The notes under the pieces were generated by a model. The model saw nothing but the letters and a program-made list of their open reading frames with translations, ran no database searches and had not been told where the DNA came from. A program made the position numbers and the translations under genes. Positions 1 to 64,000 of a stretch of DNA of 64,000 bases are shown here, in pieces. Source of the DNA: Arthrobacter gandavensis. GTDB lineage: Bacteria; Actinomycetota; Actinomycetes; Actinomycetales; Micrococcaceae. The stretch spans positions 248,001 to 312,000 of the forward strand of contig NZ_JADKYW010000003.1 in NCBI RefSeq assembly GCF_015355785.1, written 5' to 3'. Positions within the stretch are counted from its first letter, which is position 1, and each line of letters opens with the position of its first letter.

Positions 1-2564
1 TTGTCCGTGTACGGGCCTACGTAGGTCAGCACCGGGTGGCGCTCTTCCGGCGGGGTGGCCAGCGTGGAGGTCTCCCGGATTCCGGTCAGCGACATTTCAA
101 GGGTTCGCGGAATCGGCGTGGCACTCATGGCCAGCACGTCCACGTTGGTGCGCAGTTTCTTCAGCGCTTCCTTGTGTTCGACGCCGAAGCGCTGCTCCTC
201 ATCGACGATGACCAGGCCGAGGTCCTTGAACTGGACCTCCTGCGAGAGCAGCCGGTGCGTGCCGATGATGACGTCAACCGATCCGTTCCGCACCCCCTCG
301 ATGACTTCCTTGGCCTGCTTGGCGGTCTGGAAGCGGGAGAGCGTAGCCACGCGGACCGGGAAACCGGAGAACCGTTCGGAGAAGGTTTCAAGGTGCTGCT
401 GGGCGAGCAGTGTCGTCGGCACCAGGACAGCCACCTGCTTGCCGTCCTGTACGGCTTTGAATGCAGCGCGCACGGCAATCTCGGTCTTGCCGTAGCCGAC
501 GTCCCCGGAGACCAGCCGGTCCATGGGAATCTCCCGCTCCATGTCCGCCTTGACCTCGTTGATGGTGGTCAGCTGGTCCGGCGTCTCCACATACGGGAAC
601 GCTTCCTCCAGCTCACGCTGCCACGGGGTGTCCTGCCCGAAGGCGTGGCCCTTGGACGCCATGCGCGCGGAGTACAGCCGGATCAGTTCCCCGGCGATTT
701 CCTTGACGGCCTTGCGGGCCCGGGATTTGGTCTTGGCCCAGTCGGAGCCGCCCATCTTGGACAGCACCGGCGTTTCCCCGCCCACGTAGCGGGTGATCTG
801 GTCCAGCTGGTCGGTGGGCACGAACAGCCGGTCCCCCGGCGCTCCGCGCTTGGACGGCGCGTACTCCAGCACGAGGTATTCGCGGACCGTCTTGTTCACC
901 CCGGCGCCGGTGGCACGCTGCAGCAGTTCAACGAACCGTCCCACGCCGTGCTGTTCGTGCACCACGTAGTCGCCTTCCTGCAGCTGCAGGGGGTCGACGG
1001 CGTTGCGCCGGCGGGAGGGCATCTTGCGCATGTCCCGGGTGGAGTAGGCGCTGGCCCGGCCCAGCAGGTCCGCCTCGGTCAGCAGGCCCATCTTCAGGTT
1101 GTCGAAAACGAACCCGCGCCCGGCGCTGGCCGTGGTGATCTCGATGATGCCCGGCTGCGGTTCAGAGTCCAGGGACTCCATCCGCGTGGCGGGAATGTCA
1201 TTGTCGTGGAACAGCTCGGCCAGCCGGGACGCCGGCCCGGGACCCTCGGTGACGACGACGAGGCGCCACTGGTCCTTGATCCGGGAGCCGATGAAGTCCA
1301 TCATCTCCGCGACGTCGCCCTTGTAGCCGCGGGGTTCCCGGGCGTTGATGGTCAGGGTGTCGATATCCAGGACGGTCTCGTCGTCCGGGTTGAAGGACGT
1401 GATGGCCCACCACGCGACGTCATTGGCCACGGCTGCGGAGCGGGTGTCCGTCAGGGAGCGGAAGCTGGCGGCTTCCAGGTCCGCACTGAGTCCTGCGGAG
1501 AGGTCAACGGGCGCCGCACCGCCGTCGGACGCGGTGGCCCAGGCTGCGGCGAGGAATTCCTCGTTGGTGGACTCGAGGTCGTGGGCGCGGGCGCGGACCT
1601 TCTCCGGTTCGATGACCACGGAGATGGACCCGGCCGGGAGCTGGCTCATCAGCGGCACCATTTCATCCACCAGCACCGGGGCCAGGGATTCCATGCCTTC
1701 AACGGCGATGCCGCCGGCGATCTTTTCCAGCATGTCTGCGGCGGCCGGCATCTGCGGCTGCAGTTTCGCGGCCCGGCTCATGACGTCCGGGGTGATCAGC
1801 AGTTCGCGGCACGGCGGAGCGTAGAGTTCCTTCGGGTGGATGACGTGCTCGCCGGTGAGGGTGCGCTGGTCGGCGACGGCGAACCAGCGCATTGAGTCCA
1901 CTTCGTCGCCGAAGAAGTCGATGCGGATGGGGTGGTCATCGGTGGGCGGGAAAACGTCAAGGATGCCGCCGCGCACGGCGAATTCACCGCGGTGGGACAC
2001 CATGTCCACGCGGGCATAGGCGGCGTCGGCGAGCGCCTTGACAACGGCGTCGAACGGGCGCTCATCCCCCACTGCCAGCGAGACAGGCTGCAGGTCGCCC
2101 AAGCCTTTGACCAGGGGCTGCACCACGGCGCGGACCGGTGCCACGACGATCTGCACCGGGTCATTCCCCGGATGCGCCAGCCGCCGCAGGACCGAAAGCC
2201 GGCGGCCCACGGTATCCGAGCGCGGTGAAAGCCGTTCGTGCGGCAGGGTTTCCCAGGAGGGAAACTCCTCGATCCCGGCCAGCGGCAGATAGGAGCGCAG
2301 GGCTGCGGCGAGGTCTTCGGCTTCCCGGCCGGTGGCCGTGACGGCGAGGACCACGGGAGGTGCGCCGGAAGTGTCGCCTGCGCCGGCGTCGTGCGTCTCT
2401 GCGAGACCGTCCACCATCTCCGCCAGCAGCGCGGCCCTCATCCCCTGCGGCGCGCCGATCTCCAGGTCCTGGCTGCGCTTGGCCGGAACCCGCGCGGCGT
2501 GTGCCCTCAGGCGGGAGTAGGACTTGTCCTCGGTGAGGGCGGCGCGCAGTCCGTTCAGGCTCAT
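1..2564 (-). CDS. mfd: transcription-repair coupling factor Mfd (5' part, cut by window edge)
   Basis: Superfamily 2 translocase that removes stalled RNA polymerase from DNA lesions and recruits UvrA. About 854 codons of the N-terminal part are present; the C-terminal part lies beyond base 1. Read on the minus strand, the Walker A region GDVGYGKTEIA lies near 475-515, the DEEQRFG box near 185-205 and the LAMSATPIPRTLEMSL motif near 75-125, all typical of Mfd. The start is the ATG at 2562-2564, translating MSLNGLRAALTEDKSY, with AGGAG-like bases just upstream. A perfect 8-bp hairpin (2623-2647) lies in the 5' region. Mfd is a neighbour of pth/prs/glmU in many actinobacteria; here it is about 52 kb from pth. 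Confidence 0.97.
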   Translation of the reverse strand, partial: MSLNGLRAALTEDKSYSRLRAHAARVPAKRSQDLEIGAPQGMRAALLAEMVDGLAETHDAGAGDTSGAPPVVLAVTATGREAEDLAAALRSYLPLAGIEEFPSWETLPHERLSPRSDTVGRRLSVLRRLAHPGNDPVQIVVAPVRAVVQPLVKGLGDLQPVSLAVGDERPFDAVVKALADAAYARVDMVSHRGEFAVRGGILDVFPPTDDHPIRIDFFGDEVDSMRWFAVADQRTLTGEHVIHPKELYAPPCRELLITPDVMSRAAKLQPQMPAAADMLEKIAGGIAVEGMESLAPVLVDEMVPLMSQLPAGSISVVIEPEKVRARAHDLESTNEEFLAAAWATASDGGAAPVDLSAGLSADLEAASFRSLTDTRSAAVANDVAWWAITSFNPDDETVLDIDTLTINAREPRGYKGDVAEMMDFIGSRIKDQWRLVVVTEGPGPASRLAELFHDNDIPATRMESLDSEPQPGIIEITTASAGRGFVFDNLKMGLLTEADLLGRASAYSTRDMRKMPSRRRNAVDPLQLQEGDYVVHEQHGVGRFVELLQRATGAGVNKTVREYLVLEYAPSKRGAPGDRLFVPTDQLDQITRYVGGETPVLSKMGGSDWAKTKSRARKAVKEIAGELIRLYSARMASKGHAFGQDTPWQRELEEAFPYVETPDQLTTINEVKADMEREIPMDRLVSGDVGYGKTEIAVRAAFKAVQDGKQVAVLVPTTLLAQQHLETFSERFSGFPVRVATLSRFQTAKQAKEVIEGVRNGSVDVIIGTHRLLSQEVQFKDLGLVIVDEEQRFGVEHKEALKKLRTNVDVLAMSATPIPRTLEMSLTGIRETSTLATPPEERHPVLTYVGPYTD

Positions 2565-2622
2565 TGCGGGGGTATCTCCTTCAGGGCAGGCAACGCAAGA
2601 ACCCGAAGCTGGAAATCAACCC

Positions 2623-2647
2623 CGGGTAGGTAATTCCAGCCTACCCG
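2623..2647. other. 8-bp perfect hairpin upstream of mfd
   Basis: CGGGTAGG is followed nine bases later by its exact reverse complement CCTACCCG, about 60 bp upstream of the mfd ATG. It could be a 5' UTR hairpin. No T-run follows, so a terminator is not favoured. Function unknown. Confidence 0.4.
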
Positions 2648-2692
2648 CTGACCAGTGTCCCGTACCGGCGATACCGCTGAGGGCGAACCCAT

Positions 2693-2748
2693 CGAGATGG
2701 CAGAAACTGCACGTTACAGCGCTCATACGTGCACTTTCTGTTATCTCG
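2693..2748. repeat. 56-bp near-palindromic intergenic repeat, copy 1
   Basis: The arms CAGAAACTGCACGT and ACGTGCACTTTCTG, extended outward by CGAGAT/ATCTCG, flank a centre containing AGCGCT. A second element of the same length and layout occurs at 59999-60054, with 48 of 56 positions identical by hand alignment. It lies between the peptidase 3' end and the mfd 5' end. It may be a REP-like element, a protein-binding dyad or a U-tract-free terminator. Confidence 0.8.
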
Positions 2749-2760
2749 TTGGATCCGGGC

Positions 2761-2796
2761 AAAAGGAAGGCCGCCCGCAGTTCCCTGCGGACGGCC
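2761..2796 (-). terminator. intrinsic terminator of the M28 peptidase gene
   Basis: GGCCGCCCGCAG and CTGCGGACGGCC form a 12-bp stem with one mismatch and a TTCC loop. On the minus strand it is followed by TTCCTTTT. It sits 28 bp past the peptidase stop codon. Confidence 0.8.
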
Positions 2797-2823
2797 CTGC
2801 CTCGTGGGTGCGGGTGCTGCTTC

Positions 2824-4494
2824 CTAGCGCAGCGCCTCGTGTCCCTTGTACGCCGGTCCCTGGGTTGCCGGAGCCGAAGGCAGCGCCCGTGCCGAGACGC
2901 CTGCACCGCCGCGGATATCCGCGTCCGACTGGGCGAAGGTCAGCGTGGTGTGGGCCACGGCGTCGGACATTTCGCCGAGCGCCTGCTTGCTGATGTTGCC
3001 CAGGTCATCGCACGCTGCGTGGTAGCAGGGGTCGTAGGGCTCTCCGGCGGTGCCGCCGAAGAGCGCTGCTTCCGCTGCGGTCTTCACGCCTTCCGCCCCG
3101 GTGAACAGGCCTCCGGCGGGGATGCCGTTGTTAATGAAGGCCTGGTAGTCGGAGCGCCCGTCAAACTCGGTGGGGGCCGTGGGCAGTCCCTGGGACGCGA
3201 AGTAGTCCTCGAAGACTCCTTCAATGACGTCTGACCCGGTGGGGCCCGTCGACCCGAATGCCCCGCCGTCGCCGTCATAGACGAAGCGGACGAAGTTCGG
3301 TGAACCAAGCATGTCGAAGTTCAGGTTGAGCAGGGTATTGGCCAGCCCGGTCTCGTCCAGCTGCTCGACGTAGTGTGCCGAGCCCAGGAGCCCGTCTTCT
3401 TCGGCGGCCCAAAACGCGAAGCGCACCTGGTTCTGCAGCTTGAACTTCCCGGTCTTGCCCAGCTGGATCGCCGTCTCCAGGATCGCTGCGGTGCCACTGC
3501 CGTTGTCGTTGATGCCCGGGCCTTCGGACACGGAGTCAAGGTGCGCGCCGACCACAACCTGGCGGGTCGGGTCGCCCTTGGGCGTATCGGCAATAACGTT
3601 GAACGTCTCCGTCTCCTGGACCGTGGAGTCAACCACCAGGCGGACGGTACCGCCGTTGGTGCCGGCCAGTTCCTCACCGACCTCGAAGGTGACGCCAACG
3701 GCCGGAATCGTGGAGAGGCTGTCACCGAGCGTGCCGTTGACCAGCCCAAAGCGGTCATCACCGGGAACGTCGTTGCCCTGGTTGAAGATGATGGCAGCGG
3801 AGGCTCCGGCCAAGGCGGCATTGGCAACTTTGTCTCCGAAGGCGCAGGTGCCGCGCTGCAGAAGGGCGATGTTCCCGGCCGGAAAGCCTGAGAAGTCCCC
3901 GGGCTCACAGCCGGAGCTGTTGGCTCGGTCACCGGCCAGGTTCACGTCTACGGCGGTAACTTCGCCGGTGACATCCCCGGGGCCGGAATAGCTCATGGTG
4001 AGATAGTCCTCCCCGGCCGCGTACTCGCTGGGGTTCGGGGAGACCTGCTGCAGGGAGTCCCCGTTCAGGACGAACTGTTCATAGGTGAAGGGCTGGCGGA
4101 ACGGCTCGTAGCCGGCCTTTCGCAGCTGTCCCTCCACATACTGCGCTGTGGCTTCGTATCCCGGTGTTCCGGCCGCACGGTTTCCGCCGTTGCGCTCCGC
4201 TGCTTTCTGGAGTGCCCGCAGATGCGAGTAGACCCCGTCAACGGTCACCTTGTCCCGGAGCTTCTCGGAGTCGCTCTTGCCAGGTTTGCCGGGTCCGTTG
4301 CCCGGCTTGCCGGGCTTGTCCGGCTTCCCCGCGCCGTGGCCCGGCTGGTTCTTGCCCGGCCCCTGGTGGGCGCCCGGGCCTCCCTTGCCCCCGGAGTTGA
4401 TCTCTGCGGCCAAGGCAGCGGGCGCCCCGGCTGAAAGCGTGAGGACGACGGCCGCTGCAAGGGCAGCACCGCGCATGGATTTACTGAGTTTCAT
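2824..4494 (-). CDS. secreted M28-family aminopeptidase with PA domain
   Basis: Predicted exported zinc aminopeptidase, 556 aa. An N-terminal signal peptide (MKLSKSMRGAALAAAVVLTL through ALA) is followed by a low-complexity Gly/Lys/Pro linker (GKPDKPGKPGNGPGKPGKS). A PA (protease-associated) domain follows, with the CEPGDFSGF/RGTCAFGDK pattern. The C-terminal M28 peptidase domain shows VVGAHLDSV, NDNGSGTAA, WAAEEDGLLGS and SDYQAF, which carry the expected metal and catalytic residues (His, Asp, Glu-Glu, Asp). The start is the ATG at 4492-4494 with AGGGGA upstream; a longer frame extends further upstream, but only this start puts the signal peptide at the N-terminus. Similar to Streptomyces/Arthrobacter secreted aminopeptidases. 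A terminator and an intergenic repeat follow the gene. Confidence 0.92.
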   Translation of the reverse strand: MKLSKSMRGAALAAAVVLTLSAGAPAALAAEINSGGKGGPGAHQGPGKNQPGHGAGKPDKPGKPGNGPGKPGKSDSEKLRDKVTVDGVYSHLRALQKAAERNGGNRAAGTPGYEATAQYVEGQLRKAGYEPFRQPFTYEQFVLNGDSLQQVSPNPSEYAAGEDYLTMSYSGPGDVTGEVTAVDVNLAGDRANSSGCEPGDFSGFPAGNIALLQRGTCAFGDKVANAALAGASAAIIFNQGNDVPGDDRFGLVNGTLGDSLSTIPAVGVTFEVGEELAGTNGGTVRLVVDSTVQETETFNVIADTPKGDPTRQVVVGAHLDSVSEGPGINDNGSGTAAILETAIQLGKTGKFKLQNQVRFAFWAAEEDGLLGSAHYVEQLDETGLANTLLNLNFDMLGSPNFVRFVYDGDGGAFGSTGPTGSDVIEGVFEDYFASQGLPTAPTEFDGRSDYQAFINNGIPAGGLFTGAEGVKTAAEAALFGGTAGEPYDPCYHAACDDLGNISKQALGEMSDAVAHTTLTFAQSDADIRGGAGVSARALPSAPATQGPAYKGHEALR

Positions 4495-4772
4495 CGTTCC
4501 CCTAAGAGTGCGAGTGAATGAACCGGCCGGATGCGCACCGCCCCCGAGGCACAAGCCGTGCCGCGATGCTATGGCAGTGCTTCGGGCTCCTAACAGGGTG
4601 CGGCCCAACTGCTGCCGAAAATCCGCCGGCACTCTTCTCAAGACCGGCCGATTCGGCTAGGTTTCCGCCCGCTGGAGAGCGCCGGCTGTGGCTTTTCACC
4701 GGCCGGGCTGGCACGCTGAAAGGCACCGGCATCACTGCATCCGCCTGACCCAGCGCATCGGAGGCCTGCCCC

Positions 4773-5468
4773 ATGGGACGCAAACCGGGACTCAGATCCA
4801 GCCGCAGGACCCTGTTACTGCTCGTTGCCCTGTCCGCCCTTTCGCTGCTCTTCACGGCCTGCGCAAACGCCGGGAACCAGGAGGACACCGCCAACAACGC
4901 GACTTCTTCGGCAGCTTCTTCAAGCCTGAGCAGCGACTGTGAATCCGGGCCGGAGGCTACGTCGTCGTCCTGCCAGGCAGCGGGACCGGGCCGCACCGTT
5001 TCCGCTGACCGGTGCCCGGACACGTCGCCAACTCCGCTCTCCGGAGGCGTGATCGAGGGCGCGTTCGGGCCATGGTGTGAAAACGCCATCGCCACGTCCT
5101 ACCCCGCCGTCAACACGGAGACCCTCATTCCGGAGGGGGCGGAGGCAGAAATGGTCATCGGGGAGACGGATATGGACACCACCGTTGATCTGCAGGTGCA
5201 GGGTTTCGCGTCCAACCAGGCGTACACGGTCATGCTCCATGACGGGGTTTGCCCGGAGAACCCCGGCGATCTTGGCCCGGAGTACGTCCACGAGGGCAGC
5301 GGGGACAATCCGAGTGCCGGCGTGGTGCTGGACTTCACCACCGAATCGGACGGCTCGGCCTCGGCCACCGCAACTGTGCCGTTCCTCGTGCCCGACCAGG
5401 CTGCCGGCAAGTCCTTCGCCGTCCACAATGCGGATATGGACGTAGTGGGGTGCCTCCGCGTTCCGTGA
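4773..5468 (+). CDS. lipoprotein with superoxide dismutase-like domain (putative)
   Basis: 231-aa predicted lipoprotein. The signal peptide ends in the lipobox LLFTAC, so Cys about 30 would be lipidated. A Ser/Ala/Thr-rich linker follows, then a beta-rich domain with TVMLHDGVCPENPGDLGPEY and FAVHNADMDVVGC. This domain resembles the Cu/Zn-SOD-like fold of actinobacterial envelope proteins, including two Cys that could form the SOD disulfide. Only some His ligands are present, so enzymatic activity is doubtful. The start ATG has CGGAGG at 4759-4764. It is divergent from the peptidase gene. The SOD-like assignment is inferred from motif resemblance. Confidence 0.75.
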   Translation: MGRKPGLRSSRRTLLLLVALSALSLLFTACANAGNQEDTANNATSSAASSSLSSDCESGPEATSSSCQAAGPGRTVSADRCPDTSPTPLSGGVIEGAFGPWCENAIATSYPAVNTETLIPEGAEAEMVIGETDMDTTVDLQVQGFASNQAYTVMLHDGVCPENPGDLGPEYVHEGSGDNPSAGVVLDFTTESDGSASATATVPFLVPDQAAGKSFAVHNADMDVVGCLRVP

Positions 5469-5491
5469 CGTCCTCAGCCGAGCACGGCTCG

Positions 5492-5522
5492 TTGGGGACA
5501 GCGCCGGGGTAGCGACTAGGAT
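5492..5522 (+). promoter_or_regulatory. possible promoter for the DUF2505-type gene
   Basis: TTGGGG (5492-5497) and TAGGAT (5517-5522) are separated by 19 bp, about 60 bp before the TTG start. The -10 fits the actinobacterial TAnnnT pattern; the -35 is weak. Confidence 0.35.
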
Positions 5523-5582
5523 GTTGGGCGGGTCCGGTGCCGAAAGCCGGGCCTGCCGCACTTTCCTACCCGGAGGACTCCC

Positions 5583-6080
5583 TTGGCCCTGTCTGCTTCC
5601 ACCACCCTGCCCTACGACGCCGCCACGCTGACGAAAACCTTCACCGACGAAGGATTCGTCCGAAGCATCAGCGAGCACGTGGGCGGTTCCCTGGTTTCAC
5701 TGACGGTCGACGGCGATACTTCCGGCCCCTTCACGCTCACCGCCGTGCGCCAGCTGCCGACCGACCGGCTCCCGGACATGGCAAAGAAGCTCGTGGGCTC
5801 CTCCCTGACAGTGACGCAGAAGGAAGAGTGGGATGCCCCGGAAGCAGACGGATCCCGGACCGCCTCCGTGGATCTTTCCGTGGGCGGAGTGCCGCTGAAG
5901 GTCAGTGCCGTGCAGCGGCTGGTTGCACTGGCCGAAGGCACCCGCGTAGACGTTGAAGGCTCCGTGAGCTCCTCCATTCCCTTCCTTGGGGACAAGATCG
6001 CCAAGGCCGCCGAACCCATGATCGGCAAGGCCCTGACCATCCAGGCGGCCCAAGCCGGCAAGTGGATCGAAAACAACTAA
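5583..6080 (+). CDS. DUF2505-family protein
   Basis: 165-aa soluble protein. The layout (a START/Bet-v-1-like polyketide cyclase or SRPBCC-type fold, MALSASTTLPYDAATLTKTF to the C-terminal IPFLGDKIAKAAEPMIG) matches the actinobacterial DUF2505 family. No enzymatic function is established. The start is TTG at 5583 with CGGAGGA about 8 bases upstream; no ATG fits as well. The next gene starts 28 bp downstream, so the two probably form one operon. Confidence 0.75.
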   Translation: MALSASTTLPYDAATLTKTFTDEGFVRSISEHVGGSLVSLTVDGDTSGPFTLTAVRQLPTDRLPDMAKKLVGSSLTVTQKEEWDAPEADGSRTASVDLSVGGVPLKVSAVQRLVALAEGTRVDVEGSVSSSIPFLGDKIAKAAEPMIGKALTIQAAQAGKWIENN

Positions 6081-6108
6081 CCCGCCTCGCCCAGCCAGGA
6101 GTATTTCA

Positions 6109-6330
6109 TTGGAGCTTCCCACTCCCCTCGCCCTCGTCCTGCTCATCGCCGGCCTCTGGTCGATCATGGTCTGGCCCATCTTCCTCAAGCGTGTCCTGAA
6201 AGACCCGCAGGCGCGCGATGCCAACGGCGCCCCCACCCGGTTCATGACCACCAACCTCATGATGATCAGCACCGCGATGATTTTTGCGCTGGCCACCGCC
6301 GTGGTCGGCGTGCGGGGCCTCGTCGGCTAA
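6109..6330 (+). CDS. small two-TM membrane protein (SCO4848-like)
   Basis: 73-aa protein with two predicted membrane helices (LALVLLIAGLWSIMVWPIF and LMMISTAMIFALATAVVGV) joined by a basic loop that reads LKRVLKDPQARDANGAPTRF. It resembles the short actinobacterial membrane proteins typified by SCO4848, whose function is unknown. The start is TTG at 6109 with CAGGAG at 6096-6101. It follows the DUF2505 gene and is closed by a strong hairpin. Confidence 0.75.
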   Translation: MELPTPLALVLLIAGLWSIMVWPIFLKRVLKDPQARDANGAPTRFMTTNLMMISTAMIFALATAVVGVRGLVG

Positions 6331-6340
6331 CCGCTTCGCA

Positions 6341-6369
6341 GCTGCGTCCCCCGCCCCCGGGGACGCAGC
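6341..6369 (+). terminator. strong hairpin terminator before nhaA
   Basis: Perfect 11-bp stem GCTGCGTCCCC / GGGGACGCAGC, 10 bp after the stop codon of the small membrane protein. No U-tract, as is common in high-GC actinobacteria. TAGAGT at 6374-6379 just downstream could be the -10 of nhaA. Confidence 0.65.
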
Positions 6370-6454
6370 CTCGGTAGAGTGGGGGAAGGTGAGCCGGGAA
6401 GTCTGGTCGGCAGCAGCTCTCCCATATCCGCTTTCCTCTTAGGAGCCTTCTTTC

Positions 6455-7834
6455 ATGGCCGCAAACGAGCCAAATCCCCAGCCCTCCGGATCCACGAAAG
6501 TCTTTTTCGGCAGATCCAGCTACAGCGAGCACCTGCGCATCGGTGAGATCCTCCGCAAGGAAACCGTTGGCGGCATCCTGCTGCTTATTGCCACGGTGGC
6601 GGCGCTCATCTGGGCCAACTCACCGGCATCGGAAAGCTACTTCTCCGTCCGCGACTTCACGTTCGGCTACGAACCCTGGCACCTTGAGCTGAGCGTCGGG
6701 GCGTGGGCAGCCGACGGGCTGCTGGCAATTTTCTTCTTCCTCGTTGGGCTGGAGCTCAAGAAGGAGTTTGTCGCCGGTGACCTGCGCCAGATCAGCAAGG
6801 CCATCGTGCCGGTGGCTGCCGCCTTTGGCGGTGTCCTCATTCCCGCGCTGATCTACGCGGGCATCCAGGTTGCCACGGGGGCTGACGGCATGCGCGGCTG
6901 GGCCATTCCGACGGCGACGGACATCGCTTTTGCGCTGGCTGTCCTGGCGGTCATCAGTTCCCACCTGCCCACGGCACTGCGTATCTTCCTGCTGACCCTG
7001 GCCGTGGTCGATGACCTCATTGCGATCACCATCATCGCGCTGTTCTACTCCGAAGACGTGAGCCCGCTCATGCTGGGACTCATGCTTATTCCGCTGGCGG
7101 CGTTCACGCTGCTGGTCCAGCGCGCCCCGCGTTTCTTCGGGACCCGGCCGTGGGCGTTCTGGGTGTTCCTGGCGCCGCTGGCCGTAGCCGTTTGGATCCT
7201 GATGCATGCATCCGGAGTACATGCAACGGTGGCCGGAGTGCTGCTCGGCTTTGCCGTGCCGGTGCTGCGCCGCGATCCGTCCGGCGGAACTCTTCCGCAC
7301 AACGAGGACAAGCCGGGCCTGGCCGAGATCTTCGAGCACCGCTTCCGTCCCATCTCCACCGGCTTCGCCGTGCCTGCCTTCGCCTTCTTCTCCGCCGGTG
7401 TCGCCATTGGCGGTATTGAAGGACTGGGCCGGGCGCTGACCGATCCCGTGGCCGTCGGCATCGTGGCCGCTCTGGTGCTCGGCAAGCCGATCGGTGTCCT
7501 GCTGACCACCTGGGTTCTGACGTTCTTCACCAAGGCGACGCTGGACCAGGCGGTGAAGTGGGTGGATCTCACCGGCATCGGCATCCTGGCAGGCATCGGC
7601 TTTACGGTGTCCCTGCTGGTCAATGACCTCAGCTTTGGTCAGGGGTCAACACATCACGAGGACGCCAAGATCGCGATCCTCACGGCGTCCGTGCTGGCCG
7701 CTGTCCTGGCGTCGGTCCTGCTCACCATCCGCAACCGCCGCTACGCAGTGCTGGAGGAAGCCGAGCGGGTGGACGCGGACAACGACGGCATTCCTGACGT
7801 CTTCCAGCAGGAGGACGGGCAGCAGGGACGCTAG
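6455..7834 (+). CDS. nhaA: Na+/H+ antiporter NhaA
   Basis: 459-aa integral membrane antiporter exchanging cytoplasmic Na+ for external H+ in pH and sodium homeostasis. It shows [15 protein letters not shown] and [17 protein letters not shown], the latter carrying the paired Asp of the ion site, and [10 protein letters not shown] with the conserved Lys of TM10. About 12 membrane helices are predicted. The start ATG follows TTAGGAGCC. The C-terminal tail contains [11 protein letters not shown], a DxDxDG-type calcium-binding-like loop not seen in the standard E. coli protein. It ends 17 bp from the convergent fibre operon. Confidence 0.95.
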
Positions 7835-7851
7835 GCCGCGCCTGCCGCTTC

Positions 7852-8571
7852 TCAGTGTGTCCCGTTGGGACAGTTGAACCAGTCCCCGTTTTCCTTGTAT
7901 TGGAAGCCGCCGGCGGTGAGTGCCGCTGACGGGGTTCCGGCGACGGCAAGTGTCCCCCCGAGCTGGGTGGGCCCGGCGACGGGCGAGGTGAGCCAGGCGT
8001 TGCGGACAGAGACGTCGAACTTGGTGTTCCTGCCCGCGGCATCAGCCAGGAATGATTCGATTCCGGGCAGGGCTGCCAGCCGGACTGAGCCGGAACTTCC
8101 GGGCACCGCGTAAGTGGCCGACCCGTTCACCTGTTTGCCGTTCTTGCTCAGGAGAAGGATTTCCGCCACCGTAGCGGTGCCGCTCGGTGCACCTGCAGCG
8201 GCCCAGTAGATGGTGGTCTCCCGTCCTCCGTTGCTGCCCGCTCCCGGGTCCCGTGAACAGGTCAGTGCAGTGGGGGCAACCGGCGCTGCCGGGGTTGGCG
8301 TACCCGGCCGGGTAGGCGCTGGCGTGGGGGCAGGCGCTGGCGTCGGGGTAGGCGTAGGCGTCGGGGTAGGCGTAGGAACAGGCTTGCCGGCGGTCACCGT
8401 AATCGCCGCCGATCCCTGCTGGCTCCACAGTGCCCAGGCAGCCGGCGCGCCGAGGCCCAGCACAACCGTCACGGCGAAGGCAGCGGCGGCAATGCGGGCA
8501 CCCGGAAGCTCCCGGAACCGCTGCAGAACCCTCTTCTTCCGTGGCTGGCCCACCTGCTCGTTCTTCTTCAT
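7852..8571 (-). CDS. secreted protein with SipW-type signal and Pro-Thr repeat stalk
   Basis: 239-aa predicted exported protein. The basic N-terminus and hydrophobic segment end in AAWALWSQQGSAAITVTAG, the A-[LI]-W-[SN] pattern shared with the other fibre-operon products and typical of SipW-dependent signals. A (PT)n/(PA)n stalk follows (about residues 65-95), then a roughly 140-aa C-terminal domain with one Cys pair, of no family I recognise. The start ATG overlaps the upstream stop by four bases (ATGA). It is the last gene of the operon and may be a minor, tip or anchoring subunit; this is inference. Confidence 0.75.
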   Translation of the reverse strand: MKKNEQVGQPRKKRVLQRFRELPGARIAAAAFAVTVVLGLGAPAAWALWSQQGSAAITVTAGKPVPTPTPTPTPTPTPAPAPTPAPTRPGTPTPAAPVAPTALTCSRDPGAGSNGGRETTIYWAAAGAPSGTATVAEILLLSKNGKQVNGSATYAVPGSSGSVRLAALPGIESFLADAAGRNTKFDVSVRNAWLTSPVAGPTQLGGTLAVAGTPSAALTAGGFQYKENGDWFNCPNGTH

Positions 8572-9482
8572 GGCGTCCTTCGGGTTATGCGTATCCGGGC
8601 AGCGGCGGCAGCGAAGAAGGCGGCGGCCAGCAACACCATCAACGTACCCTGCCAGGTGCGGATGATTGGCTCCACGGTGCTTTCGAGAAACGACGCCGGT
8701 GTGATCCGCGGCGGAAGTCCAGGGGGGCCGGAGGCCTTGGGGAGACCCGCGGGTGCGGCGATAGCTTCTCCGAACACCGGGACAGCATTCAGCGGCGCAG
8801 CCGCTTCCCCGGTTCCGGGGATGGTGACGACGGCGGCAGCGCCGGGCGCCGTCTGCACGGCGTTACCGGACCGACCCGTGCTGCTCCCGCCGTCCTGCCC
8901 GCCGGGGGCCGGAACCTGGTTGTCCGGAGCGTTAGCGGGCTGGCAGGCCGAACGCCCGCCGGCCGCGTCCAGCAGCAGGAGGATGTCGAAGGACCCCCGC
9001 TGGTTCATGGTGGAGTTGGGGGCTTCCAGGACCAGGCCTGCGCTGAGGTCTACCCGTCGTGCTGCTCCGGCTTCGAGGAGCACGGGCGTTCCGAGGTCGC
9101 TGCAGGCGACGCTGCCGGGCAGGGCAGCGGATTCAGCACCTGCACCAGACCGGGAACGGACTTCAAGGTAGCCGGCAAGCTCTGGACCAATTCCGCGCCC
9201 GGCGACTGCCAGGGAGAGGTAAGCCGGTTCAGCTGAATTGTTGCGGACCCAGAGGGCTCCGGACTGTGAGCTGCCGGGAACCAAACGCAGTCCCTCAGGG
9301 AAGACCGGCCGGCTGGCAGACCCTGTGAAGGAGGACCCGTCAAAGCTGACCTGCAGGGATTCAGCGTCCGCGTGGGCAGCGGGGGCGGCAGCCAGCGACA
9401 TGGCGGCGTACACCCCGGCTCCCAGGAGCGCCAGGCCGGCCCTGGCACCGCGGGGCGCTGAGGTCCGGCGGGAAGGAATCAT
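8568..9482 (-). CDS. exported protein with C-terminal membrane anchor, fibre operon
   Basis: 304-aa protein with a conventional signal peptide (ARAGLALLGAGVYAAMSLAA ending AHA). A beta-rich extracellular domain of about 170 aa follows, with LVPGSSQSGALWVRNNSAEP resembling the conserved core of camelysin/TasA-like or DUF916-like proteins. It ends with a Gly/Pro-rich linker and a C-terminal TM helix before RIRITRRTP. No LPXTG sorting motif was seen, so anchoring would be by the membrane helix. The start ATG at 9480-9482 overlaps the sipW-like stop (TGATG), suggesting translational coupling. It could anchor fibres at the cell surface. Confidence 0.7.
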   Translation of the reverse strand: MIPSRRTSAPRGARAGLALLGAGVYAAMSLAAAPAAHADAESLQVSFDGSSFTGSASRPVFPEGLRLVPGSSQSGALWVRNNSAEPAYLSLAVAGRGIGPELAGYLEVRSRSGAGAESAALPGSVACSDLGTPVLLEAGAARRVDLSAGLVLEAPNSTMNQRGSFDILLLLDAAGGRSACQPANAPDNQVPAPGGQDGGSSTGRSGNAVQTAPGAAAVVTIPGTGEAAAPLNAVPVFGEAIAAPAGLPKASGPPGLPPRITPASFLESTVEPIIRTWQGTLMVLLAAAFFAAAAARIRITRRTP

Positions 9483-10207
9483 CAGACTGCAACGCTCTTG
9501 GGACTGTGGGCCGAGTGGAAGCCTGAAACGGCGTGGTCGCAGTGGTCGCACTCGTGCAGGACCGGGTCATCGCTGAAGGCATCAGGGCGGGCGTGGAGGC
9601 CGGCGTCATCGCGGACGGGAAGTTCCAGGACCACCGCGTCCACTTCGGGTTCCGGCGACTTGCGCTTGGTTTCAAGGGCGCCACGGACCAGCAGGACGAT
9701 TCCGTAACCGAGCAGTCCAACTGCTGCCCATTGGGCAATCTCACCCCGGTCGCTGCTGCCGAGCCCGTTAGCTACGAATCCTACGTACGGCACGGCGTAG
9801 GAAAGCTTGCCGCGGATCTGGGCTTCCTGGACGACGCCCTCATCGGCCAGGTCATTGTTGTCACCCTTCGTGGTGAAAATCCGCTCACCGTTCTGGCCCA
9901 GGCCAATGCCAATGATGCGATGAGTGATGACAGTCGGGTCCCCGGACTCGATTTGGTACGTGATCACGTCTCCGGTCTTGAGCTCATCCGCCGGAGTTGG
10001 TTCAACGACCAGGAAGGTGCCGGGCGCGTAGTTCGGTGCCATGGAGCTCGTCAGCACGGTGTAGGTCTGCGATCCGGTCACCAGGGGAATGACGATCAGG
10101 ACCAGGGCGGCCAGCGCAGCAGCGCACATGGCTACCAGGCTCAGGGCCGAGCCGGTGAACTTCAGTGCCCGGAGCGCCGGTGAGGAATTGCTGCGGCCTT
10201 TTGACAT
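9482..10207 (-). CDS. sipW: SipW-type signal peptidase I
   Basis: 241-aa membrane signal peptidase. One N-terminal TM helix (residues about 18-42) precedes the catalytic Ser box VLTSSMAPNYAPGTFLVV. GDVITYQ and VITHRIIGIG follow; the second puts His where bacterial type I enzymes have Lys, as in SipW and ER-type signal peptidases. GDNNDLADEGVV is also typical, and a second TM lies near residues 160-180. The roughly 60-residue tail ends with HECDHCDH, a Cys/His cluster not usual for the family. In Bacillus, SipW processes TasA and TapA; three products of this operon carry matching signals. Confidence 0.88.
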   Translation of the reverse strand: MSKGRSNSSPALRALKFTGSALSLVAMCAAALAALVLIVIPLVTGSQTYTVLTSSMAPNYAPGTFLVVEPTPADELKTGDVITYQIESGDPTVITHRIIGIGLGQNGERIFTTKGDNNDLADEGVVQEAQIRGKLSYAVPYVGFVANGLGSSDRGEIAQWAAVGLLGYGIVLLVRGALETKRKSPEPEVDAVVLELPVRDDAGLHARPDAFSDDPVLHECDHCDHAVSGFHSAHSPKSVAV

Positions 10208-10215
10208 GGAAGTTC

Positions 10216-10779
10216 CTATCCTTTTTGTTCGACGGTGAGCGGAATCGAAATTGTGGAAGCCTGGCCCTCTGCATTTGCGGCTGCCGAGAGCGTTACGCGA
10301 AAGCAGAGGACACCCGAGGTTCCCTTAGGCAGCTCGAGGGCCGGGGCTGCGGGTCCAGTGAACAGAGCCGGGTTGGAACAGGCAGCAAGGTCAGCCCCGC
10401 CGACGGCGCGCTGGTCAACTGCCAGCAGTGGCGCGAGGCTGCCCCCAACCACCGGTTGACCGGCGGTCGCTGCCAGTGTGAACGTTCCCCCGGCGTCGGT
10501 GAGGTTGGTCAGCTTCACGCCGGCGTACACCGACTCGCCGGCGTTCACCGGCCCGAGCGGAGCGGTGGCCAGGCCAACGGTGCCCTGGCTGCCGTCAGGC
10601 TGGCGCATCATGACGACGCCGGTGCCGCCATCCATCTCGACGTTGAAGGAAGCGGCCTGGAGGTTTCCGGCGGCTGCCGGTGCAGCAGCACTCCACAGGG
10701 CGTAGGTGCCCTGAACCGTCATGAGCCCAAGCAGCACGGCGCAGAGCACAAGCCCTGTTCCTTTCAGTGCTGCTTTCAT
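10216..10779 (-). CDS. TasA/camelysin-like secreted subunit 2
   Basis: 187-aa exported protein. The signal segment MKAALKGTGLVLCAVLLGLM leads to GTYALWSAAAPAAAGNLQAA, the SipW-dependent pattern, followed by an all-beta domain with PVNAGESVYAGVKLTNLTDA and two Cys. I chose the ATG at 10777-10779, with a GGAAAG-like SD, because the longer frame would put a Pro-rich stretch before the signal peptide. It lies 111 bp downstream of the first subunit gene; the gap holds a large palindrome. The stop lies 8 bp before the sipW start. Probably a minor fibre component. Confidence 0.78.
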   Translation of the reverse strand: MKAALKGTGLVLCAVLLGLMTVQGTYALWSAAAPAAAGNLQAASFNVEMDGGTGVVMMRQPDGSQGTVGLATAPLGPVNAGESVYAGVKLTNLTDAGGTFTLAATAGQPVVGGSLAPLLAVDQRAVGGADLAACSNPALFTGPAAPALELPKGTSGVLCFRVTLSAAANAEGQASTISIPLTVEQKG

Positions 10780-10817
10780 TGCTGGACCGCTTTCCGGTGG
10801 TTTTGGTTCGTTTGTTT

Positions 10818-10859
10818 TTTTGGGGGGGGTACCGTGCGCGGCGGCGCCGCCGCGCACGG
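10818..10859 (-). terminator. 28-bp perfect palindrome with adjacent G8 and T7 tracts
   Basis: ccgtgcgcggcggc (10832-10845) is followed directly by its exact reverse complement up to 10859. On the minus strand it is followed by eight C and seven A rather than a U-run. It lies between the main subunit gene and the rest of the operon, so it may act as an attenuator or mRNA stabiliser giving high first-gene expression. Confidence 0.65.
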
Positions 10860-10889
10860 CCAGAATGAACAGCCTGTTGCTGCGGGCTG

Positions 10890-11402
10890 CTAGCGGATCT
10901 GCTGCAGGACGTACTTGATGCTGGAGAGATCCTGGGTGTAGTTCATGCTCTCGTTGCCGGCGGTGGACTTGAATGTCACGGTGGCCGTCACGGTTGCGGT
11001 GCCGTTGTTGTCCTCGGTGAGGACGGTGCCGGGGTTCAGTACCTTGCCGTCCTGGACGATGCTGTAGGAATAGGTGAGCTGGTTCCTGAAACCGTCCGAC
11101 AGCTTGCTGTAGTCCGGGCTCAGGGTCGCCTTGAGCTCGTCGCCGGTCAGGGAGATGCTGACCGGCTGTTCGAAGCGGAGGGTCTCACCGGGGACGATGC
11201 GGTAGCTGGCGAAGTTTTCGATGACGCTTCCGTCGGCCTTCATCCAGACCGCGGTGCCGGCGTTGATGTCCATGTTGCCGGCCACAATGTTGCCGGTGTT
11301 GGCATTGGCGGTGTCGTTCCAGATTGCGAGCGTTCCGCCGCCGCCGAGAAGCAGTGCCACGCCTACGCCGGTTGCCAGTGCGCCTTTAGCCATCTTGTTC
11401 AT
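10890..11402 (-). CDS. TasA/camelysin-like major secreted subunit
   Basis: 170-aa exported protein and first gene of the operon. The N-terminus MNKMAKGALATGVGVALLLG leads to GTLAIWNDTANANTGNIVAG, the alternate (SipW-dependent) signal type found in TasA and camelysin. The mature part is beta-rich (VPGETLRFEQPVSISLTGDEL; GTATVTATVTFKS). The start ATG is preceded by TAGGGGATGCAGA, a good SD. Because it is first, small and separated from the rest by a hairpin, it is the likely main structural subunit of a surface fibre. Its upstream gap to the VanZ gene is a divergent promoter region. Confidence 0.82.
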   Translation of the reverse strand: MNKMAKGALATGVGVALLLGGGGTLAIWNDTANANTGNIVAGNMDINAGTAVWMKADGSVIENFASYRIVPGETLRFEQPVSISLTGDELKATLSPDYSKLSDGFRNQLTYSYSIVQDGKVLNPGTVLTEDNNGTATVTATVTFKSTAGNESMNYTQDLSSIKYVLQQIR

Positions 11403-11632
11403 TCTGCATCCCCTAAAGAGTTGTGTGCTGGGCGGAAACTGTTCCCGCCGACATGGCTAATCTGCTATCCGATTCTCAAGAAACCGGACGGTCCCGGCAC
11501 AGGGTTTGGAAAACCTTGCAACAATGCTCAAGAGCCCCGCAACGGGGCCGCAAAATCTGCGCAACCCAGTTCAGGCACCCGCACTTTCAACCGATTTCGC
11601 CCGCAGGGGACGCTCCACACAACGAGGACCCA

Positions 11633-12109
11633 ATGAAGATGCAGGAAGGTCCAACGGGCCACAAACCCCGGCACCGGACGCTTTTGGCGCTTGGCCTGGC
11701 GGCCTATGCGGCTCTGCTGGCCTGCATCGTCTTCTGGCCCCGGCCCGTGGACCGGGGCCTGAGCGGCTACCTGGACCAGGTCCTTAGGCTGCTGCACTCG
11801 TTCGGAGCGCCGGCGTGGGTCGACTACACGCTGGTTGAGGCTGCCGCCAACGTCCTCCTGTTCTTTCCGGCCGGCCTGCTGCTCGCCGCCTGGCTGAACC
11901 CGCGCTGGTGCTGGCTTGCCGCCGTCGTCGGCCTCTGTGTATCAGCGGGCATCGAAGCGACCCAGGCGCTGCTGCTTCCTGAGCGGTACGCCACGCCACA
12001 CGACGTCGTGGCCAACGGGCTGGGAGCGGCCTTGGGCACCCTCGCCGTCTACGCGTGGCACTCCCGGAGCCCGACAGGCCGCCCGCAAACGCGCACACAC
12101 CCGGATTAG
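11633..12109 (+). CDS. VanZ-family membrane protein
   Basis: 158-aa protein with about four TM helices. VEAAANVLLFFPAGLLLAAW, CVSAGIEATQAL and TPHDVVANGLGAALG match the VanZ/teicoplanin-resistance-like family (N-x3-F-x-P; E-x-x-Q; D-x-x-x-N-x-x-G). Members occur widely in Gram-positives; only some affect glycopeptide sensitivity. The ATG at 11633 has GAGG eight bases upstream; the frame is open further upstream, but without membrane features. It is divergent from the fibre operon. Confidence 0.85.
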   Translation: MKMQEGPTGHKPRHRTLLALGLAAYAALLACIVFWPRPVDRGLSGYLDQVLRLLHSFGAPAWVDYTLVEAAANVLLFFPAGLLLAAWLNPRWCWLAAVVGLCVSAGIEATQALLLPERYATPHDVVANGLGAALGTLAVYAWHSRSPTGRPQTRTHPD

Positions 12110-12208
12110 GCGCCCCTGACTCTCGTCACCATCAGGCATTTTGTTTACCCGGGAGGGAGTTTCGCGGCATGATGACATAACCCACATAAATGCGTAAGGA
12201 GTACGGAC

Positions 12209-13606
12209 GTGAGCACCACTTCCAAGACAACGGCCAGGTCCTACCGGGTAGTGAACCCCGCCACCGGTGAACCGGGGGAAGAATTCCCCCTGGCAACCGA
12301 CGCTGAAATCCAGGATGCCCTTGCAGCGTCGCAGGCGGCCTACGAGTCCTGGCGGGAGGTTCCCATCGAGGAACGAGGAAGGATTGTTGCCCGCATCGGT
12401 GAGCTGTTCACCGAACGCAAGGATGAGCTCGCGGCGATCATCACCGAAGAAATGGGCAAGCCGCTTCCGGAGTCAGCCGGGGAGGCCGAGTACTGCACTG
12501 ACATCTTCAACTACTTCGCCACGGAGGGACCCACCCTCGCGGCGGACCAGGAGATCAAGGCGATCGGCGGCGGCCGCGCCATGATCCAGAAACTGCCGGT
12601 TGGCCCGCTGCTCGGCATCATGCCGTGGAACTACCCGTACTACCAGGTGGCCCGTTTCGCGGCGCCCAACCTCATGCTGGGCAACACCATTGTCCTCAAG
12701 CACGCGGAGTCCTGCCCCAAGTCCGCACTGGCCATCCAGAAAATCATGGACGACGCCGGTGTTCCCTCCGGCGTTTACCAGAATGTCTTCGCCAGCCACG
12801 GCCAGATCGCGGACATCATCGCGGATCCCCGGGTCCAGGGTGTTTCGCTCACCGGTTCCGAGCGTGCCGGTGCCATCATCGGCGAGCTGGCCGGTAAGAA
12901 CCTCAAGAAGGTAGTGCTGGAACTCGGCGGCTCTGACCCGTACGTAGTGCTGGACACCGCTGACGTCAAGGAATCCGCCGCCAACGCCTGGGCTACCCGG
13001 ATCGAGAACACCGGGCAGGCCTGCAACTCCAACAAGCGCATGATCGTGGCGGAGGACATCTTCGACGACTTCGTCGCCGAACTGACGAACCTGGCCAAGG
13101 ACCTCAAGCCCGGCAACCCCGCCGAGGCCGCTGACGGAACCTACGCTCCGCTGTCCTCCCGTGCGGCCGCCGAGGGGCTCGCGGAGCAGATCCAGGATGC
13201 CGTGGGCAAGGGCGCAACCCTGCACGCCGGCGGGACCCTGCAGGACGGTCCCGCCGCCTACCTGGCTCCGGCGGTCCTGACCGGCATCACCCCGGAAATG
13301 CGCGCCTACCGCGAAGAGCTCTTCGGTCCGGTGGCTGTGGTCTACAAGGTGGGCAGTGACGAAGAAGCCGTCCGCCTCGCCAACGACTCCGACTACGGAC
13401 TGGGCGGCGCCGTCTTCTCCACCGATGAGGAGCGCGCCCGCAAGGTTGCCCAGCAGCTGCAGGTTGGCATGGCCAATGTTAACGGCGTCGGAGAGGGAAC
13501 GGACATTCCCTTCGGCGGCGTCAAGCGTTCAGGCTACGGCCGTGAACTCGGCCCGCTGGGCATGGATGAGTTCGTGAACAAGAGGCTCTTCTACATCGCC
13601 GACTAA
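12209..13606 (+). CDS. gabD: NAD(P)-dependent succinate-semialdehyde-type aldehyde dehydrogenase
   Basis: 465-aa aldehyde dehydrogenase, likely oxidising succinate semialdehyde to succinate in GABA or 4-hydroxybutyrate use. Family motifs: MPWNYPYYQ in the cofactor domain, VSLTGSERAG, the catalytic Glu in VLELGGSDPYVV, the catalytic Cys in NTGQACNSNKRM, and ELFGPVAVVYK and FGGVKRSGYGRELG near the C-terminus. The GTG start has AAGGAG about eight bases upstream. Substrate choice is inferred from overall resemblance to actinobacterial GabD1/GabD2-type proteins; other semialdehydes are possible. It is monocistronic, with its own terminator. Confidence 0.9.
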   Translation: MSTTSKTTARSYRVVNPATGEPGEEFPLATDAEIQDALAASQAAYESWREVPIEERGRIVARIGELFTERKDELAAIITEEMGKPLPESAGEAEYCTDIFNYFATEGPTLAADQEIKAIGGGRAMIQKLPVGPLLGIMPWNYPYYQVARFAAPNLMLGNTIVLKHAESCPKSALAIQKIMDDAGVPSGVYQNVFASHGQIADIIADPRVQGVSLTGSERAGAIIGELAGKNLKKVVLELGGSDPYVVLDTADVKESAANAWATRIENTGQACNSNKRMIVAEDIFDDFVAELTNLAKDLKPGNPAEAADGTYAPLSSRAAAEGLAEQIQDAVGKGATLHAGGTLQDGPAAYLAPAVLTGITPEMRAYREELFGPVAVVYKVGSDEEAVRLANDSDYGLGGAVFSTDEERARKVAQQLQVGMANVNGVGEGTDIPFGGVKRSGYGRELGPLGMDEFVNKRLFYIAD

Positions 13607-13618
13607 GCGTTTACAGCT

Positions 13619-13666
13619 CCAGAGGACGGCGTCTGCTCCCCCGCGGGGACAGGCCCCGTCCTCTGG
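13619..13666 (+). terminator. terminator of the aldehyde dehydrogenase gene
   Basis: CCAGAGGACGG (13619-13629) pairs perfectly with CCGTCCTCTGG (13656-13666), with an inner CCCCGCGGGG stem. It starts 13 bp after the stop codon. Confidence 0.8.
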
Positions 13667-13806
13667 CAGCGTCGGAAATCCTCAGCAAACTTTCTTGGAT
13701 CTTGAGCCTTGCCGGGGACAGTTCCTGAGCTTGGCATGGGACCGTGGGCGGTATTGATCCATCTGCCCTCCCCGGAAGGGGACGGCGGCCCTCCAGGAGG
13801 ACCCCC

Positions 13807-13887
13807 ATGTCTCCCCGCGACAGCACCGTGCCTCCGGGACGCGCAATCCGCGCCCGCGCCGTTGCTTCTGCCCGTTGTCCGGCGTGA
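13807..13887 (+). CDS. 26-aa leader peptide coupled to the Hpt-like gene (candidate)
   Basis: A 26-codon frame begins with ATG at 13807 behind a near-ideal SD (AGGAGG at 13795-13800, six-base spacer) and ends in TGA at 13885-13887. The stop overlaps a GTG at 13884-13886 in frame with the Hpt-like gene, which has no SD of its own. The peptide begins MSPRDSTVPPGR and is Arg/Ala-rich. The arrangement suggests translational coupling; an actual peptide function is unknown. Confidence 0.5.
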   Translation: MSPRDSTVPPGRAIRARAVASARCPA

Positions 13888-14258
13888 CGGCCGTGATTGA
13901 GAGCCCGGTTTCCCACGTCCTGGTCTCGAGAGCGTCGCTGCGTGACCTCAGCCGGCAGATGGGCCCGGAGGTCTGCCGCCAGTTTGTGGGCAACTACATA
14001 GACATGTGGGAAGGGCGGTACCAGCGGCTGGTGAAGTCGCTCGATGGCGGAGACTATCCCGGCGCCATGGACGTGGTGCTCAGCATCAAGATCTCCAGCC
14101 ACATGGCCGGTGCGGAGCGCCTGGCCGGCTATGCGGTACTGGCCCAGGACATGGTTGGCCGAACCGACATCCACGGGATGCAGTCCCTGCTCAAACCAAT
14201 GCAGGAGTGCGGTGAAGCAACCCTGGCGTCGCTTCGGCACCTGCTGGACCGCATGTAG
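13884..14258 (+). CDS. Hpt-like protein lacking the phospho-acceptor histidine
   Basis: About 124-aa alpha-helical protein resembling a histidine phosphotransfer (Hpt) domain. In VLSIKISSHMAGAERLAG, the Hpt consensus H-x-L-K-x-S-S-x-x-x-G-A is followed except that the His position is Leu, so the normal phospho-acceptor is missing. It could be a phosphorylation-independent binding partner or decoy for a response regulator. The GTG start at 13884 is coupled to the upstream leader frame; GTG 13893 and TTG 13875 are alternatives. It is convergent with the response regulator gene 68 bp away. Confidence 0.7.
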   Translation: MTAVIESPVSHVLVSRASLRDLSRQMGPEVCRQFVGNYIDMWEGRYQRLVKSLDGGDYPGAMDVVLSIKISSHMAGAERLAGYAVLAQDMVGRTDIHGMQSLLKPMQECGEATLASLRHLLDRM

Positions 14259-14325
14259 CCGTGCCGCGGCCGGGGTTCGGGCGATCCTGGGCTGCGCCTG
14301 GCGAAACGTGAGGTCAGGTGAACCC

Positions 14326-15108
14326 TTAGTTGGCCGGCGCCAGCCGGTAGCCAACCCCGCGCACCGTCTCAAGCCAGCGGGGAGAGCGGGAATCGTCGCC
14401 CAGCTTGCGCCGCAGGTTGCCCACGTGGACTTCGATAGTCCGTTCATCCGACTCGCTGATGTAGGACCCGGTGTCATAGTCCTCTCCGCGCAGCCGTCGA
14501 ACGAGGTCCGTCTTGCTCCGCACCCGGCGTCCGCTCTCCAGGAGGGCGTGCAGGAGGTCGAATTCGGTGCGGGTCAGTTCTACGTCCTTACCGGACAGCA
14601 CGGTGGTGCGTGTGCCGGCGTCGAGCACCAGTCCGTTATGGCTGAAAACGTCTTCGCCGTGCACGGCGGCAGTCTCTGCGGCTGCCGGACGCGGGGCGGG
14701 TGCAGCTTCTGCTTCCCGCACAGCGGGGGCCCCGTCCGTGCGGGGGCGGCGCATCATCGCGGAGATCCGGGCGCGCAGCTCGCGGGGGCGGAACGGCTTG
14801 GTGATGTAGTCGTCCGCACCGGCCTCGAGCCCCATCAGGGTGTCCAGTTCTTCGGCGCGGGCGGTCAGCATCACGATGTAGGCGTCGCTAAAGAGGCGCA
14901 GCTGCCGAATGACCTCGAATCCGTCAATATCCGGCAGGCCGAGGTCGAGTGTGACAACGGCCGGATTATGCCGGCGTACTGCCTCGACTCCCTCCAGCCC
15001 GGTGGGGCTGGCATGGACTTCAAAACCAGACTGCTGGAGTACTGCATGCAGAAGATCGCGAATGTCCTTGTCGTCTTCGATGATGACGGCGACGCGCTGA
15101 GTTTCCAT
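14326..15108 (-). CDS. OmpR-family response regulator
   Basis: 260-aa two-component regulator. The receiver domain (about 1-120) has the acidic pair in VIIEDDKDIRD, the phospho-Asp in VVTLDLGLPDIDGFEV, Thr in IVMLTAR and Lys in YITKPFRPRE. A 40-aa Ala/Pro-rich linker leads to a C-terminal winged helix (about 165-258) with ELTRTEFDLLHALLE, RTIEVHVGNLRRKLGDD and ETVRGVGYRL. It is transcribed divergently from the histidine kinase gene, with about 120 bp between the starts, so the pair probably works together. Target genes are unknown; the nearby Hpt-like protein and the EPS locus are possible links only. Confidence 0.95.
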   Translation of the reverse strand: METQRVAVIIEDDKDIRDLLHAVLQQSGFEVHASPTGLEGVEAVRRHNPAVVTLDLGLPDIDGFEVIRQLRLFSDAYIVMLTARAEELDTLMGLEAGADDYITKPFRPRELRARISAMMRRPRTDGAPAVREAEAAPAPRPAAAETAAVHGEDVFSHNGLVLDAGTRTTVLSGKDVELTRTEFDLLHALLESGRRVRSKTDLVRRLRGEDYDTGSYISESDERTIEVHVGNLRRKLGDDSRSPRWLETVRGVGYRLAPAN

Positions 15109-15231
15109 AGGTTCTTGGTTTTTCCTGTCCTGCGAGACCTGCTGTACCCGCTCCCCTTATTCGGCATCCTACAGCCTCAGCGCATAAACTAAGGATTCCA
15201 TTCACGGCGAAAAATGCGAGGTACCGGGCAA

Positions 15232-16905
15232 ATGTCCAGCTTTCGGGGCAAAGCCCTGTCCGTGCTTGGAATTCGCAGGGATTTTCACGAACTGAGCCTG
15301 CGCACGCGCGTTGCCCTCAGCCAGCTGCCGCTTTTCCTGGCCACGCTCATTTCGGTGCCCATCGTTCTCCTGAACAAACCCTCCGCTTTCCAGGACCCGG
15401 TCTTCCTGTGGGGGCTGGGGCTCATGGTCCTGCTGACCCTGCTTTCGGCCTGGCTTCCGTGGGAGAAGTTCTTCGACGCGGCATATTGGGTAATTCCCAT
15501 CCTGGATTTCGTAGCCATTGCGCTGCTTTTCCGGGGAGTCCAGCCCGACGTCACCGGCATGCTCCTGCTGACCGTGTTCCCCGTGTTCTGGCTCGCCTGG
15601 TCCGGCTTCGCACCGCGGGCCGCGTCAGTCCTGACCCTCGCCGGAACCATACTGGTGGTCTGGAGTCCGCTGATCGGCGCAAGCCCGGATCTCGGGGATT
15701 TCGCCCGGTCCCTGCTCGTCCCCATCATCATGCTGCTGGTTCACAAGTCGGCCACCGTCATGACCCAGGATGCCTCCGGCCAGCAGCGTGCGCTGGAAGC
15801 CAAGGACCGGGAACTCAAGCGCAGCCTGCAGGACAGCCGCCGGCGCGCCCGGCTCCTGGACGCCGTGCTGGACACGATTGACGTTGGGGTGGTGGTGCTC
15901 GCCAAGGACGGCCACATGATGCTGATGAACAACCGGCAGCTGACCACTCATGAGCTGGCACTCCCCTCACCCACCGGGGAATGGTCCGAGGCTGACATGC
16001 ACCTGTACCTTCCGGACGGCGTCACTCCGATGCCGGCGGAAGAGCGCCCGGTTGCACGGGCGATGCGCCGGGAGGCGTATTCGGATGTCCTCGTCTCGAT
16101 TGGCCGCGGGGCAGGTCAGCGGGCGATGGCTGTATCAGCTCGGCCGCTGACCGATGAGCACGGTGATTTCAACGGGTCGGTCATCGCGTACGGCGACGTC
16201 ACCGACATGCTACAGGCGCTGCGGGCCAAGGAGGATTTCGTGGCCAGCGTCTCCCACGAGCTGCGTACGCCGCTGACCTCCATTATCGGTTACCTGGACC
16301 TGGCGATAGGGGACGCGGAGGAACGCAGCGACTCCGCTTCGCTGAGGGCGTCCTTATCTGTAGCGATGCGCAACGCTGAACGGCTGCTGGTCCTGGTCGC
16401 TGACCTGCTGACCACGGCCTCGGGTTCAGTTCACCTGCAGCCGGTGGACCTGTCCCTCCGCGAGCTGGCGGCCTCCGCCGCTTGGTCTGCCCGGCCGCGC
16501 GCCGATGCGGCGGGCGTCGAGCTGGCCCTGGACATCCCCGGGGATGTCCGTGGTTCCTTCGATCCGGTGCGGGTCCAGCAGGTGCTGGACAACCTGCTTT
16601 CCAACGCCATCAAATACTCGCCCGACGGCGGCATGGTCACTATCCGGGTCCGAGCTGAATCCGGCGTCGCTGTCCTGGAGGTGCAGGACCAGGGCATGGG
16701 GATGTCAGAGGCGGAGCAGGGTGAAGCGTTTAACCGGTTCTTCCGCTCGGCTGCGGTGAAGAAAGCGGCAATTCCCGGCGTCGGGCTTGGCCTTGGCATT
16801 ACCCGGGACATCGTCGAAGCACACGGCGGACGGATCTCCGTCGCGTCCGAGGTGGGTCGAGGAACCGTGTTCCGGGTGGAGCTGCCGCTGAGGCCGGGGG
16901 CCTGA
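15232..16905 (+). CDS. membrane sensor histidine kinase
   Basis: 557-aa kinase. About six N-terminal TM helices (roughly residues 25-180) are followed by a short coiled linker and a PAS-like domain (about 205-320). The HisKA box DFVASVSHELRTPLTSIIGY (catalytic His) comes next, then a HATPase domain with the N box DNLLSNAIKYSPDGG, DQGMGMS and GVGLGLGIT. The MASE-like membrane region with few extracellular loops suggests sensing at or within the membrane. ATG 15232 (GAGG ten bases upstream) is preferred over ATG 15214, which lacks an SD. It is divergent from its likely partner response regulator. Confidence 0.94.
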   Translation: MSSFRGKALSVLGIRRDFHELSLRTRVALSQLPLFLATLISVPIVLLNKPSAFQDPVFLWGLGLMVLLTLLSAWLPWEKFFDAAYWVIPILDFVAIALLFRGVQPDVTGMLLLTVFPVFWLAWSGFAPRAASVLTLAGTILVVWSPLIGASPDLGDFARSLLVPIIMLLVHKSATVMTQDASGQQRALEAKDRELKRSLQDSRRRARLLDAVLDTIDVGVVVLAKDGHMMLMNNRQLTTHELALPSPTGEWSEADMHLYLPDGVTPMPAEERPVARAMRREAYSDVLVSIGRGAGQRAMAVSARPLTDEHGDFNGSVIAYGDVTDMLQALRAKEDFVASVSHELRTPLTSIIGYLDLAIGDAEERSDSASLRASLSVAMRNAERLLVLVADLLTTASGSVHLQPVDLSLRELAASAAWSARPRADAAGVELALDIPGDVRGSFDPVRVQQVLDNLLSNAIKYSPDGGMVTIRVRAESGVAVLEVQDQGMGMSEAEQGEAFNRFFRSAAVKKAAIPGVGLGLGITRDIVEAHGGRISVASEVGRGTVFRVELPLRPGA

Positions 16906-16941
16906 GGGTGTGACAAGGTGGGACCCCCGCATCAACTGCTA

Positions 16942-17391
16942 CTACTGCGCTGCGAGCACGGCCTCTTCCAGCGCGACCCACGCGAGCATGGCGCACTTGA
17001 CGCGGGCGGGGTAACGCGAGACTCCGGAGAAGGCAGCGGCGTCACCCAGCACTTCCTCGTCTGCTTGTACGGTTCCCCGCGAACGCATGACCTCGCGGAA
17101 GTTCTCCACCAGGCTCAGCGCCTCATCCCGCGGCATCCCTGCCATCAGGTCCGTGAGGACGGAGGCTGAAGCCATGGAGATGGAGCAGCCCTGCCCTTCC
17201 CAGCTGATTCCTTCCAGCGTTTCCCCGCCAAGGACCGCGCGCAGGGTGATCTCGTCTCCGCAGGTGGGGTTCAGCTGGTGGGACTCCCCCGCCGGCGCGC
17301 CGGCCGGCGCGTCCTGCAGCCCTTCGCCGTGCCGGGTCTTGGCGTGGTCCAGGATGATCTGCTGGTACAGCTGTTCCAAATCCGAGCTCAT
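16942..17391 (-). CDS. sufU: Fe-S cluster assembly protein SufU
   Basis: 149-aa SufU/IscU-type protein that accepts persulfide sulfur from SufS for Fe-S assembly. The three conserved Cys are present in NPTCGDEI, GQGCSIS and RVKCAML, with the Asp after the first Cys and the 18-20-residue insertion between the first and second Cys typical of SufU. The ATG start lies two bases past the sufS stop, so the two genes form an operon. Confidence 0.95.
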   Translation of the reverse strand: MSSDLEQLYQQIILDHAKTRHGEGLQDAPAGAPAGESHQLNPTCGDEITLRAVLGGETLEGISWEGQGCSISMASASVLTDLMAGMPRDEALSLVENFREVMRSRGTVQADEEVLGDAAAFSGVSRYPARVKCAMLAWVALEEAVLAAQ

Positions 17392-17393
17392 GG

Positions 17394-19055
<1,662 letters not shown>

Positions 19056-21257
19056 CTAGCCGGATATGGCGCCCTGCAGCACCGGCGCTAGGAAGCGGGA
19101 GTATGCCGGAGTGATGTGGGACGTATCCACCCGTACCGGGGTGCTTCCCACGAATCCAGGACACGCACCTGACACATCGCAGAACCACCCGTCGGTAGCG
19201 ACGTAGCGTGCACCCGTGGATGCCGCGGCGCCTTTCTGTGCCTCCTGCATCCGGCGCCACTGATCGGAAACATTGCTCACGCAGTCATCCGGGGATCCTA
19301 CGCGCGTTACACAGTCTTGGAGATTCCGGCCGGAGGGCGGCGGGGCCAGCAGCAGCACCTCGCCAACGCTGCCCTGCACGGCTGCAATGGTTTCCGACAA
19401 ACCTGCCTCTACCTCGTCGACCGCGGAGGGAGCGCCGTCCCCACCCGAACCGGACGCCAGCCGAGACAGCGTGTTGTCTGCGTCCGCAATGACAAGGAGG
19501 TCCGGCTTGATTTCCCTTATCTGTGTCAGGGCCCATTCCCGGTGCTCGCCGCACTCCGGATAATCCGTGCCGCCGTCCCGGGTCACTTGGACCGCTGCCG
19601 CGGGACATTGGCCTTTAGTCAGCGGTACTACCCGGTAGTTGGCGGCCTCAGCGGCTTCCCGGATACCGGGCATCCAGGCGATGGCATATGAATCCCCCAG
19701 CACCGCTACCGTCTTGACAACTGTCGGGGGTGCCTGGGCGCACCCGTCGAAGTTGCTGGCAGTGATCTCGGCGCAGCCGTCGCTGTTTACCTCGTTGATC
19801 CATGCCGAGGTACCCAGCGACTCGACCGATGGTGAAAACTCCGGAAACGTCTCCGCTGCCAGAGCAGCTGAAACGGCTGCTGCAACGTCGTCCGCAGATT
19901 CCGTGCTGGCAGCCTCGCCGCCGTTGGTGGCTGCACCTGTCCCCGTGGTCGCCTGTGGAAGGCCCATGGCAGTCGCCGGGGCTGCGAGGGAAGAGGTGCT
20001 GGCTCCGAACCCTGCCGGGTTTAGGAGCAGGATAACGGCAAGCGCTGCTGTGAACACACCCTGCCCGGCGAGGGCAACGGACTTCCAGCGGGAGGGACCC
20101 CCGCCGGACGTGCCCCGGCGCCCATAGTGAACCTGGGGTGTCCCTTCCCGGCCAAACAGGCCGGAGCGCCGGATGGGGTCCTCTACCAGGTGGAAGGAAA
20201 GGACGGAGAGAACACTGGTCACGGACAGTACGGCGAACGCGTAGCCCGTCCCGGAGTCAGGGAAGAATACGCGCAGCAGAACAATGGCGGGAAAGTGCCA
20301 GAGATAAAGCGAGTAGGATATACGGCCCAAGTATTGTGATACCGGATTAGTCAGGAGCAGCATGCTTCGTAAGGTGTGTCCGGTTCCACCCGCGATCACC
20401 AGGACGGCTCCCAGTACAGGAAGCGCAGCTCCGGGAGCCGGAATTCCGCTGTCCGGATGGACAACAAACAGGCTGGCCAGGATCATCACCAGTCCCACGA
20501 CCGCCATTGCGCTGCGCAGCCGTGCATCCAGCTTTCCGCAAAACGGGAGGGCCAGAGCTGCAAGCGCCCCGGCAGCGAGTTCCCAGGTACGGGTAAACGT
20601 CGAGAAGTAGGCCCAGGTCGGTGCCGCCGTCACCTGCCAGAGTGCATAACCAAACGATGCTGCTGCCACGAGCGTCATCAGTGCTGCGGTGACTCCGGTG
20701 GAGGAACGGCGTCCCGCCCTCATTCCTATGAAAGCGGCGGCTATGATCAGCCACGGCCAAAAGAGGTAAAACTGCTCCTCGACTGCCAGCGACCAGTAAT
20801 GCTGCAGCGGAGACACTACTCCGTCGGTCTGCCAGTAGTCCGTACCGACGGCTGCAAAGTGCCAGTTAGCGGCGAACAGCGCCGCGAAAATGCCGTCCGC
20901 CCGGACGGACGCACCCCTTGCCGAGTTATAGAGCAGATACGTGGCAGCTACAGTGACTAGCACAACCAGGAGGGCCATGGGCAGGATTCTGCGGGCCCGC
21001 CTAACATAAAAGGCAGCAAAGTCGATTCGGCCGTTCGCCGCTACCTCGCGGACCAGCAGTCCTGAAATGAGGAAGCCTGAGATGACAAAGAAGACGTCCA
21101 CCCCAACAAAGCCGCCCGCAGGCCACTCGAAAAGGTGATTGAGGATCACGGCTACAACAGCCAGGGCGCGCAGTCCCTGGATGTCCCGCCGTTGCCGAGA
21201 CGCGCGGAGGGAGCCCGCCGGACCAACCGTCGCTCCGGACAGTGCATGGCTTTTCAT
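19056..21257 (-). CDS. OafA-type O-acyltransferase with SGNH domain
   Basis: 733-aa membrane acyltransferase. The N-terminal acyltransferase-3 domain (about residues 20-370, ten or so TM helices) has DIQGLRALAVVAVILNHLF with the conserved Arg and His, and GVDVFFVISGFLISG. A linker and an extra TM near 410 lead to a C-terminal SGNH-hydrolase-like domain (about 500-733), with VAVLGDSYAIAW and DTSHITPAYSRF giving the Ser and Asp-His residues. Such proteins O-acetylate cell-surface glycans; here the target is probably the polysaccharide made by this locus. The ATG at 21255-21257 overlaps the upstream glycosyltransferase stop by four bases. Confidence 0.92.
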   Translation of the reverse strand: MKSHALSGATVGPAGSLRASRQRRDIQGLRALAVVAVILNHLFEWPAGGFVGVDVFFVISGFLISGLLVREVAANGRIDFAAFYVRRARRILPMALLVVLVTVAATYLLYNSARGASVRADGIFAALFAANWHFAAVGTDYWQTDGVVSPLQHYWSLAVEEQFYLFWPWLIIAAAFIGMRAGRRSSTGVTAALMTLVAAASFGYALWQVTAAPTWAYFSTFTRTWELAAGALAALALPFCGKLDARLRSAMAVVGLVMILASLFVVHPDSGIPAPGAALPVLGAVLVIAGGTGHTLRSMLLLTNPVSQYLGRISYSLYLWHFPAIVLLRVFFPDSGTGYAFAVLSVTSVLSVLSFHLVEDPIRRSGLFGREGTPQVHYGRRGTSGGGPSRWKSVALAGQGVFTAALAVILLLNPAGFGASTSSLAAPATAMGLPQATTGTGAATNGGEAASTESADDVAAAVSAALAAETFPEFSPSVESLGTSAWINEVNSDGCAEITASNFDGCAQAPPTVVKTVAVLGDSYAIAWMPGIREAAEAANYRVVPLTKGQCPAAAVQVTRDGGTDYPECGEHREWALTQIREIKPDLLVIADADNTLSRLASGSGGDGAPSAVDEVEAGLSETIAAVQGSVGEVLLLAPPPSGRNLQDCVTRVGSPDDCVSNVSDQWRRMQEAQKGAAASTGARYVATDGWFCDVSGACPGFVGSTPVRVDTSHITPAYSRFLAPVLQGAISG

Positions 21258-22429
21258 GCTTTCCCTTTCGCATAGGACCTGCGGGACGGCAGCACATGTG
21301 CGGCGATTCTGCTCCGGTACAACTCCGGGCTGTGGCGGCTGGCTGCGGTCAGCGCATCCGCAGCAGCAAGGTCGCAATACCAGCTCCACTGGGCCAGCAT
21401 TTTTTCCACGGCCTCAGCGATGGCACCGGGGTCAGACGGCGGCACCAGCCGCACGCAGCTGTAGTTGCCGGCGGCTTCCCGCAACCCTGAAGTGTCGCTG
21501 ACCACGGCCGGCCGGCCGGCGAGGATTGCCTCGACGGCAGTATTGCCAAACGGTTCATCGGCACGGGAAGGCACCAGCACGATGTCCGCTTCCGCCAAGT
21601 ACGGCCAGACGTCAGGTTGGAAACCGTGCAGGCGGACTCGGTCCTGGAGGCCCAACTCCCGAATGGTCTGGCGGAGCTGTTCCTCATACCCCTCGTTACC
21701 TGGATAGACAGCCCCCACTATGTCAAGGCGTGCTGCGCTCCCGGCTGCCGAGAGCTCTGCGAAAGCCTCCACTGCCACATCCACCCCCTTGCGATGAGCT
21801 AGGCGGCCCACGTAGGTGATCCGGGCGTCACCGTGCAACTCCCGCCGTAGCGGCAGCGGGGCGGGGGGTCCGGGGACAGCGTTGTCTAAAACTGTGGTGC
21901 GGCGCCTCAGACTCGGCTGGGCCGCATGGAGGACAGCTTCGCTGAACCGGCTATTCACCAGGATCCGGGAGGCAAATAGCAACGGGGCCGCCAAGGCCCG
22001 CTTGACGAGAGGCCTGGCAGAATCTTCCCCCTCATGAACGTGTGCAACCACTCTGAGTCCAAGCAGGCGCGGCAGAACCGACCACAGCGGCAGAGTGAGC
22101 GTGCTGACGTACACACTGTGCGGCTTCAGTTCCCGAAGCAGCACCAGCATCCGCCCGGTTGCTGCAACGCTAGCGGGCAGCAGCATTGCTAGGGAGCGCG
22201 GGGACAACAGGGCCTTGCGCAGAACCACCGTCCGGCACAGCACCACCTCGGCACCGCACTCCCGCAGCTCGGAGATGAGGGGTCCTTCGGCCGGAACCGT
22301 CACCACCACACGCGCACCGCTGTCCTGCAGTCCCCGAACACTCTCGAGCAGTACGCGGTCAGATCCGTACAGCTCTGCGGACGGATGCGCCACCAGCACG
22401 GTGTCCTGCCGCCCTGCTTTGACGGTCAT
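21254..22429 (-). CDS. glycosyltransferase family 4 protein
   Basis: 391-aa GT-B glycosyltransferase. The N-terminal Rossmann half begins TVLVAHPSAELYGSDRVLLE and contains VVAHVHEGEDS. The C-terminal GT4 domain (about 200-360) has ITYVGRLAHRKGVDVAVEAF, VLVPSRADEPFGNTAVEAIL and GRPAVVSDTSGLRE, which carry the nucleotide-sugar-binding Glu. Donor and acceptor cannot be told from sequence. The start overlaps the cytidylyltransferase stop (ATGA), so acyltransferase, GT and cytidylyltransferase form one coupled unit. Confidence 0.92.
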   Translation of the reverse strand: MTVKAGRQDTVLVAHPSAELYGSDRVLLESVRGLQDSGARVVVTVPAEGPLISELRECGAEVVLCRTVVLRKALLSPRSLAMLLPASVAATGRMLVLLRELKPHSVYVSTLTLPLWSVLPRLLGLRVVAHVHEGEDSARPLVKRALAAPLLFASRILVNSRFSEAVLHAAQPSLRRRTTVLDNAVPGPPAPLPLRRELHGDARITYVGRLAHRKGVDVAVEAFAELSAAGSAARLDIVGAVYPGNEGYEEQLRQTIRELGLQDRVRLHGFQPDVWPYLAEADIVLVPSRADEPFGNTAVEAILAGRPAVVSDTSGLREAAGNYSCVRLVPPSDPGAIAEAVEKMLAQWSWYCDLAAADALTAASRHSPELYRSRIAAHVLPSRRSYAKGKA

Positions 22430-22887
22430 CCCAGTTCCCCCGCGGCTGCCTCAAGGGGCCGACCGGCGCTCAAAGCCGCCAGGGCACGGCGGAGCGCCGT
22501 GCTGGAGGTGTGAACTGTGTAGGGGAAATACACAACCTCCGTACCGACGGCGGCGAAGCGCCTTTCCAGGTCACTCCCCTTAGCTGTTCCGCGCCAATCA
22601 TCACCCTTGAAGAACACGTCGAACCGCAGTTCTTCCCACGTACTCATCCGGTCGGAATCAACCTCGGCGTAGGCCCTGTCCACGCACTTAATGTTTCCGA
22701 CAATTTCAAGGCGTTCGGCCAGCGGAACAACCGGCCGGGCGCCTTTGGTGCTTTCACACAATTCGTCCGACACCACACCTGCGATCAGGAAATCGCAGTA
22801 GCTTTTTGCATGCATGAGGATATTCAGGTGTCCAATGTGGAACAGGTCAAATGCACCGGCCGCGTAGCCGACGGCATACTTCTTCAT
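22426..22887 (-). CDS. TagD-like glycerol-3-phosphate (or other alcohol-phosphate) cytidylyltransferase
   Basis: 153-aa nucleotidyltransferase of the cytidylyltransferase family. The N-terminus YAVGYAAGAFDLFHIGHLNI has the HxGH site; FFKGDDWRGT and YTVHTSSTALRR match the KGDDW and ISTS/T-type motifs. The family makes CDP-glycerol, CDP-ethanolamine or related CDP-alcohols. AAAGGG precedes the ATG at 22885-22887. It is the first gene of a coupled three-gene unit. With the CDP-alcohol transferase at 28097-28840, it suggests phosphodiester-linked alcohol groups on the polysaccharide; the substrate is inferred. Confidence 0.88.
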   Translation of the reverse strand: MKKYAVGYAAGAFDLFHIGHLNILMHAKSYCDFLIAGVVSDELCESTKGARPVVPLAERLEIVGNIKCVDRAYAEVDSDRMSTWEELRFDVFFKGDDWRGTAKGSDLERRFAAVGTEVVYFPYTVHTSSTALRRALAALSAGRPLEAAAGELG

Positions 22888-23008
22888 AGCAGCCCTTTCA
22901 ATAACATGTTGGCAACGAAGCCGGTTTGTGGTTGACTTCAGGAGGTCTCGATTGATCAATTTTTTCGTTTGTCTGTGGCTGGGCGGCAGGCCTACACGAG
23001 GGACCCTT

Positions 23009-25543
23009 ATGAATCCCACTTCTTCCCGTTCCCTCAGCCGCGTCCGAAAACACCTGCACCTTCCCGTCCTCACCTCGTTGCTGCTGAGCCTTGCCGCGCT
23101 CCCTGCGCCTGCCTTTGCAGCGGATCCGGTCGAATACGTGCCGGACACCTCGCTTCTGCAAGACAGCATGTCCCGCTCTGTCCAGGACGGCTGGGGCAAA
23201 TCCGAGAACGGAACCGGTTACACCACCAGCTGGCTGCCGTCGCTCGCGGTAGCCGACGGCGCGGGTACCGTGAAAATGACGGACCCTGGCACCTCGCGCA
23301 CCCTTGAAGCAGGAATTACCCCCGCGGCCGACCTTTCGGCGTCCTACGATGTTTCGGTGCCCGAACTCCCGAGGAGCGGGGGCGGAATCCATACCGGTCT
23401 CCAAGTGCGCTACAAAAGTGGATCCTTCTACCAAGCCACGCTCCGTGTCCTGCCTGGCGGCGAGGCTTTCCTGGACATTTCCCGCACCAACGACGGACCG
23501 GAAACCAAATCCGCGCTCGCCCGCTCGGTTGCCCTGCCTTTCCGCGTTGGCGCGGGGCAGAAGGTGAACGTGGAGCTGCAGGCAACCGGCAGCTCGCCTG
23601 TGGAGGTGAAGGCCCGTGCATGGCTCGCCGGAACGGCACCCGGCGATTGGCAGCAAACCGCCTCCGACTCCGCCGGTGCCCGGATAACCGCCGCGGGCAC
23701 TCTCCGGATTACCACCTACGTCTCCACAGCCAGCCAGCCAGTGACAGTTGCCTATGACGATCTGGCCGCGCAGATGCTGCGAAAGGCAACGGGACCTGCT
23801 GTGCCACCGCCTGTTTCCCCCGTAGAGCCGCCGGTCACCCCCGCGCCGCCGGTAGCACCTGACACCCCGGTCGCCGCTGGTTCCGCCCCAGTGGGAGGCA
23901 CCGCCTACGCCATTCCTGACCGGGCAGTTTTCGCAGCTCCGGGTGGCTCTGACTCCGCAGCCGGCACGCTCGCCGCTCCACTTCGCACCATCGGCGCTGC
24001 CATTGCCCGCGCATCCCAGGGCGGATCTATCGTCCTTCGTGGCGGCAGCTACCACGAGGAAGTCCTCATTCCGGATAACAAGACGTTGACCGTCCAGGCC
24101 TATCCCAACGAGGCCGTATGGATTGATGGAAGCCGGCAGGTGAGCAACTTCGCGGCAGCGGCCAAAGCATTCGCAGCGTCCAACTGGACGCCGGCATTCG
24201 ACTCGAGTTCCACCTACCAATGGGGGGAACCTGGTACCGAACACGGCGGATCTTTCGTAGACCCAGCTCACCCCATGGCTGCCCATCCTGATCAAGTGTG
24301 GATCGACAATGTTGCGCAGCGGCAGGTTGCTTCGCTGGCCCAGGTGACCGCGGGCACCTTCTTCGTTGACTACGGAGCCAAGAAGCTCTACATCGGAACA
24401 AACCCTGCGGGAAAAACCGTCCGTGCCAGCGCTCTGGCAAAAGCCATGAGTATTCGGGCGAATAATTCGGTCATCCGGGGAATAGGCATCCGCAGGTTCG
24501 CCCCATCCGTGCCCCACATGGGCGCGGTCACCGTTGAGCGTCCCGGCGTGGTCATGGAAAACGTTGCCATCACAGACAACGCCACCACGGGGATTGCTGT
24601 GGGCGCCGTCGATGTCACGCTCCGCAACATTTCCGCTACCCGCAACGGGTTGATGGGCGCCAGCGCAGTTTACGCTGACCGGTTGAAAGTGATCGGCCTG
24701 GACGCCAGCAGCAACAACGTGGAGCGGTTCAAGCCGGCACCGGTAGCCGGCGGAATGAAGATCACCCGGACCCGTGGCGTTGCTGTCAACCAGAGCACAT
24801 TCCGCGACAACCTGGCTACCGGACTGTGGCTGGACGAGTCCGTTTACGACACGACTATCATCGGCAACGAGATCACGGCTAACACGAGCCATGGGATTTC
24901 TGCCGAGATCTCCGCCAGGGTCCGGATGGTCGACAATGTTGTTGCCAACAACCGCAGTTTCGGCGTTAAGGTGAATAACACCAGCGATGTTGAAATCTGG
25001 AACAACACCTTCAGCGGTAACGGACGGCAGATCAACATCGTCCAGGACCTGCGCCGTGCCAGCAATCGAGCCACCCCGGGCCACGACCCGCGGCAGGCAT
25101 TTCCCGATAAGAACATGACATGGATCAACGGCCCGGTGACCGTGCGCAACAATATTATTGCTGCCACCAGCTCCGCTGGGAACTGCATGCTGTGCGTGGA
25201 GGATTACTCCAAACAGTTCAGTGCAGAGCAGCTCCAGGTAACGGCGGAAGGAAATGTTTACCACCGCGCGACCGCGCAGTCCCCGGTATGGGCTGTGGTG
25301 TGGTCCCGCGGCGGAGGCAATCCGTCCGTCTTTACCAGCATTACTGCATTCCGCAAAGGAACCGGGCATGAAAAGAGACATCTGGAACTCACCGGAGCCA
25401 GTCCCCTGGCTCCGGTCACCTTCGTCGCCAACCGCTCTGTGCAGGACCAGGCCGGTGCAGTTGCCGTTCCACTGCCGGTGTCCATTGCCGGCTTGGCCGG
25501 ACAGCCTTCGGGAGCACGTCATCTTGGCGCCTTTACCAACTGA
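23009..25543 (+). CDS. secreted right-handed parallel beta-helix protein
   Basis: 844-aa exported protein, the only plus-strand gene in the EPS locus. A signal peptide (SLLLSLAALPAPAFA) is followed by a jelly-roll-like domain (about 37-257) similar to the C-terminal domain of the giant PKD protein at 30198-35687. A Pro/Val-rich linker (about 260-297) leads to a beta-helix (about 300-837) with repeated N-x-[FI] turns such as NNVERFKPAPVAGG and NNRSFGVKVNNTSDVEIWNN. Beta-helix proteins near EPS genes are often polysaccharide lyases or epimerases; no catalytic set could be assigned. The ATG at 23009 has GAGGG upstream. Its 3' end overlaps the wzy-like gene by 25 bp. Confidence 0.85.
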   Translation: MNPTSSRSLSRVRKHLHLPVLTSLLLSLAALPAPAFAADPVEYVPDTSLLQDSMSRSVQDGWGKSENGTGYTTSWLPSLAVADGAGTVKMTDPGTSRTLEAGITPAADLSASYDVSVPELPRSGGGIHTGLQVRYKSGSFYQATLRVLPGGEAFLDISRTNDGPETKSALARSVALPFRVGAGQKVNVELQATGSSPVEVKARAWLAGTAPGDWQQTASDSAGARITAAGTLRITTYVSTASQPVTVAYDDLAAQMLRKATGPAVPPPVSPVEPPVTPAPPVAPDTPVAAGSAPVGGTAYAIPDRAVFAAPGGSDSAAGTLAAPLRTIGAAIARASQGGSIVLRGGSYHEEVLIPDNKTLTVQAYPNEAVWIDGSRQVSNFAAAAKAFAASNWTPAFDSSSTYQWGEPGTEHGGSFVDPAHPMAAHPDQVWIDNVAQRQVASLAQVTAGTFFVDYGAKKLYIGTNPAGKTVRASALAKAMSIRANNSVIRGIGIRRFAPSVPHMGAVTVERPGVVMENVAITDNATTGIAVGAVDVTLRNISATRNGLMGASAVYADRLKVIGLDASSNNVERFKPAPVAGGMKITRTRGVAVNQSTFRDNLATGLWLDESVYDTTIIGNEITANTSHGISAEISARVRMVDNVVANNRSFGVKVNNTSDVEIWNNTFSGNGRQINIVQDLRRASNRATPGHDPRQAFPDKNMTWINGPVTVRNNIIAATSSAGNCMLCVEDYSKQFSAEQLQVTAEGNVYHRATAQSPVWAVVWSRGGGNPSVFTSITAFRKGTGHEKRHLELTGASPLAPVTFVANRSVQDQAGAVAVPLPVSIAGLAGQPSGARHLGAFTN

Positions 25544-26757
25544 CGCTCAACGGCATTCAGCGGCCCGCTGATCGTCCTGAAACTCCGGGCGGGAGCAGCC
25601 TCCGCCTCCCCCGCCCGGGGTTCCCCGACTACCAGCGAAATGGCAAAGAACAAAAGGAAAGAAGCGCTGACCTCCGTCAGCCCGTTCTCGAGAAAACTCC
25701 GGAGCAGCAGAAACACCAGCATGGCCGGCAGGAATGAATCCGGCGTCTTCCTCAGGCTGCGAGACAGCAGGGAGAAGGACCACACGGCGAGGACCGTTGC
25801 GCCTAGGACGCCGGCCTGGGCAAGCGCGGAAATCCAGCTGGAGTCCAAAACCTGCGAATCCCAGTACTGCCCCTCGACAGCCACCGTCTTGATCGATAGT
25901 CCCTTGCCAACCCACCGCTCCCATGTGCGCGCTGCAGTGTCCAGGACGGCTTCCCACGCCAAAGTTCGGGAATTTAATGTCAGCAGGGATGCGCTCCCGG
26001 GACGCATCACCATATTCATCAACGCGGGGGTGTAGAGGAGCGCAGGTAGCACAGCTGTTCCTAGCACGAGCAGGCCGACGGCCACCGAACGCCGCATTCT
26101 CCGGAGAGCCAGGAGAATCATGGCCGCAGCCAGTGCAAGGCCCAGAAGTGCAGTCCTGGATTCAGTGGCCAGGACCGCGCCGAGCAGCAGCACGAAGAGG
26201 ATTACCTGGGCGAGGGTTCCTTTGCCCCTCAGGATGTTGTGCAACAGAGCGATGGCGGGAACCCCGCAGAGCATGGCAATTGCATTGGGGTGGAGTGGTG
26301 GAATGACACCTGTAAGCCTTTGGCCGCTCAGCACACCGGGCAGGCCGGTTGCAGCACTCACGAGACCAATGACCGCCATTGCCATGAGCAGCGGCTTGAG
26401 CGCGGAAGAAGTGGGAGAAGCCGCCAGCAGGAATCCCACTGTCGCGGCTACCAGAAGCAGCCGCGCTGCCAGGACAGCTGAGGGACCCACCTCTCCAGCC
26501 GCGACAGCGCCGAGCAGCGAAACCGAAACGAAAAGAAACAGCAGCAGGAATGGCCGTCCCGGGACCCTCCGGCGCTGCGGGGCCTTGGCCGCCAAGGCGA
26601 AGGCAAGAAAGCATGCCAGCGCTTGGCAGGCAGCCTTTGCCAGGACCACTTGGTCCGCTCCGCCGTCGTAGTAGAACCCTTTGCGCCAGGCCACGGTGCT
26701 GCCCAGAAGCAAGAGCCATATCGCGTACGGGGCCGATCGAAAGATCCGGGCATTCAC
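25519..26757 (-). CDS. Wzy-like O-antigen polymerase/ligase family protein
   Basis: 412-aa polytopic membrane protein with about ten to twelve TM helices. The central stretch TGVIPPLHPNAIAMLCGVPA and the larger loop with ESRTALLGLAL match the Wzy_C/O-antigen ligase family, with the typical conserved R-x-x-x-L-G region. It would polymerise lipid-linked repeat units outside the membrane. The start overlaps the stop of the Wzz-like gene (ATGA), giving a coupled pair. Its last 25 bp overlap the convergent beta-helix gene. Confidence 0.82.
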   Translation of the reverse strand: MNARIFRSAPYAIWLLLLGSTVAWRKGFYYDGGADQVVLAKAACQALACFLAFALAAKAPQRRRVPGRPFLLLFLFVSVSLLGAVAAGEVGPSAVLAARLLLVAATVGFLLAASPTSSALKPLLMAMAVIGLVSAATGLPGVLSGQRLTGVIPPLHPNAIAMLCGVPAIALLHNILRGKGTLAQVILFVLLLGAVLATESRTALLGLALAAAMILLALRRMRRSVAVGLLVLGTAVLPALLYTPALMNMVMRPGSASLLTLNSRTLAWEAVLDTAARTWERWVGKGLSIKTVAVEGQYWDSQVLDSSWISALAQAGVLGATVLAVWSFSLLSRSLRKTPDSFLPAMLVFLLLRSFLENGLTEVSASFLLFFAISLVVGEPRAGEAEAAPARSFRTISGPLNAVERQLVKAPR

Positions 26758-28106
26758 CGGCGTTCCTCCGCGGCCGCCAACGGCACCGCCTGGTGGGGCC
26801 GCAGGACTCCTTTGAGTATGGCGGCAGGAACATCGAGCATGACGATTCCCAGGGGTTCAATGCCCAGCGATCGCATCTCCATAACCGCTGCGTCCAGCTG
26901 GGAATCAGTGGTTGATCCGTAGGAGACCAAGACCAGCGCGCACTGTGACACGGCACCGACCGTTTCCGTGTTCAGCGGCCCTGAGCCGGCAGCGGCCAGT
27001 GTAAGCAGCACATCGAAGTCTTCCGCGAGCTCCTTGATCAGGGTTCCCGCGTTCCGGCCGGTGTCGGCTGCCGGACGGAAAGGACCCGACCCGGCTGCAA
27101 CAGCGAAGAGTGAGCTTGTGCCCACCTGGTGGACTACTTCGCTCGCCTCCACAGTGCCGGCGGCCAGATCGGTGAACCCCCGGCCGTTCTGCGAAAGGCC
27201 GAAGGGAGCCCGGACGCCGTCATTCCCCTGAAGAATGCATACCCGCCGTCCGCTGTCCGCAATGAAACGGCCCCATTCCTCGAGCATCATTTCCCCGGAC
27301 ACTGCCGAGCGCTGGCATGCGCCTGTGGCTAGGACGATTCGGGGCAGCTGTCCTCCTGTGCGGAGCAGAATACGTGTCAGCAGAGAACGCAGCTCTGTGT
27401 CCGCGCCTGCCTGCTTGCGCAGTGGAAAACGGCTGCTTCTGCCCAACACCGGCATGCGTCCGATGAGTTCCACACCCGATGCCGTGACGACGTCTTCCGC
27501 GGAATGCAGAGCAGCTCCCCTGCGGTCTGTCACGACGGCCGCTATCAGCCCGAGGAACAACCCGCCTAGCGCCCCCAGCAGGAGGTTGGTGACGATGTCA
27601 GGTGACGCGGGATGGGGCGGAGGGTCGGCAGGGACCGTGATTTGGGGGTCAACCACAGCCGCCCTGGAGTCCTCGTCGTTCTCCAGGAGACGGATCTGGT
27701 CGGCGAGGCTTTTGGCGACCAGATTCGCTGTGGTGGACGCTTCCTCGCCCGATGCTGCGGACGCCGTGACACGCACATACACGGTGTCCTTGGGGTTTTC
27801 GGCACTGACCCGCTGGGCAAGGCCGGAAACAGTCATGCCATTGCCGAGTTTTTCGGCTACGGGCTCCAGCACCTGGGGGCTTCTCACCAGGTCCGGATAG
27901 TTTTTCACACGTTGGAGGGTGAACTGCGAGTCCTCATAGGACGAGCTGCTGGTTGACTGGGCCTTTACGAAAAGATCCGCCCGGGCCTCATACGATTTGG
28001 GGCTAATCCAGCTCACCAGGATCGCGGCATCCACTGCAAGGAACACGATGAACAGGATCAGCAGCAGCCGACGGCGGAACAGCAGCAGGTATTCACTCAG
28101 TTCCAT
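26754..28106 (-). CDS. Wzz-like polysaccharide co-polymerase with degenerate BY-kinase domain
   Basis: 450-aa protein. An N-terminal Wzz domain with two TM helices (about 15-35 and 180-200) contains SWISPKSYEARADLFVK. The cytoplasmic C-terminal half (about 245-440) has the layout of a bacterial tyrosine kinase (ISGEMMLEEWGRF; RRVCILQG), but the Walker A GxxGxGK[ST] is replaced by ATGACQRSAVSG, and no Walker A' LIDxD is present, so ATPase activity is unlikely. It controls chain length and export as a co-polymerase. GGGAGGTGAAG is a strong SD for the ATG at 28104-28106. It overlaps the next upstream gene by ten bases. Confidence 0.85.
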   Translation of the reverse strand: MELSEYLLLFRRRLLLILFIVFLAVDAAILVSWISPKSYEARADLFVKAQSTSSSSYEDSQFTLQRVKNYPDLVRSPQVLEPVAEKLGNGMTVSGLAQRVSAENPKDTVYVRVTASAASGEEASTTANLVAKSLADQIRLLENDEDSRAAVVDPQITVPADPPPHPASPDIVTNLLLGALGGLFLGLIAAVVTDRRGAALHSAEDVVTASGVELIGRMPVLGRSSRFPLRKQAGADTELRSLLTRILLRTGGQLPRIVLATGACQRSAVSGEMMLEEWGRFIADSGRRVCILQGNDGVRAPFGLSQNGRGFTDLAAGTVEASEVVHQVGTSSLFAVAAGSGPFRPAADTGRNAGTLIKELAEDFDVLLTLAAAGSGPLNTETVGAVSQCALVLVSYGSTTDSQLDAAVMEMRSLGIEPLGIVMLDVPAAILKGVLRPHQAVPLAAAEERR

Positions 28107-28840
28107 GACTTCACCTCCCGGTACCATTTGCCGAGGGCCAGGACGAGGAACGCGGCGGTGCAGGCGAGCAGGAACATGTACAGGCCGGCAAAAAGCCAAG
28201 GGACAAAAAGCAGGAGTGACAGTACGCAGATAATGCCGAAATCTGTGGGCAGAACTGCCAGTGAATACAGCAGCGAGGACGAACGGTTCCCGTCACCGGG
28301 GGCTTTCCCGGCTGCTCGGAGGCTGCGCCGCAGCTGGTCCATCAGCAGGCCGGAGAAGAAGTGGACAGTGGCAAGTACCTGGAACAGCAGCGGCAACAGC
28401 AGCCACTTCGCCTCAAGGTCGTAGAACCGCCACCAGCAGACCAGGAAGGTGAGGTGGATCGAGCCGACCTTGAAGGCATCGACCGTGTGGTCCAGCCATT
28501 CCCCCGCCATGGACCCTCTTCCCGTCAGCCGGGACAGTTGTCCGTCCGCGGAATCAAGGGCGTAGCCCAATATCAGCAGTAATGACACAGTCAGGGAAGA
28601 CAGGAAAGTTGGCTGGACCGCAACGATCATTCCGATGCCGCTGAAGGTTGAAAGTGCGCTGAGCGCCGTCACCTGGTTTGGGCTCAAACCTGCTGAGCAG
28701 GCGGCCGCAGCCAGATAACGGCCGAGTCGCCGGTTGACGTAGCGGGAGTAGGCTGGTGCGCCTTTGGCGCTTTTTTGGGCAGTCGAAAGTCCGTCCAGTG
28801 CTTCTTGGAAAGTTGGCTGCGCCCCAGTTCGCAGTGTCAT
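28097..28840 (-). CDS. CDP-alcohol phosphatidyltransferase family protein
   Basis: 247-aa membrane enzyme with about six TM helices. The signature D-x2-D-G-x2-[AS]-R-x8-9-G-x3-D-x3-D is present as DSADGQLSR followed by GEWLDHTVD. The family transfers a phospho-alcohol from a CDP-alcohol, usually to a membrane lipid. Its position inside an EPS operon rather than with phospholipid genes suggests it modifies or primes a polysaccharide lipid carrier; this is inference. The start lies three bases after the upstream GT stop. Confidence 0.88.
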   Translation of the reverse strand: MTLRTGAQPTFQEALDGLSTAQKSAKGAPAYSRYVNRRLGRYLAAAACSAGLSPNQVTALSALSTFSGIGMIVAVQPTFLSSLTVSLLLILGYALDSADGQLSRLTGRGSMAGEWLDHTVDAFKVGSIHLTFLVCWWRFYDLEAKWLLLPLLFQVLATVHFFSGLLMDQLRRSLRAAGKAPGDGNRSSSLLYSLAVLPTDFGIICVLSLLLFVPWLFAGLYMFLLACTAAFLVLALGKWYREVKSWN

Positions 28841-28843
28841 TTA

Positions 28844-30145
28844 CTACCTCGTTCTCATGTGGGCGGCGTCAGCCGCCGGTCCTGGTTCGGCTGCAGTGGG
28901 TGGGTGTGCAAAAGCGGGTGAAGGGTCCGGCACTTCGCCGCATAACGTTGCCGGCCGGCCAGGACCATGCACCTTCCACCCGGAGTCCGGGTTGCGCCTG
29001 GCTCGGGGGTTCCGGGTGCTGTTTCCGTCAGCCAGGTCTTTCGCGAGAAGCAGGTAGCCTTCGGCGACGTCGTCCCAGCGATAGGCTGCCTGCGCCCGCT
29101 CCCGGGCGCAGGCACCCATGGCTCGGGCCAGCCCCGCATCCGCGTCAAGTTTTTCGATCAGCCCGGTTAGTTGCGCCGCACCGTCGAAGTAGCGTCCAGC
29201 ATCCGAACCGAGCACCTCCCGGTTGAAGACGACGTCGTACGCAAGGACCGCGGTTCCTGAACCCATAGAGCGCAGCAAGGATGGATTGGTTCCACCGACG
29301 GAATGGCCGTGGAGGTAGGTCCGGGCGTGGGTATAGAGCTGGCTCAAGAGTTCCTGGTCCCAGACACCGCCCATCAACCGGATTCGGCGATCCCCTGCGG
29401 CCAGGGCTTCGATCCGCTCGGTGTACGCCGCGGCGTAGGGCGCAGAACCGACGACGACCAGGGGCAGCTCTGCCTTGCTGCTCCGGTACCCTTCGAGGAT
29501 CTGCTCAACATGGTTCTCCGGCTCGAAGCGCGCCACGACCAAATGGAAGCCGTCTGGAACCAGACCCTCTGCGGCCAGCTTGTGCGTTCCCAGGTTGCCG
29601 TCTTCCGGTGCACCGTAAACCAGGAGCCGGGTGTCGACGTCGAACTCGCTGCGGTAGTAGCTGGCAATACCTGCAGCATCGGCGATAAGCGCGTCCGCAC
29701 CGCGGACGGAGGCCTGTTCCGCCCAGCGGTAGTAGCTTCGGCCTTTCCCTCCCCACTTGGATCTCTTCCATTCCAGCCCGTCCACGTGAACGGCCACACC
29801 CGTGGCTGAACGACGCAGCAGTGGCAGGAACGGTGCGTTGGCGGCATTGAAGATGAAAGCCACATCAAACTTGGGCCCGCGGAGCATGTGCATAGCTGAC
29901 AGAGCGGTATGGCTGAGCGTCTCACCGGTCTTCAGTCGAAGCGCCGGCAGATGCACCAGTTTCATGCCGAGATGGAGGGGCGGACGTTCGCTATCATGCG
30001 GACGGCAGTAGACGGTGACGTCCACTCCCCGTTCCACCAGCCGGGATCCGATTTCCTCAATGGCCGTCTCAAACCCGCCATAATGCGCAGGCACACCGCG
30101 CGTGCCGACCATGGCCACCCGGAGCTGGCTGTGTTGGGTACTCAT
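28844..30145 (-). CDS. glycosyltransferase (DUF1972 + GT4)
   Basis: 433-aa glycosyltransferase. The N-terminus MVGTRGVPAHYGGFETAIEE is the DUF1972 motif found in rhamnosyl- and related EPS transferases. The C-terminal GT4 half contains LVVARFEPENHVEQILEGY and HSVGGTNPSLLRSMGSGTAV. The ATG at 30143-30145 is preceded by AAGGAAC; a longer open frame upstream has no SD and a low-complexity N-terminus. It is co-directional with neighbouring EPS genes. The sugar donor is unknown. Confidence 0.9.
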   Translation of the reverse strand: MSTQHSQLRVAMVGTRGVPAHYGGFETAIEEIGSRLVERGVDVTVYCRPHDSERPPLHLGMKLVHLPALRLKTGETLSHTALSAMHMLRGPKFDVAFIFNAANAPFLPLLRRSATGVAVHVDGLEWKRSKWGGKGRSYYRWAEQASVRGADALIADAAGIASYYRSEFDVDTRLLVYGAPEDGNLGTHKLAAEGLVPDGFHLVVARFEPENHVEQILEGYRSSKAELPLVVVGSAPYAAAYTERIEALAAGDRRIRLMGGVWDQELLSQLYTHARTYLHGHSVGGTNPSLLRSMGSGTAVLAYDVVFNREVLGSDAGRYFDGAAQLTGLIEKLDADAGLARAMGACARERAQAAYRWDDVAEGYLLLAKDLADGNSTRNPRARRNPDSGWKVHGPGRPATLCGEVPDPSPAFAHPPTAAEPGPAADAAHMRTR

Positions 30146-30197
30146 CTTGCTGTTCCTTCTTTCAGAGAGGCAGGTTCTTGGAGCGGTCGGACCAACG

Positions 30198-33100
30198 TCA
30201 GGGGCGGGGCTGGCCGGCCCATAGGTTGTCCGATAACGCGGTGACCGGAGCGTTGGTCGCCGACCCCGAGAGATAGCCGCCCAGGCCGATCCGGCCCTGA
30301 GCCTGCAGGGCTGCCGTGGAATCTGTCGCGGAGAGCTGCCACTGCGCCGGTTCCGTCTCGCCCGTCTTCCACACCTTGGCCCGCAGGGTTGTGGGGGAGG
30401 TACCGTTGGCCTGCACACGGACGGTCAACCGGTCGCCGGGCCGGTAAGTCAGCCCGGTGATGGTGGTTTGCGGAATCAAGTAAGAATCGTCCCGGTTCAA
30501 GCTGACTCCAACGGTGCCGTTGGACATATACCGGATTTTCGCCAAGTAGCTCCCCTTCCCGGCGATGTCACGTGCATATACCGACTGGTAGACGCCTCCA
30601 CCAGTGGCTGCCTTATCCAGGCCGATATCCACCTGCATCTCCGTATCCGCTGCGTTGACGCTTGACAGGTACGTGGTGAGGCCCGCCCCGGCCGTTGCGA
30701 GGCGAAGGCGCCCCATTCCGTCTGACACCGTGAAATTCGCAGTCGAACCGACGAGGGTGTAAGCGCCGCCTCGGTCCGCCGCCAGCCAGCCGCTGGTCGC
30801 GGTTCTCCCGAACGAGTCCTGGGCATAGATCATCGGTTCCGGGCCCTCAAGCCGGATCTCTCCGGTCTGTTCAGCGGTATCTCCGTCGGAATCCGTGACA
30901 GTCAGGGTTACGGTGTACGTCCCGGCACGGGGATACGAGTGCGCCGCGGTCCTGCCGGTTCCGGAAGTACCGTCGCCGAACGACCATCTGTAGCTTGCCG
31001 GCGCACCCTCCACGTCCGTTGAACCGGAGGCGTCGAAGGCCACCGAAAGGTCCGAAACCACGGAGGTGAACGCAGCAACAGGCGCGGCATTGGCGACCCT
31101 GATGTTCTGGGTCACGGATGCCGTGGTGCCGTTGGCCGCGGTGACCGTGAGGCGCACGGCGTAGTCGCCGTCAACGGCGTACAACCGCGTGGGTGTTGGA
31201 CCCGTCCCGCTGGTTCCATCCCCGAAGTTCCAGGAATACGTGGCTCCTGCTCCCGCGTCTTCTGCCGAGAATCCGGCGGACCGTCCGTTGGTGCTGGAGG
31301 TAAACGCAGCCGCAGGCGCAGGGTTGCTGACCGAAATGGTCTGTGAGACGGAATCGGCAAGGCCACCGCTGTCCGTGACTGCCAGCGTGACGGTGTATTG
31401 CCCGCCAGCGGCATAGTCGTGGACCGGGTTGCGGCCGGCTCCCGTGGAGCCGTCCCCAAAGTCCCAGGCGTAGGAGGTAATGCTGCCTCTGCCGACATCC
31501 GTCGTCGACGCGTCGAAGCTGGCCCGAAGCTCGCTGACGGATGAGGTGAAGGCTGCCGTGGGACCGATAGGGACCGGGGCGTGCGGACTGGCTGTGGCCG
31601 TTGCTGTGCTCGCAGCTCCGCGGTCGTCCACAACAGTCAGCGTGACGAGGTAGTCCCCAGGGGCTGCATACGTGTGGGTTGGATTGACTCCGGTGCCGGT
31701 GGCGCCGTCGCCGAAGTCCCAGGAGTAGGAACTGATGGTCCCGTCCGGGTCGGTGGAGTCTGCGGCATCAAAGTCGACCGTCAGGTCCCGCACCTTGGTG
31801 GAGAAAGATGCCGTCGGCGTTACGTTGGCGCGGTCAACCTTCAGCTCGGCCTGGGCTGTGCCCTTGGCTCCTAAATTGTCCGTGACGGTCAACGTGACCG
31901 TGTAGGTTCCCGGCCCTTGGTAAGTATGGCCTGAGGTTGCGCCGCTGCCGGCGGCTCCGTCGCCAAAGTCCCACGCGTAAGAGCTGATGGTCCCGTCAAC
32001 GTCCTTGGAAGCGGCAGCATCAAAAGTCGCATCCAGCCCCGAGGACGAACTTTCAAACTGTGCGGTCGGAGCGGCATTGGCCACCGTGACGGTTTCCGTG
32101 GTGGTTGCTTCACCGTCCCTGTCGTCAGTTACCGCCAAGCGGACGGTGTACGTTCCCGCCGCAGCGTAGGTGTGGGCCGTGTTGACTCCGGTGCCGGTCG
32201 TACTGTCGCCGAAGTCCCATCGGTAGTCGGTGACTTCTCCATCGCTGTCGGTAGATGCTCCGGCATCAAAGCCCACTGCCAGGCCCTGAGCCGTGGCTGT
32301 AAACAACGCCTCGGGCAGGGCATTTGGTCCGCTGGTGACGATGGTTGCCGTAGCAGTGGCCTTGGTGCCCGCGTCGTCGGTCACGGTGAGGGTGACGACG
32401 TACTCACCAGGTTCTGCAAAGACATGCTGGACCCGTTCTCCGTCGGCCGTAGCACCGTCGCCCAGGTCCCACTGATAGGAAACGATCCGGCCGTCGGAGT
32501 CGGTGCTTCCTTCTCCTGACAGCACCACGTTTGATCCGTCAACGTTGGAGACGATCTTCACAACCGGAGCTGCGTTAGCCAACTCGCTGGCGTTGTAGTG
32601 GGCACGGATGCGTTCTTCAGTTAGAGCTGTGCCGTACACTGCTGCCTCGTCAATGGTTCCGCGGAAGAAGGGGCTTGAAGCACCTCCCCACGTGCGGTCA
32701 CCGCCAATACGCCAAAAGCCGGTGTACGGTTCCGCTGCAGTTTGCGGGTTGGTACCCGTCAGCACGCCATCGACGTAAAGCTTCATTCCTTCTGCTGACT
32801 GGGTGGCCACCACATGGTGCCACCGGTTGTTGTTGTAGGAGCCGGGCGTGGTGATGGTGTTTTCGGATCCGGTGTAGGTGCCGAACGTCAGTCTTCCGTC
32901 ATCGCGCATGTACACGTGGCGGTCGTAGCTGCCGGACAACCCGGTGTTGGAGTTGCCGAATCCGATGATTTTTCCGCCCGCGTTCGTATCGGTCTTGAAC
33001 CAGGCCTCGGCGCTGTACACCGACGGGTTGTTGGCGGAAGCCCCGGCAGCGGCGATGCCGTCCGAGCCGTTGAAAGTGAAGTTCCCGCTTCCACCGACTC

Positions 33101-35687
33101 CTCCGGAGGCGTTCCTCGTCACTCCACCGGAAACCAGGGCGTCGTTCATGGACAAACTGGTGTCCAGAGCCGTTGACGTGCCGCCGTCATTGAGTCGCCA
33201 GAAAACCTCAGGCGAATCGCTGTAGACGGCATTTCCGTAGTTATCCGCGGGGACCGCAGGGATTTTCGGGGTGCGGCCGCTGGCGGTGTAGTGGTCAGCC
33301 ACCCGCTTCGCGGTCAGCGCAGTCGGGTAAACGGCGACTTCATCGATGTTGCCGTTGAAGCTGCCTGTGGCGGGCTGGCCGGGCCATCCGGCCAGGTTGT
33401 CGCCGCCTATCCGCCAGTACCCGTCGTATGCCTGTCCCTGAGTGTTGTCAGTCCTGAAGGCAGTGCGGACGCCGTCCACGTACAGTGCCATGCCGGCGGC
33501 ACTCATGGTGGCGGTGACATGGTGCCATTCGCCGTCGTTGTAGGACTTGGCGGAGTTGACCGTCACCGTCCGGCCGGGGTAGGCACCAAACCAAATCCGG
33601 CCCCCGTTGTCCATATAGATCATGCGGTCGTATGAAGACGAATTGCCCGTCCTCTGGTTGCCGAAGCCCAGGATTTTTCCACCTGTGGTGGTGGTTGTTT
33701 GGAACCAGGCCTCTGCCGTAAGGGTGTCCGTGCCCGGGGCGAGTGTGCGGTTTGCTATGGAGGCGGTTGCGCTGCCGTCAAAGCGCGAAGCTGCGCTATT
33801 GATGAGGGCCCCCGATGCACCGCGGGTAATGCCGGCCCCCAGGTCGCCGTCGTCGTAGCCAACGTGGTTGTAGGCGATGCTGCCCGCCTGCTCGTCCAGG
33901 GGATAGTACAGAAGTGCGCCGTCCTCCTTGACCATTCGTGAATAGGCAGAGGGCGTGGAGTTGGAGACCGTCACAGGATCGGAGCGCGGGCCGATGTACT
34001 CGTTTCCCGAAGGGTCCTTGACCCGGATGCGGTAGGTGTGGGTGGCTCCGGGTGTGCGGCCTGTGTCGGTAAAGCCCAGTGCCTGGCCCTTCCACCACAC
34101 TGAGCGTGCGTCGACGGATCCAATGGCGGTGAGGCTGTTGTCCCGCAGCACTTCGTAGGTGAGGACGGCGTCGTCGTAGTCCCAGGTGTTGGGCCACGCC
34201 ACACGGACGTTGCCTGCGCTTGTCGAGAGGGGCGAGGGCTTGAGCGCCGGTGAGTAGACCGGAGCCACCTTGTTGGGAGCGATGGACCTCTTGGCGAAGA
34301 CAGCGAGTCCCTGCTGAGCCTTGCCGTTCACCGTGGTGAACTCGCCGCCCTCGACCAGGTAATCCTCATTGTTGTCCAGCGCCCATCCGCCCTGGTACTG
34401 GCGGGTGAAGGTGCCGGTGTTGATCGAAGGGTACCAGTGCAGCAGCGATGGCACCGGCTGCCCGGAGTACTTGCTGTTGCTGCCGGGAGGCGCCTGGTCT
34501 GTGCCGGTGGCATAGATGGTTTCCGCCAGGCTCCGCCGCCAGGTTTGCGGATTTGTTTCCGGAAACTCGCCCAGCGAGGAGCAGTCGTGGGCGTGTGAAA
34601 CGCTGTATAGCACATCGCCCATGACAGCCACGTCCGTGGAAGCTCCATAGCAGTTGTCCAGCCAGACAAGGTCCCCGGTCCAGAAGTCCGCGGCGAAGCG
34701 ACCGTCAAACCAGTGCCCGCCCATGCCGTTGGCGGAGGCGTAGATAACGCCGTCCTTTTCGATCATCTGGGTTACCCAGGACGTGTTCTTGGTCGGACCC
34801 TGCATTTTGGTCTGCGGGATGGGCGTGCTGGTCCACGGCTGGCTCGCGCCGGACGCTCCGTCTACGGCACCAATCCCTATCTGCAGGGAACCGTTGAGTG
34901 TCTGGAAACGGCCACCAAGCACGACCCGGCTGTTGTCCGCGGAAGCGATGATGCCGTGCACGATGTCATCTGTCTGGGGTGCCCACGGCAGCAAGGCCCC
35001 GGTGGATCGGTTGAAGGCAGCGGCGTTGCCGCGCGGCTGGTTGCCGGCCTGTTGGAATGACCCGCCCACGTACAGGGTGGTTGCGGTTGCGTAGACGGTC
35101 TGGACGTTGCCGGCAATGCTGACGCTGAAGGGCAGGAGCGCTCCCGACGCTGCGTCAAAGGTCGCCAGCTTGCTGCGCGGCTGACCCCCTACAGTGGTAA
35201 AGCTGCCGCCGACAATGATCTGGGAGTTGTCCGGGCTGATTTCCACCTCCAATGCCTGCGCATTGAGGTTCGGGTTCCATGGAAGGATCTTTCCGGTGGA
35301 GATTTCAAAAGCCATGGCATTATTGCGCACGACTTCCCCGGCGCCTCCCTCAGGAACGCCCGAAGGGCGTGCCCGCGTGAAGCTGCCCACGGCGTAGGCT
35401 ACGTTGCCATTGACCGCGGTGCTCCAGACAACCCCGTTAATCTGCGGAGTGGTGAGAAGGTCAGCACTGAGCGTTTCGGGAAGTTCCCGCTCCGGAACCC
35501 CCTCCTGCAGGGCGGCATCAGTGAATTCCGGCTGCGCAACCGTCGCGGGGACGGGATCGGCTTGGGCCGGAGGCACTGCCAGGCCAGTCAGCAGGGACGC
35601 CGCACCCAGGACTGCCAGCAGTTTAGTGAAACTCCGGCTGCCGGCTGCTTCCCCATGAAAAGACTCCGCCCTATTTCCTTTACGCAT
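30198..35687 (-). CDS. giant secreted surface protein: beta-propeller, FnIII-like, 2 LamG, 7 PKD, C-terminal jelly-roll
   Basis: 1829-aa predicted exported protein. A signal peptide near residues 20-45 ends with VPPAQA. A propeller-like repeat region follows (about 70-465; VGGSFTTVGGQPRSKLATFD recurs), then a fibronectin-III-like segment (about 485-580) and two LamG/concanavalin-type domains (about 585-806 and 815-1032; WRIGGD in each). Seven PKD domains (about 1040-1618, roughly 83 aa each) come next, six carrying WDFGDG/WNFGDG/WSFGDG-type cores. A terminal domain (about 1620-1829) is shared with the beta-helix protein. No LPXTG or TM anchor was seen. Probably an adhesin or EPS-matrix scaffold. 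The ATG at 35685-35687 overlaps the flippase stop by eight bases and follows GGGAG. Confidence 0.9.
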   Translation of the reverse strand: MRKGNRAESFHGEAAGSRSFTKLLAVLGAASLLTGLAVPPAQADPVPATVAQPEFTDAALQEGVPERELPETLSADLLTTPQINGVVWSTAVNGNVAYAVGSFTRARPSGVPEGGAGEVVRNNAMAFEISTGKILPWNPNLNAQALEVEISPDNSQIIVGGSFTTVGGQPRSKLATFDAASGALLPFSVSIAGNVQTVYATATTLYVGGSFQQAGNQPRGNAAAFNRSTGALLPWAPQTDDIVHGIIASADNSRVVLGGRFQTLNGSLQIGIGAVDGASGASQPWTSTPIPQTKMQGPTKNTSWVTQMIEKDGVIYASANGMGGHWFDGRFAADFWTGDLVWLDNCYGASTDVAVMGDVLYSVSHAHDCSSLGEFPETNPQTWRRSLAETIYATGTDQAPPGSNSKYSGQPVPSLLHWYPSINTGTFTRQYQGGWALDNNEDYLVEGGEFTTVNGKAQQGLAVFAKRSIAPNKVAPVYSPALKPSPLSTSAGNVRVAWPNTWDYDDAVLTYEVLRDNSLTAIGSVDARSVWWKGQALGFTDTGRTPGATHTYRIRVKDPSGNEYIGPRSDPVTVSNSTPSAYSRMVKEDGALLYYPLDEQAGSIAYNHVGYDDGDLGAGITRGASGALINSAASRFDGSATASIANRTLAPGTDTLTAEAWFQTTTTTGGKILGFGNQRTGNSSSYDRMIYMDNGGRIWFGAYPGRTVTVNSAKSYNDGEWHHVTATMSAAGMALYVDGVRTAFRTDNTQGQAYDGYWRIGGDNLAGWPGQPATGSFNGNIDEVAVYPTALTAKRVADHYTASGRTPKIPAVPADNYGNAVYSDSPEVFWRLNDGGTSTALDTSLSMNDALVSGGVTRNASGGVGGSGNFTFNGSDGIAAAGASANNPSVYSAEAWFKTDTNAGGKIIGFGNSNTGLSGSYDRHVYMRDDGRLTFGTYTGSENTITTPGSYNNNRWHHVVATQSAEGMKLYVDGVLTGTNPQTAAEPYTGFWRIGGDRTWGGASSPFFRGTIDEAAVYGTALTEERIRAHYNASELANAAPVVKIVSNVDGSNVVLSGEGSTDSDGRIVSYQWDLGDGATADGERVQHVFAEPGEYVVTLTVTDDAGTKATATATIVTSGPNALPEALFTATAQGLAVGFDAGASTDSDGEVTDYRWDFGDSTTGTGVNTAHTYAAAGTYTVRLAVTDDRDGEATTTETVTVANAAPTAQFESSSSGLDATFDAAASKDVDGTISSYAWDFGDGAAGSGATSGHTYQGPGTYTVTLTVTDNLGAKGTAQAELKVDRANVTPTASFSTKVRDLTVDFDAADSTDPDGTISSYSWDFGDGATGTGVNPTHTYAAPGDYLVTLTVVDDRGAASTATATASPHAPVPIGPTAAFTSSVSELRASFDASTTDVGRGSITSYAWDFGDGSTGAGRNPVHDYAAGGQYTVTLAVTDSGGLADSVSQTISVSNPAPAAAFTSSTNGRSAGFSAEDAGAGATYSWNFGDGTSGTGPTPTRLYAVDGDYAVRLTVTAANGTTASVTQNIRVANAAPVAAFTSVVSDLSVAFDASGSTDVEGAPASYRWSFGDGTSGTGRTAAHSYPRAGTYTVTLTVTDSDGDTAEQTGEIRLEGPEPMIYAQDSFGRTATSGWLAADRGGAYTLVGSTANFTVSDGMGRLRLATAGAGLTTYLSSVNAADTEMQVDIGLDKAATGGGVYQSVYARDIAGKGSYLAKIRYMSNGTVGVSLNRDDSYLIPQTTITGLTYRPGDRLTVRVQANGTSPTTLRAKVWKTGETEPAQWQLSATDSTAALQAQGRIGLGGYLSGSATNAPVTALSDNLWAGQPRP

Positions 35688-36969
35688 TTTTTTCCAGCTC
35701 CCTTTCATGGGGCGTGCTGACGATAGTGCTTTTTGTTTGTGTGGTTCGCAGCGGGACCAGCAGGATCTGCCGGATGGCAAGTCCCCCCAGCGACGCCCCG
35801 AAGGCTGCAGCCAAAGGAGCCAGTGCAGCATTTGCGGTGAGGTGAACGACGAGGACGACGGCGCCAAGGGACACCGCTGTGTCGGCGGATCGGATGAGGA
35901 AGATCCGGGATGGGCTGGATCTCACGGCGGCCAAGACCCCATAGGGGGTGGCTGCAGAAACCGCCGCGGTGTAGGTCAACCAGCCGGCCACAGCGGTCAG
36001 TTCGGGCAGGGTGCCGAGCAGGAGCGGACCGGCAGCGGGCAACGCTGCCACAGCCACCGCAGTACAAACCGCGGTCATGCACAGCAAAGCCATCACTCCC
36101 CGGTCCGCCCGGCGGAGCAGCTGGTCCAGGGCAACTGTGCGGGCACGGGCAAAGGATGCAAAAAGGTACGAGGATATGCCTCCCACCACCAGCATCGCTG
36201 GTGCCGCGTAGACTCGGGCGAGCTCGAGTGCCCCACTGGCCTCGAAGGCAACCAGCATGACTACGGCGCTCCGCAGGGCGGTCAGCAGGGCCGGTCGGAG
36301 AGCTTGCTGTGCCGCGCGCCAGCTGCCATAGGCTGCGACTGTGCGCCATTGCGCACCGCGCAGACTCACCAGGACTCGTTCGACGGAGGGAAGCGCCACG
36401 GCTCCGGCGACTGCGCCGGCGGCTTGGCCCACGGCGATGGCAGCCAGGAATGATGTCACGGTCAACTCCGTCCGCTGCCCAACTACCAGCAGGAGAAGCA
36501 GAGCCGTCGCTATGACTGTCAGGTCCATCAGCATGATCCGTTGGAAGAGCAGGCAGGCCATATGCAGGCGGCGCACCACGTCCTCGATCAAATAAGCGGC
36601 AATGGCCAGACTGAGCAGGAGAGCCTGCATTGCATCGACCAGACCCAGGAACCAAACCACCAGCGGGACGGCGACGGCACACCCCGCAGACAACAGGAAC
36701 AGCCACACTTGCAGCCCCGCTCGGAGCGCGTCCGACTGGCGGTTCAGTACGGTCAGGGAATCACCGACGAATCCGCTGGTAGTTGCTGCCGAGAGAACAA
36801 GTAGTCCATACAGCACGCTCAGCAGGCCAAGGCTGCCCAGGTCCAGCGAGCGGGCGGCGACAGCGAGAACCAGGAAACTGCCGAGGGCCTGGCTGGCCTG
36901 GGCACCCACGGCCCCGACTATGGCGCCATAACGGGTGGCCCCGCGCGAAGGTATGGCCTTGCGGGTCAC
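35680..36969 (-). CDS. Wzx-like oligosaccharide flippase (MOP superfamily)
   Basis: 429-aa protein with about 12 to 14 predicted TM helices and no large soluble domain. The N-terminal GAIVGAVGAQASQALGSFLV and the internal repeat pattern fit the MOP/polysaccharide transport family, which flips undecaprenyl-linked repeat units. It forms a coupled block with the lipoprotein gene upstream (ATGA overlap at 36966-36969) and the giant surface protein downstream (eight-base overlap). Confidence 0.82.
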   Translation of the reverse strand: MTRKAIPSRGATRYGAIVGAVGAQASQALGSFLVLAVAARSLDLGSLGLLSVLYGLLVLSAATTSGFVGDSLTVLNRQSDALRAGLQVWLFLLSAGCAVAVPLVVWFLGLVDAMQALLLSLAIAAYLIEDVVRRLHMACLLFQRIMLMDLTVIATALLLLLVVGQRTELTVTSFLAAIAVGQAAGAVAGAVALPSVERVLVSLRGAQWRTVAAYGSWRAAQQALRPALLTALRSAVVMLVAFEASGALELARVYAAPAMLVVGGISSYLFASFARARTVALDQLLRRADRGVMALLCMTAVCTAVAVAALPAAGPLLLGTLPELTAVAGWLTYTAAVSAATPYGVLAAVRSSPSRIFLIRSADTAVSLGAVVLVVHLTANAALAPLAAAFGASLGGLAIRQILLVPLRTTQTKSTIVSTPHERELEKNA

Positions 36970-37667
36970 GGCAGGTCACCGCGGAAAACCAAAGGTGAGT
37001 GAGAACCGTTCAGGTCGACATAGAGAACGGGGTCCGTGGCACCCGCCGGCAGTTGAAAGGCGTACTCGGCCTCGGCCACCGCCCCCGGTTCCAACTCTCC
37101 GGTCAGGTCGAATGCTTCAACGCCCCTGTAAACGGGCGCTGCCGACACCCGGTCTTCGCCATAAAGCAGTGTCGGGACGACCGCGGTCAAGTCCAGGGTG
37201 TTGGGGGAGCCATTGCGCACGGATACTGTAAACACGATGTATTCGGCACCTGCCACCACGCCGATGCCCTCGTCGTCGACAGTCCCCCGCCTGATATTCG
37301 ATGTTGTTGCGACAACGCCGTCCTCGTACACGGCTGCCCCTTCGAACGACGAGGGCTCCACCAGTACCGGGTTCGCAGCGGCGTCACTGCGAAGAACTAC
37401 GGGCGCACCATCGGCGGACTGCGCGTTCTCCGGCTCGAATGCGGGCCCGCCAAGTGGTCCTGCACTTTCGTGCGGTTCAGGTGTCGGACGCGGATCCGCA
37501 GTCACGGCTGGTGCGGACGTTGCGGGTCCGGGATCGGGAGCCTGCGTGGCGTCGGTGGCATTCCCGGAACAGCCCGCCAGAAGCAGCGCGGTTACGCCCA
37601 GCAGCACGCCCTGATACTTGCGGAAGTTATGGCCGGGAATTGCCCTTGCCGTGAATCTGTTACCCAT
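36966..37667 (-). CDS. lipoprotein of the EPS locus
   Basis: 233-aa predicted lipoprotein with lipobox LLLAGC (Cys about 33). A Pro/Ala-rich linker of about 60 residues precedes a beta-rich domain resembling DUF4352-type ligand-binding folds (IVFTVSVRNGSPNTLDLTAV; SHSPLVFRGDLP). No family was assigned with confidence. It is the first gene of the coupled lipoprotein-flippase-giant protein unit, and its upstream region holds the AAGTA-CCGGC-TACTT dyad. Confidence 0.72.
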   Translation of the reverse strand: MGNRFTARAIPGHNFRKYQGVLLGVTALLLAGCSGNATDATQAPDPGPATSAPAVTADPRPTPEPHESAGPLGGPAFEPENAQSADGAPVVLRSDAAANPVLVEPSSFEGAAVYEDGVVATTSNIRRGTVDDEGIGVVAGAEYIVFTVSVRNGSPNTLDLTAVVPTLLYGEDRVSAAPVYRGVEAFDLTGELEPGAVAEAEYAFQLPAGATDPVLYVDLNGSHSPLVFRGDLP

Positions 37668-37745
37668 TACGAGACCGCTTATCTTTTGAACTAACTGATA
37701 TGTAGAAACTGGAGAAACTTATCTGTCTAGTGCCGAGCCATGCAT

Positions 37746-37760
37746 AAGTACCGGCTACTT
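37746..37760. promoter_or_regulatory. dyad AAGTA-CCGGC-TACTT upstream of EPS operon
   Basis: A 15-bp inverted repeat with five-base arms, 79 bp upstream of the lipoprotein start. It has the same layout as the dyad at 39681-39695. TACTTGG (37798-37804) and TACTTGC (37819-37825) lie nearby. Candidate operator; the binding protein is not known. Confidence 0.5.
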
Positions 37761-37797
37761 CCTTAAATAGTTTTCACTCCGCATCATCGCGGGAAAT

Positions 37798-37804
37798 TAC
37801 TTGG
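37798..37804 (+). promoter_or_regulatory. TACTTGG half-site, EPS promoter region
   Basis: Exact TACTTGG in the 199-bp gap between the sugar transferase 3' end and the lipoprotein start; one of six exact copies in gaps of the EPS/LuxR region. Confidence 0.4.
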
Positions 37805-37866
37805 TTTCGTTTACGGTTTACTTGCCTTGATGCACGAGCCTGGAACTGCTCTCCGGGTTGACAGAT

Positions 37867-39612
37867 CTAATACGCGCCGACAGGCCGAAGAAGCATCTTT
37901 GCCGTGCGCCAGAGGATGATGAGGTCGCCGGCGACGGACCAGTTCTCCACGTAGTAGAGGTCCAGACGGACGCCGTCCTTCCAATTCAGTTCCGACCGGC
38001 CGTTGATCTGCCACATGCCGGTGAGTCCCGGCTTGATGTACAGCCGCCGATGCACCCGGCCCCCGTACCGGGCCACTTCGCGCGGGAGCGGAGGACGGGG
38101 ACCGACCAGGGACATATTCCCCAGGAAGACGTTCCAGAACTGGGGCAGCTCGTCGAGGGAGTACTTGCGCATCCAGCGGCCAACCTGGGTTACGCGCGGG
38201 TCGTGCTGCATCTTGAAGAGCAGTCCCGACCCCTCATTGCGGTCCAGCAGACCCGCAAGATCGTCCTCGGCGGTCTGCACCATCGAGCGAAATTTGAGCA
38301 TTTCAAAGACTTCCCCGCCGCGCCCCACCCGTTCCTGCCGGAACAGGACCGGCCCGGGGCTGTCCCGCCGAACCAAGAGAGCGAGCACTAGGAACACCGG
38401 CATCAGGGCCAGAAGCGCGAGGCCGGAGAGGACCACGTCCAGGGCGCGTTTGAGCAAATGTTTGCCGCCTGCGTACTGCGGCAGCTCAACGTGCATGAGC
38501 GGCAGGCCTTCCACCGGACGGGTATGGATGCGCGGTCCGGCGACGTTGGTTAGGCCAGTGGCCAGAATCAGCTGCACCGCCGATTCCTCAAGTTTCCAGC
38601 CCAGTTCCTGGACGTAGCGGCTGCCGCCCTTGGTAGGTCCCGCAACAATCACAGCATCGGCACCGAGGTTGGTGACCGCGTCAACCACGTGCTCGGAGTC
38701 CGATACCACCGGCAAGAGCTGTCCGTCGACCTCCAAACTGGATCTGAACTTGCCGGTGAGTGCCACGCCCATGACCTTGTACGGCGCACCGGCGTCGGTG
38801 CTGATTTGGTGGATTACATAGCGGACGTCCCTAGGACGGCCCAGCACCACGACCCGAGAGAGAAAGCGGCCACGCTGCCGTTGCCTACGCAACCACTGGC
38901 GGACGATCCAGCGTGAGCAGAGGAGACCTACCGTGCCAGCTGGCAAAACATAAGCGAAATATCCGCGTGCAATGTCAAGCTGCAGCACGAAGGATGCGAA
39001 AACCAGCCCTGCAGTGGCCGCGAAGGCAGCGTTGACTACCCGCTTGTATTCGTCCGTACCTATGCCGGCGATCCTGGGGTCACGGCTGCGGTAGGCGTGC
39101 AGCGCCAGCATCCATCCTGCCCCGAGCAGGAAAGACAGGACCCAGTACGTGGTGGCAAGCGTTCCGACGCGCAGCTCCGCCGTCTGCGTCCCAAACCTGG
39201 CAACCGTTCCTCCCAGCAGTGCCGAGCTGATAACGAGAGCGTCCGTGAAGATCAGGATCAGCGCGTAGCGGCGGTTCCGGAGCACAGCGGCTGTTCTGGA
39301 TGTTTGCGGCTTATTGGAAGACCTGGGAATGAAGGACGGGAACTCAAAAGGCTGCAGAGCATGGCTAACTGCCGGTCCTCCAACACCGGCTGCGGCGGGG
39401 ACTTGGGTGATGGCTGCCGAGGGAGTCGTCTGGAAGCCCCAGGGATGGACACCTTGGGCGGTCAGTACTTGCGGGTGCACCTCGGCGCTGCCATGACCCG
39501 GGGCAACTGTGCGGTGGCGGATGCTCGGCGGGTTCTGGAGCTGGTCAACAACATCGTTTGTTTCCCCCAGCAGGAACTTGCCCGGCAGCAGCCGGCGTGT
39601 ATTTGCGTTCAT
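37867..39612 (-). CDS. priming sugar transferase (polyprenyl glycosylphosphotransferase)
   Basis: 581-aa membrane enzyme that would load the first sugar phosphate on undecaprenyl phosphate. The N-terminal cytosolic extension (about 110 aa) is followed by four to five TM helices (about 115-250), a Rossmann-like CoA-binding-type domain (about 260-380), and a C-terminal bacterial sugar transferase domain (about 385-581) with KRALDVVLSGLALLALMPVF, LFRQERVGRGGEVFEMLKFR, SLDELPQFWNVFLGNMSLVG and KPGLTGMWQINGRS. The ATG at 39610-39612 has AAAGGA 13 bases upstream. Its 621-bp upstream gap holds a dyad and a TACTTGG motif. Confidence 0.92.
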   Translation of the reverse strand: MNANTRRLLPGKFLLGETNDVVDQLQNPPSIRHRTVAPGHGSAEVHPQVLTAQGVHPWGFQTTPSAAITQVPAAAGVGGPAVSHALQPFEFPSFIPRSSNKPQTSRTAAVLRNRRYALILIFTDALVISSALLGGTVARFGTQTAELRVGTLATTYWVLSFLLGAGWMLALHAYRSRDPRIAGIGTDEYKRVVNAAFAATAGLVFASFVLQLDIARGYFAYVLPAGTVGLLCSRWIVRQWLRRQRQRGRFLSRVVVLGRPRDVRYVIHQISTDAGAPYKVMGVALTGKFRSSLEVDGQLLPVVSDSEHVVDAVTNLGADAVIVAGPTKGGSRYVQELGWKLEESAVQLILATGLTNVAGPRIHTRPVEGLPLMHVELPQYAGGKHLLKRALDVVLSGLALLALMPVFLVLALLVRRDSPGPVLFRQERVGRGGEVFEMLKFRSMVQTAEDDLAGLLDRNEGSGLLFKMQHDPRVTQVGRWMRKYSLDELPQFWNVFLGNMSLVGPRPPLPREVARYGGRVHRRLYIKPGLTGMWQINGRSELNWKDGVRLDLYYVENWSVAGDLIILWRTAKMLLRPVGAY

Positions 39613-39680
39613 AGCGAGACCGTCATCCTTTGTGCAATGCCAACGGCCATCAATCTAGGAGTACCCGGCGGCAGCGGCAC

Positions 39681-39695
39681 GAGTACCCGGTACTC
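39681..39695. promoter_or_regulatory. dyad GAGTA-CCCGG-TACTC upstream of the sugar transferase
   Basis: A 15-bp inverted repeat centred 76 bp upstream of the sugar transferase start, with the same AGTA-N5-TACT layout as the dyad at 37746-37760. Candidate operator. Confidence 0.5.
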
Positions 39696-40153
39696 GCCTA
39701 AACGGCGCTTCTACGCCCTGGCTTGGTGCGCTACCTGCACGGCTACGTGGTCGCTGGCGGAGAACGGGCTCGCGTTTCCCTGCATATGAGAATGCCCGGC
39801 GCGACGGCCGGGCACTGTGGATGATGAAGCGGAGCACCGCTGCTATTTCACGATGAGGAGGAGCCGGCGACGGCTGGGGGGAAGCCTGGGTCTCAGCAGA
39901 CTTCGACGCCGCCGGCTCCGCTTCGGGAGGCCCGCGCACACATTGGGTACGGCCCTGTTTGCCTGGCGGGAAGCCGGACGTCCGGGTGAGGGCTGAGTCC
40001 CGGCGTACCTGGCAGTGCAGCTGTCTCCGCTGCTCCCGCACTGACAAGCCAAGTCAACGGCAGCCGATGACGGAAGGCACCAGTAGTCCACACCTCAAAA
40101 AGGCCGGACGCCACTCGAACTCAACGACCCACTACCCAGTGGCCCGCATGGGC

Positions 40154-40160
40154 TACTTGG
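40154..40160 (+). promoter_or_regulatory. TACTTGG half-site
   Basis: Exact TACTTGG 74 bp past the stop of the first LuxR gene (40234), inside the sugar transferase upstream gap. Confidence 0.35.
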
Positions 40161-40233
40161 ACCCGAACAGGCAGTCCCCGGCCCGTCCTCCGCGGGACCA
40201 GCGCGGAATGAGCCGTCGCGGCTGCGGAACTCC

Positions 40234-42957
40234 CTAGTGGACCTGCTGTCCAGCCTGGACTTTTGGCTCAGCCTCCAGCGCCTGGTAAACGCCCTCGAGC
40301 TCGGTCCGCTTGCTGATGCCGAGCTTGACGTAGATGCGGTAGACGTGTCCCTCGACCGTTCGTTGAGACAAGGTGAACTTTGCCGCGATGTCCTTCGTCC
40401 CAGCCCCCTCCAGCAGGAGTTCGACGATTTCGTGCTCGCGCCTGGTCAGCCTGACCTGGTGAACGCTGGGGCTGAGGTAGGACACGGTTACCCCTGCGAG
40501 TTCCTCGCGTCGCCGCCTCAACTGCTGGATCAGTGCGCGTTGGCGACGCAGATTGTTGTGCGCACCGTAGTAGCGGATGGCATGGCCGATGCATTCGACG
40601 GCGACCAGGTATTTCCTGCGGCCCACTGCCTCGTCCGCAGCAGCGACCATCCTTTCGGGATTATCTGCTGCGACCGCTGCGGCGTAGGCATGGAGGGCCG
40701 CCGCTTCCCCGCCTTCGAATCCGCTGGTAAGGTCCATGAGGCGTTTGGCCTGCTTCAGGTCACCGACCGCGAGCGCCAGTTCCAGAATGTCCTTTTCTGT
40801 TGCGAACTGTCCCAGGGCATGCGCTTCCTCAGCCAGCGACCGCACCTGGGACGGAGGCGGTTCTTCAATGCCCTGGGGAGCCATTGCCGCCGCCGCGAAG
40901 GCACACGCAGCCAGTTCGAGTCCTTTGGGACCGGAGTATCCCAAGCCTTTCAGCTCGCCGGCGAACCGGGCCGCCGGAGAGTCGTCCTCCACCACAACGG
41001 CGGTATACCCGGCGACAGCCAGTGCGTATGGGAGCAACCTCTCCGGGTCCCTGGACCGAAGGGCGCCAATAGCCGGCTTCAGCAGGCCAAGACCTTTGCG
41101 GAACCGTCCCTGGTGTATCTCCAGTACCCCTTCAAGCAGCCCAATACTGCCGCCGTACGCCAACAGGTTATGGGGCGTCGACCTCAGCTGCTTGGCGAGC
41201 AGTTCACCAAGATCTGCAAAGCTTCCCCCGTGGAGCAACGCGAAGGCATGCCTAATCCACACGGCACCCCTCACCCTGCTTTGCGTCCGTGGTTCAAGCT
41301 CCAATTCCCGCTCCGCATGCTCGGCCGCCTGCAGTGCCCTCCCTACGGCGCCGGCGGCGGTGTATGCCTCGCACACCAGCGAATAGCCCAATGCCCGCAG
41401 CTCGTGCTGTCCCGATGTCCTCCCCGGGTTCGAGGCGTCAGCGTCCAACAGATCACGGGTAGTGGCAGGGCCTTCCCCCGGAGTCAGCAGGTTGCCGTCC
41501 GCGATCCTCGCCCACAGCGCCAGGATGCTTTGTCCTGCCGCCACCCATCCGGCCCGTACATCCGCGGAATCCTTGAGCTGGGCTTCCCGTTCTGCCCATT
41601 TTCGGGCCAGGCCGCGAAGCCGCTCGCCGGCGGATTCCGAACAGGCGGCAAGCTGCGCCGAAGCCAGTACTGCGAGGTCCAGGGTTTCTGCGTCCGCGGC
41701 TGCACTCACGGCGTCTTCCAGACCTGCGCGCGCCTCAGCCATATTCCCAAGCGTCAGCTGTGCCACGGCCGCTTCGATGCGTGCCCGGGCAGCCAGGGGT
41801 CCGGGCTGAACCGCGTGGGCAAGCCGTAGAGCCAGTTCGCAGTCGCCGTCGGCGTTTGCCGAACGCGCGGCCTGCAGCAGTTCCGCATCCTCCGGCGCTT
41901 CACCGCAGTCAAGTGCCCACGCGGCGTGGAGAGCGATGTGTCCGAAGCCCCGACCTCCGCCCTGCGTGAGCTGCCGGCGGATCTCCATACTGCGCACCGG
42001 CGGCACCAGGGAGCGGATGGCGTAGGCATGGAGCGGCTGTGCCAGTTGCAGCTGCTCCGCAGCTTTCGGAGCCTGGGTAAGATATCCGTCGTCGACGAGG
42101 GCCTGCACGGACACCGGGTCCGCCACCGCTGTCAGGGCTGGACGGGGAAAGATGCCGGCCAGGGCGACTGCCTCCAGCACCGTGCGTTCGCCGGGCGTCC
42201 TGCTTGCCAGGAGGCGCTTGGCCAGGTCCTGGACTATGGGGTCCATCCCCGCGGGCAGGGTACGCAGATACCAGGAGCCGTTGTTCCGGAGCAGTTCCCC
42301 GCGCCTGCGAGCCCCGTCCAGCAGTGCCTTTGCATAATGCGGATTTCCACCGGAAACCTGAGTCAGCACCGCGCTGGAGGCCCCAAGCACCGTTCCGCCC
42401 AGCTCCTGGACGCACAGGCGGTGAATCGTTTCGTGTGTGAGGGGCTGGAGGTCCAGACGTGAAAGCAGGCCGTCCCGTGCCAGGGAGAGTAGTTCCTGGA
42501 TGTTCGTGCTGCGGGCGCGGGAGAGGATGAGCAGCCGCAGCTCACCGGACATCGCCAGCTGGACCAGCACGTGGCTGGACGCCTCGTCCAGGTGATGGGC
42601 ATCCTCCACCACCAGCAGCGCCTGGGCGTCACCGGCCTCGGCACGGACACGGAAGAACCGGCGGATGTTCCGGAGTACCGTGAGCGGAGAGTCCATATCT
42701 TCAGCCGCCGCCCGTTCCATGAAAGGTGTCAGTGCACCGTAGGGGATCCGCGCCAGCACCGGGCTGCTGTGGATCCGGTAAGGCGTCACAATGCCCTCCA
42801 GCCGGCGCAGCACCTCCTCCGCGAGTGCGCTCTTGCCCATCCCTTCCGGCGCCAGCACAATCGAACCCCGGAGCACCGGGGACAGCAGGTGATTCGAAAT
42901 CTGCTCGGCCTCGGCGCTCCTCAGGATGTTAGGCACCGCCCGTGGCTGCTGGTTCAT
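40234..42957 (-). CDS. LuxR-family regulator with STAND ATPase domain (R1)
   Basis: 907-aa large ATP-binding LuxR-type regulator (LAL/MalT-like). Walker A APEGMGKS is at about 36-43, Walker B LLVVEDAHHLDE near 114, followed by a helical TPR-like middle and a C-terminal LuxR helix-turn-helix (about 840-895) with LTRREHEIVELLLEGAGTKD and TLSQRTVEGHVYRIY. Such proteins bind a signal plus ATP and activate promoters as oligomers. The start overlaps the stop of R2 (ATGA), so translation is coupled. It is the last gene of the array. The signal and targets are unknown; EPS genes are the nearest candidates. Confidence 0.92.
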   Translation of the reverse strand: MNQQPRAVPNILRSAEAEQISNHLLSPVLRGSIVLAPEGMGKSALAEEVLRRLEGIVTPYRIHSSPVLARIPYGALTPFMERAAAEDMDSPLTVLRNIRRFFRVRAEAGDAQALLVVEDAHHLDEASSHVLVQLAMSGELRLLILSRARSTNIQELLSLARDGLLSRLDLQPLTHETIHRLCVQELGGTVLGASSAVLTQVSGGNPHYAKALLDGARRRGELLRNNGSWYLRTLPAGMDPIVQDLAKRLLASRTPGERTVLEAVALAGIFPRPALTAVADPVSVQALVDDGYLTQAPKAAEQLQLAQPLHAYAIRSLVPPVRSMEIRRQLTQGGGRGFGHIALHAAWALDCGEAPEDAELLQAARSANADGDCELALRLAHAVQPGPLAARARIEAAVAQLTLGNMAEARAGLEDAVSAAADAETLDLAVLASAQLAACSESAGERLRGLARKWAEREAQLKDSADVRAGWVAAGQSILALWARIADGNLLTPGEGPATTRDLLDADASNPGRTSGQHELRALGYSLVCEAYTAAGAVGRALQAAEHAERELELEPRTQSRVRGAVWIRHAFALLHGGSFADLGELLAKQLRSTPHNLLAYGGSIGLLEGVLEIHQGRFRKGLGLLKPAIGALRSRDPERLLPYALAVAGYTAVVVEDDSPAARFAGELKGLGYSGPKGLELAACAFAAAAMAPQGIEEPPPSQVRSLAEEAHALGQFATEKDILELALAVGDLKQAKRLMDLTSGFEGGEAAALHAYAAAVAADNPERMVAAADEAVGRRKYLVAVECIGHAIRYYGAHNNLRRQRALIQQLRRRREELAGVTVSYLSPSVHQVRLTRREHEIVELLLEGAGTKDIAAKFTLSQRTVEGHVYRIYVKLGISKRTELEGVYQALEAEPKVQAGQQVH

Positions 42958-45743
42958 CGCCGGGCCCCCTGCGTTGCGTTCGGCTGGCTGCCGCTGGTCA
43001 TCTGTCCGGCTGTCAGCAGTTTGGCTAATTCCCTTCGGCTTCCCACATGCAACTTTGAGTAGATCTGGTAAAGGTGCCCTTCGACAGTGCGTACTGAGAT
43101 GGAAAGTTCCGCCGCGATCATCTTGTTGCTGGTTCCAGCCGCCGCCTGCCTGGCGATTACCCGCTCACGCCCAGTCAGTCCGCGCAGGCAGTCCTCGACT
43201 TCGGCGTCGTTCTCCGATTCTCCGGACTGGGCCCGCCGGGTGCGGTGGATGAACCGGACTGTAGCCCGGTCTCCGGCCCCGGCGGCGATTTGCAGTGCGC
43301 GTTCCCCGGTCTCCCGGGACAGCAGTTCATGCCCAAGGGCTGCAGCGGCATCGGCCGCGCGCAGCAGCAGCTGCGGATCGCAGCTGGCCGCGCCCTTCGC
43401 GTAGTCCTCACACAGCCTGGCAAACCGTCCCTGCAGGCCCGATGCAGCATCCAGCAGCTGCTGTGCCTGGTCCCGGTCCCCCAGGCGGACGGCGCTGAGC
43501 AGGCTCAGCACGGCGTATGCACCGGCACCGCGGTCCTCATCCCGGACCGCCATGGCTGCCAGCGTTTCGCCTGCCTCCTCGGAACCCAGTAAATTCCGGG
43601 CCAGGACGGTGAAGTGCGCTGCGGTGCGCTGCAGCGCCCACGACGGCGTGACGGGAACTGAATCAGCCGTGCGAAGGTGCTCCTCGGCCAGCTGATGTTG
43701 GCCCTGCAGCGCGGCTGAATAGGCTGCGACTGCGCTGACCGTATGAAGGAGACCCCCGGGGTCAGAGATCGCCAGCTGCCTGGCGGCCGGGAGCAGCCGC
43801 GTGGTGGCAGCGGCCCCCCGTCCGGCGAAGGCGTGCAGGACACCCTCGCAGACCTCATGGAGGGTTCCGCCGATGCTGCCTGCTCCCTCGGTTACCGCTG
43901 CCCGGGCGAGGAACTCGCCCGCCGAGTCGAGGGCACCGGCGACCATCAGGACATGCAGTATCCGGGCCTGTGCCTGCGCGGCTTCCCCGGGGTCGAAATC
44001 CGGTTCCGGCGCGTCGGTAAGCAGTGGCCAGAGCGCTGATGCGAGCTCCAGGGCATCGGACTGACGGTCTGTCATGCCCCACCCAACACAGAGCCATGAA
44101 CCCACCAGGGTCCTGAACCCCCGGCCGTTTTCGTCCCCCCGGGCATAGACACCGGCGAGGAATGATGCCGCCTGCCCATACTGTCCGTGCTGGACCAGAC
44201 ACCGGGCCCGTGCCAGGACGAGCTCCCGCTCGAGCTGAGCGGACTCACCGCGGGCTAGTCCGTCCGCGGCGAGCGCGGCGAGGATCTCTCCAGCTTCTTC
44301 AAGACGGGCACCGTGGGCTTGGGCCGTGCACCCGCCCACGAACTGCTGCTCCGCCATCCTCCGGCAGCCGGCTTCGGCTTCGACGATCAGCAGGCGCACG
44401 GTTTCGGGAGAACGGATACCGGATTCGCCGAAGGCGCGGTGCCGGGCGACGACGTCGGAAGCTCCTGCGGCATCACCGCCTGCCAGGACAGCTCGGGCCA
44501 GTTCAAGCACAGCACACGGCGAAGATAAATAGTTGGGGTCTGCCGTGATGAACTCCTCGGCCGCACCCGGGTCCCCTTCGGCGTTCGCTGTTCGGCCGGC
44601 TGCCAGCGCGAGCTCCGCCGGTAGTTTGACGCCTGCGGACAGCAGCCACCTCGCCGCGTGTGCCGGCCATGACACCACGGGATCCGGCGGGAGTTTCTCC
44701 AGCAGCTCCCGGCGCCGTCCCGGGTCGATCTGGCCCAGCAGCACCCTCCCAAGACCGGAATCGACCAGGGACAGGGCAGGGACCGTCCTGTGCACAAGCT
44801 GCAACAGCCCGGATTCCTGCAGGGCATCCACCTGCCGGCTCTCCACCTGCTCGAGGACCCGGCCGAGCGGCAGTGCGCCTGCCAGTGCCAGCAGGTCCAG
44901 CAGGTCACGCTGGTCATCGGTTAGTCCCGCCAGTTTTGTGCCCATCACGGAGGCGAGCCGCGGGAAGGCACAGTCCTGTCCCCGGTCCAATACCCATACG
45001 CCGTCCACGGCGCGCACCCGGCCGCTCTCGCGATAGTCCGCCGCAGCGCAAAGCAGCAGGCTGGGATTGCCCCCGCTGATCCTGATCAGGTCCTCCGCAG
45101 CGGCCCGGCTTACCGGCCCGCGCAGTTCCGCTTCCAGCAGGTGGGCACATTCAGAGGGCAGCATGGGCTCCAGGTCCAGACGGCTAAGAAGTCCTTCGCG
45201 CCAAAGCCCCATAAACTCGGCCGGTGCGGCGCTGAAGTCGCGGAAGGCCGCGAACATGTGGGCCAGCCGGTTTGCCACCATCTGGCTGAGCACCATGGCA
45301 GAGAACTCGTCCAGTTCCTCTGCGTTGTCCACTGCCAGGATGATCTGCCGCCCCTGCGCCCGTTCACGGATCAGCTCACTAAGGCCCCGCAGTATGAGCA
45401 CGGGGTGGGAAACGGTCTCCGGATCGAGTTCGGACAGCAGGAACGTCAGGGCTCCGAAAGCCGTCCTCCCGGCGAACGCCGACCCCCGGACGTTCACGGT
45501 ATAGGCGTCCTGCCCGTACAGCTCCAGTACATGCCGCATGAGGGCGCTCTTACCGCTCCCGGCTTCGCCGATGATGAGGCACCCTGATGCGGGGGAATCC
45601 GGGTTCAGGCACTCGGCCAGGGACCGGACCAGGGCCGCACGGCCCAGGAACGGTGAGTCGTGTCCGTGCCCGACGGGGGCAGGAGTACTGCCGGTGGTCC
45701 GCGCCTCAGGTGAGCAGGCGCCGGACGAATGATGCTTCTCCAC
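42954..45743 (-). CDS. LuxR-family regulator with STAND ATPase domain (R2)
   Basis: 929-aa paralogue of its neighbours. Walker A GEAGSGKS is at about 59-66, Walker B IILAVDNAEELDE follows the same spacing, the helical middle is similar, and the C-terminal HTH has LTGRERVIARQAAAGTSNKM and SISVRTVEGHLYQIY. The GTG at 45741-45743 has GAAGAGG eight bases upstream; the frame is open to 45971, but those codons have no SD and would include the motif-rich gap. Four-base coupling links it to R1. The 178-bp upstream gap holds TACTCGG and TACTTGG sites. Confidence 0.85.
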   Translation of the reverse strand: MEKHHSSGACSPEARTTGSTPAPVGHGHDSPFLGRAALVRSLAECLNPDSPASGCLIIGEAGSGKSALMRHVLELYGQDAYTVNVRGSAFAGRTAFGALTFLLSELDPETVSHPVLILRGLSELIRERAQGRQIILAVDNAEELDEFSAMVLSQMVANRLAHMFAAFRDFSAAPAEFMGLWREGLLSRLDLEPMLPSECAHLLEAELRGPVSRAAAEDLIRISGGNPSLLLCAAADYRESGRVRAVDGVWVLDRGQDCAFPRLASVMGTKLAGLTDDQRDLLDLLALAGALPLGRVLEQVESRQVDALQESGLLQLVHRTVPALSLVDSGLGRVLLGQIDPGRRRELLEKLPPDPVVSWPAHAARWLLSAGVKLPAELALAAGRTANAEGDPGAAEEFITADPNYLSSPCAVLELARAVLAGGDAAGASDVVARHRAFGESGIRSPETVRLLIVEAEAGCRRMAEQQFVGGCTAQAHGARLEEAGEILAALAADGLARGESAQLERELVLARARCLVQHGQYGQAASFLAGVYARGDENGRGFRTLVGSWLCVGWGMTDRQSDALELASALWPLLTDAPEPDFDPGEAAQAQARILHVLMVAGALDSAGEFLARAAVTEGAGSIGGTLHEVCEGVLHAFAGRGAAATTRLLPAARQLAISDPGGLLHTVSAVAAYSAALQGQHQLAEEHLRTADSVPVTPSWALQRTAAHFTVLARNLLGSEEAGETLAAMAVRDEDRGAGAYAVLSLLSAVRLGDRDQAQQLLDAASGLQGRFARLCEDYAKGAASCDPQLLLRAADAAAALGHELLSRETGERALQIAAGAGDRATVRFIHRTRRAQSGESENDAEVEDCLRGLTGRERVIARQAAAGTSNKMIAAELSISVRTVEGHLYQIYSKLHVGSRRELAKLLTAGQMTSGSQPNATQGARR

Positions 45744-45856
45744 TGTGAGACCTCTTCCTGGCAAACCGTCCATGCCCGCGGCAGCAGGCGTTGAACACAC
45801 TAGGTAGGGGGCGGGGACACCGACCTGAGTAGCAATCACCAGTAATGAGCAGCACC

Positions 45857-45863
45857 TACTCGG
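45857..45863 (+). promoter_or_regulatory. TACTCGG variant site upstream of R2
   Basis: One-base variant of the recurrent motif, 33 bp from the exact copy at 45890 and about 115 bp upstream of the R2 start. Confidence 0.3.
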
Positions 45864-45889
45864 GTTACACCACTGTGATTCGGGATAGC

Positions 45890-45896
45890 TACTTGG
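45890..45896 (+). promoter_or_regulatory. TACTTGG half-site upstream of R2
   Basis: Exact copy about 150 bp upstream of the R2 GTG, in the gap between R3 and R2. Confidence 0.4.
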
Positions 45897-45921
45897 TTCA
45901 CGCGCGTCGGTGGAACGGAGG

Positions 45922-48618
45922 TTACTTGGAATACTGACTCTGCTGCCTGTTGCGGCGGCCTCCGCCGTCACCGAGCAGGCGCCTCAGTTCCGCCCGCCCG
46001 GAGACATGGAGCTTCAGGAAGATTCGTCCGAGGTGCCAGTCCACTGTCCGCGGCGACAGGTGCAGCTCAGTTCCCAGGCGGGCACTGCTTGCACCGGATG
46101 CGGCCCGGTGGGCCAGGTCCCGCTCAAAGTCCGAGAGGGTCTCCAGGCGGCTCTCGAGGCTGTTGGCGTCAGCCAGCATGCGGTAGCACTCGTTCGCCAC
46201 CATCCGCGCCTGCCGGCCCAGCTCCCGCTGGTTGGCTGTCTCAGCTGCGTCCTGCGCAGCCAGGGCAGCCCGATAACCGTGCAGGTAGAAGCCCCGCGCG
46301 AGCAGCGCATCAGCCGCGTCATAGAGATCCTGCGGTGTTTTCTCCACGAGCCCGGCCCCGAGGGTCTGCCACATGCGGGCCGACGTGCCGTGCCCGGCGG
46401 CTGCAGTGGTCTTCAGCATCGCAGCGGCCGATGCGTCTCCGGAGAGGGCTGCCGCTGACAGGCATAGAACTGCTGCGGGATAGTTGCCCCGGTCCGCAGC
46501 CCGGCGCCCCTGCGAGGCAAGCTCGGCGGACGGCTCTGCTCCGGGGCTGAAGCGAAGTGCCGCGGCCCGCTGGAAGTAGCGAGTTGCCGTGAGCACGTGT
46601 GAGGCGGGTGCAGCCTTGAAATCCGGGACGGCGGCGAGGCATTCAGACATCCGTTCCCAGTCGCCCCGCTCTGCGTAGCAGTAGCCCATGGCCGCGAGTG
46701 CGAGCGGCAGCAGCTCTCCCCGGTCGTCGACTTCGAGCTGGCGATGAGCGGGAATCAGGCAGTCCAGGGCAGCGTCGGACCTGCCGCACAGTGCGTGGAG
46801 CACGCCGGCCGGCAGCTCCGACCAGGCACTCAGATGGGTTTCCAGGTAACGGACTTTCCTGGCGTGCTCCAGCATTTCCAGTGCCCGCAGCGGTTCGGCA
46901 CACATGATGTAGGTGCACAGGATGCCGTTCAGGGTTTCGGCACCGGCGGCGAGTGGCAGCCCACGAGAGTCTTTCAGGCTCGCCCAGAGCTCCCCGGCCT
47001 CCAGCAGTGCTTCCTGCGTCCTGCCCTCCAAAGCCAGGAGCTGGCAGCGGCTGGCCCTGGCCGGCAGCTGGACGGCGGCAGGAACCGCCCAGTCAAGACA
47101 GAGCGTCCCGAGATCGCGCGGAGCGAGCGTCGGATCGGACTCAATCGCGGCAAGGGCGGCTCGGGCCGCCGTCACCTGCTGCAGGCATTCAGTTCGCTCA
47201 GGGTCAGGCCGGAGCTGCGCTGCGGCTTCTGCCAGCTCCAGCGCTTCCGGCGGCGACACTCGGGGCGAGGGCACCGCACGGGCCACCATGGCCAGCTCCA
47301 GCAGGGCCGGTACCGTGATTGAGGGATCGTCCAGCTCAAGGAGTTGCTCCAGCTCTGCCAGGGCCGACTCCATCTCATGCAGAGCACGAAGTGCGCGGGC
47401 GCGTTGGAGCTGAAGCCGGGGGTGCGGTCCCGGAGCCTGGACAGCTTCAGCGATCCTCAGGGCGGCGGTGGGCTCCCCGTCGCAGTTAGCGGCTGCGCAG
47501 GCACGGGCGGCGAATTCGGCACCGACGGGACTGCCGGCGGCGGCAGCCCACAAAGCGTAGGCCCTGGCAGGACGGTCCGGCCAGGTTTCAGGATCCAGGC
47601 CTGCCGCACGCAGCTCCTGCCAAAGTTCGAAGAAGTGGCCGATGGGTACCCGCTCGGCAACCAGGCGGGCGTAGAGCGGGTCCCGAAGCGATACCGATCC
47701 CTCCCCATAGCTGACGGTCAGCACGCCCCGTTCTTCCAGGGCTTCGACGCTTTGGGCATCCGCCACATCCAGCAGCGCACGCAGGGGTATCCCGGGGCAC
47801 AGAGACACCAAGTCCACGATCAGCTGCTCCGGGACGCTCAGCCGGCGGTACCAGGTTCCAAGCCAGTCCGAGATTTCCCCGCTGAAGGAGAGCGGACCGG
47901 CGAGGGTCCAGACTCCGCTCCGCTCCCGTAACCGCCCGGCGTTCATCTGGTCTCGGCACAGCAGCGTAGCAAAAAGCGGATTTCCCCGCGCTTGGCGCCA
48001 GACGGCGTGCGCCGCCAGCGCTGACAGCCTACCGCCGGTGATCCCTTCCATAAGGGCAACTGAATTCTTCGGGTCCAGCGGACTTAGGTCAATCCTGCGG
48101 ATCATTCCCTCGGACCATAGCCGCACCAGTTCTTCTCCGCAGCTCAGCACGTCCGGAGTGGTGGCCAGCATGGCGGCAGCGGACTGGCGCGTCAGCTGGA
48201 CGAGGGCGTTCTGGCTCAGTGCATCAAGTTCATGGAGGTTATCCACTACCAGCAGGGTCCGCCGTCCGCCCGCACGTGCCGCCAGGTGTTCCTGCAGCGC
48301 CCGCAGGACGTGCACCGGATTATCCAGCGGAGTTTCCGGCATCTCGCTGAGCACCCAGGCCAGCGCCCCGTAGGCTGTTCCGGCGGAGAAGCTGGTGCCG
48401 CGCACATATACTATGTGGAAGTCCTGCCGGGTTGCCGTGGCTGCGGCATTGGCCAGGGCCGTCTTCCCGATTCCCGCGGGGCCGACGATCACAGCGCCGC
48501 CGTTGGACTTGATTGCGGAGACTGCCGCGCTTAGCTCCTCCGACCGTCCGGCCAGCCGTGGCTGCGCCCTGACGGCCGCGTGTTCGCGACAGAGCGGTGG
48601 GGGTGGTGCAACGCGCAT
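45922..48618 (-). CDS. LuxR-family regulator with STAND ATPase domain (R3)
   Basis: 898-aa paralogue. Walker A GPAGIGKT is at about 46-53, Walker B TLLVVDNLHELDALS, then a helical repeat middle. The C-terminal HTH belongs to a second class: HLSPRTVDWHLGRIFLKLHV, sharing its recognition helix with R5 rather than with R1/R2/R4. ATG 48616-48618 has CAGGGA six bases upstream and is preferred over TTG 48636. The stop codon overlaps a TACTTGG on the other strand (45923-45929). Confidence 0.9.
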   Translation of the reverse strand: MRVAPPPPLCREHAAVRAQPRLAGRSEELSAAVSAIKSNGGAVIVGPAGIGKTALANAAATATRQDFHIVYVRGTSFSAGTAYGALAWVLSEMPETPLDNPVHVLRALQEHLAARAGGRRTLLVVDNLHELDALSQNALVQLTRQSAAAMLATTPDVLSCGEELVRLWSEGMIRRIDLSPLDPKNSVALMEGITGGRLSALAAHAVWRQARGNPLFATLLCRDQMNAGRLRERSGVWTLAGPLSFSGEISDWLGTWYRRLSVPEQLIVDLVSLCPGIPLRALLDVADAQSVEALEERGVLTVSYGEGSVSLRDPLYARLVAERVPIGHFFELWQELRAAGLDPETWPDRPARAYALWAAAAGSPVGAEFAARACAAANCDGEPTAALRIAEAVQAPGPHPRLQLQRARALRALHEMESALAELEQLLELDDPSITVPALLELAMVARAVPSPRVSPPEALELAEAAAQLRPDPERTECLQQVTAARAALAAIESDPTLAPRDLGTLCLDWAVPAAVQLPARASRCQLLALEGRTQEALLEAGELWASLKDSRGLPLAAGAETLNGILCTYIMCAEPLRALEMLEHARKVRYLETHLSAWSELPAGVLHALCGRSDAALDCLIPAHRQLEVDDRGELLPLALAAMGYCYAERGDWERMSECLAAVPDFKAAPASHVLTATRYFQRAAALRFSPGAEPSAELASQGRRAADRGNYPAAVLCLSAAALSGDASAAAMLKTTAAAGHGTSARMWQTLGAGLVEKTPQDLYDAADALLARGFYLHGYRAALAAQDAAETANQRELGRQARMVANECYRMLADANSLESRLETLSDFERDLAHRAASGASSARLGTELHLSPRTVDWHLGRIFLKLHVSGRAELRRLLGDGGGRRNRQQSQYSK
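45923..45929 (+). promoter_or_regulatory. TACTTGG overlapping the R3 stop codon
   Basis: Exact motif copy on the plus strand over the last R3 codons, 27 bp from the copy at 45890. It may be part of the R2 regulatory region, or chance. Confidence 0.25.
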
Positions 48619-48747
48619 GTAAATTCCCTGCCTCAAGGTGTGGGCCCGAGACAGAGCGTAGATTCAGGCAATCCCGCCGCCAACACGTAGTTGGTACTGG
48701 CTTTGGACCACTTGCTGCCAGCGTCCAGGCTGCCTGAGAGCAGTGAC

Positions 48748-48754
48748 TACTTGG
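48748..48754 (+). promoter_or_regulatory. TACTTGG half-site upstream of R3
   Basis: Exact copy about 130 bp upstream of the R3 ATG, in the 182-bp gap between R4 and R3. Confidence 0.4.
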
Positions 48755-48800
48755 GAGGAGCGGACACACGATGCCAGGCTGGACCGGCGACTCGCGGAAA

Positions 48801-51482
48801 CTACTCGCCCATCAGCTCGGCGGTGAGCTCCTCACGCCTGCTGATGCCGAGTTTCTCGAAGATGCGGTAGATGTGTCCCTCCACGGTCCGGACCGAGAGG
48901 AAGAGCTGTCCGGCGATCTCCGCATTGCGGCAGCCCCTCGCAACCAGCCTGGCGACGTCCTTCTCGCGGCGCGTTAGGGACGGCGGCGCTGGGCTGCGTC
49001 CGGGCTCGGATCCTGCCAGGCGTTTGCCGATCACGCGCTGGACCCGCTGAATTTGGTTGCGGTCACCCCCGGCCTTGGCGATACGGAGTGCCTCCTGCAG
49101 CGCAAGGACCCCTAGGGCATTTGCCTCTGCGTCCGCCGGCTCGGAGGCGAAGCGGAGGAGCGCCGATACGTCCTGGTCCAGGACCGACCGGGCAAACAGC
49201 TTCACCGCGCGTCCCCTCGGGCCCTGGATGTCTTCGGAGAGCTTCAGCAGGCGGTTCATGACGGTAGGGTCACCTGCCCGCATGCTCAGGCAGCGCAGTT
49301 CGAATTCGGCTGCAGGCAGGCCCTGTTCCTCTGCCTGCTCTCCTGCTTCACGCAGTGCTGCCAGCACTTTTGCATCTCCGGTTCTGGCATAGCCGGCCGC
49401 AAGCCGGTTGCCCCTCGCGATGAACCGGGTGCTGAGGGTTCCCCGCGAAGTGATCCTGTCACAGTCGGCCAGCAGCTCGTCCGCTCGCGACAGGTCTCCT
49501 GCACGCGCGGCCAGCTGGGCAGCTATCGACAGGGCCACGGGCAGGTTGCCGTCCGGGTCGTGGGTACGCATCCCCTCGATGGCAGCCATCAGCTTCGGCC
49601 GGGCCGCTTCCATGTTCCCGCGTCTCAGCTCCATGACGGCAAGGCACATATCCACCGTGCCGCCCACCCTCAGCGAACTCCGCGACACCGCCAGCAGGTC
49701 CTCGTGAACTGTGCTGAGGACCTCGTCCCAGTAACCAGACCACAGCAGCGCAGACAGGTGCCGGTGCAGGACGAACTGATAGTAGGTCAGGAACCGGTGT
49801 TCGCTGTGGGCTACTATTCCCAGCGCCTCCCGGGTGAGCTGCACCGCACTTTCCGCACGGCCGCTGCAGGAGAGGATTTCGCCCAGGATCGTAAGGGATA
49901 CCATCACCGCTTCAGCGTCCTGCGCCTGCCTGGCCTCGGCGAGCAGCTCCCTGACGGATGCTTCCTTCGCCCTGTGGTTGCCCGCGGCGACTTCTACCAG
50001 CGCCGACAGGAGGGATGCTCCGCGCCGTGATGAGTCCAGGTCCGCCCTCAGCTCCGCGTCAAGGGTACCGGAGGCCTCCGCCGCCGCCTCGATGCGCTGT
50101 ATCGCAGCCTCCCAGTCGGCGCGTGCTTCGTGGAGGCCGTCCACCTCGCCAGTTAGTCTTTGCAGCAGCTGCACGCGCAGCAGGGTTCCAAGTTTCGCGG
50201 TCGTCAGGTCCGCCGCGGTTTCGACGGTTCCGGTCACGAGTTCCAACGCAGTATTGAAGTTTGCGCGGTTATAGTGGGCACGGGCCATCTGGATCCTGGC
50301 GCCAGGGAGCAGGGCAGGGTCTTTGATTTCGCCGGCGGCGCGGAGCGCGAAATCGCTGTCGAAGAAGTTGTTGGCCATGTATGCCGCCCGCAGCAGCTGC
50401 CCATCCGGAACCTCGGCTCCGCAGTCCAGCGACCAGGCGACGCTTCGCAGCAGTCCGTCCATTGACTCCGTGTCGTCCGGCATGACCTCCTGGACCCGCC
50501 GGCGCAGCCGGGCGCTTCGAGCCGCAGGAACCATGTGGCGCACCAGCTGGCCGTACAACGGGTGCCGCGGCCGCAGCAGCCTGTTCCCTTCATCCTCCAC
50601 GCTGACCAGGTTTGCGGCAGTCAGGGCGTCAACTGAGCGGTGGAGACCAAGTTTGAAGGCGACAGCCACCGGCACCGGCTCTGCGAGCGCGATGATCTCC
50701 ATCGCTTCCCGCTCGTCGGTGGAGAGCCCTGAGAGCTGCACCTTGAGCAGGTCAGCCAACCGCCCCTGGGGCGGATCGGTGCTGACTCCCATCAGCCACA
50801 CACCGTGGCGTTCGGTCAGCGCCCCTGTCCTGCGGTTTTCGGCGATCAGGGCCAGCGTGAACATGGGGTTCCCGCCGCTGCGGATGGCGAGTTCGGCGCT
50901 GGTGGTAGTAAGCACCGGCCCGCCGAGCACCTGGGTACAGAGTTCATGGACCTGCGCTTCGGTGAACGGCTGGAGATGGTGCCGGGAGATGGCACCGCTC
51001 CATACCTGCGCCGGAATCCCGGCCGGTATTTCAGTGATGCTCCTGGTCAGGGCCAGCATCCGCACCCGTCCGGAGGCCATCAGCTGGGAAAGCAGGTCGG
51101 CGCTGGCTTCGTCCAGCGCGTGTGCGTCGTCGACGACCAGCAGCGGGGTGGCACCGGTGTCCTGTACCGCTGCCGGACGCACTCTTCCCAGCAGCGCCCG
51201 CATCACTGCCAGGGGTGAGTCCGTGTCATTCGCGGACAGCACGGGCAGCAACGGCGCCAGGGCACCAAACGGGATGCCGGTCAGTGCTGAACTGGCATGG
51301 ATCCGGAATACCGGCATCTCGTGTTCGAGTTCACGGATGACGACGCCGGCAAGGGCGCTCTTGCCCATGCCTGCCTCGGCCACCAGCAGGGCGCCGCTCA
51401 GTTCAGCGGAGCGCACGTCGGCCAGGACTGCCTGGGTTTCCTTCTCCCGGCCTACCAGCTGCTGTGTCGCAAAGCCCTGCAT
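48801..51482 (-). CDS. LuxR-family regulator with STAND ATPase domain (R4)
   Basis: 893-aa paralogue, closest by eye to R1 in the ATPase part: VFRIHASSALTGIPFGALAP in R4 matches YRIHSSPVLARIPYGALTP in R1. Walker A AEAGMGKS is at about 35-42, Walker B LLVVDDAHALDEAS, and the HTH is LTRREKDVARLVARGCRNAE with FLSVRTVEGHIYRIF. The ATG at 51480-51482 has GGGGGAAG upstream, and the gene starts inside the end of R5 (31-bp overlap), so the two must share a transcript. Confidence 0.92.
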   Translation of the reverse strand: MQGFATQQLVGREKETQAVLADVRSAELSGALLVAEAGMGKSALAGVVIRELEHEMPVFRIHASSALTGIPFGALAPLLPVLSANDTDSPLAVMRALLGRVRPAAVQDTGATPLLVVDDAHALDEASADLLSQLMASGRVRMLALTRSITEIPAGIPAQVWSGAISRHHLQPFTEAQVHELCTQVLGGPVLTTTSAELAIRSGGNPMFTLALIAENRRTGALTERHGVWLMGVSTDPPQGRLADLLKVQLSGLSTDEREAMEIIALAEPVPVAVAFKLGLHRSVDALTAANLVSVEDEGNRLLRPRHPLYGQLVRHMVPAARSARLRRRVQEVMPDDTESMDGLLRSVAWSLDCGAEVPDGQLLRAAYMANNFFDSDFALRAAGEIKDPALLPGARIQMARAHYNRANFNTALELVTGTVETAADLTTAKLGTLLRVQLLQRLTGEVDGLHEARADWEAAIQRIEAAAEASGTLDAELRADLDSSRRGASLLSALVEVAAGNHRAKEASVRELLAEARQAQDAEAVMVSLTILGEILSCSGRAESAVQLTREALGIVAHSEHRFLTYYQFVLHRHLSALLWSGYWDEVLSTVHEDLLAVSRSSLRVGGTVDMCLAVMELRRGNMEAARPKLMAAIEGMRTHDPDGNLPVALSIAAQLAARAGDLSRADELLADCDRITSRGTLSTRFIARGNRLAAGYARTGDAKVLAALREAGEQAEEQGLPAAEFELRCLSMRAGDPTVMNRLLKLSEDIQGPRGRAVKLFARSVLDQDVSALLRFASEPADAEANALGVLALQEALRIAKAGGDRNQIQRVQRVIGKRLAGSEPGRSPAPPSLTRREKDVARLVARGCRNAEIAGQLFLSVRTVEGHIYRIFEKLGISRREELTAELMGE

Positions 51483-54103
51483 TCTTCCCCCAAACCTGAT
51501 TCTGCGGAGCGGAGAACATCCCGCAACTCAGTTCTTCCCGACACGTGCAGCTTGCGAAACAGTTTGTTTAGGTGCCAGTCCACGGTGCGCGGCGACAGGT
51601 GCAGCTCTTCCGCGATATGGTTCCTGGACGCTGGCGCGGCTGCCAGCTTCACCAGGTGCGTTTCGAAGTCACTGAGTCCTGTCAGCATGTATTGAATGCT
51701 GTTTTCCCGCAGGAGCCGGCGGTAGGCCGCGTTCTCCACTGCGGCGGCCCGGCGGGCGATGCTGCCCCCGCCGTCGGCAGCCATGCTCCGGACCAGGCCT
51801 GCGGCGCGGTGCGCCAGCAGGTGGTGGCCCAGTTGCGCAGCCCCTTCTGCGGCTTGGAGCAGGGCCCATGGATCACTGCCCAGCAGCCCCCGGGCGTAGG
51901 ATCCCAAGGTCTCGGCCCAGCGTCCCGTGGCGGTGGACGCGAGCCGCGCCAGGTTCGCCGCAGCGGTGAGGTCTCCGGCCGAAGCAGCAGCTTCGTAGCA
52001 GCCCAGGGCAAAGGAAATGTTTCCGCGGGTTTCTGCCTCCTCCGCCATCTGCACCAGGCCGCGCGCCGCGGCATCTCTCTCCCGGCCCTGCAGGGCCAGT
52101 ATCCGGAAGAACTCCGTCACCCGCGAGGCATGCCAGGACGGGCGGTTGCGGAACCGGGGAGCGAGCTCCTGGTACACGGAGGCGCGTGCGGTATTTCCAC
52201 TCAGTCCGTGGGCGTAGGACAGAAGTGCCGCGGCCAGGGGCAGCAGGTCCTGGGCATCCCGGAACCGCAGCTGGCTCACCGCCGGTTCAAGCGCCTCCAC
52301 CGCGGCATCGGACTCGCCTGCAGCCGCGCGGACCACGCCCCAAACCAGCTCACCGGCCGTACCGTAGTCGGCTTCCAGGGCACCGTCAGTGCTTTCGCGG
52401 ACAAAGCGCAGTGCGCGCTTCAAGTCACCGGCAGCATAGAACGCGTAGAAAAGGCGGTTCAGGATGATGCTCCGGTCGGGCGCCGGAAAAGGTGCACGCA
52501 GCAGTTCCCGGTGTTCCTCCACCAGCTGCAGCGCTGCTCCTGCGCTACCGGTAACGGCCAGGGCTTCCGCAGCTGCCGCGACCGCGCGGGCGCGCGTCCT
52601 GTCCGCTATGCCACGGCGGACGGCGAGTGCGGAAAGGGACTGGACCACCGCGGCGTAATTTCCCTCGGCCAGCTGGAGTTCCGCCTTGGCGTAATCGATG
52701 TCGGCAGCGGTTTCCGGGCTGTCGGCAACACCGGTAGGCGGGCCGAGCCTGTCCAGGACCAAGGCCGGGGCGTCCGCCTTTGAGAGGCTGCGCAGCAGCG
52801 CCGCCTTCAGGAGCATGATCGCGACCCAGGTCTTCCGGTCCCCCGCATCGAGTCCGGATTCGGCAGCCGCCAGGACGCCCAGGGCTTTCTGGTCCTCTCC
52901 CAGTGCCATCAGTGCCCGGATTTCCTCCAGGACCAGGCCGTCCTCGCGGGTTCCAGGAGCGGCCGATCCAACGAAGGCCAGCGCCAGCGAGGGCCTGCCG
53001 GAATCGTTTGCGTAGGCGGCAGCCTCCTTGAGGAGCCGAGGCCCCGGGTCCGCCTCGCAGTCCAGCGACCAGGCGACTAAACCGGCCAGCGCGGCCGGGG
53101 CGAGGCTCCCGGGGTCCTGGAGGACATCGGTCAGCTCCTTCCACCGCTCATGGCTGCGCCCCAGCGGAACATTTGCGGCCACCACCGAGGCGAAGAACGG
53201 GTCGGACAGCACCACGGCCGGCAGCGTTCCGCGCTTCAGGGTCACCAGCCCCTCTTCTTCCAGCGCATCCAGGGTTTCCGCGGGCACCAGCTCGCACGCT
53301 GCGGCCAGGGGCAGCGGGCTAACCCGGGAGAGGACTTCGACCAGTTTCCGGCAATCTGCAGGAAGCCTGGACAACTGTTTATCAAAGAGCTCGGCAACGG
53401 CTCCCGTGTGCACGTATGTCCCGGCTCGGACCCACGTCTGTTCAGAGAGAACCAGGCGGCCCTGCCTCACCTGTTCCGCCGTCATCAGGACGGTGAAATG
53501 CGGATTGCCGCGGGTCTCCGCCCACATTGTCCGGGCTGCGGGTTCAGAAACCGGCCCGCTCAGGAAGCCTGCCATCAACGTCCGGGTTTCGGTCTGGCTG
53601 AGGGGCTCCACGTCTATTCTGTCCAGGTGCCCGTCCGCCCACAGCGACAGGATTTCCGGTTCCGCCTGGACCAGGTCCGTTGCCGTCGCCGCGAGCGTGA
53701 CTTCCCCGCCCCGCACCAGCTGTGCCACGACCTGGACGGAGAGGTCATCGAGTTCATCCACGTCATCCACCACGAGCAGCAGCGGCAGGCCCGCTGCCTT
53801 CGAACGCAGGAGACGGCGGACTTCCTGGAGAGCGCTCACGGGATTCAGTCCACCGGCCAGCGGCATCTCGCTGATCAGCGGCGCCAGCGCCCCATAGGGA
53901 GTGCGCCGTGAAACTTCCGTCCCGTACAGCGCTTCGATCCGGTATCCCCGGGCACGCTCCGTCAGCGCCTGAGCAAGCGCACTCTTCCCTATCCCCTGTG
54001 GCCCGACGATGAGGGCCCCCCGTCCTTCGGCCAGGGCGGAGTCCATGCGTCCAAGAAGAGCGTCCCGGCCTACGAGTCCCGCCAATGGCCCGGGCAGCCT
54101 CAT
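51452..54103 (-). CDS. LuxR-family regulator with STAND ATPase domain (R5)
   Basis: 883-aa paralogue and first gene of the array. Walker A GPQGIGKS is at about 34-41, Walker B LLLVVDDVDELDDLS, and the HTH has HLSPRTVDWHLNKLFRKLHV, the same class as R3. The ATG at 54101-54103 has no SD but overlaps the stop of a short SD-led frame (54100-54165), so its translation is probably coupled to it. Its 3' end overlaps R4 by 31 bp. Confidence 0.9.
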   Translation of the reverse strand: MRLPGPLAGLVGRDALLGRMDSALAEGRGALIVGPQGIGKSALAQALTERARGYRIEALYGTEVSRRTPYGALAPLISEMPLAGGLNPVSALQEVRRLLRSKAAGLPLLLVVDDVDELDDLSVQVVAQLVRGGEVTLAATATDLVQAEPEILSLWADGHLDRIDVEPLSQTETRTLMAGFLSGPVSEPAARTMWAETRGNPHFTVLMTAEQVRQGRLVLSEQTWVRAGTYVHTGAVAELFDKQLSRLPADCRKLVEVLSRVSPLPLAAACELVPAETLDALEEEGLVTLKRGTLPAVVLSDPFFASVVAANVPLGRSHERWKELTDVLQDPGSLAPAALAGLVAWSLDCEADPGPRLLKEAAAYANDSGRPSLALAFVGSAAPGTREDGLVLEEIRALMALGEDQKALGVLAAAESGLDAGDRKTWVAIMLLKAALLRSLSKADAPALVLDRLGPPTGVADSPETAADIDYAKAELQLAEGNYAAVVQSLSALAVRRGIADRTRARAVAAAAEALAVTGSAGAALQLVEEHRELLRAPFPAPDRSIILNRLFYAFYAAGDLKRALRFVRESTDGALEADYGTAGELVWGVVRAAAGESDAAVEALEPAVSQLRFRDAQDLLPLAAALLSYAHGLSGNTARASVYQELAPRFRNRPSWHASRVTEFFRILALQGRERDAAARGLVQMAEEAETRGNISFALGCYEAAASAGDLTAAANLARLASTATGRWAETLGSYARGLLGSDPWALLQAAEGAAQLGHHLLAHRAAGLVRSMAADGGGSIARRAAAVENAAYRRLLRENSIQYMLTGLSDFETHLVKLAAAPASRNHIAEELHLSPRTVDWHLNKLFRKLHVSGRTELRDVLRSAESGLGEECRALRHSSW

Positions 54104-54165
54104 GTTGCGCCGGCGGGACGCTGATGCGGACCGCCGGCCGGCCCGTACGAAGCAGGCCCTCCCAT
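54100..54165 (-). CDS. 21-aa leader peptide coupled to R5 (candidate)
   Basis: A 21-codon frame beginning MGGPASYGPAGGPHQ starts at ATG 54163-54165 behind GGGGGGAGAACT, a strong SD, and ends in TGA overlapping the R5 ATG (ATGA). R5 has no SD of its own. The frame is open further upstream, but only this ATG has an SD. It may be a translational coupler or a regulatory leader; expression is unproven. Confidence 0.45.
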   Translation of the reverse strand: MGGPASYGPAGGPHQRPAGAT

Positions 54166-54400
54166 AGTTCTCCCCCCAGATCCCCGATCAATTGCATGGT
54201 CGGTTCGCTCAAAGCTGCGCGACAGATCAAACCACTGCCGAAAGAGTACGCTCCAACGGCGCCCATAGGAAGCTATCCGAACACAGGAATTTGGGCCGGG
54301 AACCGTGGAGCGGCTGTCCGGAGCATTCTTGGGTTTTGGGGGTCGGCATTTGACGCTGGGCGGTATGCCCAAAAGTGGGGGAAATGGAGAAACTGAAAGG

Positions 54401-54453
54401 GACCGGCGCCGGGATGGGGGTGGCCCAGTCTCGGAGGCCTCCCGACGCCGGCC
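54401..54453 (-). terminator. likely terminator of the glmU-prs-rplY-pth unit
   Basis: GACCGGCGCCGGGA (54401-54414) pairs with TCCCGACGCCGGCC (54440-54453), 12 of 14 pairs. On the minus strand it is followed by TCCCTTTCAGTTTCTCC, a T-rich run, 167 bp past the pth stop. Confidence 0.55.
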
Positions 54454-54565
54454 CCGCTTCAGGAGCCCGAAGGCTACCGCCAGTCTAGGCCCGGCGCCGG
54501 GACCAAACAATGCTTGTGTGGGTGACCGCGAGCACGGGTTCTATACCTAAATATTGAGCGGAGCC

Positions 54566-54572
54566 TACTTGG
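54566..54572 (+). promoter_or_regulatory. TACTTGG half-site upstream of R5
   Basis: Exact copy in the gap between pth and the R5 leader, about 460 bp upstream of the R5 ATG. Confidence 0.35.
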
Positions 54573-54619
54573 GTGCAATGACCAGCAGGTATGTCCTCGA
54601 AAAGGCGCCGGCAGCCGGC

Positions 54620-55204
54620 TCAGGCTCCGCCGTGGAATTTCTGCTGCGCTGCCAGCAACCCCTCGGAAAGCAGCAGCTCAACGGCGTCCGCGCCGTCGGA
54701 AACCAAGAAGGGCAGCTCCTTGGATTCAGCGGTTCCAAAGTTCTTCAGGACCCAGTCCGCGGTGTCCATCCGGCCGGGTGGACGGCCCACGCCAACGCGC
54801 ACCCGAAGGTAGTCCTTGGTGCCCAGGGCCTTGCTGATGTCCCGCAGTCCGTTGTGTCCGCCTTCTCCGCCGCCGAGCTTGAGCTTGACCGAGTTGAAGG
54901 GAATGTCGATCTCGTCATGTACCGCCACGACGTTCTCCGGCCCGATCCCGTAGAAACGTGCCAGCGCCGAAACCGGACCGCCGGAGAGGTTCATGTAGGT
55001 GAGCGGCTTGGCCAGGATAACGCGCGGACCGCCGATCCCGAGCCGTCCCTCGGCAACCTCGGCCCGCGACTTGTGCGACTTAAAGCTGCCGCCCATGCGG
55101 GACGCCAGCTCGTCGAGGACCATCTGGCCCACATTGTGCCGGTTACGGCTGTAGCCGGGCCCGGGATTCCCGAGCCCGGCTACAAGCCAGGTATTGCTGG
55201 TCAA
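54620..55204 (-). CDS. pth: peptidyl-tRNA hydrolase
   Basis: 194-aa enzyme that frees tRNA from stalled peptidyl-tRNA. The family core is complete: LVAGLGNPGPGYSRNRHNVG with the catalytic His, KPLTYMNLSGGPV, VHDEIDIPF with the catalytic Asp, and GGGEGGHNGLRDI. The start is TTG at 55202-55204, six bases after the rplY stop; GAGG lies 12 bases upstream. It follows rplY, as in many actinobacteria. Confidence 0.96.
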   Translation of the reverse strand: MTSNTWLVAGLGNPGPGYSRNRHNVGQMVLDELASRMGGSFKSHKSRAEVAEGRLGIGGPRVILAKPLTYMNLSGGPVSALARFYGIGPENVVAVHDEIDIPFNSVKLKLGGGEGGHNGLRDISKALGTKDYLRVRVGVGRPPGRMDTADWVLKNFGTAESKELPFLVSDGADAVELLLSEGLLAAQQKFHGGA

Positions 55205-55210
55205 AAAGGA

Positions 55211-55807
55211 CTACGCCTCTTCGGAAGCTGCCGGAGCAGCTTCTTCTTCGCCTGCGCCCAAATCCTGGACCGTGGACTCGGAGATGTTGATGACCATGGT
55301 CTCGGGATCAAGCAGCAGCTCTACTCCGGCCGGCAGTCCGAGGTCCTTGGCGAAGATGTGCTCGCCGGCCGTGCGGCCTTCGATGCTGACCGTGATGGTC
55401 TCCGGCAGGTTGGTGGCGTCCGCGGACACCAGGACGGTGTTCGCTTCCTGGTTGAAGACGAAGGAACCCGGGGCGAGCTCACCCTCGACGTGGACGTTGA
55501 CTTCAACTTCAACCTTCTCGCCCTTGCGGACGGTCAGGAGGTCGATGTGCTCGATGATCTGCTTGATCGGATCGCGCTGGATGTCCTTGGCCAGGGCCAG
55601 GTGGCCTTCGCCGTCGACATCGATGTCCAGCAGGGCGTTCGGTGTGCGGACGGCCAGCGTGGTTTCGCGGGCGGGCAGCAGGATGTGCAGGACATCGGCG
55701 CCGTGGCCGTAGATGACTGCGGGGATCTTGCCGGCTGCGCGGGCCTTGCGGGCTGCACCCTTGCCGAAGTCGGTGCGGGTGGTGGCTGCGAGCTTCTGCT
55801 CAGACAT
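55211..55807 (-). CDS. rplY: 50S ribosomal protein L25 / general stress protein Ctc
   Basis: 198-aa long-form L25 (Ctc type) binding 5S rRNA. The N-terminal L25 domain (about 1-90) contains DFGKGAARKARAAGKIPAVI and YGHGADVLHILLPARE; a C-terminal TL5-like beta domain (about 95-180) follows, then an acidic Glu/Ala tail. The ATG is preceded by AGGAG. Downstream gene pth starts six bases after the stop. Confidence 0.95.
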   Translation of the reverse strand: MSEQKLAATTRTDFGKGAARKARAAGKIPAVIYGHGADVLHILLPARETTLAVRTPNALLDIDVDGEGHLALAKDIQRDPIKQIIEHIDLLTVRKGEKVEVEVNVHVEGELAPGSFVFNQEANTVLVSADATNLPETITVSIEGRTAGEHIFAKDLGLPAGVELLLDPETMVINISESTVQDLGAGEEEAAPAASEEA

Positions 55808-56122
55808 TGCTAACTCCTGTGATGGTTCTTCCGGGATTTAAGTTGCCTATTCGGCGCCGGTATCGGAACGAACCAGCTGCATCATCCGCATCCTGAGGAG
55901 GACCCGTGCAGTTGAGAAGTTGCCAGCCACCGTCGATAACGGAGGTCCACCGGGAAATTCCGGGGGCCTCCCTCGCCTAGGCATCGGAGACAATGTTACC
56001 AGCTTCCCGGCGTCGGGCATTCCATTCCCCCCCAGCACCCCCCGACCGCCGAAAGGGCAGTTACGGCCCGTATCAGAGCTGAAACGAGCCGCAACTGCCC
56101 TCTCGATGGAGGCGGGAAAAAA
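55808..56122. other. 315-bp gap: prs terminator and rplY 5' region
   Basis: On the prs side lies the hairpin at 56054-56101. On the rplY side lies an imperfect inverted repeat (GGAGG/CCTCC arms, 55941-55971) in the probable 5' UTR, and AGGAG before rplY. No ORF looks real, so rplY-pth probably has its own promoter here. Confidence 0.5.
56054..56101 (-). terminator. terminator of prs
   Basis: AGGGCAGTT (56054-56062) pairs with AACTGCCCT (56093-56101), continued by the inner pairs CGGC/GCCG and TCAG/CTGA. It starts 22 bp after the prs stop on the minus strand; only a short T-run follows. Confidence 0.7.
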
Positions 56123-57106
56123 CTATGCCTTGCCGTCGAAGAGGCTCGTTACGGAGCCGTCTTCGAATACCTCGCGGACCGCGCGGGCAATCAGCGGGGC
56201 GATCGAGAGCACGGTCAGCTGCTCGAAGCGCTTGTTGACCGGGATCGGCAGCGTGTTGGTAACTACGACTTCGCGGGCACCGGACTCGGCCAGGGTACGT
56301 GCGGCCGGATCGGAGAACACGGCGTGGGTCGCGGCGATGATCACGTCCTTTGCGCCGGCTTCCTTGAGCACGCGCACGGCGCCCGCGATTGTTCCGCCGG
56401 TGTCGATCATGTCATCGATCAGGACGCAGGTGCGGCCTTCGATCTGGCCCACAACCTGCTTGGAGACAGCCTGGTTGGGCACGGTCAGGTCGCGGCTCTT
56501 GTGCACGAAGGCCAGCGGAGCGCCGCCCAGGCGCTCGGCCCACTGCTCGGCGACGCGGACGCGGCCGGTATCCGGGGAGACAACGGTGACATTCGAAACG
56601 TCAACACGGGTCCGGATGTAATCGGCCAGCAGCGGGATTGCCATCAGGTGGTCCACCGGCCCGTCGAAGAAGCCCTGGATCTGCGAGGTGTGCAGGTCAA
56701 CGCTCATGATGCGGTCCGCGCCTGCGGTCTTGTAGAGATCGGCAACCAGGCGGGCGGAGATCGGCTCGCGGCCGCGGCCCTTCTTGTCCTGGCGGGCGTA
56801 CGGGTAGAACGGAGAAACGACGGTGATGCGCTGGGCCGAAGCACGCTTGAGCGCATCGATCATGATGAGCTGTTCCATCAGCCAGTTGTTCAGCGGTGCG
56901 GGGTGGGCCTGGATGACGAAGACGTCCTTGCCGCGGACGCTCTCTCCGGGACGCACGTAGATCTCGCCGTTGGCAAAGTCATAGGCAGCGAGGGGCAGCA
57001 GTTCCGTGTCGAGGCATTTGGCCACTTCCTCCGCCAGCTCAGGGTGTGCCCGTCCCGTGGCTAGGACAAGCCTTTTTTCACCTTGTGCGGTGATTACGCT
57101 GCTCAT
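56123..57106 (-). CDS. prs: ribose-phosphate pyrophosphokinase
   Basis: 327-aa PRPP synthase, making PRPP from ribose 5-phosphate and ATP for nucleotide, His and Trp synthesis. The PRPP-binding loop VLIDDMIDTGGTIAGA, the ATP region RQDKKGRGREPISARLVADL and the metal-binding MSVDLHTSQIQGFF are present. The ATG overlaps the glmU stop by four bases, so the two are translationally coupled, as in other actinobacteria. Confidence 0.97.
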   Translation of the reverse strand: MSSVITAQGEKRLVLATGRAHPELAEEVAKCLDTELLPLAAYDFANGEIYVRPGESVRGKDVFVIQAHPAPLNNWLMEQLIMIDALKRASAQRITVVSPFYPYARQDKKGRGREPISARLVADLYKTAGADRIMSVDLHTSQIQGFFDGPVDHLMAIPLLADYIRTRVDVSNVTVVSPDTGRVRVAEQWAERLGGAPLAFVHKSRDLTVPNQAVSKQVVGQIEGRTCVLIDDMIDTGGTIAGAVRVLKEAGAKDVIIAATHAVFSDPAARTLAESGAREVVVTNTLPIPVNKRFEQLTVLSIAPLIARAVREVFEDGSVTSLFDGKA

Positions 57107-58620
57107 GACTGTTCGCTTTCTCGCGTGGGGTTATCAGTACCGGAGAGGGAAGTCTGTGTCTGGGCGCGCTCTGCGGCCTCGGCTGCAGCGGAACCGGGGC
57201 GGTTTGCCGACACCCAGTTTTCGAGGTTGCGCTGGGGTGCCACGCTGATGGCCAGCGAGCCCGCCGGAACGTCCTTGCGGATCACTGTTCCAGCTCCACT
57301 GTACGCCCCGTCCCCCACCGTAACGGGCGCCACATACATGTTGTCACTGCCCATGCGCACGTGCGAACCGACCGTGGTGTGGTGCTTCTTTTCGCCGTCG
57401 TAGTTCACGAAGACCGAGGCAGCGCCGATGTTCGAGTGCTCGCCGATGGTGGCGTCCCCCACGTAGGAGAGATGCGGAACCTTGGATCCGGTGCCGATCT
57501 GCGCGTTCTTTGTCTCAACGAAAGTGCCGATCTTCCCGTGCTCACCAAGCTGTGTGCCCGGGCGCAGGTAGGCAAAGGGCCCGACGTCGGCGCCCGCGCC
57601 GATCACGGAGTCGGATCCGTGCGTGCGGATCACCTTCGCGCCCTCGCCGATGACCACGTTGGTGAGGGTCGTGTCCGGGCCGACGACGGCGTCGCGCGCC
57701 ACCGCGGTGGTGCCGTGCAGCTGGGTGCCGGGCAGGACGGTGACGTCTTCGTCCAGGGTGACGGTTGAGTCGATCCAGGTGGTGGCTGGATCCACGATGG
57801 TGACGCCGGCCCGCATCCAGCGGATCAGGCTGCGGCGGTTGTGTTCGGCGTTCAGCGCCGCGAGCTGTACGCGGTCATTGGCGCCTTCGACCTGCCACTG
57901 GTCCGTGGTCTCGACCGCAGCGACGCGTCCGCCGGCGGCCCGGGCAATGGCCAGGACATCGGTCAGGTACATCTCGCCCTGGGCATTGTCGGTGCTGACC
58001 CGGGACAGGGCAGAGCGGAGCACTGCGGCATCGAAGGCGTAGATTCCCGAGTTGATTTCGTTCACGGCAAGCTGCTCGGCAGTGGCATCCTTCTGCTCAA
58101 CGATGCCTGTGACGGTTCCGTCCCCGGCCCGGAGCACCCGGCCGTAGCCGGTAGGGTCCGCGACCCGCGCGGTGAGCACGGTGGCCGCGTTGGAGTCCAC
58201 GTTGTGCACGGCAACCAGCTCGCGCAGGGTGCCTGCTTCCAGCAGCGGCACATCACCGTAGGTCACCACGACGGTTCCCTCCAGCGGGGTCAGGGCGTCA
58301 ATGGCTTCCACTGCGGCCTGGACGGCGCGGCCGGTACCGGGAACCTCGTCCTGGTCCACGATCATGGCGCCGGGCATCAGCGAGGCAATGTGGCCTGCCA
58401 CCGTTTCGCGTTCGTGGCGGACAACGACGGCGAGGGTGCGCGGGTGCAATGCGTCCGCAGCGTTCAGGGCGTGGCCCACCATGGAGATGCCGCCCACGAG
58501 GTGGAGGATCTTCGGGGTACGGGATTTCATTCGGGTGCCCGCGCCGGCTGCCAGGACGATGACCGCAGCTGGTGCGGCGGATTCGATCGGTCCGGTTCCC
58601 TGCGTATCCTGCATGCTCAC
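57103..58620 (-). CDS. glmU: bifunctional GlmU (GlcN-1-P acetyltransferase / GlcNAc-1-P uridyltransferase)
   Basis: 505-aa enzyme making UDP-GlcNAc for peptidoglycan. The N-terminal uridyltransferase (about 1-250) has VIVLAAGAGTRMKSRTPKIL, TYGDVPLLEAGTL and NEINSGIYAF. The C-terminal left-handed beta-helix (about 260-470) has hexapeptide repeats and the acetyltransferase site RPGTQLGEHGKIGTFVETKN. A 35-residue polar tail follows. The GTG at 58618-58620 has AGGAG nine bases upstream; ATG 58614 is the alternative. Confidence 0.96.
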   Translation of the reverse strand: MSMQDTQGTGPIESAAPAAVIVLAAGAGTRMKSRTPKILHLVGGISMVGHALNAADALHPRTLAVVVRHERETVAGHIASLMPGAMIVDQDEVPGTGRAVQAAVEAIDALTPLEGTVVVTYGDVPLLEAGTLRELVAVHNVDSNAATVLTARVADPTGYGRVLRAGDGTVTGIVEQKDATAEQLAVNEINSGIYAFDAAVLRSALSRVSTDNAQGEMYLTDVLAIARAAGGRVAAVETTDQWQVEGANDRVQLAALNAEHNRRSLIRWMRAGVTIVDPATTWIDSTVTLDEDVTVLPGTQLHGTTAVARDAVVGPDTTLTNVVIGEGAKVIRTHGSDSVIGAGADVGPFAYLRPGTQLGEHGKIGTFVETKNAQIGTGSKVPHLSYVGDATIGEHSNIGAASVFVNYDGEKKHHTTVGSHVRMGSDNMYVAPVTVGDGAYSGAGTVIRKDVPAGSLAISVAPQRNLENWVSANRPGSAAAEAAERAQTQTSLSGTDNPTRESEQS

Positions 58621-58697
58621 GAAAATGCGCTCCTACACGTCGTCCGGCCACGGCACCGGGGCAGTTCCGAGCCAGTCGCGCGGCTGCTTCCCAGCGT

Positions 58698-58768
58698 TCC
58701 GCCCATAGGATTCGAACCTATACTCCACGGCTCCAAAGGCCGGGGTGCTGCCGTTACACCAGGGCGGA
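58698..58768 (-). tRNA. tRNA-Gln (UUG)
   Basis: A 71-nt gene with a seven-base acceptor stem TCCGCCC/GGGCGGA, a D arm GTG..CAC, an anticodon loop CTTTGGA giving anticodon TTG, and a T arm ATAGG-TTCGAAT-CCTAT. One C-T mismatch lies at the top of the anticodon stem. CCA is not encoded. It is adjacent to glmU, a common place for tRNA-Gln in actinobacteria. Confidence 0.9.
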
Positions 58769-58872
58769 AAATGTGTGGCTGATGCCGCACACAAGAGTCC
58801 AGTTTGCCATGCCTGAACCCCGCTCCGCGACTCGGTGTACGGCCGGCCCGCGGGCCGGCGCGCGCCAGTGCG

Positions 58873-58887
58873 TAGACTGGGACGGTG
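58873..58887 (+). promoter_or_regulatory. candidate leaderless start of the TetR-Nudix gene
   Basis: TAGACT (58873-58878) is a good -10, and the GTG at 58885 begins seven bases after it, where transcription would start. No SD is visible, so leaderless translation is likely. Confidence 0.4.
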
Positions 58888-59979
58888 GCGAGAATAACAA
58901 CGGCGCGGTCACGGCCGCGTATGACAGGAGTCCAGCGGCGGGCCCAGCTGATCGGCGTCGCCCGCTCCCTTTTCGCCCTGCGGGGACTTGAAGGCGCAAC
59001 CATCGAGGACATTGCCGCAGGGGCCGGCGTGTCCAAACCTGTGGTCTACGAACACTTCGGTTCCAAGGAAGCCCTGTACACCGAGGTAGTGGACACCGAA
59101 TTTGACCGGCTGCTGGCGGCCATCACCCAGGCCCTGGGCGCTGAGGCGGGACCCCGTGTGCTGCTTGAGCGGGCCGCCTACTCGCTGCTCGACTACATCG
59201 AGAACCACACGGACGGTTTCCGGATCCTGGTCCGGGACGCTCCGCCGTCGCAGCCCGAAGGCACGTTCTCAACCCTGCTCTCCCGGATCGCCGCGGACGT
59301 TGAGCACATCCTCGCCAAGGAATTCAGCAGCCGCGGCCTGAGCGCCGAGGTTGGCGGAATGTACGCCCAGATGCTGGTGGGCATGGTCGCCATGACCGGC
59401 CAGTGGTGGCTGGATGCCCGCACCCCGGACAAGGCCACCGTGGCGGCGCATCTGGTGAACCTCTCCTGGAACGGCCTGACCGGCCTGCAGAAGGATCCGG
59501 CGCTGGGGTACATCCCGGGCGGCGGAGCGCCGCTGGTGCTGACACTCTCCGCAGTCCTGGTCCGGGACTCGGACGGGCGCATCCTGCTGGTCCGCAAGCG
59601 CGGCACGCGAAAGTTCATGCAGCCCGGCGGCAAGCTGGAGGCCGGCGAGGACTTCCGCGGCGCGGCTGCCCGCGAGGTCAACGAGGAGCTTGGACTCGCC
59701 GTGGCTCCGGGAGAACTCACGGACATCGGCCACTGGTACGGGCCTGCCGCCAATGAGGCCAACACCTTCATCGACGCAGGACTGTTCGCCCTCAGCCTTG
59801 CGGGCCCCCGCGGGGCGGGCGGCGCCGTCGTTCCCCGGGCCGCCGCTGAGATCGAGGAGATGCTGTGGCTCACCCCGGCCGAAGCGTTGGCACGCACCGA
59901 CATTTCGCCGCTGCTGCGCGACCACGTGCTCCCGGAGCTGCTGGCCGCCGAAAGCCAGGCCGCCGGCGTCGACAGCTAG
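58885..59979 (+). CDS. TetR-family regulator fused to a Nudix hydrolase
   Basis: 364-aa protein in one uninterrupted frame. The N-terminal half is a TetR/AcrR regulator: HTH (about 15-62) with VARSLFALRGLEGATIEDIA and KPVVYEHFGSKEALYTEVV, then a helical ligand domain to about 205. The C-terminal half is a Nudix domain (about 215-355) with the Nudix box starting GKLEAGEDFRGAAAREVNEE, all key Glu present. In related genomes these are expected to be two separate genes; here they are joined. An in-frame GTG with GGAG eight bases before it (near 59536) could also give a separate Nudix product. The fusion could tie gene control to a nucleotide ligand; this is inference. Confidence 0.85.
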   Translation: MARITTARSRPRMTGVQRRAQLIGVARSLFALRGLEGATIEDIAAGAGVSKPVVYEHFGSKEALYTEVVDTEFDRLLAAITQALGAEAGPRVLLERAAYSLLDYIENHTDGFRILVRDAPPSQPEGTFSTLLSRIAADVEHILAKEFSSRGLSAEVGGMYAQMLVGMVAMTGQWWLDARTPDKATVAAHLVNLSWNGLTGLQKDPALGYIPGGGAPLVLTLSAVLVRDSDGRILLVRKRGTRKFMQPGGKLEAGEDFRGAAAREVNEELGLAVAPGELTDIGHWYGPAANEANTFIDAGLFALSLAGPRGAGGAVVPRAAAEIEEMLWLTPAEALARTDISPLLRDHVLPELLAAESQAAGVDS

Positions 59980-59998
59980 TTCCCCGGCTCCCTGCCAT

Positions 59999-60054
59999 CG
60001 AAATCACAGAAACTGCACGTACCAGCGCTGATACGTGCAGTTTCTGTCATCTCG
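59999..60054. repeat. 56-bp near-palindromic intergenic repeat, copy 2
   Basis: CAGAAACTGCACGTA and TACGTGCAGTTTCTG form a perfect 15-bp dyad around an AGCGCT centre, with imperfect CGaaAT/ATctCG flanks. It has 48 of 56 positions in common with copy 1 at 2693-2748. It lies in the 81-bp gap between the convergent Nudix-fusion and ABC-F genes. Confidence 0.85.
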
Positions 60055-60060
60055 GCGGGA

Positions 60061-61917
60061 TTACTCGAGGATCTCCGAGGCTTCGAGCCACTGCATCTCA
60101 AGTTCTTCCTGCTCGGCGGCGACGGCCTGCAGCTTCGCGTTCAGGTCCGCGAGTACCTCGAAGTCCGGGCTGCCGCCGGCGGTCTCCTTGTTCATCTGCT
60201 CGTGGATCTTCTCCGACTGCCCGGCGAGCTTCGTCAGCTGCCGCTCGATGCGGGTGAGGTCCTTGCGGGCGCTGCGCTTGTCCGCCTCCGAATGGCCGGA
60301 CCCGGCAACCGCCGTGGCGACGGCGCCCGGTGCGGCGTCGGGGCGGGAGGCACCTGCCTGCGCGGCCCGGCTGGCCTGTGAGGAGCTGCCCCCGCCGGCA
60401 CCGGAAGCCAGCGCGGCTTCCCGCAGCTCAAGGTACTGGTCGACGCCGCCGGGCAGGTCCCGCAGCTTGCCGTCGCCGAGCAGCGCCATCTGGGTGTCCG
60501 TGACGCGTTCGAGCAGGTAACGGTCGTGCGAGACGACCACCAGCGTGCCCGGCCAGCCGTCCAGCACGTCTTCCACGGCGGCCAGCGTGTCCGTATCGAG
60601 GTCGTTGGTCGGTTCGTCCAGCATCAGCACGTTCGGCTCCCCCACCAGCAGGCGCAGCAGCTGCAGCCGCCTGCGCTCGCCGCCGGAGAGCTCACGGACC
60701 GGGGTCCACTGCCGCTGGGAGCTGAAGCCCAGCTGCTCCACCAGCTGTCCGGCGGAGAGTTCACGCCCGCCCACGTTGAAGACGCGCTTCTCCTGTTCAA
60801 TCACCTCAATGACCCGCAGGTCCGCCACATCGTCCAGTTCCCGCACTTCCTGGGTCAGCACGGCAGTCTGCACGGTCTTGCCGCGCTTCAGCCGGCCCGA
60901 CGTCGGCTCGACGGTCCCGTTGAGAAGCCGCAGCAGCGTGGTCTTGCCTGCGCCGTTCACGCCCACTATGCCCAGCCGCTGCCCGGGGGCAAGCCGCAGG
61001 GTGATGTTCCGGAAGAGCTGGGTGTCCCCCAGGTCAAGGGAGACGTTCTCCAGGTCCAGGACGTCCTTGCCCAGCCGCGCCGTCGCCATCTTGTTCAGCG
61101 AGAGGGTGTCACGGGGTTCGGGCACGTCGGCAATCAGGGTATTGGCGGCCTCGATGCGGAATTTCGGTTTGGACGTCCGCGCGGGGGCGCCGCGGCGCAG
61201 CCACGCCAGTTCCTTCTTGATCAGCTGCTGCCGCTTGCCCTCAACGACGGCGGCCATCCGGTCCCGCTCGGCACGGGCCAGCACGTAGGCTGCATACCCG
61301 CCGTCAAAGGGCTCAACGACGGCGTCGTGCACCTCCCAGGTCCGGGTGCACACCTCGTCCAGGAACCAGCGGTCGTGGGTGACCACCAGCAGGGCGCCGT
61401 CGGAGGCCCGCCAGCGCTGCTTCAGGTGCCGGGCAAGCCAGGCCACGCCTTCGACGTCGAGGTGGTTGGTGGGCTCGTCAAGCATGATGACGTCGTCGTC
61501 GCCCATCAGCAGCTTGGCCAGGGCCACGCGGCGGCGCTGGCCGCCGGAGAGCGAGGAGACCTGGGCGTTCCAGTCAACTTCCTGCACCAGGCCGCTCATC
61601 ACGTCACGGATCTTCGGGTCCGAGGCCCACTCGTAGTCGGCCGCGTCACCCACGATCGCCTGCCCCACGGTGAGGTCCCCGTCGAGCACGTCCGACTGGT
61701 CCAGGTACCCCACCGTGACATCGCGGCGGCGGGTTACCCGGCCGCTGTCCGCGCTCTGGCGTTCGGCCAGCAGCCGCATCAGCGTGGACTTGCCGTCGCC
61801 GTTGCGGCCCACCATGCCAATCCGGTCCCCCTCATCGAGCCCGAGGGAAACGGAATCGAGGATAGTGCGGGTGCCAAAGGCAATGCTGAGGTTCTCAGCG
61901 CCAAGCAGGTGTGCCAA
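60061..61917 (-). CDS. ABC-F family ATPase (Uup/EttA-like)
   Basis: 618-aa tandem ABC protein without membrane domains. Two cassettes are present: Walker A GRNGDGKST (about 37-45) with SLSGGQRRRVALAKLLMGDD, and Walker A GVNGAGKTT (about 317-325) with ELSGGERRRLQLLRLL. Between them lies the ABC-F linker (about 230-290); a C-terminal extension (about 540-618) with a coiled coil is typical of Uup. These proteins act on the ribosome or bind branched DNA rather than transport. It lies 23 bp downstream of ispE, so the two may share an mRNA. Confidence 0.93.
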   Translation of the reverse strand: MAHLLGAENLSIAFGTRTILDSVSLGLDEGDRIGMVGRNGDGKSTLMRLLAERQSADSGRVTRRRDVTVGYLDQSDVLDGDLTVGQAIVGDAADYEWASDPKIRDVMSGLVQEVDWNAQVSSLSGGQRRRVALAKLLMGDDDVIMLDEPTNHLDVEGVAWLARHLKQRWRASDGALLVVTHDRWFLDEVCTRTWEVHDAVVEPFDGGYAAYVLARAERDRMAAVVEGKRQQLIKKELAWLRRGAPARTSKPKFRIEAANTLIADVPEPRDTLSLNKMATARLGKDVLDLENVSLDLGDTQLFRNITLRLAPGQRLGIVGVNGAGKTTLLRLLNGTVEPTSGRLKRGKTVQTAVLTQEVRELDDVADLRVIEVIEQEKRVFNVGGRELSAGQLVEQLGFSSQRQWTPVRELSGGERRRLQLLRLLVGEPNVLMLDEPTNDLDTDTLAAVEDVLDGWPGTLVVVSHDRYLLERVTDTQMALLGDGKLRDLPGGVDQYLELREAALASGAGGGSSSQASRAAQAGASRPDAAPGAVATAVAGSGHSEADKRSARKDLTRIERQLTKLAGQSEKIHEQMNKETAGGSPDFEVLADLNAKLQAVAAEQEELEMQWLEASEILE

Positions 61918-61940
61918 TCGGAGCTACTTTCGTCGGTGGT

Positions 61941-62912
61941 TCAGGTTTTGCTGGCTGTGGGCTGCGCCCCGGCAACAGGGCCGTGGACGGCCAGAGCATT
62001 GTGCCCCTCGGACCGCAGGGCGGCTTCGAGACGGGCGGCGGACACGGCGTCCGCGGCCAGGAAGGCGAGGGTGGGACCGGATCCGGAAACGATTCCGGCC
62101 AAAGCACCGAGGGCGCGTCCCCTGTCCAGGACAGGCACCAGCTCCGGGGAGAGCAACAGGGCCGCGGGCTGGAGGTCATTGGAGATAACGTCCGCCAGTG
62201 CCGCAGCGTTCCCGGTGCGCAGCGCCTCGAGCAACCGGGGGTCGGCGGCTTCCGGTTCGGGCGCCGGCGAAGCGCCGGCGGCTTCCGCCTCGGCACGCAG
62301 GGCGTCCAGCCGGCCGTAGACCGCGGGCGTGGACAGTCCTGCCCCGGAGGAGGCCACCAGGACCCAGTGCAGCGGGGCCTGCGCGGGCGCTTCGGTCAGC
62401 AGGTCCCCTACCCCGAGCCCGACGGCGGCGCCGCCTTCCAGCGCGAAGGGCACGTCCGCACCGAGGCGGGCCGCCAGTGAGCTGAGCTCGGCGGCGTCCA
62501 GCCCGGTTTTCCAGAGCAGGTTGCAGGCCAGCAGTGCGGCCGCAGCGTCGGCCGAGCCGCCGCCCATGCCGCCGGCCACCGGAACGCGTTTAGTGATGAT
62601 GAGGTTTACGCCCGGATCCGGAATTCCGGCGTGTTCGGCCAGGGCCGCAGCGGCACGGGCCACCAGGTTGTCCGGTCCCAGGGGAATGCCGGCCACGGGA
62701 ATCTGCAGCGGGCCGCCGCCCGTCACGGACACGGTGATGCCCGGCTGCGGGGCGGCCGCGGCCGTTACGTCCTCGCGAAGGCTCAGGGCCAGGTAGACAC
62801 TCGCCACGGAGTGGTAGCCGTCCGGGCGCAGCGGACCTACCTGCAGGGAAACGTTGATCTTCCCCGGGGCACTGACCGTCACGGATGCCGGGGGCGGGCC
62901 GGAAATGCTCAC
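61941..62912 (-). CDS. ispE: 4-diphosphocytidyl-2-C-methyl-D-erythritol kinase
   Basis: 323-aa GHMP kinase of the MEP isoprenoid pathway, phosphorylating CDP-ME. Motifs: [20 protein letters not shown] at the N-terminus, [15 protein letters not shown] (GHMP ATP loop), [14 protein letters not shown] and [13 protein letters not shown]. The start is GTG at 62910-62912, which overlaps the ksgA stop by four bases (GTGA); the longer open frame upstream is within ksgA. ksgA-ispE coupling is standard in actinobacteria. Confidence 0.95.
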
Positions 62913-63787
62913 GATGCGGTCTTCGCCTCGGCGATCCGGGTGTACGCGCCGATGTCCAGCACTTCCCCGCGGGCGCTGGGATCCACTCCGGCGGCGCGGA
63001 GGGCGGTTTCGGCAGCGGCGGGGCTGCCGGCCCATCCGGCGAGGGCCGCTCGAAGGGTCTTGCGGCGCTGCGCGAACGCGGCATCGATAACCGCGAAGAC
63101 TTCCTCGCGGGTGGCCGTGGTGGCCGGCGGCTCGTGGCGCTCGAAGCCGACCAGGCCCGAAGCGATCTTCGGAGCCGGCCAGAACACATTCATGCCGATC
63201 ACGCCGGCCTTGCGCATGGTGCCGTACCAGGCTGCCTTGACGGACGGAACACCGTAGGTCTTGGACCCGGGGCGCGCGGCGAGCCGGTCAGCCACCTCGT
63301 CCTGAACCATGACCAGGCCGTGGCGCAGGCTGGGGAACGTTTCAAGCAGGTGCAGCACCACGGGAACGGCAACGTTGTACGGCAGGTTCGCCACCAGGGC
63401 GGTGGGCTGGGCCGGCAGCTCGGTGACGCGCATGGCGTCCGCGAGGACTACGTGCAGGTTCTCCGACTGTTCCGGACGCCACGCCTGCACGGTCTGCGGC
63501 AGGCGTGCGGCCAGGACCGGGTCGATCTCCACTGCCACTACTTCCCTGGCAGCGTCGAGCAGCCCCAGGGTGAGCGAACCGAGGCCGGGCCCCACCTCCA
63601 GGACGGTCTCCCCGGGGTCCACCGAGGCAGCGCTGACGATCCGCCGGATCGTATTTCCGTCGATGACGAAGTTCTGGCCTAGGGTCTTGGTGGGACGTAC
63701 GCCCAGTTCCTCTGCCAGCGCCCGGATATCGGAGGCGCCAAGGAGCGGTTTGGGCCGTGGAACAGGCGCGGAAACAGATTCAGTCAC
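62909..63787 (-). CDS. ksgA: 16S rRNA dimethyladenosine transferase
   Basis: 292-aa SAM-dependent methyltransferase that dimethylates the two conserved adenines near the 3' end of 16S rRNA. SAM motif [20 protein letters not shown], the NxPY motif in [13 protein letters not shown] and the N-terminal [20 protein letters not shown] are present. The start is GTG at 63785-63787. It is first in the ksgA-ispE-ABC-F order. Confidence 0.96.
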
Positions 63788-63799
63788 TGCCTCATACTA
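63785..63799 (-). promoter_or_regulatory. candidate leaderless start of ksgA
   Basis: TAGTAT (minus strand, 63794-63799) is a good -10, and GTG 63785-63787 begins seven bases after it. GAGG just before GTG is too close to act as a normal SD. Confidence 0.4.
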
Positions 63800-63840
63800 G
63801 CGCCCGGCAGGCCCGGTTCCTGAGCCGGCAGGCAAAGCTG

Positions 63841-63906
63841 CTAGTCAGGCCAGTCCCCCACCGGACAGGTGAGGCCGGGCCGAATCGTCCGCTGGAGAAG
63901 ACTCAT
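63841..63906 (-). CDS. 21-aa small ORF upstream of ksgA (candidate)
   Basis: ATG 63904-63906 follows GGAAGG with a six-base spacer and opens a 21-codon frame (MSLLQRTIRPGLTCPVGDWP) ending in TAG, 53 bp before the ksgA start. It could be a leader or a stand-alone micro-protein. Only the SD and the short frame support it. Confidence 0.25.
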   Translation of the reverse strand: MSLLQRTIRPGLTCPVGDWPD

Positions 63907-64000
63907 GGGTTTCCTTCCGCGCTTTGGGTATCGCTCTGCCGCTGCCGCCTGCCGGACTGTAGCGTCCTGCACCGCAGCTGGTCCCAGTCTGGCGCACCGG

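Follow-up and report, generated by a model that had tools for sequence, protein, structure and literature searches.

LAL-type LuxR regulators, with MalT as the familiar example, are numerous in actinomycetes; to our knowledge few of them have known operators, and the signals they sense are mostly open. The five proteins considered here, R1 to R5, share with these regulators an AAA/STAND ATPase at the N terminus and a GerE helix-turn-helix at the C terminus but are encoded in a chain beside exopolysaccharide (EPS) genes, together with a palindromic AGTA-N5-TACT site. RcsA and RcsB belong to the GerE-type family as well, and their box differs from the one here. Bacillus likewise has a structured RNA in an EPS locus, the EAR RNA of its eps operon; the RNA reported below (RNA-B) differs in having a homologous copy (RNA-A) beside pth and a loop complementary to start sites. 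In the portions of the sources available, heptameric direct repeats are proposed as binding sites of the SARP-LALs PimR and PnR2 (PMC11784345), RcsA–RcsB is a heterodimer acting on capsule promoters, and the Streptomyces BldM and BldM–WhiI boxes are palindromes of similar length that exist in homodimer and heterodimer versions (PMC4125116). The proteins and the phylum differ from those of RcsA–RcsB, and a heterodimer at the present locus is hypothetical; the BldM and BldM–WhiI box reads TCACcCgnncGgGTGA rather than CGAGTA-N5-TACTCG and is bound by response regulators, not LALs. Judging from the open-access papers listed, as far as their text was available, none evidently deals with this locus, motif or RNA. 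A binding rule for LAL proteins becomes directly testable at this locus: the operator is defined, other genera have reduced versions of the array, and the output, exopolysaccharide, is visible.

The window, i.e. the whole 64,000-nucleotide stretch of DNA analysed, corresponds to positions 248001-312000 of contig C6 in the 3.37 Mb genome of Arthrobacter gandavensis (G000). It contains a minus-strand run of pth, R1 to R5, a wbaP-like gene, u233 and further EPS genes:

51452..54103, minus strand: R1, LAL regulator with AAA_16 and GerE domains
48801..51482, minus strand: R2, LAL regulator
45922..48618, minus strand: R3, LAL regulator, start ATG 48618 chosen by eye
42954..45743, minus strand: R4, LAL regulator, start GTG 45743 chosen by eye
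40234..42957, minus strand: R5, LAL regulator, overlapping R4 by 4 nt
37867..39612, minus strand: wbaP-like EPS polyprenyl glycosylphosphotransferase
36966..37667, minus strand: u233, with which the second EPS unit begins

A domain search places GerE and AAA domains in all five array proteins, the AAA_16 match of R5 (30.8) lying under the cut-off of 32.6, and with their AAA/STAND ATPase, C-terminal GerE domain and length of about 900 aa R1 to R5 are MalT-like LAL proteins. R2, the one protein compared with NCBIfam in this respect, is not MalT proper (equivalog score 38.1 bits against a cut-off of 537), and its matches to the MalT and AbsR2 models are weak and far under cut-off. R4 has no match among solved structures at E 1e-5, and u233 none in Pfam or NCBIfam. 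All six named records of close R2 homologues are from Arthrobacter, headed by A. citreus (88% identity) and A. koreensis (87%). The locus was analysed in 27 of the 28 congeners identified (all but G027) and in two other genera, where G032 has three array genes and G035 two. The order pth-R1-R2-R3-R4-R5-wbaP is broadly conserved across the congeners, allowing for a crude ORF caller that left R3 unlabelled in G016, G010, G012, G018 and G020 and wbaP uncalled in G019 and G020, for broken frames in G013, and for the G021 locus, which is divided between two contigs and counts as two sequence sets.

A preliminary description had drawn attention to plus-strand TACTTGG at 37798, 40154, 45890, 45923, 48748 and 54566, to TACTCGG at 45857 and to two 15-bp inverted repeats at 37746 and 39681. 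Every one of these positions is correct, and the two repeats are the sole AGTA-N5-TACT copies in the window (2 against 0.05 expected). Three additional copies of TACTTGG lie on the minus strand at 20327, 21595 and 30542, outside the region described earlier; the whole window holds 9 against 2.12 expected, a number that none of 100 shuffles reaches. As the genes are on the minus strand, the motif reads CCAAGTA toward each of them:

39681..39695, minus strand: wbaP operator dyad GAGTA-CCGGG-TACTC (then GTG), strict dyad in 14 of 28 wbaP gaps
39652..39657, minus strand: wbaP -10-like TAGATT, 28 nt past the T of TACT
37746..37760, minus strand: u233 operator dyad AAGTA-GCCGG-TACTT
37716..37721, minus strand: u233 -10-like TAAGTT (putative assignment)
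37798..37804, minus strand: u233 distal half-site CCAAGTA
48684..48699, minus strand: R3 proximal site CAGTA-CCAAC-TACGTG
48655..48660, minus strand: R3 -10-like TACGCT (putative assignment)
48748..48754, minus strand: R3 distal half-site CCAAGTA
45820..45844, minus strand: R4 proximal sites TACTGGTG and TACTCAGG
45797..45802, minus strand: R4 -10-like TAGTGT (putative assignment)
45857..45863, minus strand: R4 half-site CCGAGTA
45890..45896, minus strand: R4 distal half-site CCAAGTA
45923..45929, minus strand: R4 distal half-site CCAAGTA, overlapping the R3 stop
40154..40160, minus strand: distal half-site CCAAGTA 5' of RNA-B
40078..40085, minus strand: TACTGGTG of the putative RNA-B promoter
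54566..54572, minus strand: CCAAGTA directly 3' of pth, without conservation

CCAAGTA is the sole 7-mer common to all five gaps (1,697 nt, bounded as in the preliminary description except that the R3 gap was extended to the likelier start at 48618), and over 500 dinucleotide shuffles no 7-mer is shared by all five gaps, the most widely shared one reaching four gaps 10 times. The earlier estimate of well under one copy by chance is borne out, with five gap copies against a shuffle mean of 0.082 and a maximum of 2 (500 dinucleotide shuffles); the copy at 45923, rightly reported to overlap a stop codon (that of R3), is not among these five. The distance of 75-80 bp from dyad to start given for both EPS units holds for u233 (79 nt) and not for wbaP (69 nt).

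Spacing between half-sites was counted in the gaps from pth to wbaP of the window and of 30 sequence sets, 28 from the genus (G021 entered twice) and the other two G032 and G035. These gaps amount to 72.6 kb, each stretch being extended by 150 nt into the called gene that follows; the coding sequence of these genes, 366.9 kb or about five times more DNA, served as control. AGTA-N5-TACT is found 26 times in the gaps and once in coding sequence, counts that are not independent events as the genomes are related and the same site is repeated. Further peaks of AGTA-Nx-TACT, gaps against coding, stand at N25 (22/1), N27 (11/2), N12 (7/0) and N26 (6/0), all remaining spacings within x = 0-30 having 0-2 occurrences in gaps. 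In the same sets TACTCGTG occurs 40 times in gaps and once in coding sequence, and CCAAGTAG 26 times and never. The N5 peak reveals an inverted repeat with fixed half-site spacing, as is characteristic of LuxR boxes, its left half being degenerate in many sites. The earlier idea of shared operator half-sites, which might serve the LuxR array itself, is supported by spacing peaks, promoter geometry and cross-genus conservation, in a modified form: the core of the element is the dyad with TACTCGTG, and CCAAGTA is the upstream half-site.

Conservation had been proposed as a test of the motif, and it is present at R3, R4, wbaP and u233 in many, not all, congeners. CCAAGTA occurs in 8/23 R3, 18/32 R4 and 10/28 wbaP gaps, the strict dyad in 8/23, 4/32 and 14/28, and TACT[CG]GTG or TACTCGGGTG in 1/23, 26/32 and 21/28, respectively, some gaps labelled R4 being R2-R3 gaps (G018, G020). 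The strict dyad is absent from the R1 (n=27), R2 (n=26) and R5 (n=27) gaps, where CCAAGTA is found in 1/27, 0/26 and 0/27. The copy at 54566, in the R1 gap, had been counted among the shared sites; missing from 26 of the 27 R1 gaps, it was rejected as an R1 operator and is probably non-functional. The dyad upstream of u233 is conserved in G025 and G010; G012 has a comparable one there, and G035 and L180 have none. In G010 the identity of R2 is only 50% and that of u233 82%, which suggests that the EPS unit moved along with its operator.

Alignment of 83 distinct sites on TACT[CG]G[GT] (TAC[TC] in other genera), including a few that resemble chance coding matches, reveals a single promoter, in which CGAGTA-N5-TACTCGTG is followed at a fixed 28 nt by a TAgnCT -10 element. 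The left half, gAGTa at -10 to -6, is weak (g 0.43, A 0.55, G 0.77, T 0.75, a 0.49), TACTCGTG at 0 to 7 is strongly conserved, and the -10 element from +28 has T 0.76, A 0.64, C 0.59 and T 0.75. The strong conservation of TACTCGTG and its fixed distance to the -10 would also suit a promoter of an alternative sigma factor, of the form TACTCGTG-N20-TAGnCT and without an activator dyad. This is quite improbable, since the spacer of 22 nt from TACTCG to the -10 is long for a -35 element, the inverted AGTA partner has a sharp spacing peak of its own, and the distal half-sites peak at 25-27. LuxR-type activators in the class II position bind sites centred near -42, and the dyad centre is at about -43 if the start is taken 12 nt past the first base of the -10. 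As a sequence feature the operator is well established, and it is likely to be a LuxR-type activator site. Since its dyad overlaps the -35 region, LAL proteins bound there could instead keep the promoters silent until a ligand sets them free. We consider such repression very unlikely, because the 83-site consensus has no visible standard -35 and the promoters thus look activator-dependent. From this geometry we infer both the start points and activation over repression.

The preliminary description had also asked whether the motif is equally dense elsewhere. CCAAGTAG occurs 28 times in 3.37 Mb, and 4 of these copies lie within the 17 kb of the locus. Of the 24 outside copies, 22 were placed by the crude ORF caller, 12 in ORFs and 10 in gaps (two of the latter in one identical sequence on small contigs), the other two being divided between a gap and an ORF; with 12/22 in ORFs, CCAAGTAG was rejected as the mark of a genome-wide regulon. 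Two dyads elsewhere on the contig, one inside an ORF at C6:192019 and one, inspected by eye, in a gap at C6:233523, were likewise rejected as extra operators. Across 29 whole genomes AGTA-N5-TACTCG is found at 82 places, representing 66 distinct sites, 29 of which fall in the array stretches of 22 genomes. Ten of the 37 distinct sites outside the array share the sequence AGTAAGCTGTACTCG and may be coding. The existence of sites beyond the array is compatible with a true operator bound by a regulator, GerE-type or other, whose gene lies outside the array and which would co-regulate array and EPS genes; GerE-type response regulators do use palindromes of similar size (the 16-bp BldM box in the accessible part of PMC4125116). 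An outside regulator is nonetheless unlikely, considering that 29/66 sites are concentrated in the array, about 0.9% of the sequence (at an assumed 3.6 Mb per genome), and that sites are also present 5' of RNA-B in some other genera.

With five GerE proteins encoded adjacent to the sites, the motif probably serves as operator for a LuxR activator (GerE-type) that acts on its own locus, with R4-R5 as candidate binder. A dimer would bind the inverted repeat CGAGTA-N5-TACTCG about 43 bp upstream of the putative start, overlapping the -35 region, and recruit RNA polymerase to TAgnCT -10 promoters devoid of a standard -35. A further contact would come from another AGTA half-site, CCAAGTAG or GAGTAG, lying about two helical turns farther upstream. 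The operator would serve the promoters of R3, R4-R5, wbaP, the EPS unit that begins with u233 and, in many of the genomes, RNA-B. The choice of binder follows from the recognition helices, which are of DWH or EGH type. Five of them occur in series in 26/28 genus genomes, including our own, and the array reads D-E-D-E-E in 15; in another 11 the helix of R1 belongs to neither class, two helices are seen in G013, and the locus of G021 is divided. Exactly two EGH-type helices are encoded in 8/20 loci of other genera, some of them incompletely covered, and the other 12 have none, one, three or four helices or a different type. Six of the eight two-EGH loci pair one LYQ with one LYR type, as do R4 and R5, and on these grounds we infer that the overlapping pair R4-R5 is the binder; the R2 helix is also of LYR type.

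Two structured RNAs lie in the gaps of the locus:

39858..39921, minus strand: RNA-B, with loop UGAGACC and single-stranded CCCCCC
54396..54459, minus strand: RNA-A, homologue of RNA-B 3' of pth

RNA-B folds into a 13-bp outer stem, an inner stem and an 8-nt loop with UGAGACC, leaving the C-run single-stranded. Folding z-scores are -4.08 for RNA-B (1/200 shuffles as good) and -4.46 for RNA-A (0/200). Among 15 distinct RNA-B sequences 8 of the 21 scored pairs, one of which falls on gap columns, are altered on both sides (3/500 shuffles), the covariation score is matched by 0/500, and 97.3% of cells pair against at most 59.3% in slid controls; further pair types are not above chance in RNA-B (174/500). 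RNA-A has 3/21 pairs altered on both sides (27/500 shuffles) and a covariation score matched by 0/500. The RNA is thus solid as a structured element. Its covariance models match each other's RNA weakly; that of RNA-B has matches in 58/148 relatives, all of the same family and including 29/29 genus genomes, and that of RNA-A in 57/148, 56 of them in the family and one a weak match outside. Membership of an Rfam family was rejected for both, as every match among those listed is far under its gathering score. A dyad or TACTCGTG lies within 400 nt upstream of 20/29 RNA-B copies (genus sets and G032), and six of the other nine (G025, G016, G017, G024, G009 and G000) have a TACTGGTG variant in the gap. 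In other genera such a site precedes 9/21 RNA-B copies, one of them judged on 166 nt of upstream sequence, against 2.2% of 4000 random stretches; it is absent at the remaining 12 and at 33/33 RNA-A copies.

The RNA loop, GAGAC(C/U), is complementary to GGTCTC boxes before R4, wbaP (or its leader ORF) and u233:

45747..45752, minus strand: GGTCTC box before the R4 start (GTG 45743)
39616..39621, minus strand: GGTCTC box before the wbaP start
37671..37676, minus strand: GGTCTC box before the u233 start

Among hexamers placed 2-4 nt ahead of ATG or GTG, GGTCTC comes first in the R4 region (27/30 sets) and in the wbaP region (12/28), and also when both are required; four of the 12 wbaP-region boxes (G022, G023, G017, G009) precede a leader ORF. 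Elsewhere in the array it is found at R1 in 1/27, R2 in 0/26, R3 in 0/22 and R5 in 1/27. Before u233 it is present in G000 and G010 and absent in G025, and it also precedes R4-like ORFs of 907 and 899 aa in two other genera (L175:6909, L183:2416). GGTCTC followed by a start codon is no rarity across the genome (76 matches against 43 for the reversed control), so that the box alone defines no regulon.

A second, RNA layer of control is our hypothesis from these complementarities. That a new regulatory RNA family, found so far in the bacterial family to which Arthrobacter belongs, makes up a circuit of two layers together with the LAL regulators, pairing and leader coupling included, is a serious if tentative possibility. 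The LAL pair would activate the RNA and the EPS genes via the AGTA-N5-TACT operator, and the UGAGACC loop of RNA-B would pair with the GGUCUC boxes where R4, wbaP (or the coupled leader ORF) and u233 start. If true, this would be a structured RNA regulator of actinomycete exopolysaccharide genes outside Rfam families, with a simple and testable pairing rule. Ranking of duplexes between the loop segment and 98 starts gives only moderate support: wbaP is 1st, R1 2nd, R4 4th and u233 7th, but R3 73rd, and for the first four the scrambled controls rank 41-71 and the reversed ones 18-77. No convincing compensatory change between loop and target was seen in L192 and L193.

In 14 loci GGTCTC with ATG opens an ORF through RNA-B, always in the frame GAG ACC, and one of the two other frames would hit a stop in the loop. 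In 10 loci the stop of this ORF overlaps the wbaP start or lies no more than a base away; in 3 the ORF is fused to wbaP, and in 1 (L181) neither applies. Some other boxes upstream of RNA-B do not fit: the ORFs opened by one of three in L175 and by one in L186 stop short of the RNA, and near those of the second L175 copy and of L178 there is no start codon. Across 16 distinct genus sequences the variable columns of RNA-B at codon positions 1, 2 and 3 number 12/22, 8/21 and 4/21, the reverse of protein constraint; a conserved peptide was therefore rejected, and as substitutions avoid third positions it seems to be the RNA that is conserved. Where the leader ORF contains the RNA, ribosomes passing the hairpin would unfold it and so tie wbaP expression to translation of the leader. 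The C-run of the RNA would in turn match G-run ribosome sites of R2 and of R1's leader ORF. G-runs matching it, of five or more G, occur in 25/27 R1 regions (distance to the start unscored) and, by eye, at nearly all R2 starts. In the corresponding duplex ranking of the C-run segment R2 is 1st, R5 11th and R1 35th, the R1 G-run being outside its 45-nt stretch, and in the present genome R1 is preceded by a 21-codon leader ORF whose TGA overlaps the R1 ATG.

The array of five LAL/LuxR-type regulator genes (R1-R5) and its surroundings hold four further features, two of them structured RNAs homologous to each other:

54396-54459, minus strand: RNA-A, structured RNA downstream of pth
39858-39921, minus strand: RNA-B, structured RNA between R5 and wbaP
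54100-54165, minus strand: leader ORF of R1, 21 codons
56038-56116, minus strand: long terminator-like hairpin in the gap between genes 56123-57106 and 55211-55807

RNA-A and RNA-B occur within the bacterial family of Arthrobacter, and neither reached the gathering score of any Rfam family. The A. citreus-like genome G022 carries two adjacent RNA-B copies (C5:306974-307037 and 307357-307420). Matches of microRNA models to the hairpin scored far under threshold.

The R1 leader ORF is preceded by a GGGGGG run, and its stop codon shares bases with the R1 start (ATGA). R2 and R3 lie 18-27 kb apart in four congeners (G022, G016, G023 and G017; stretches L045-L047 and L050-L058). An AGTA-N5-TACT dyad, the layout of the proposed LuxR-type operator, is also found in a gap 54 kb away from the array (G000:C6:233523, source genome), where a terminator-like inverted repeat adjoins it.
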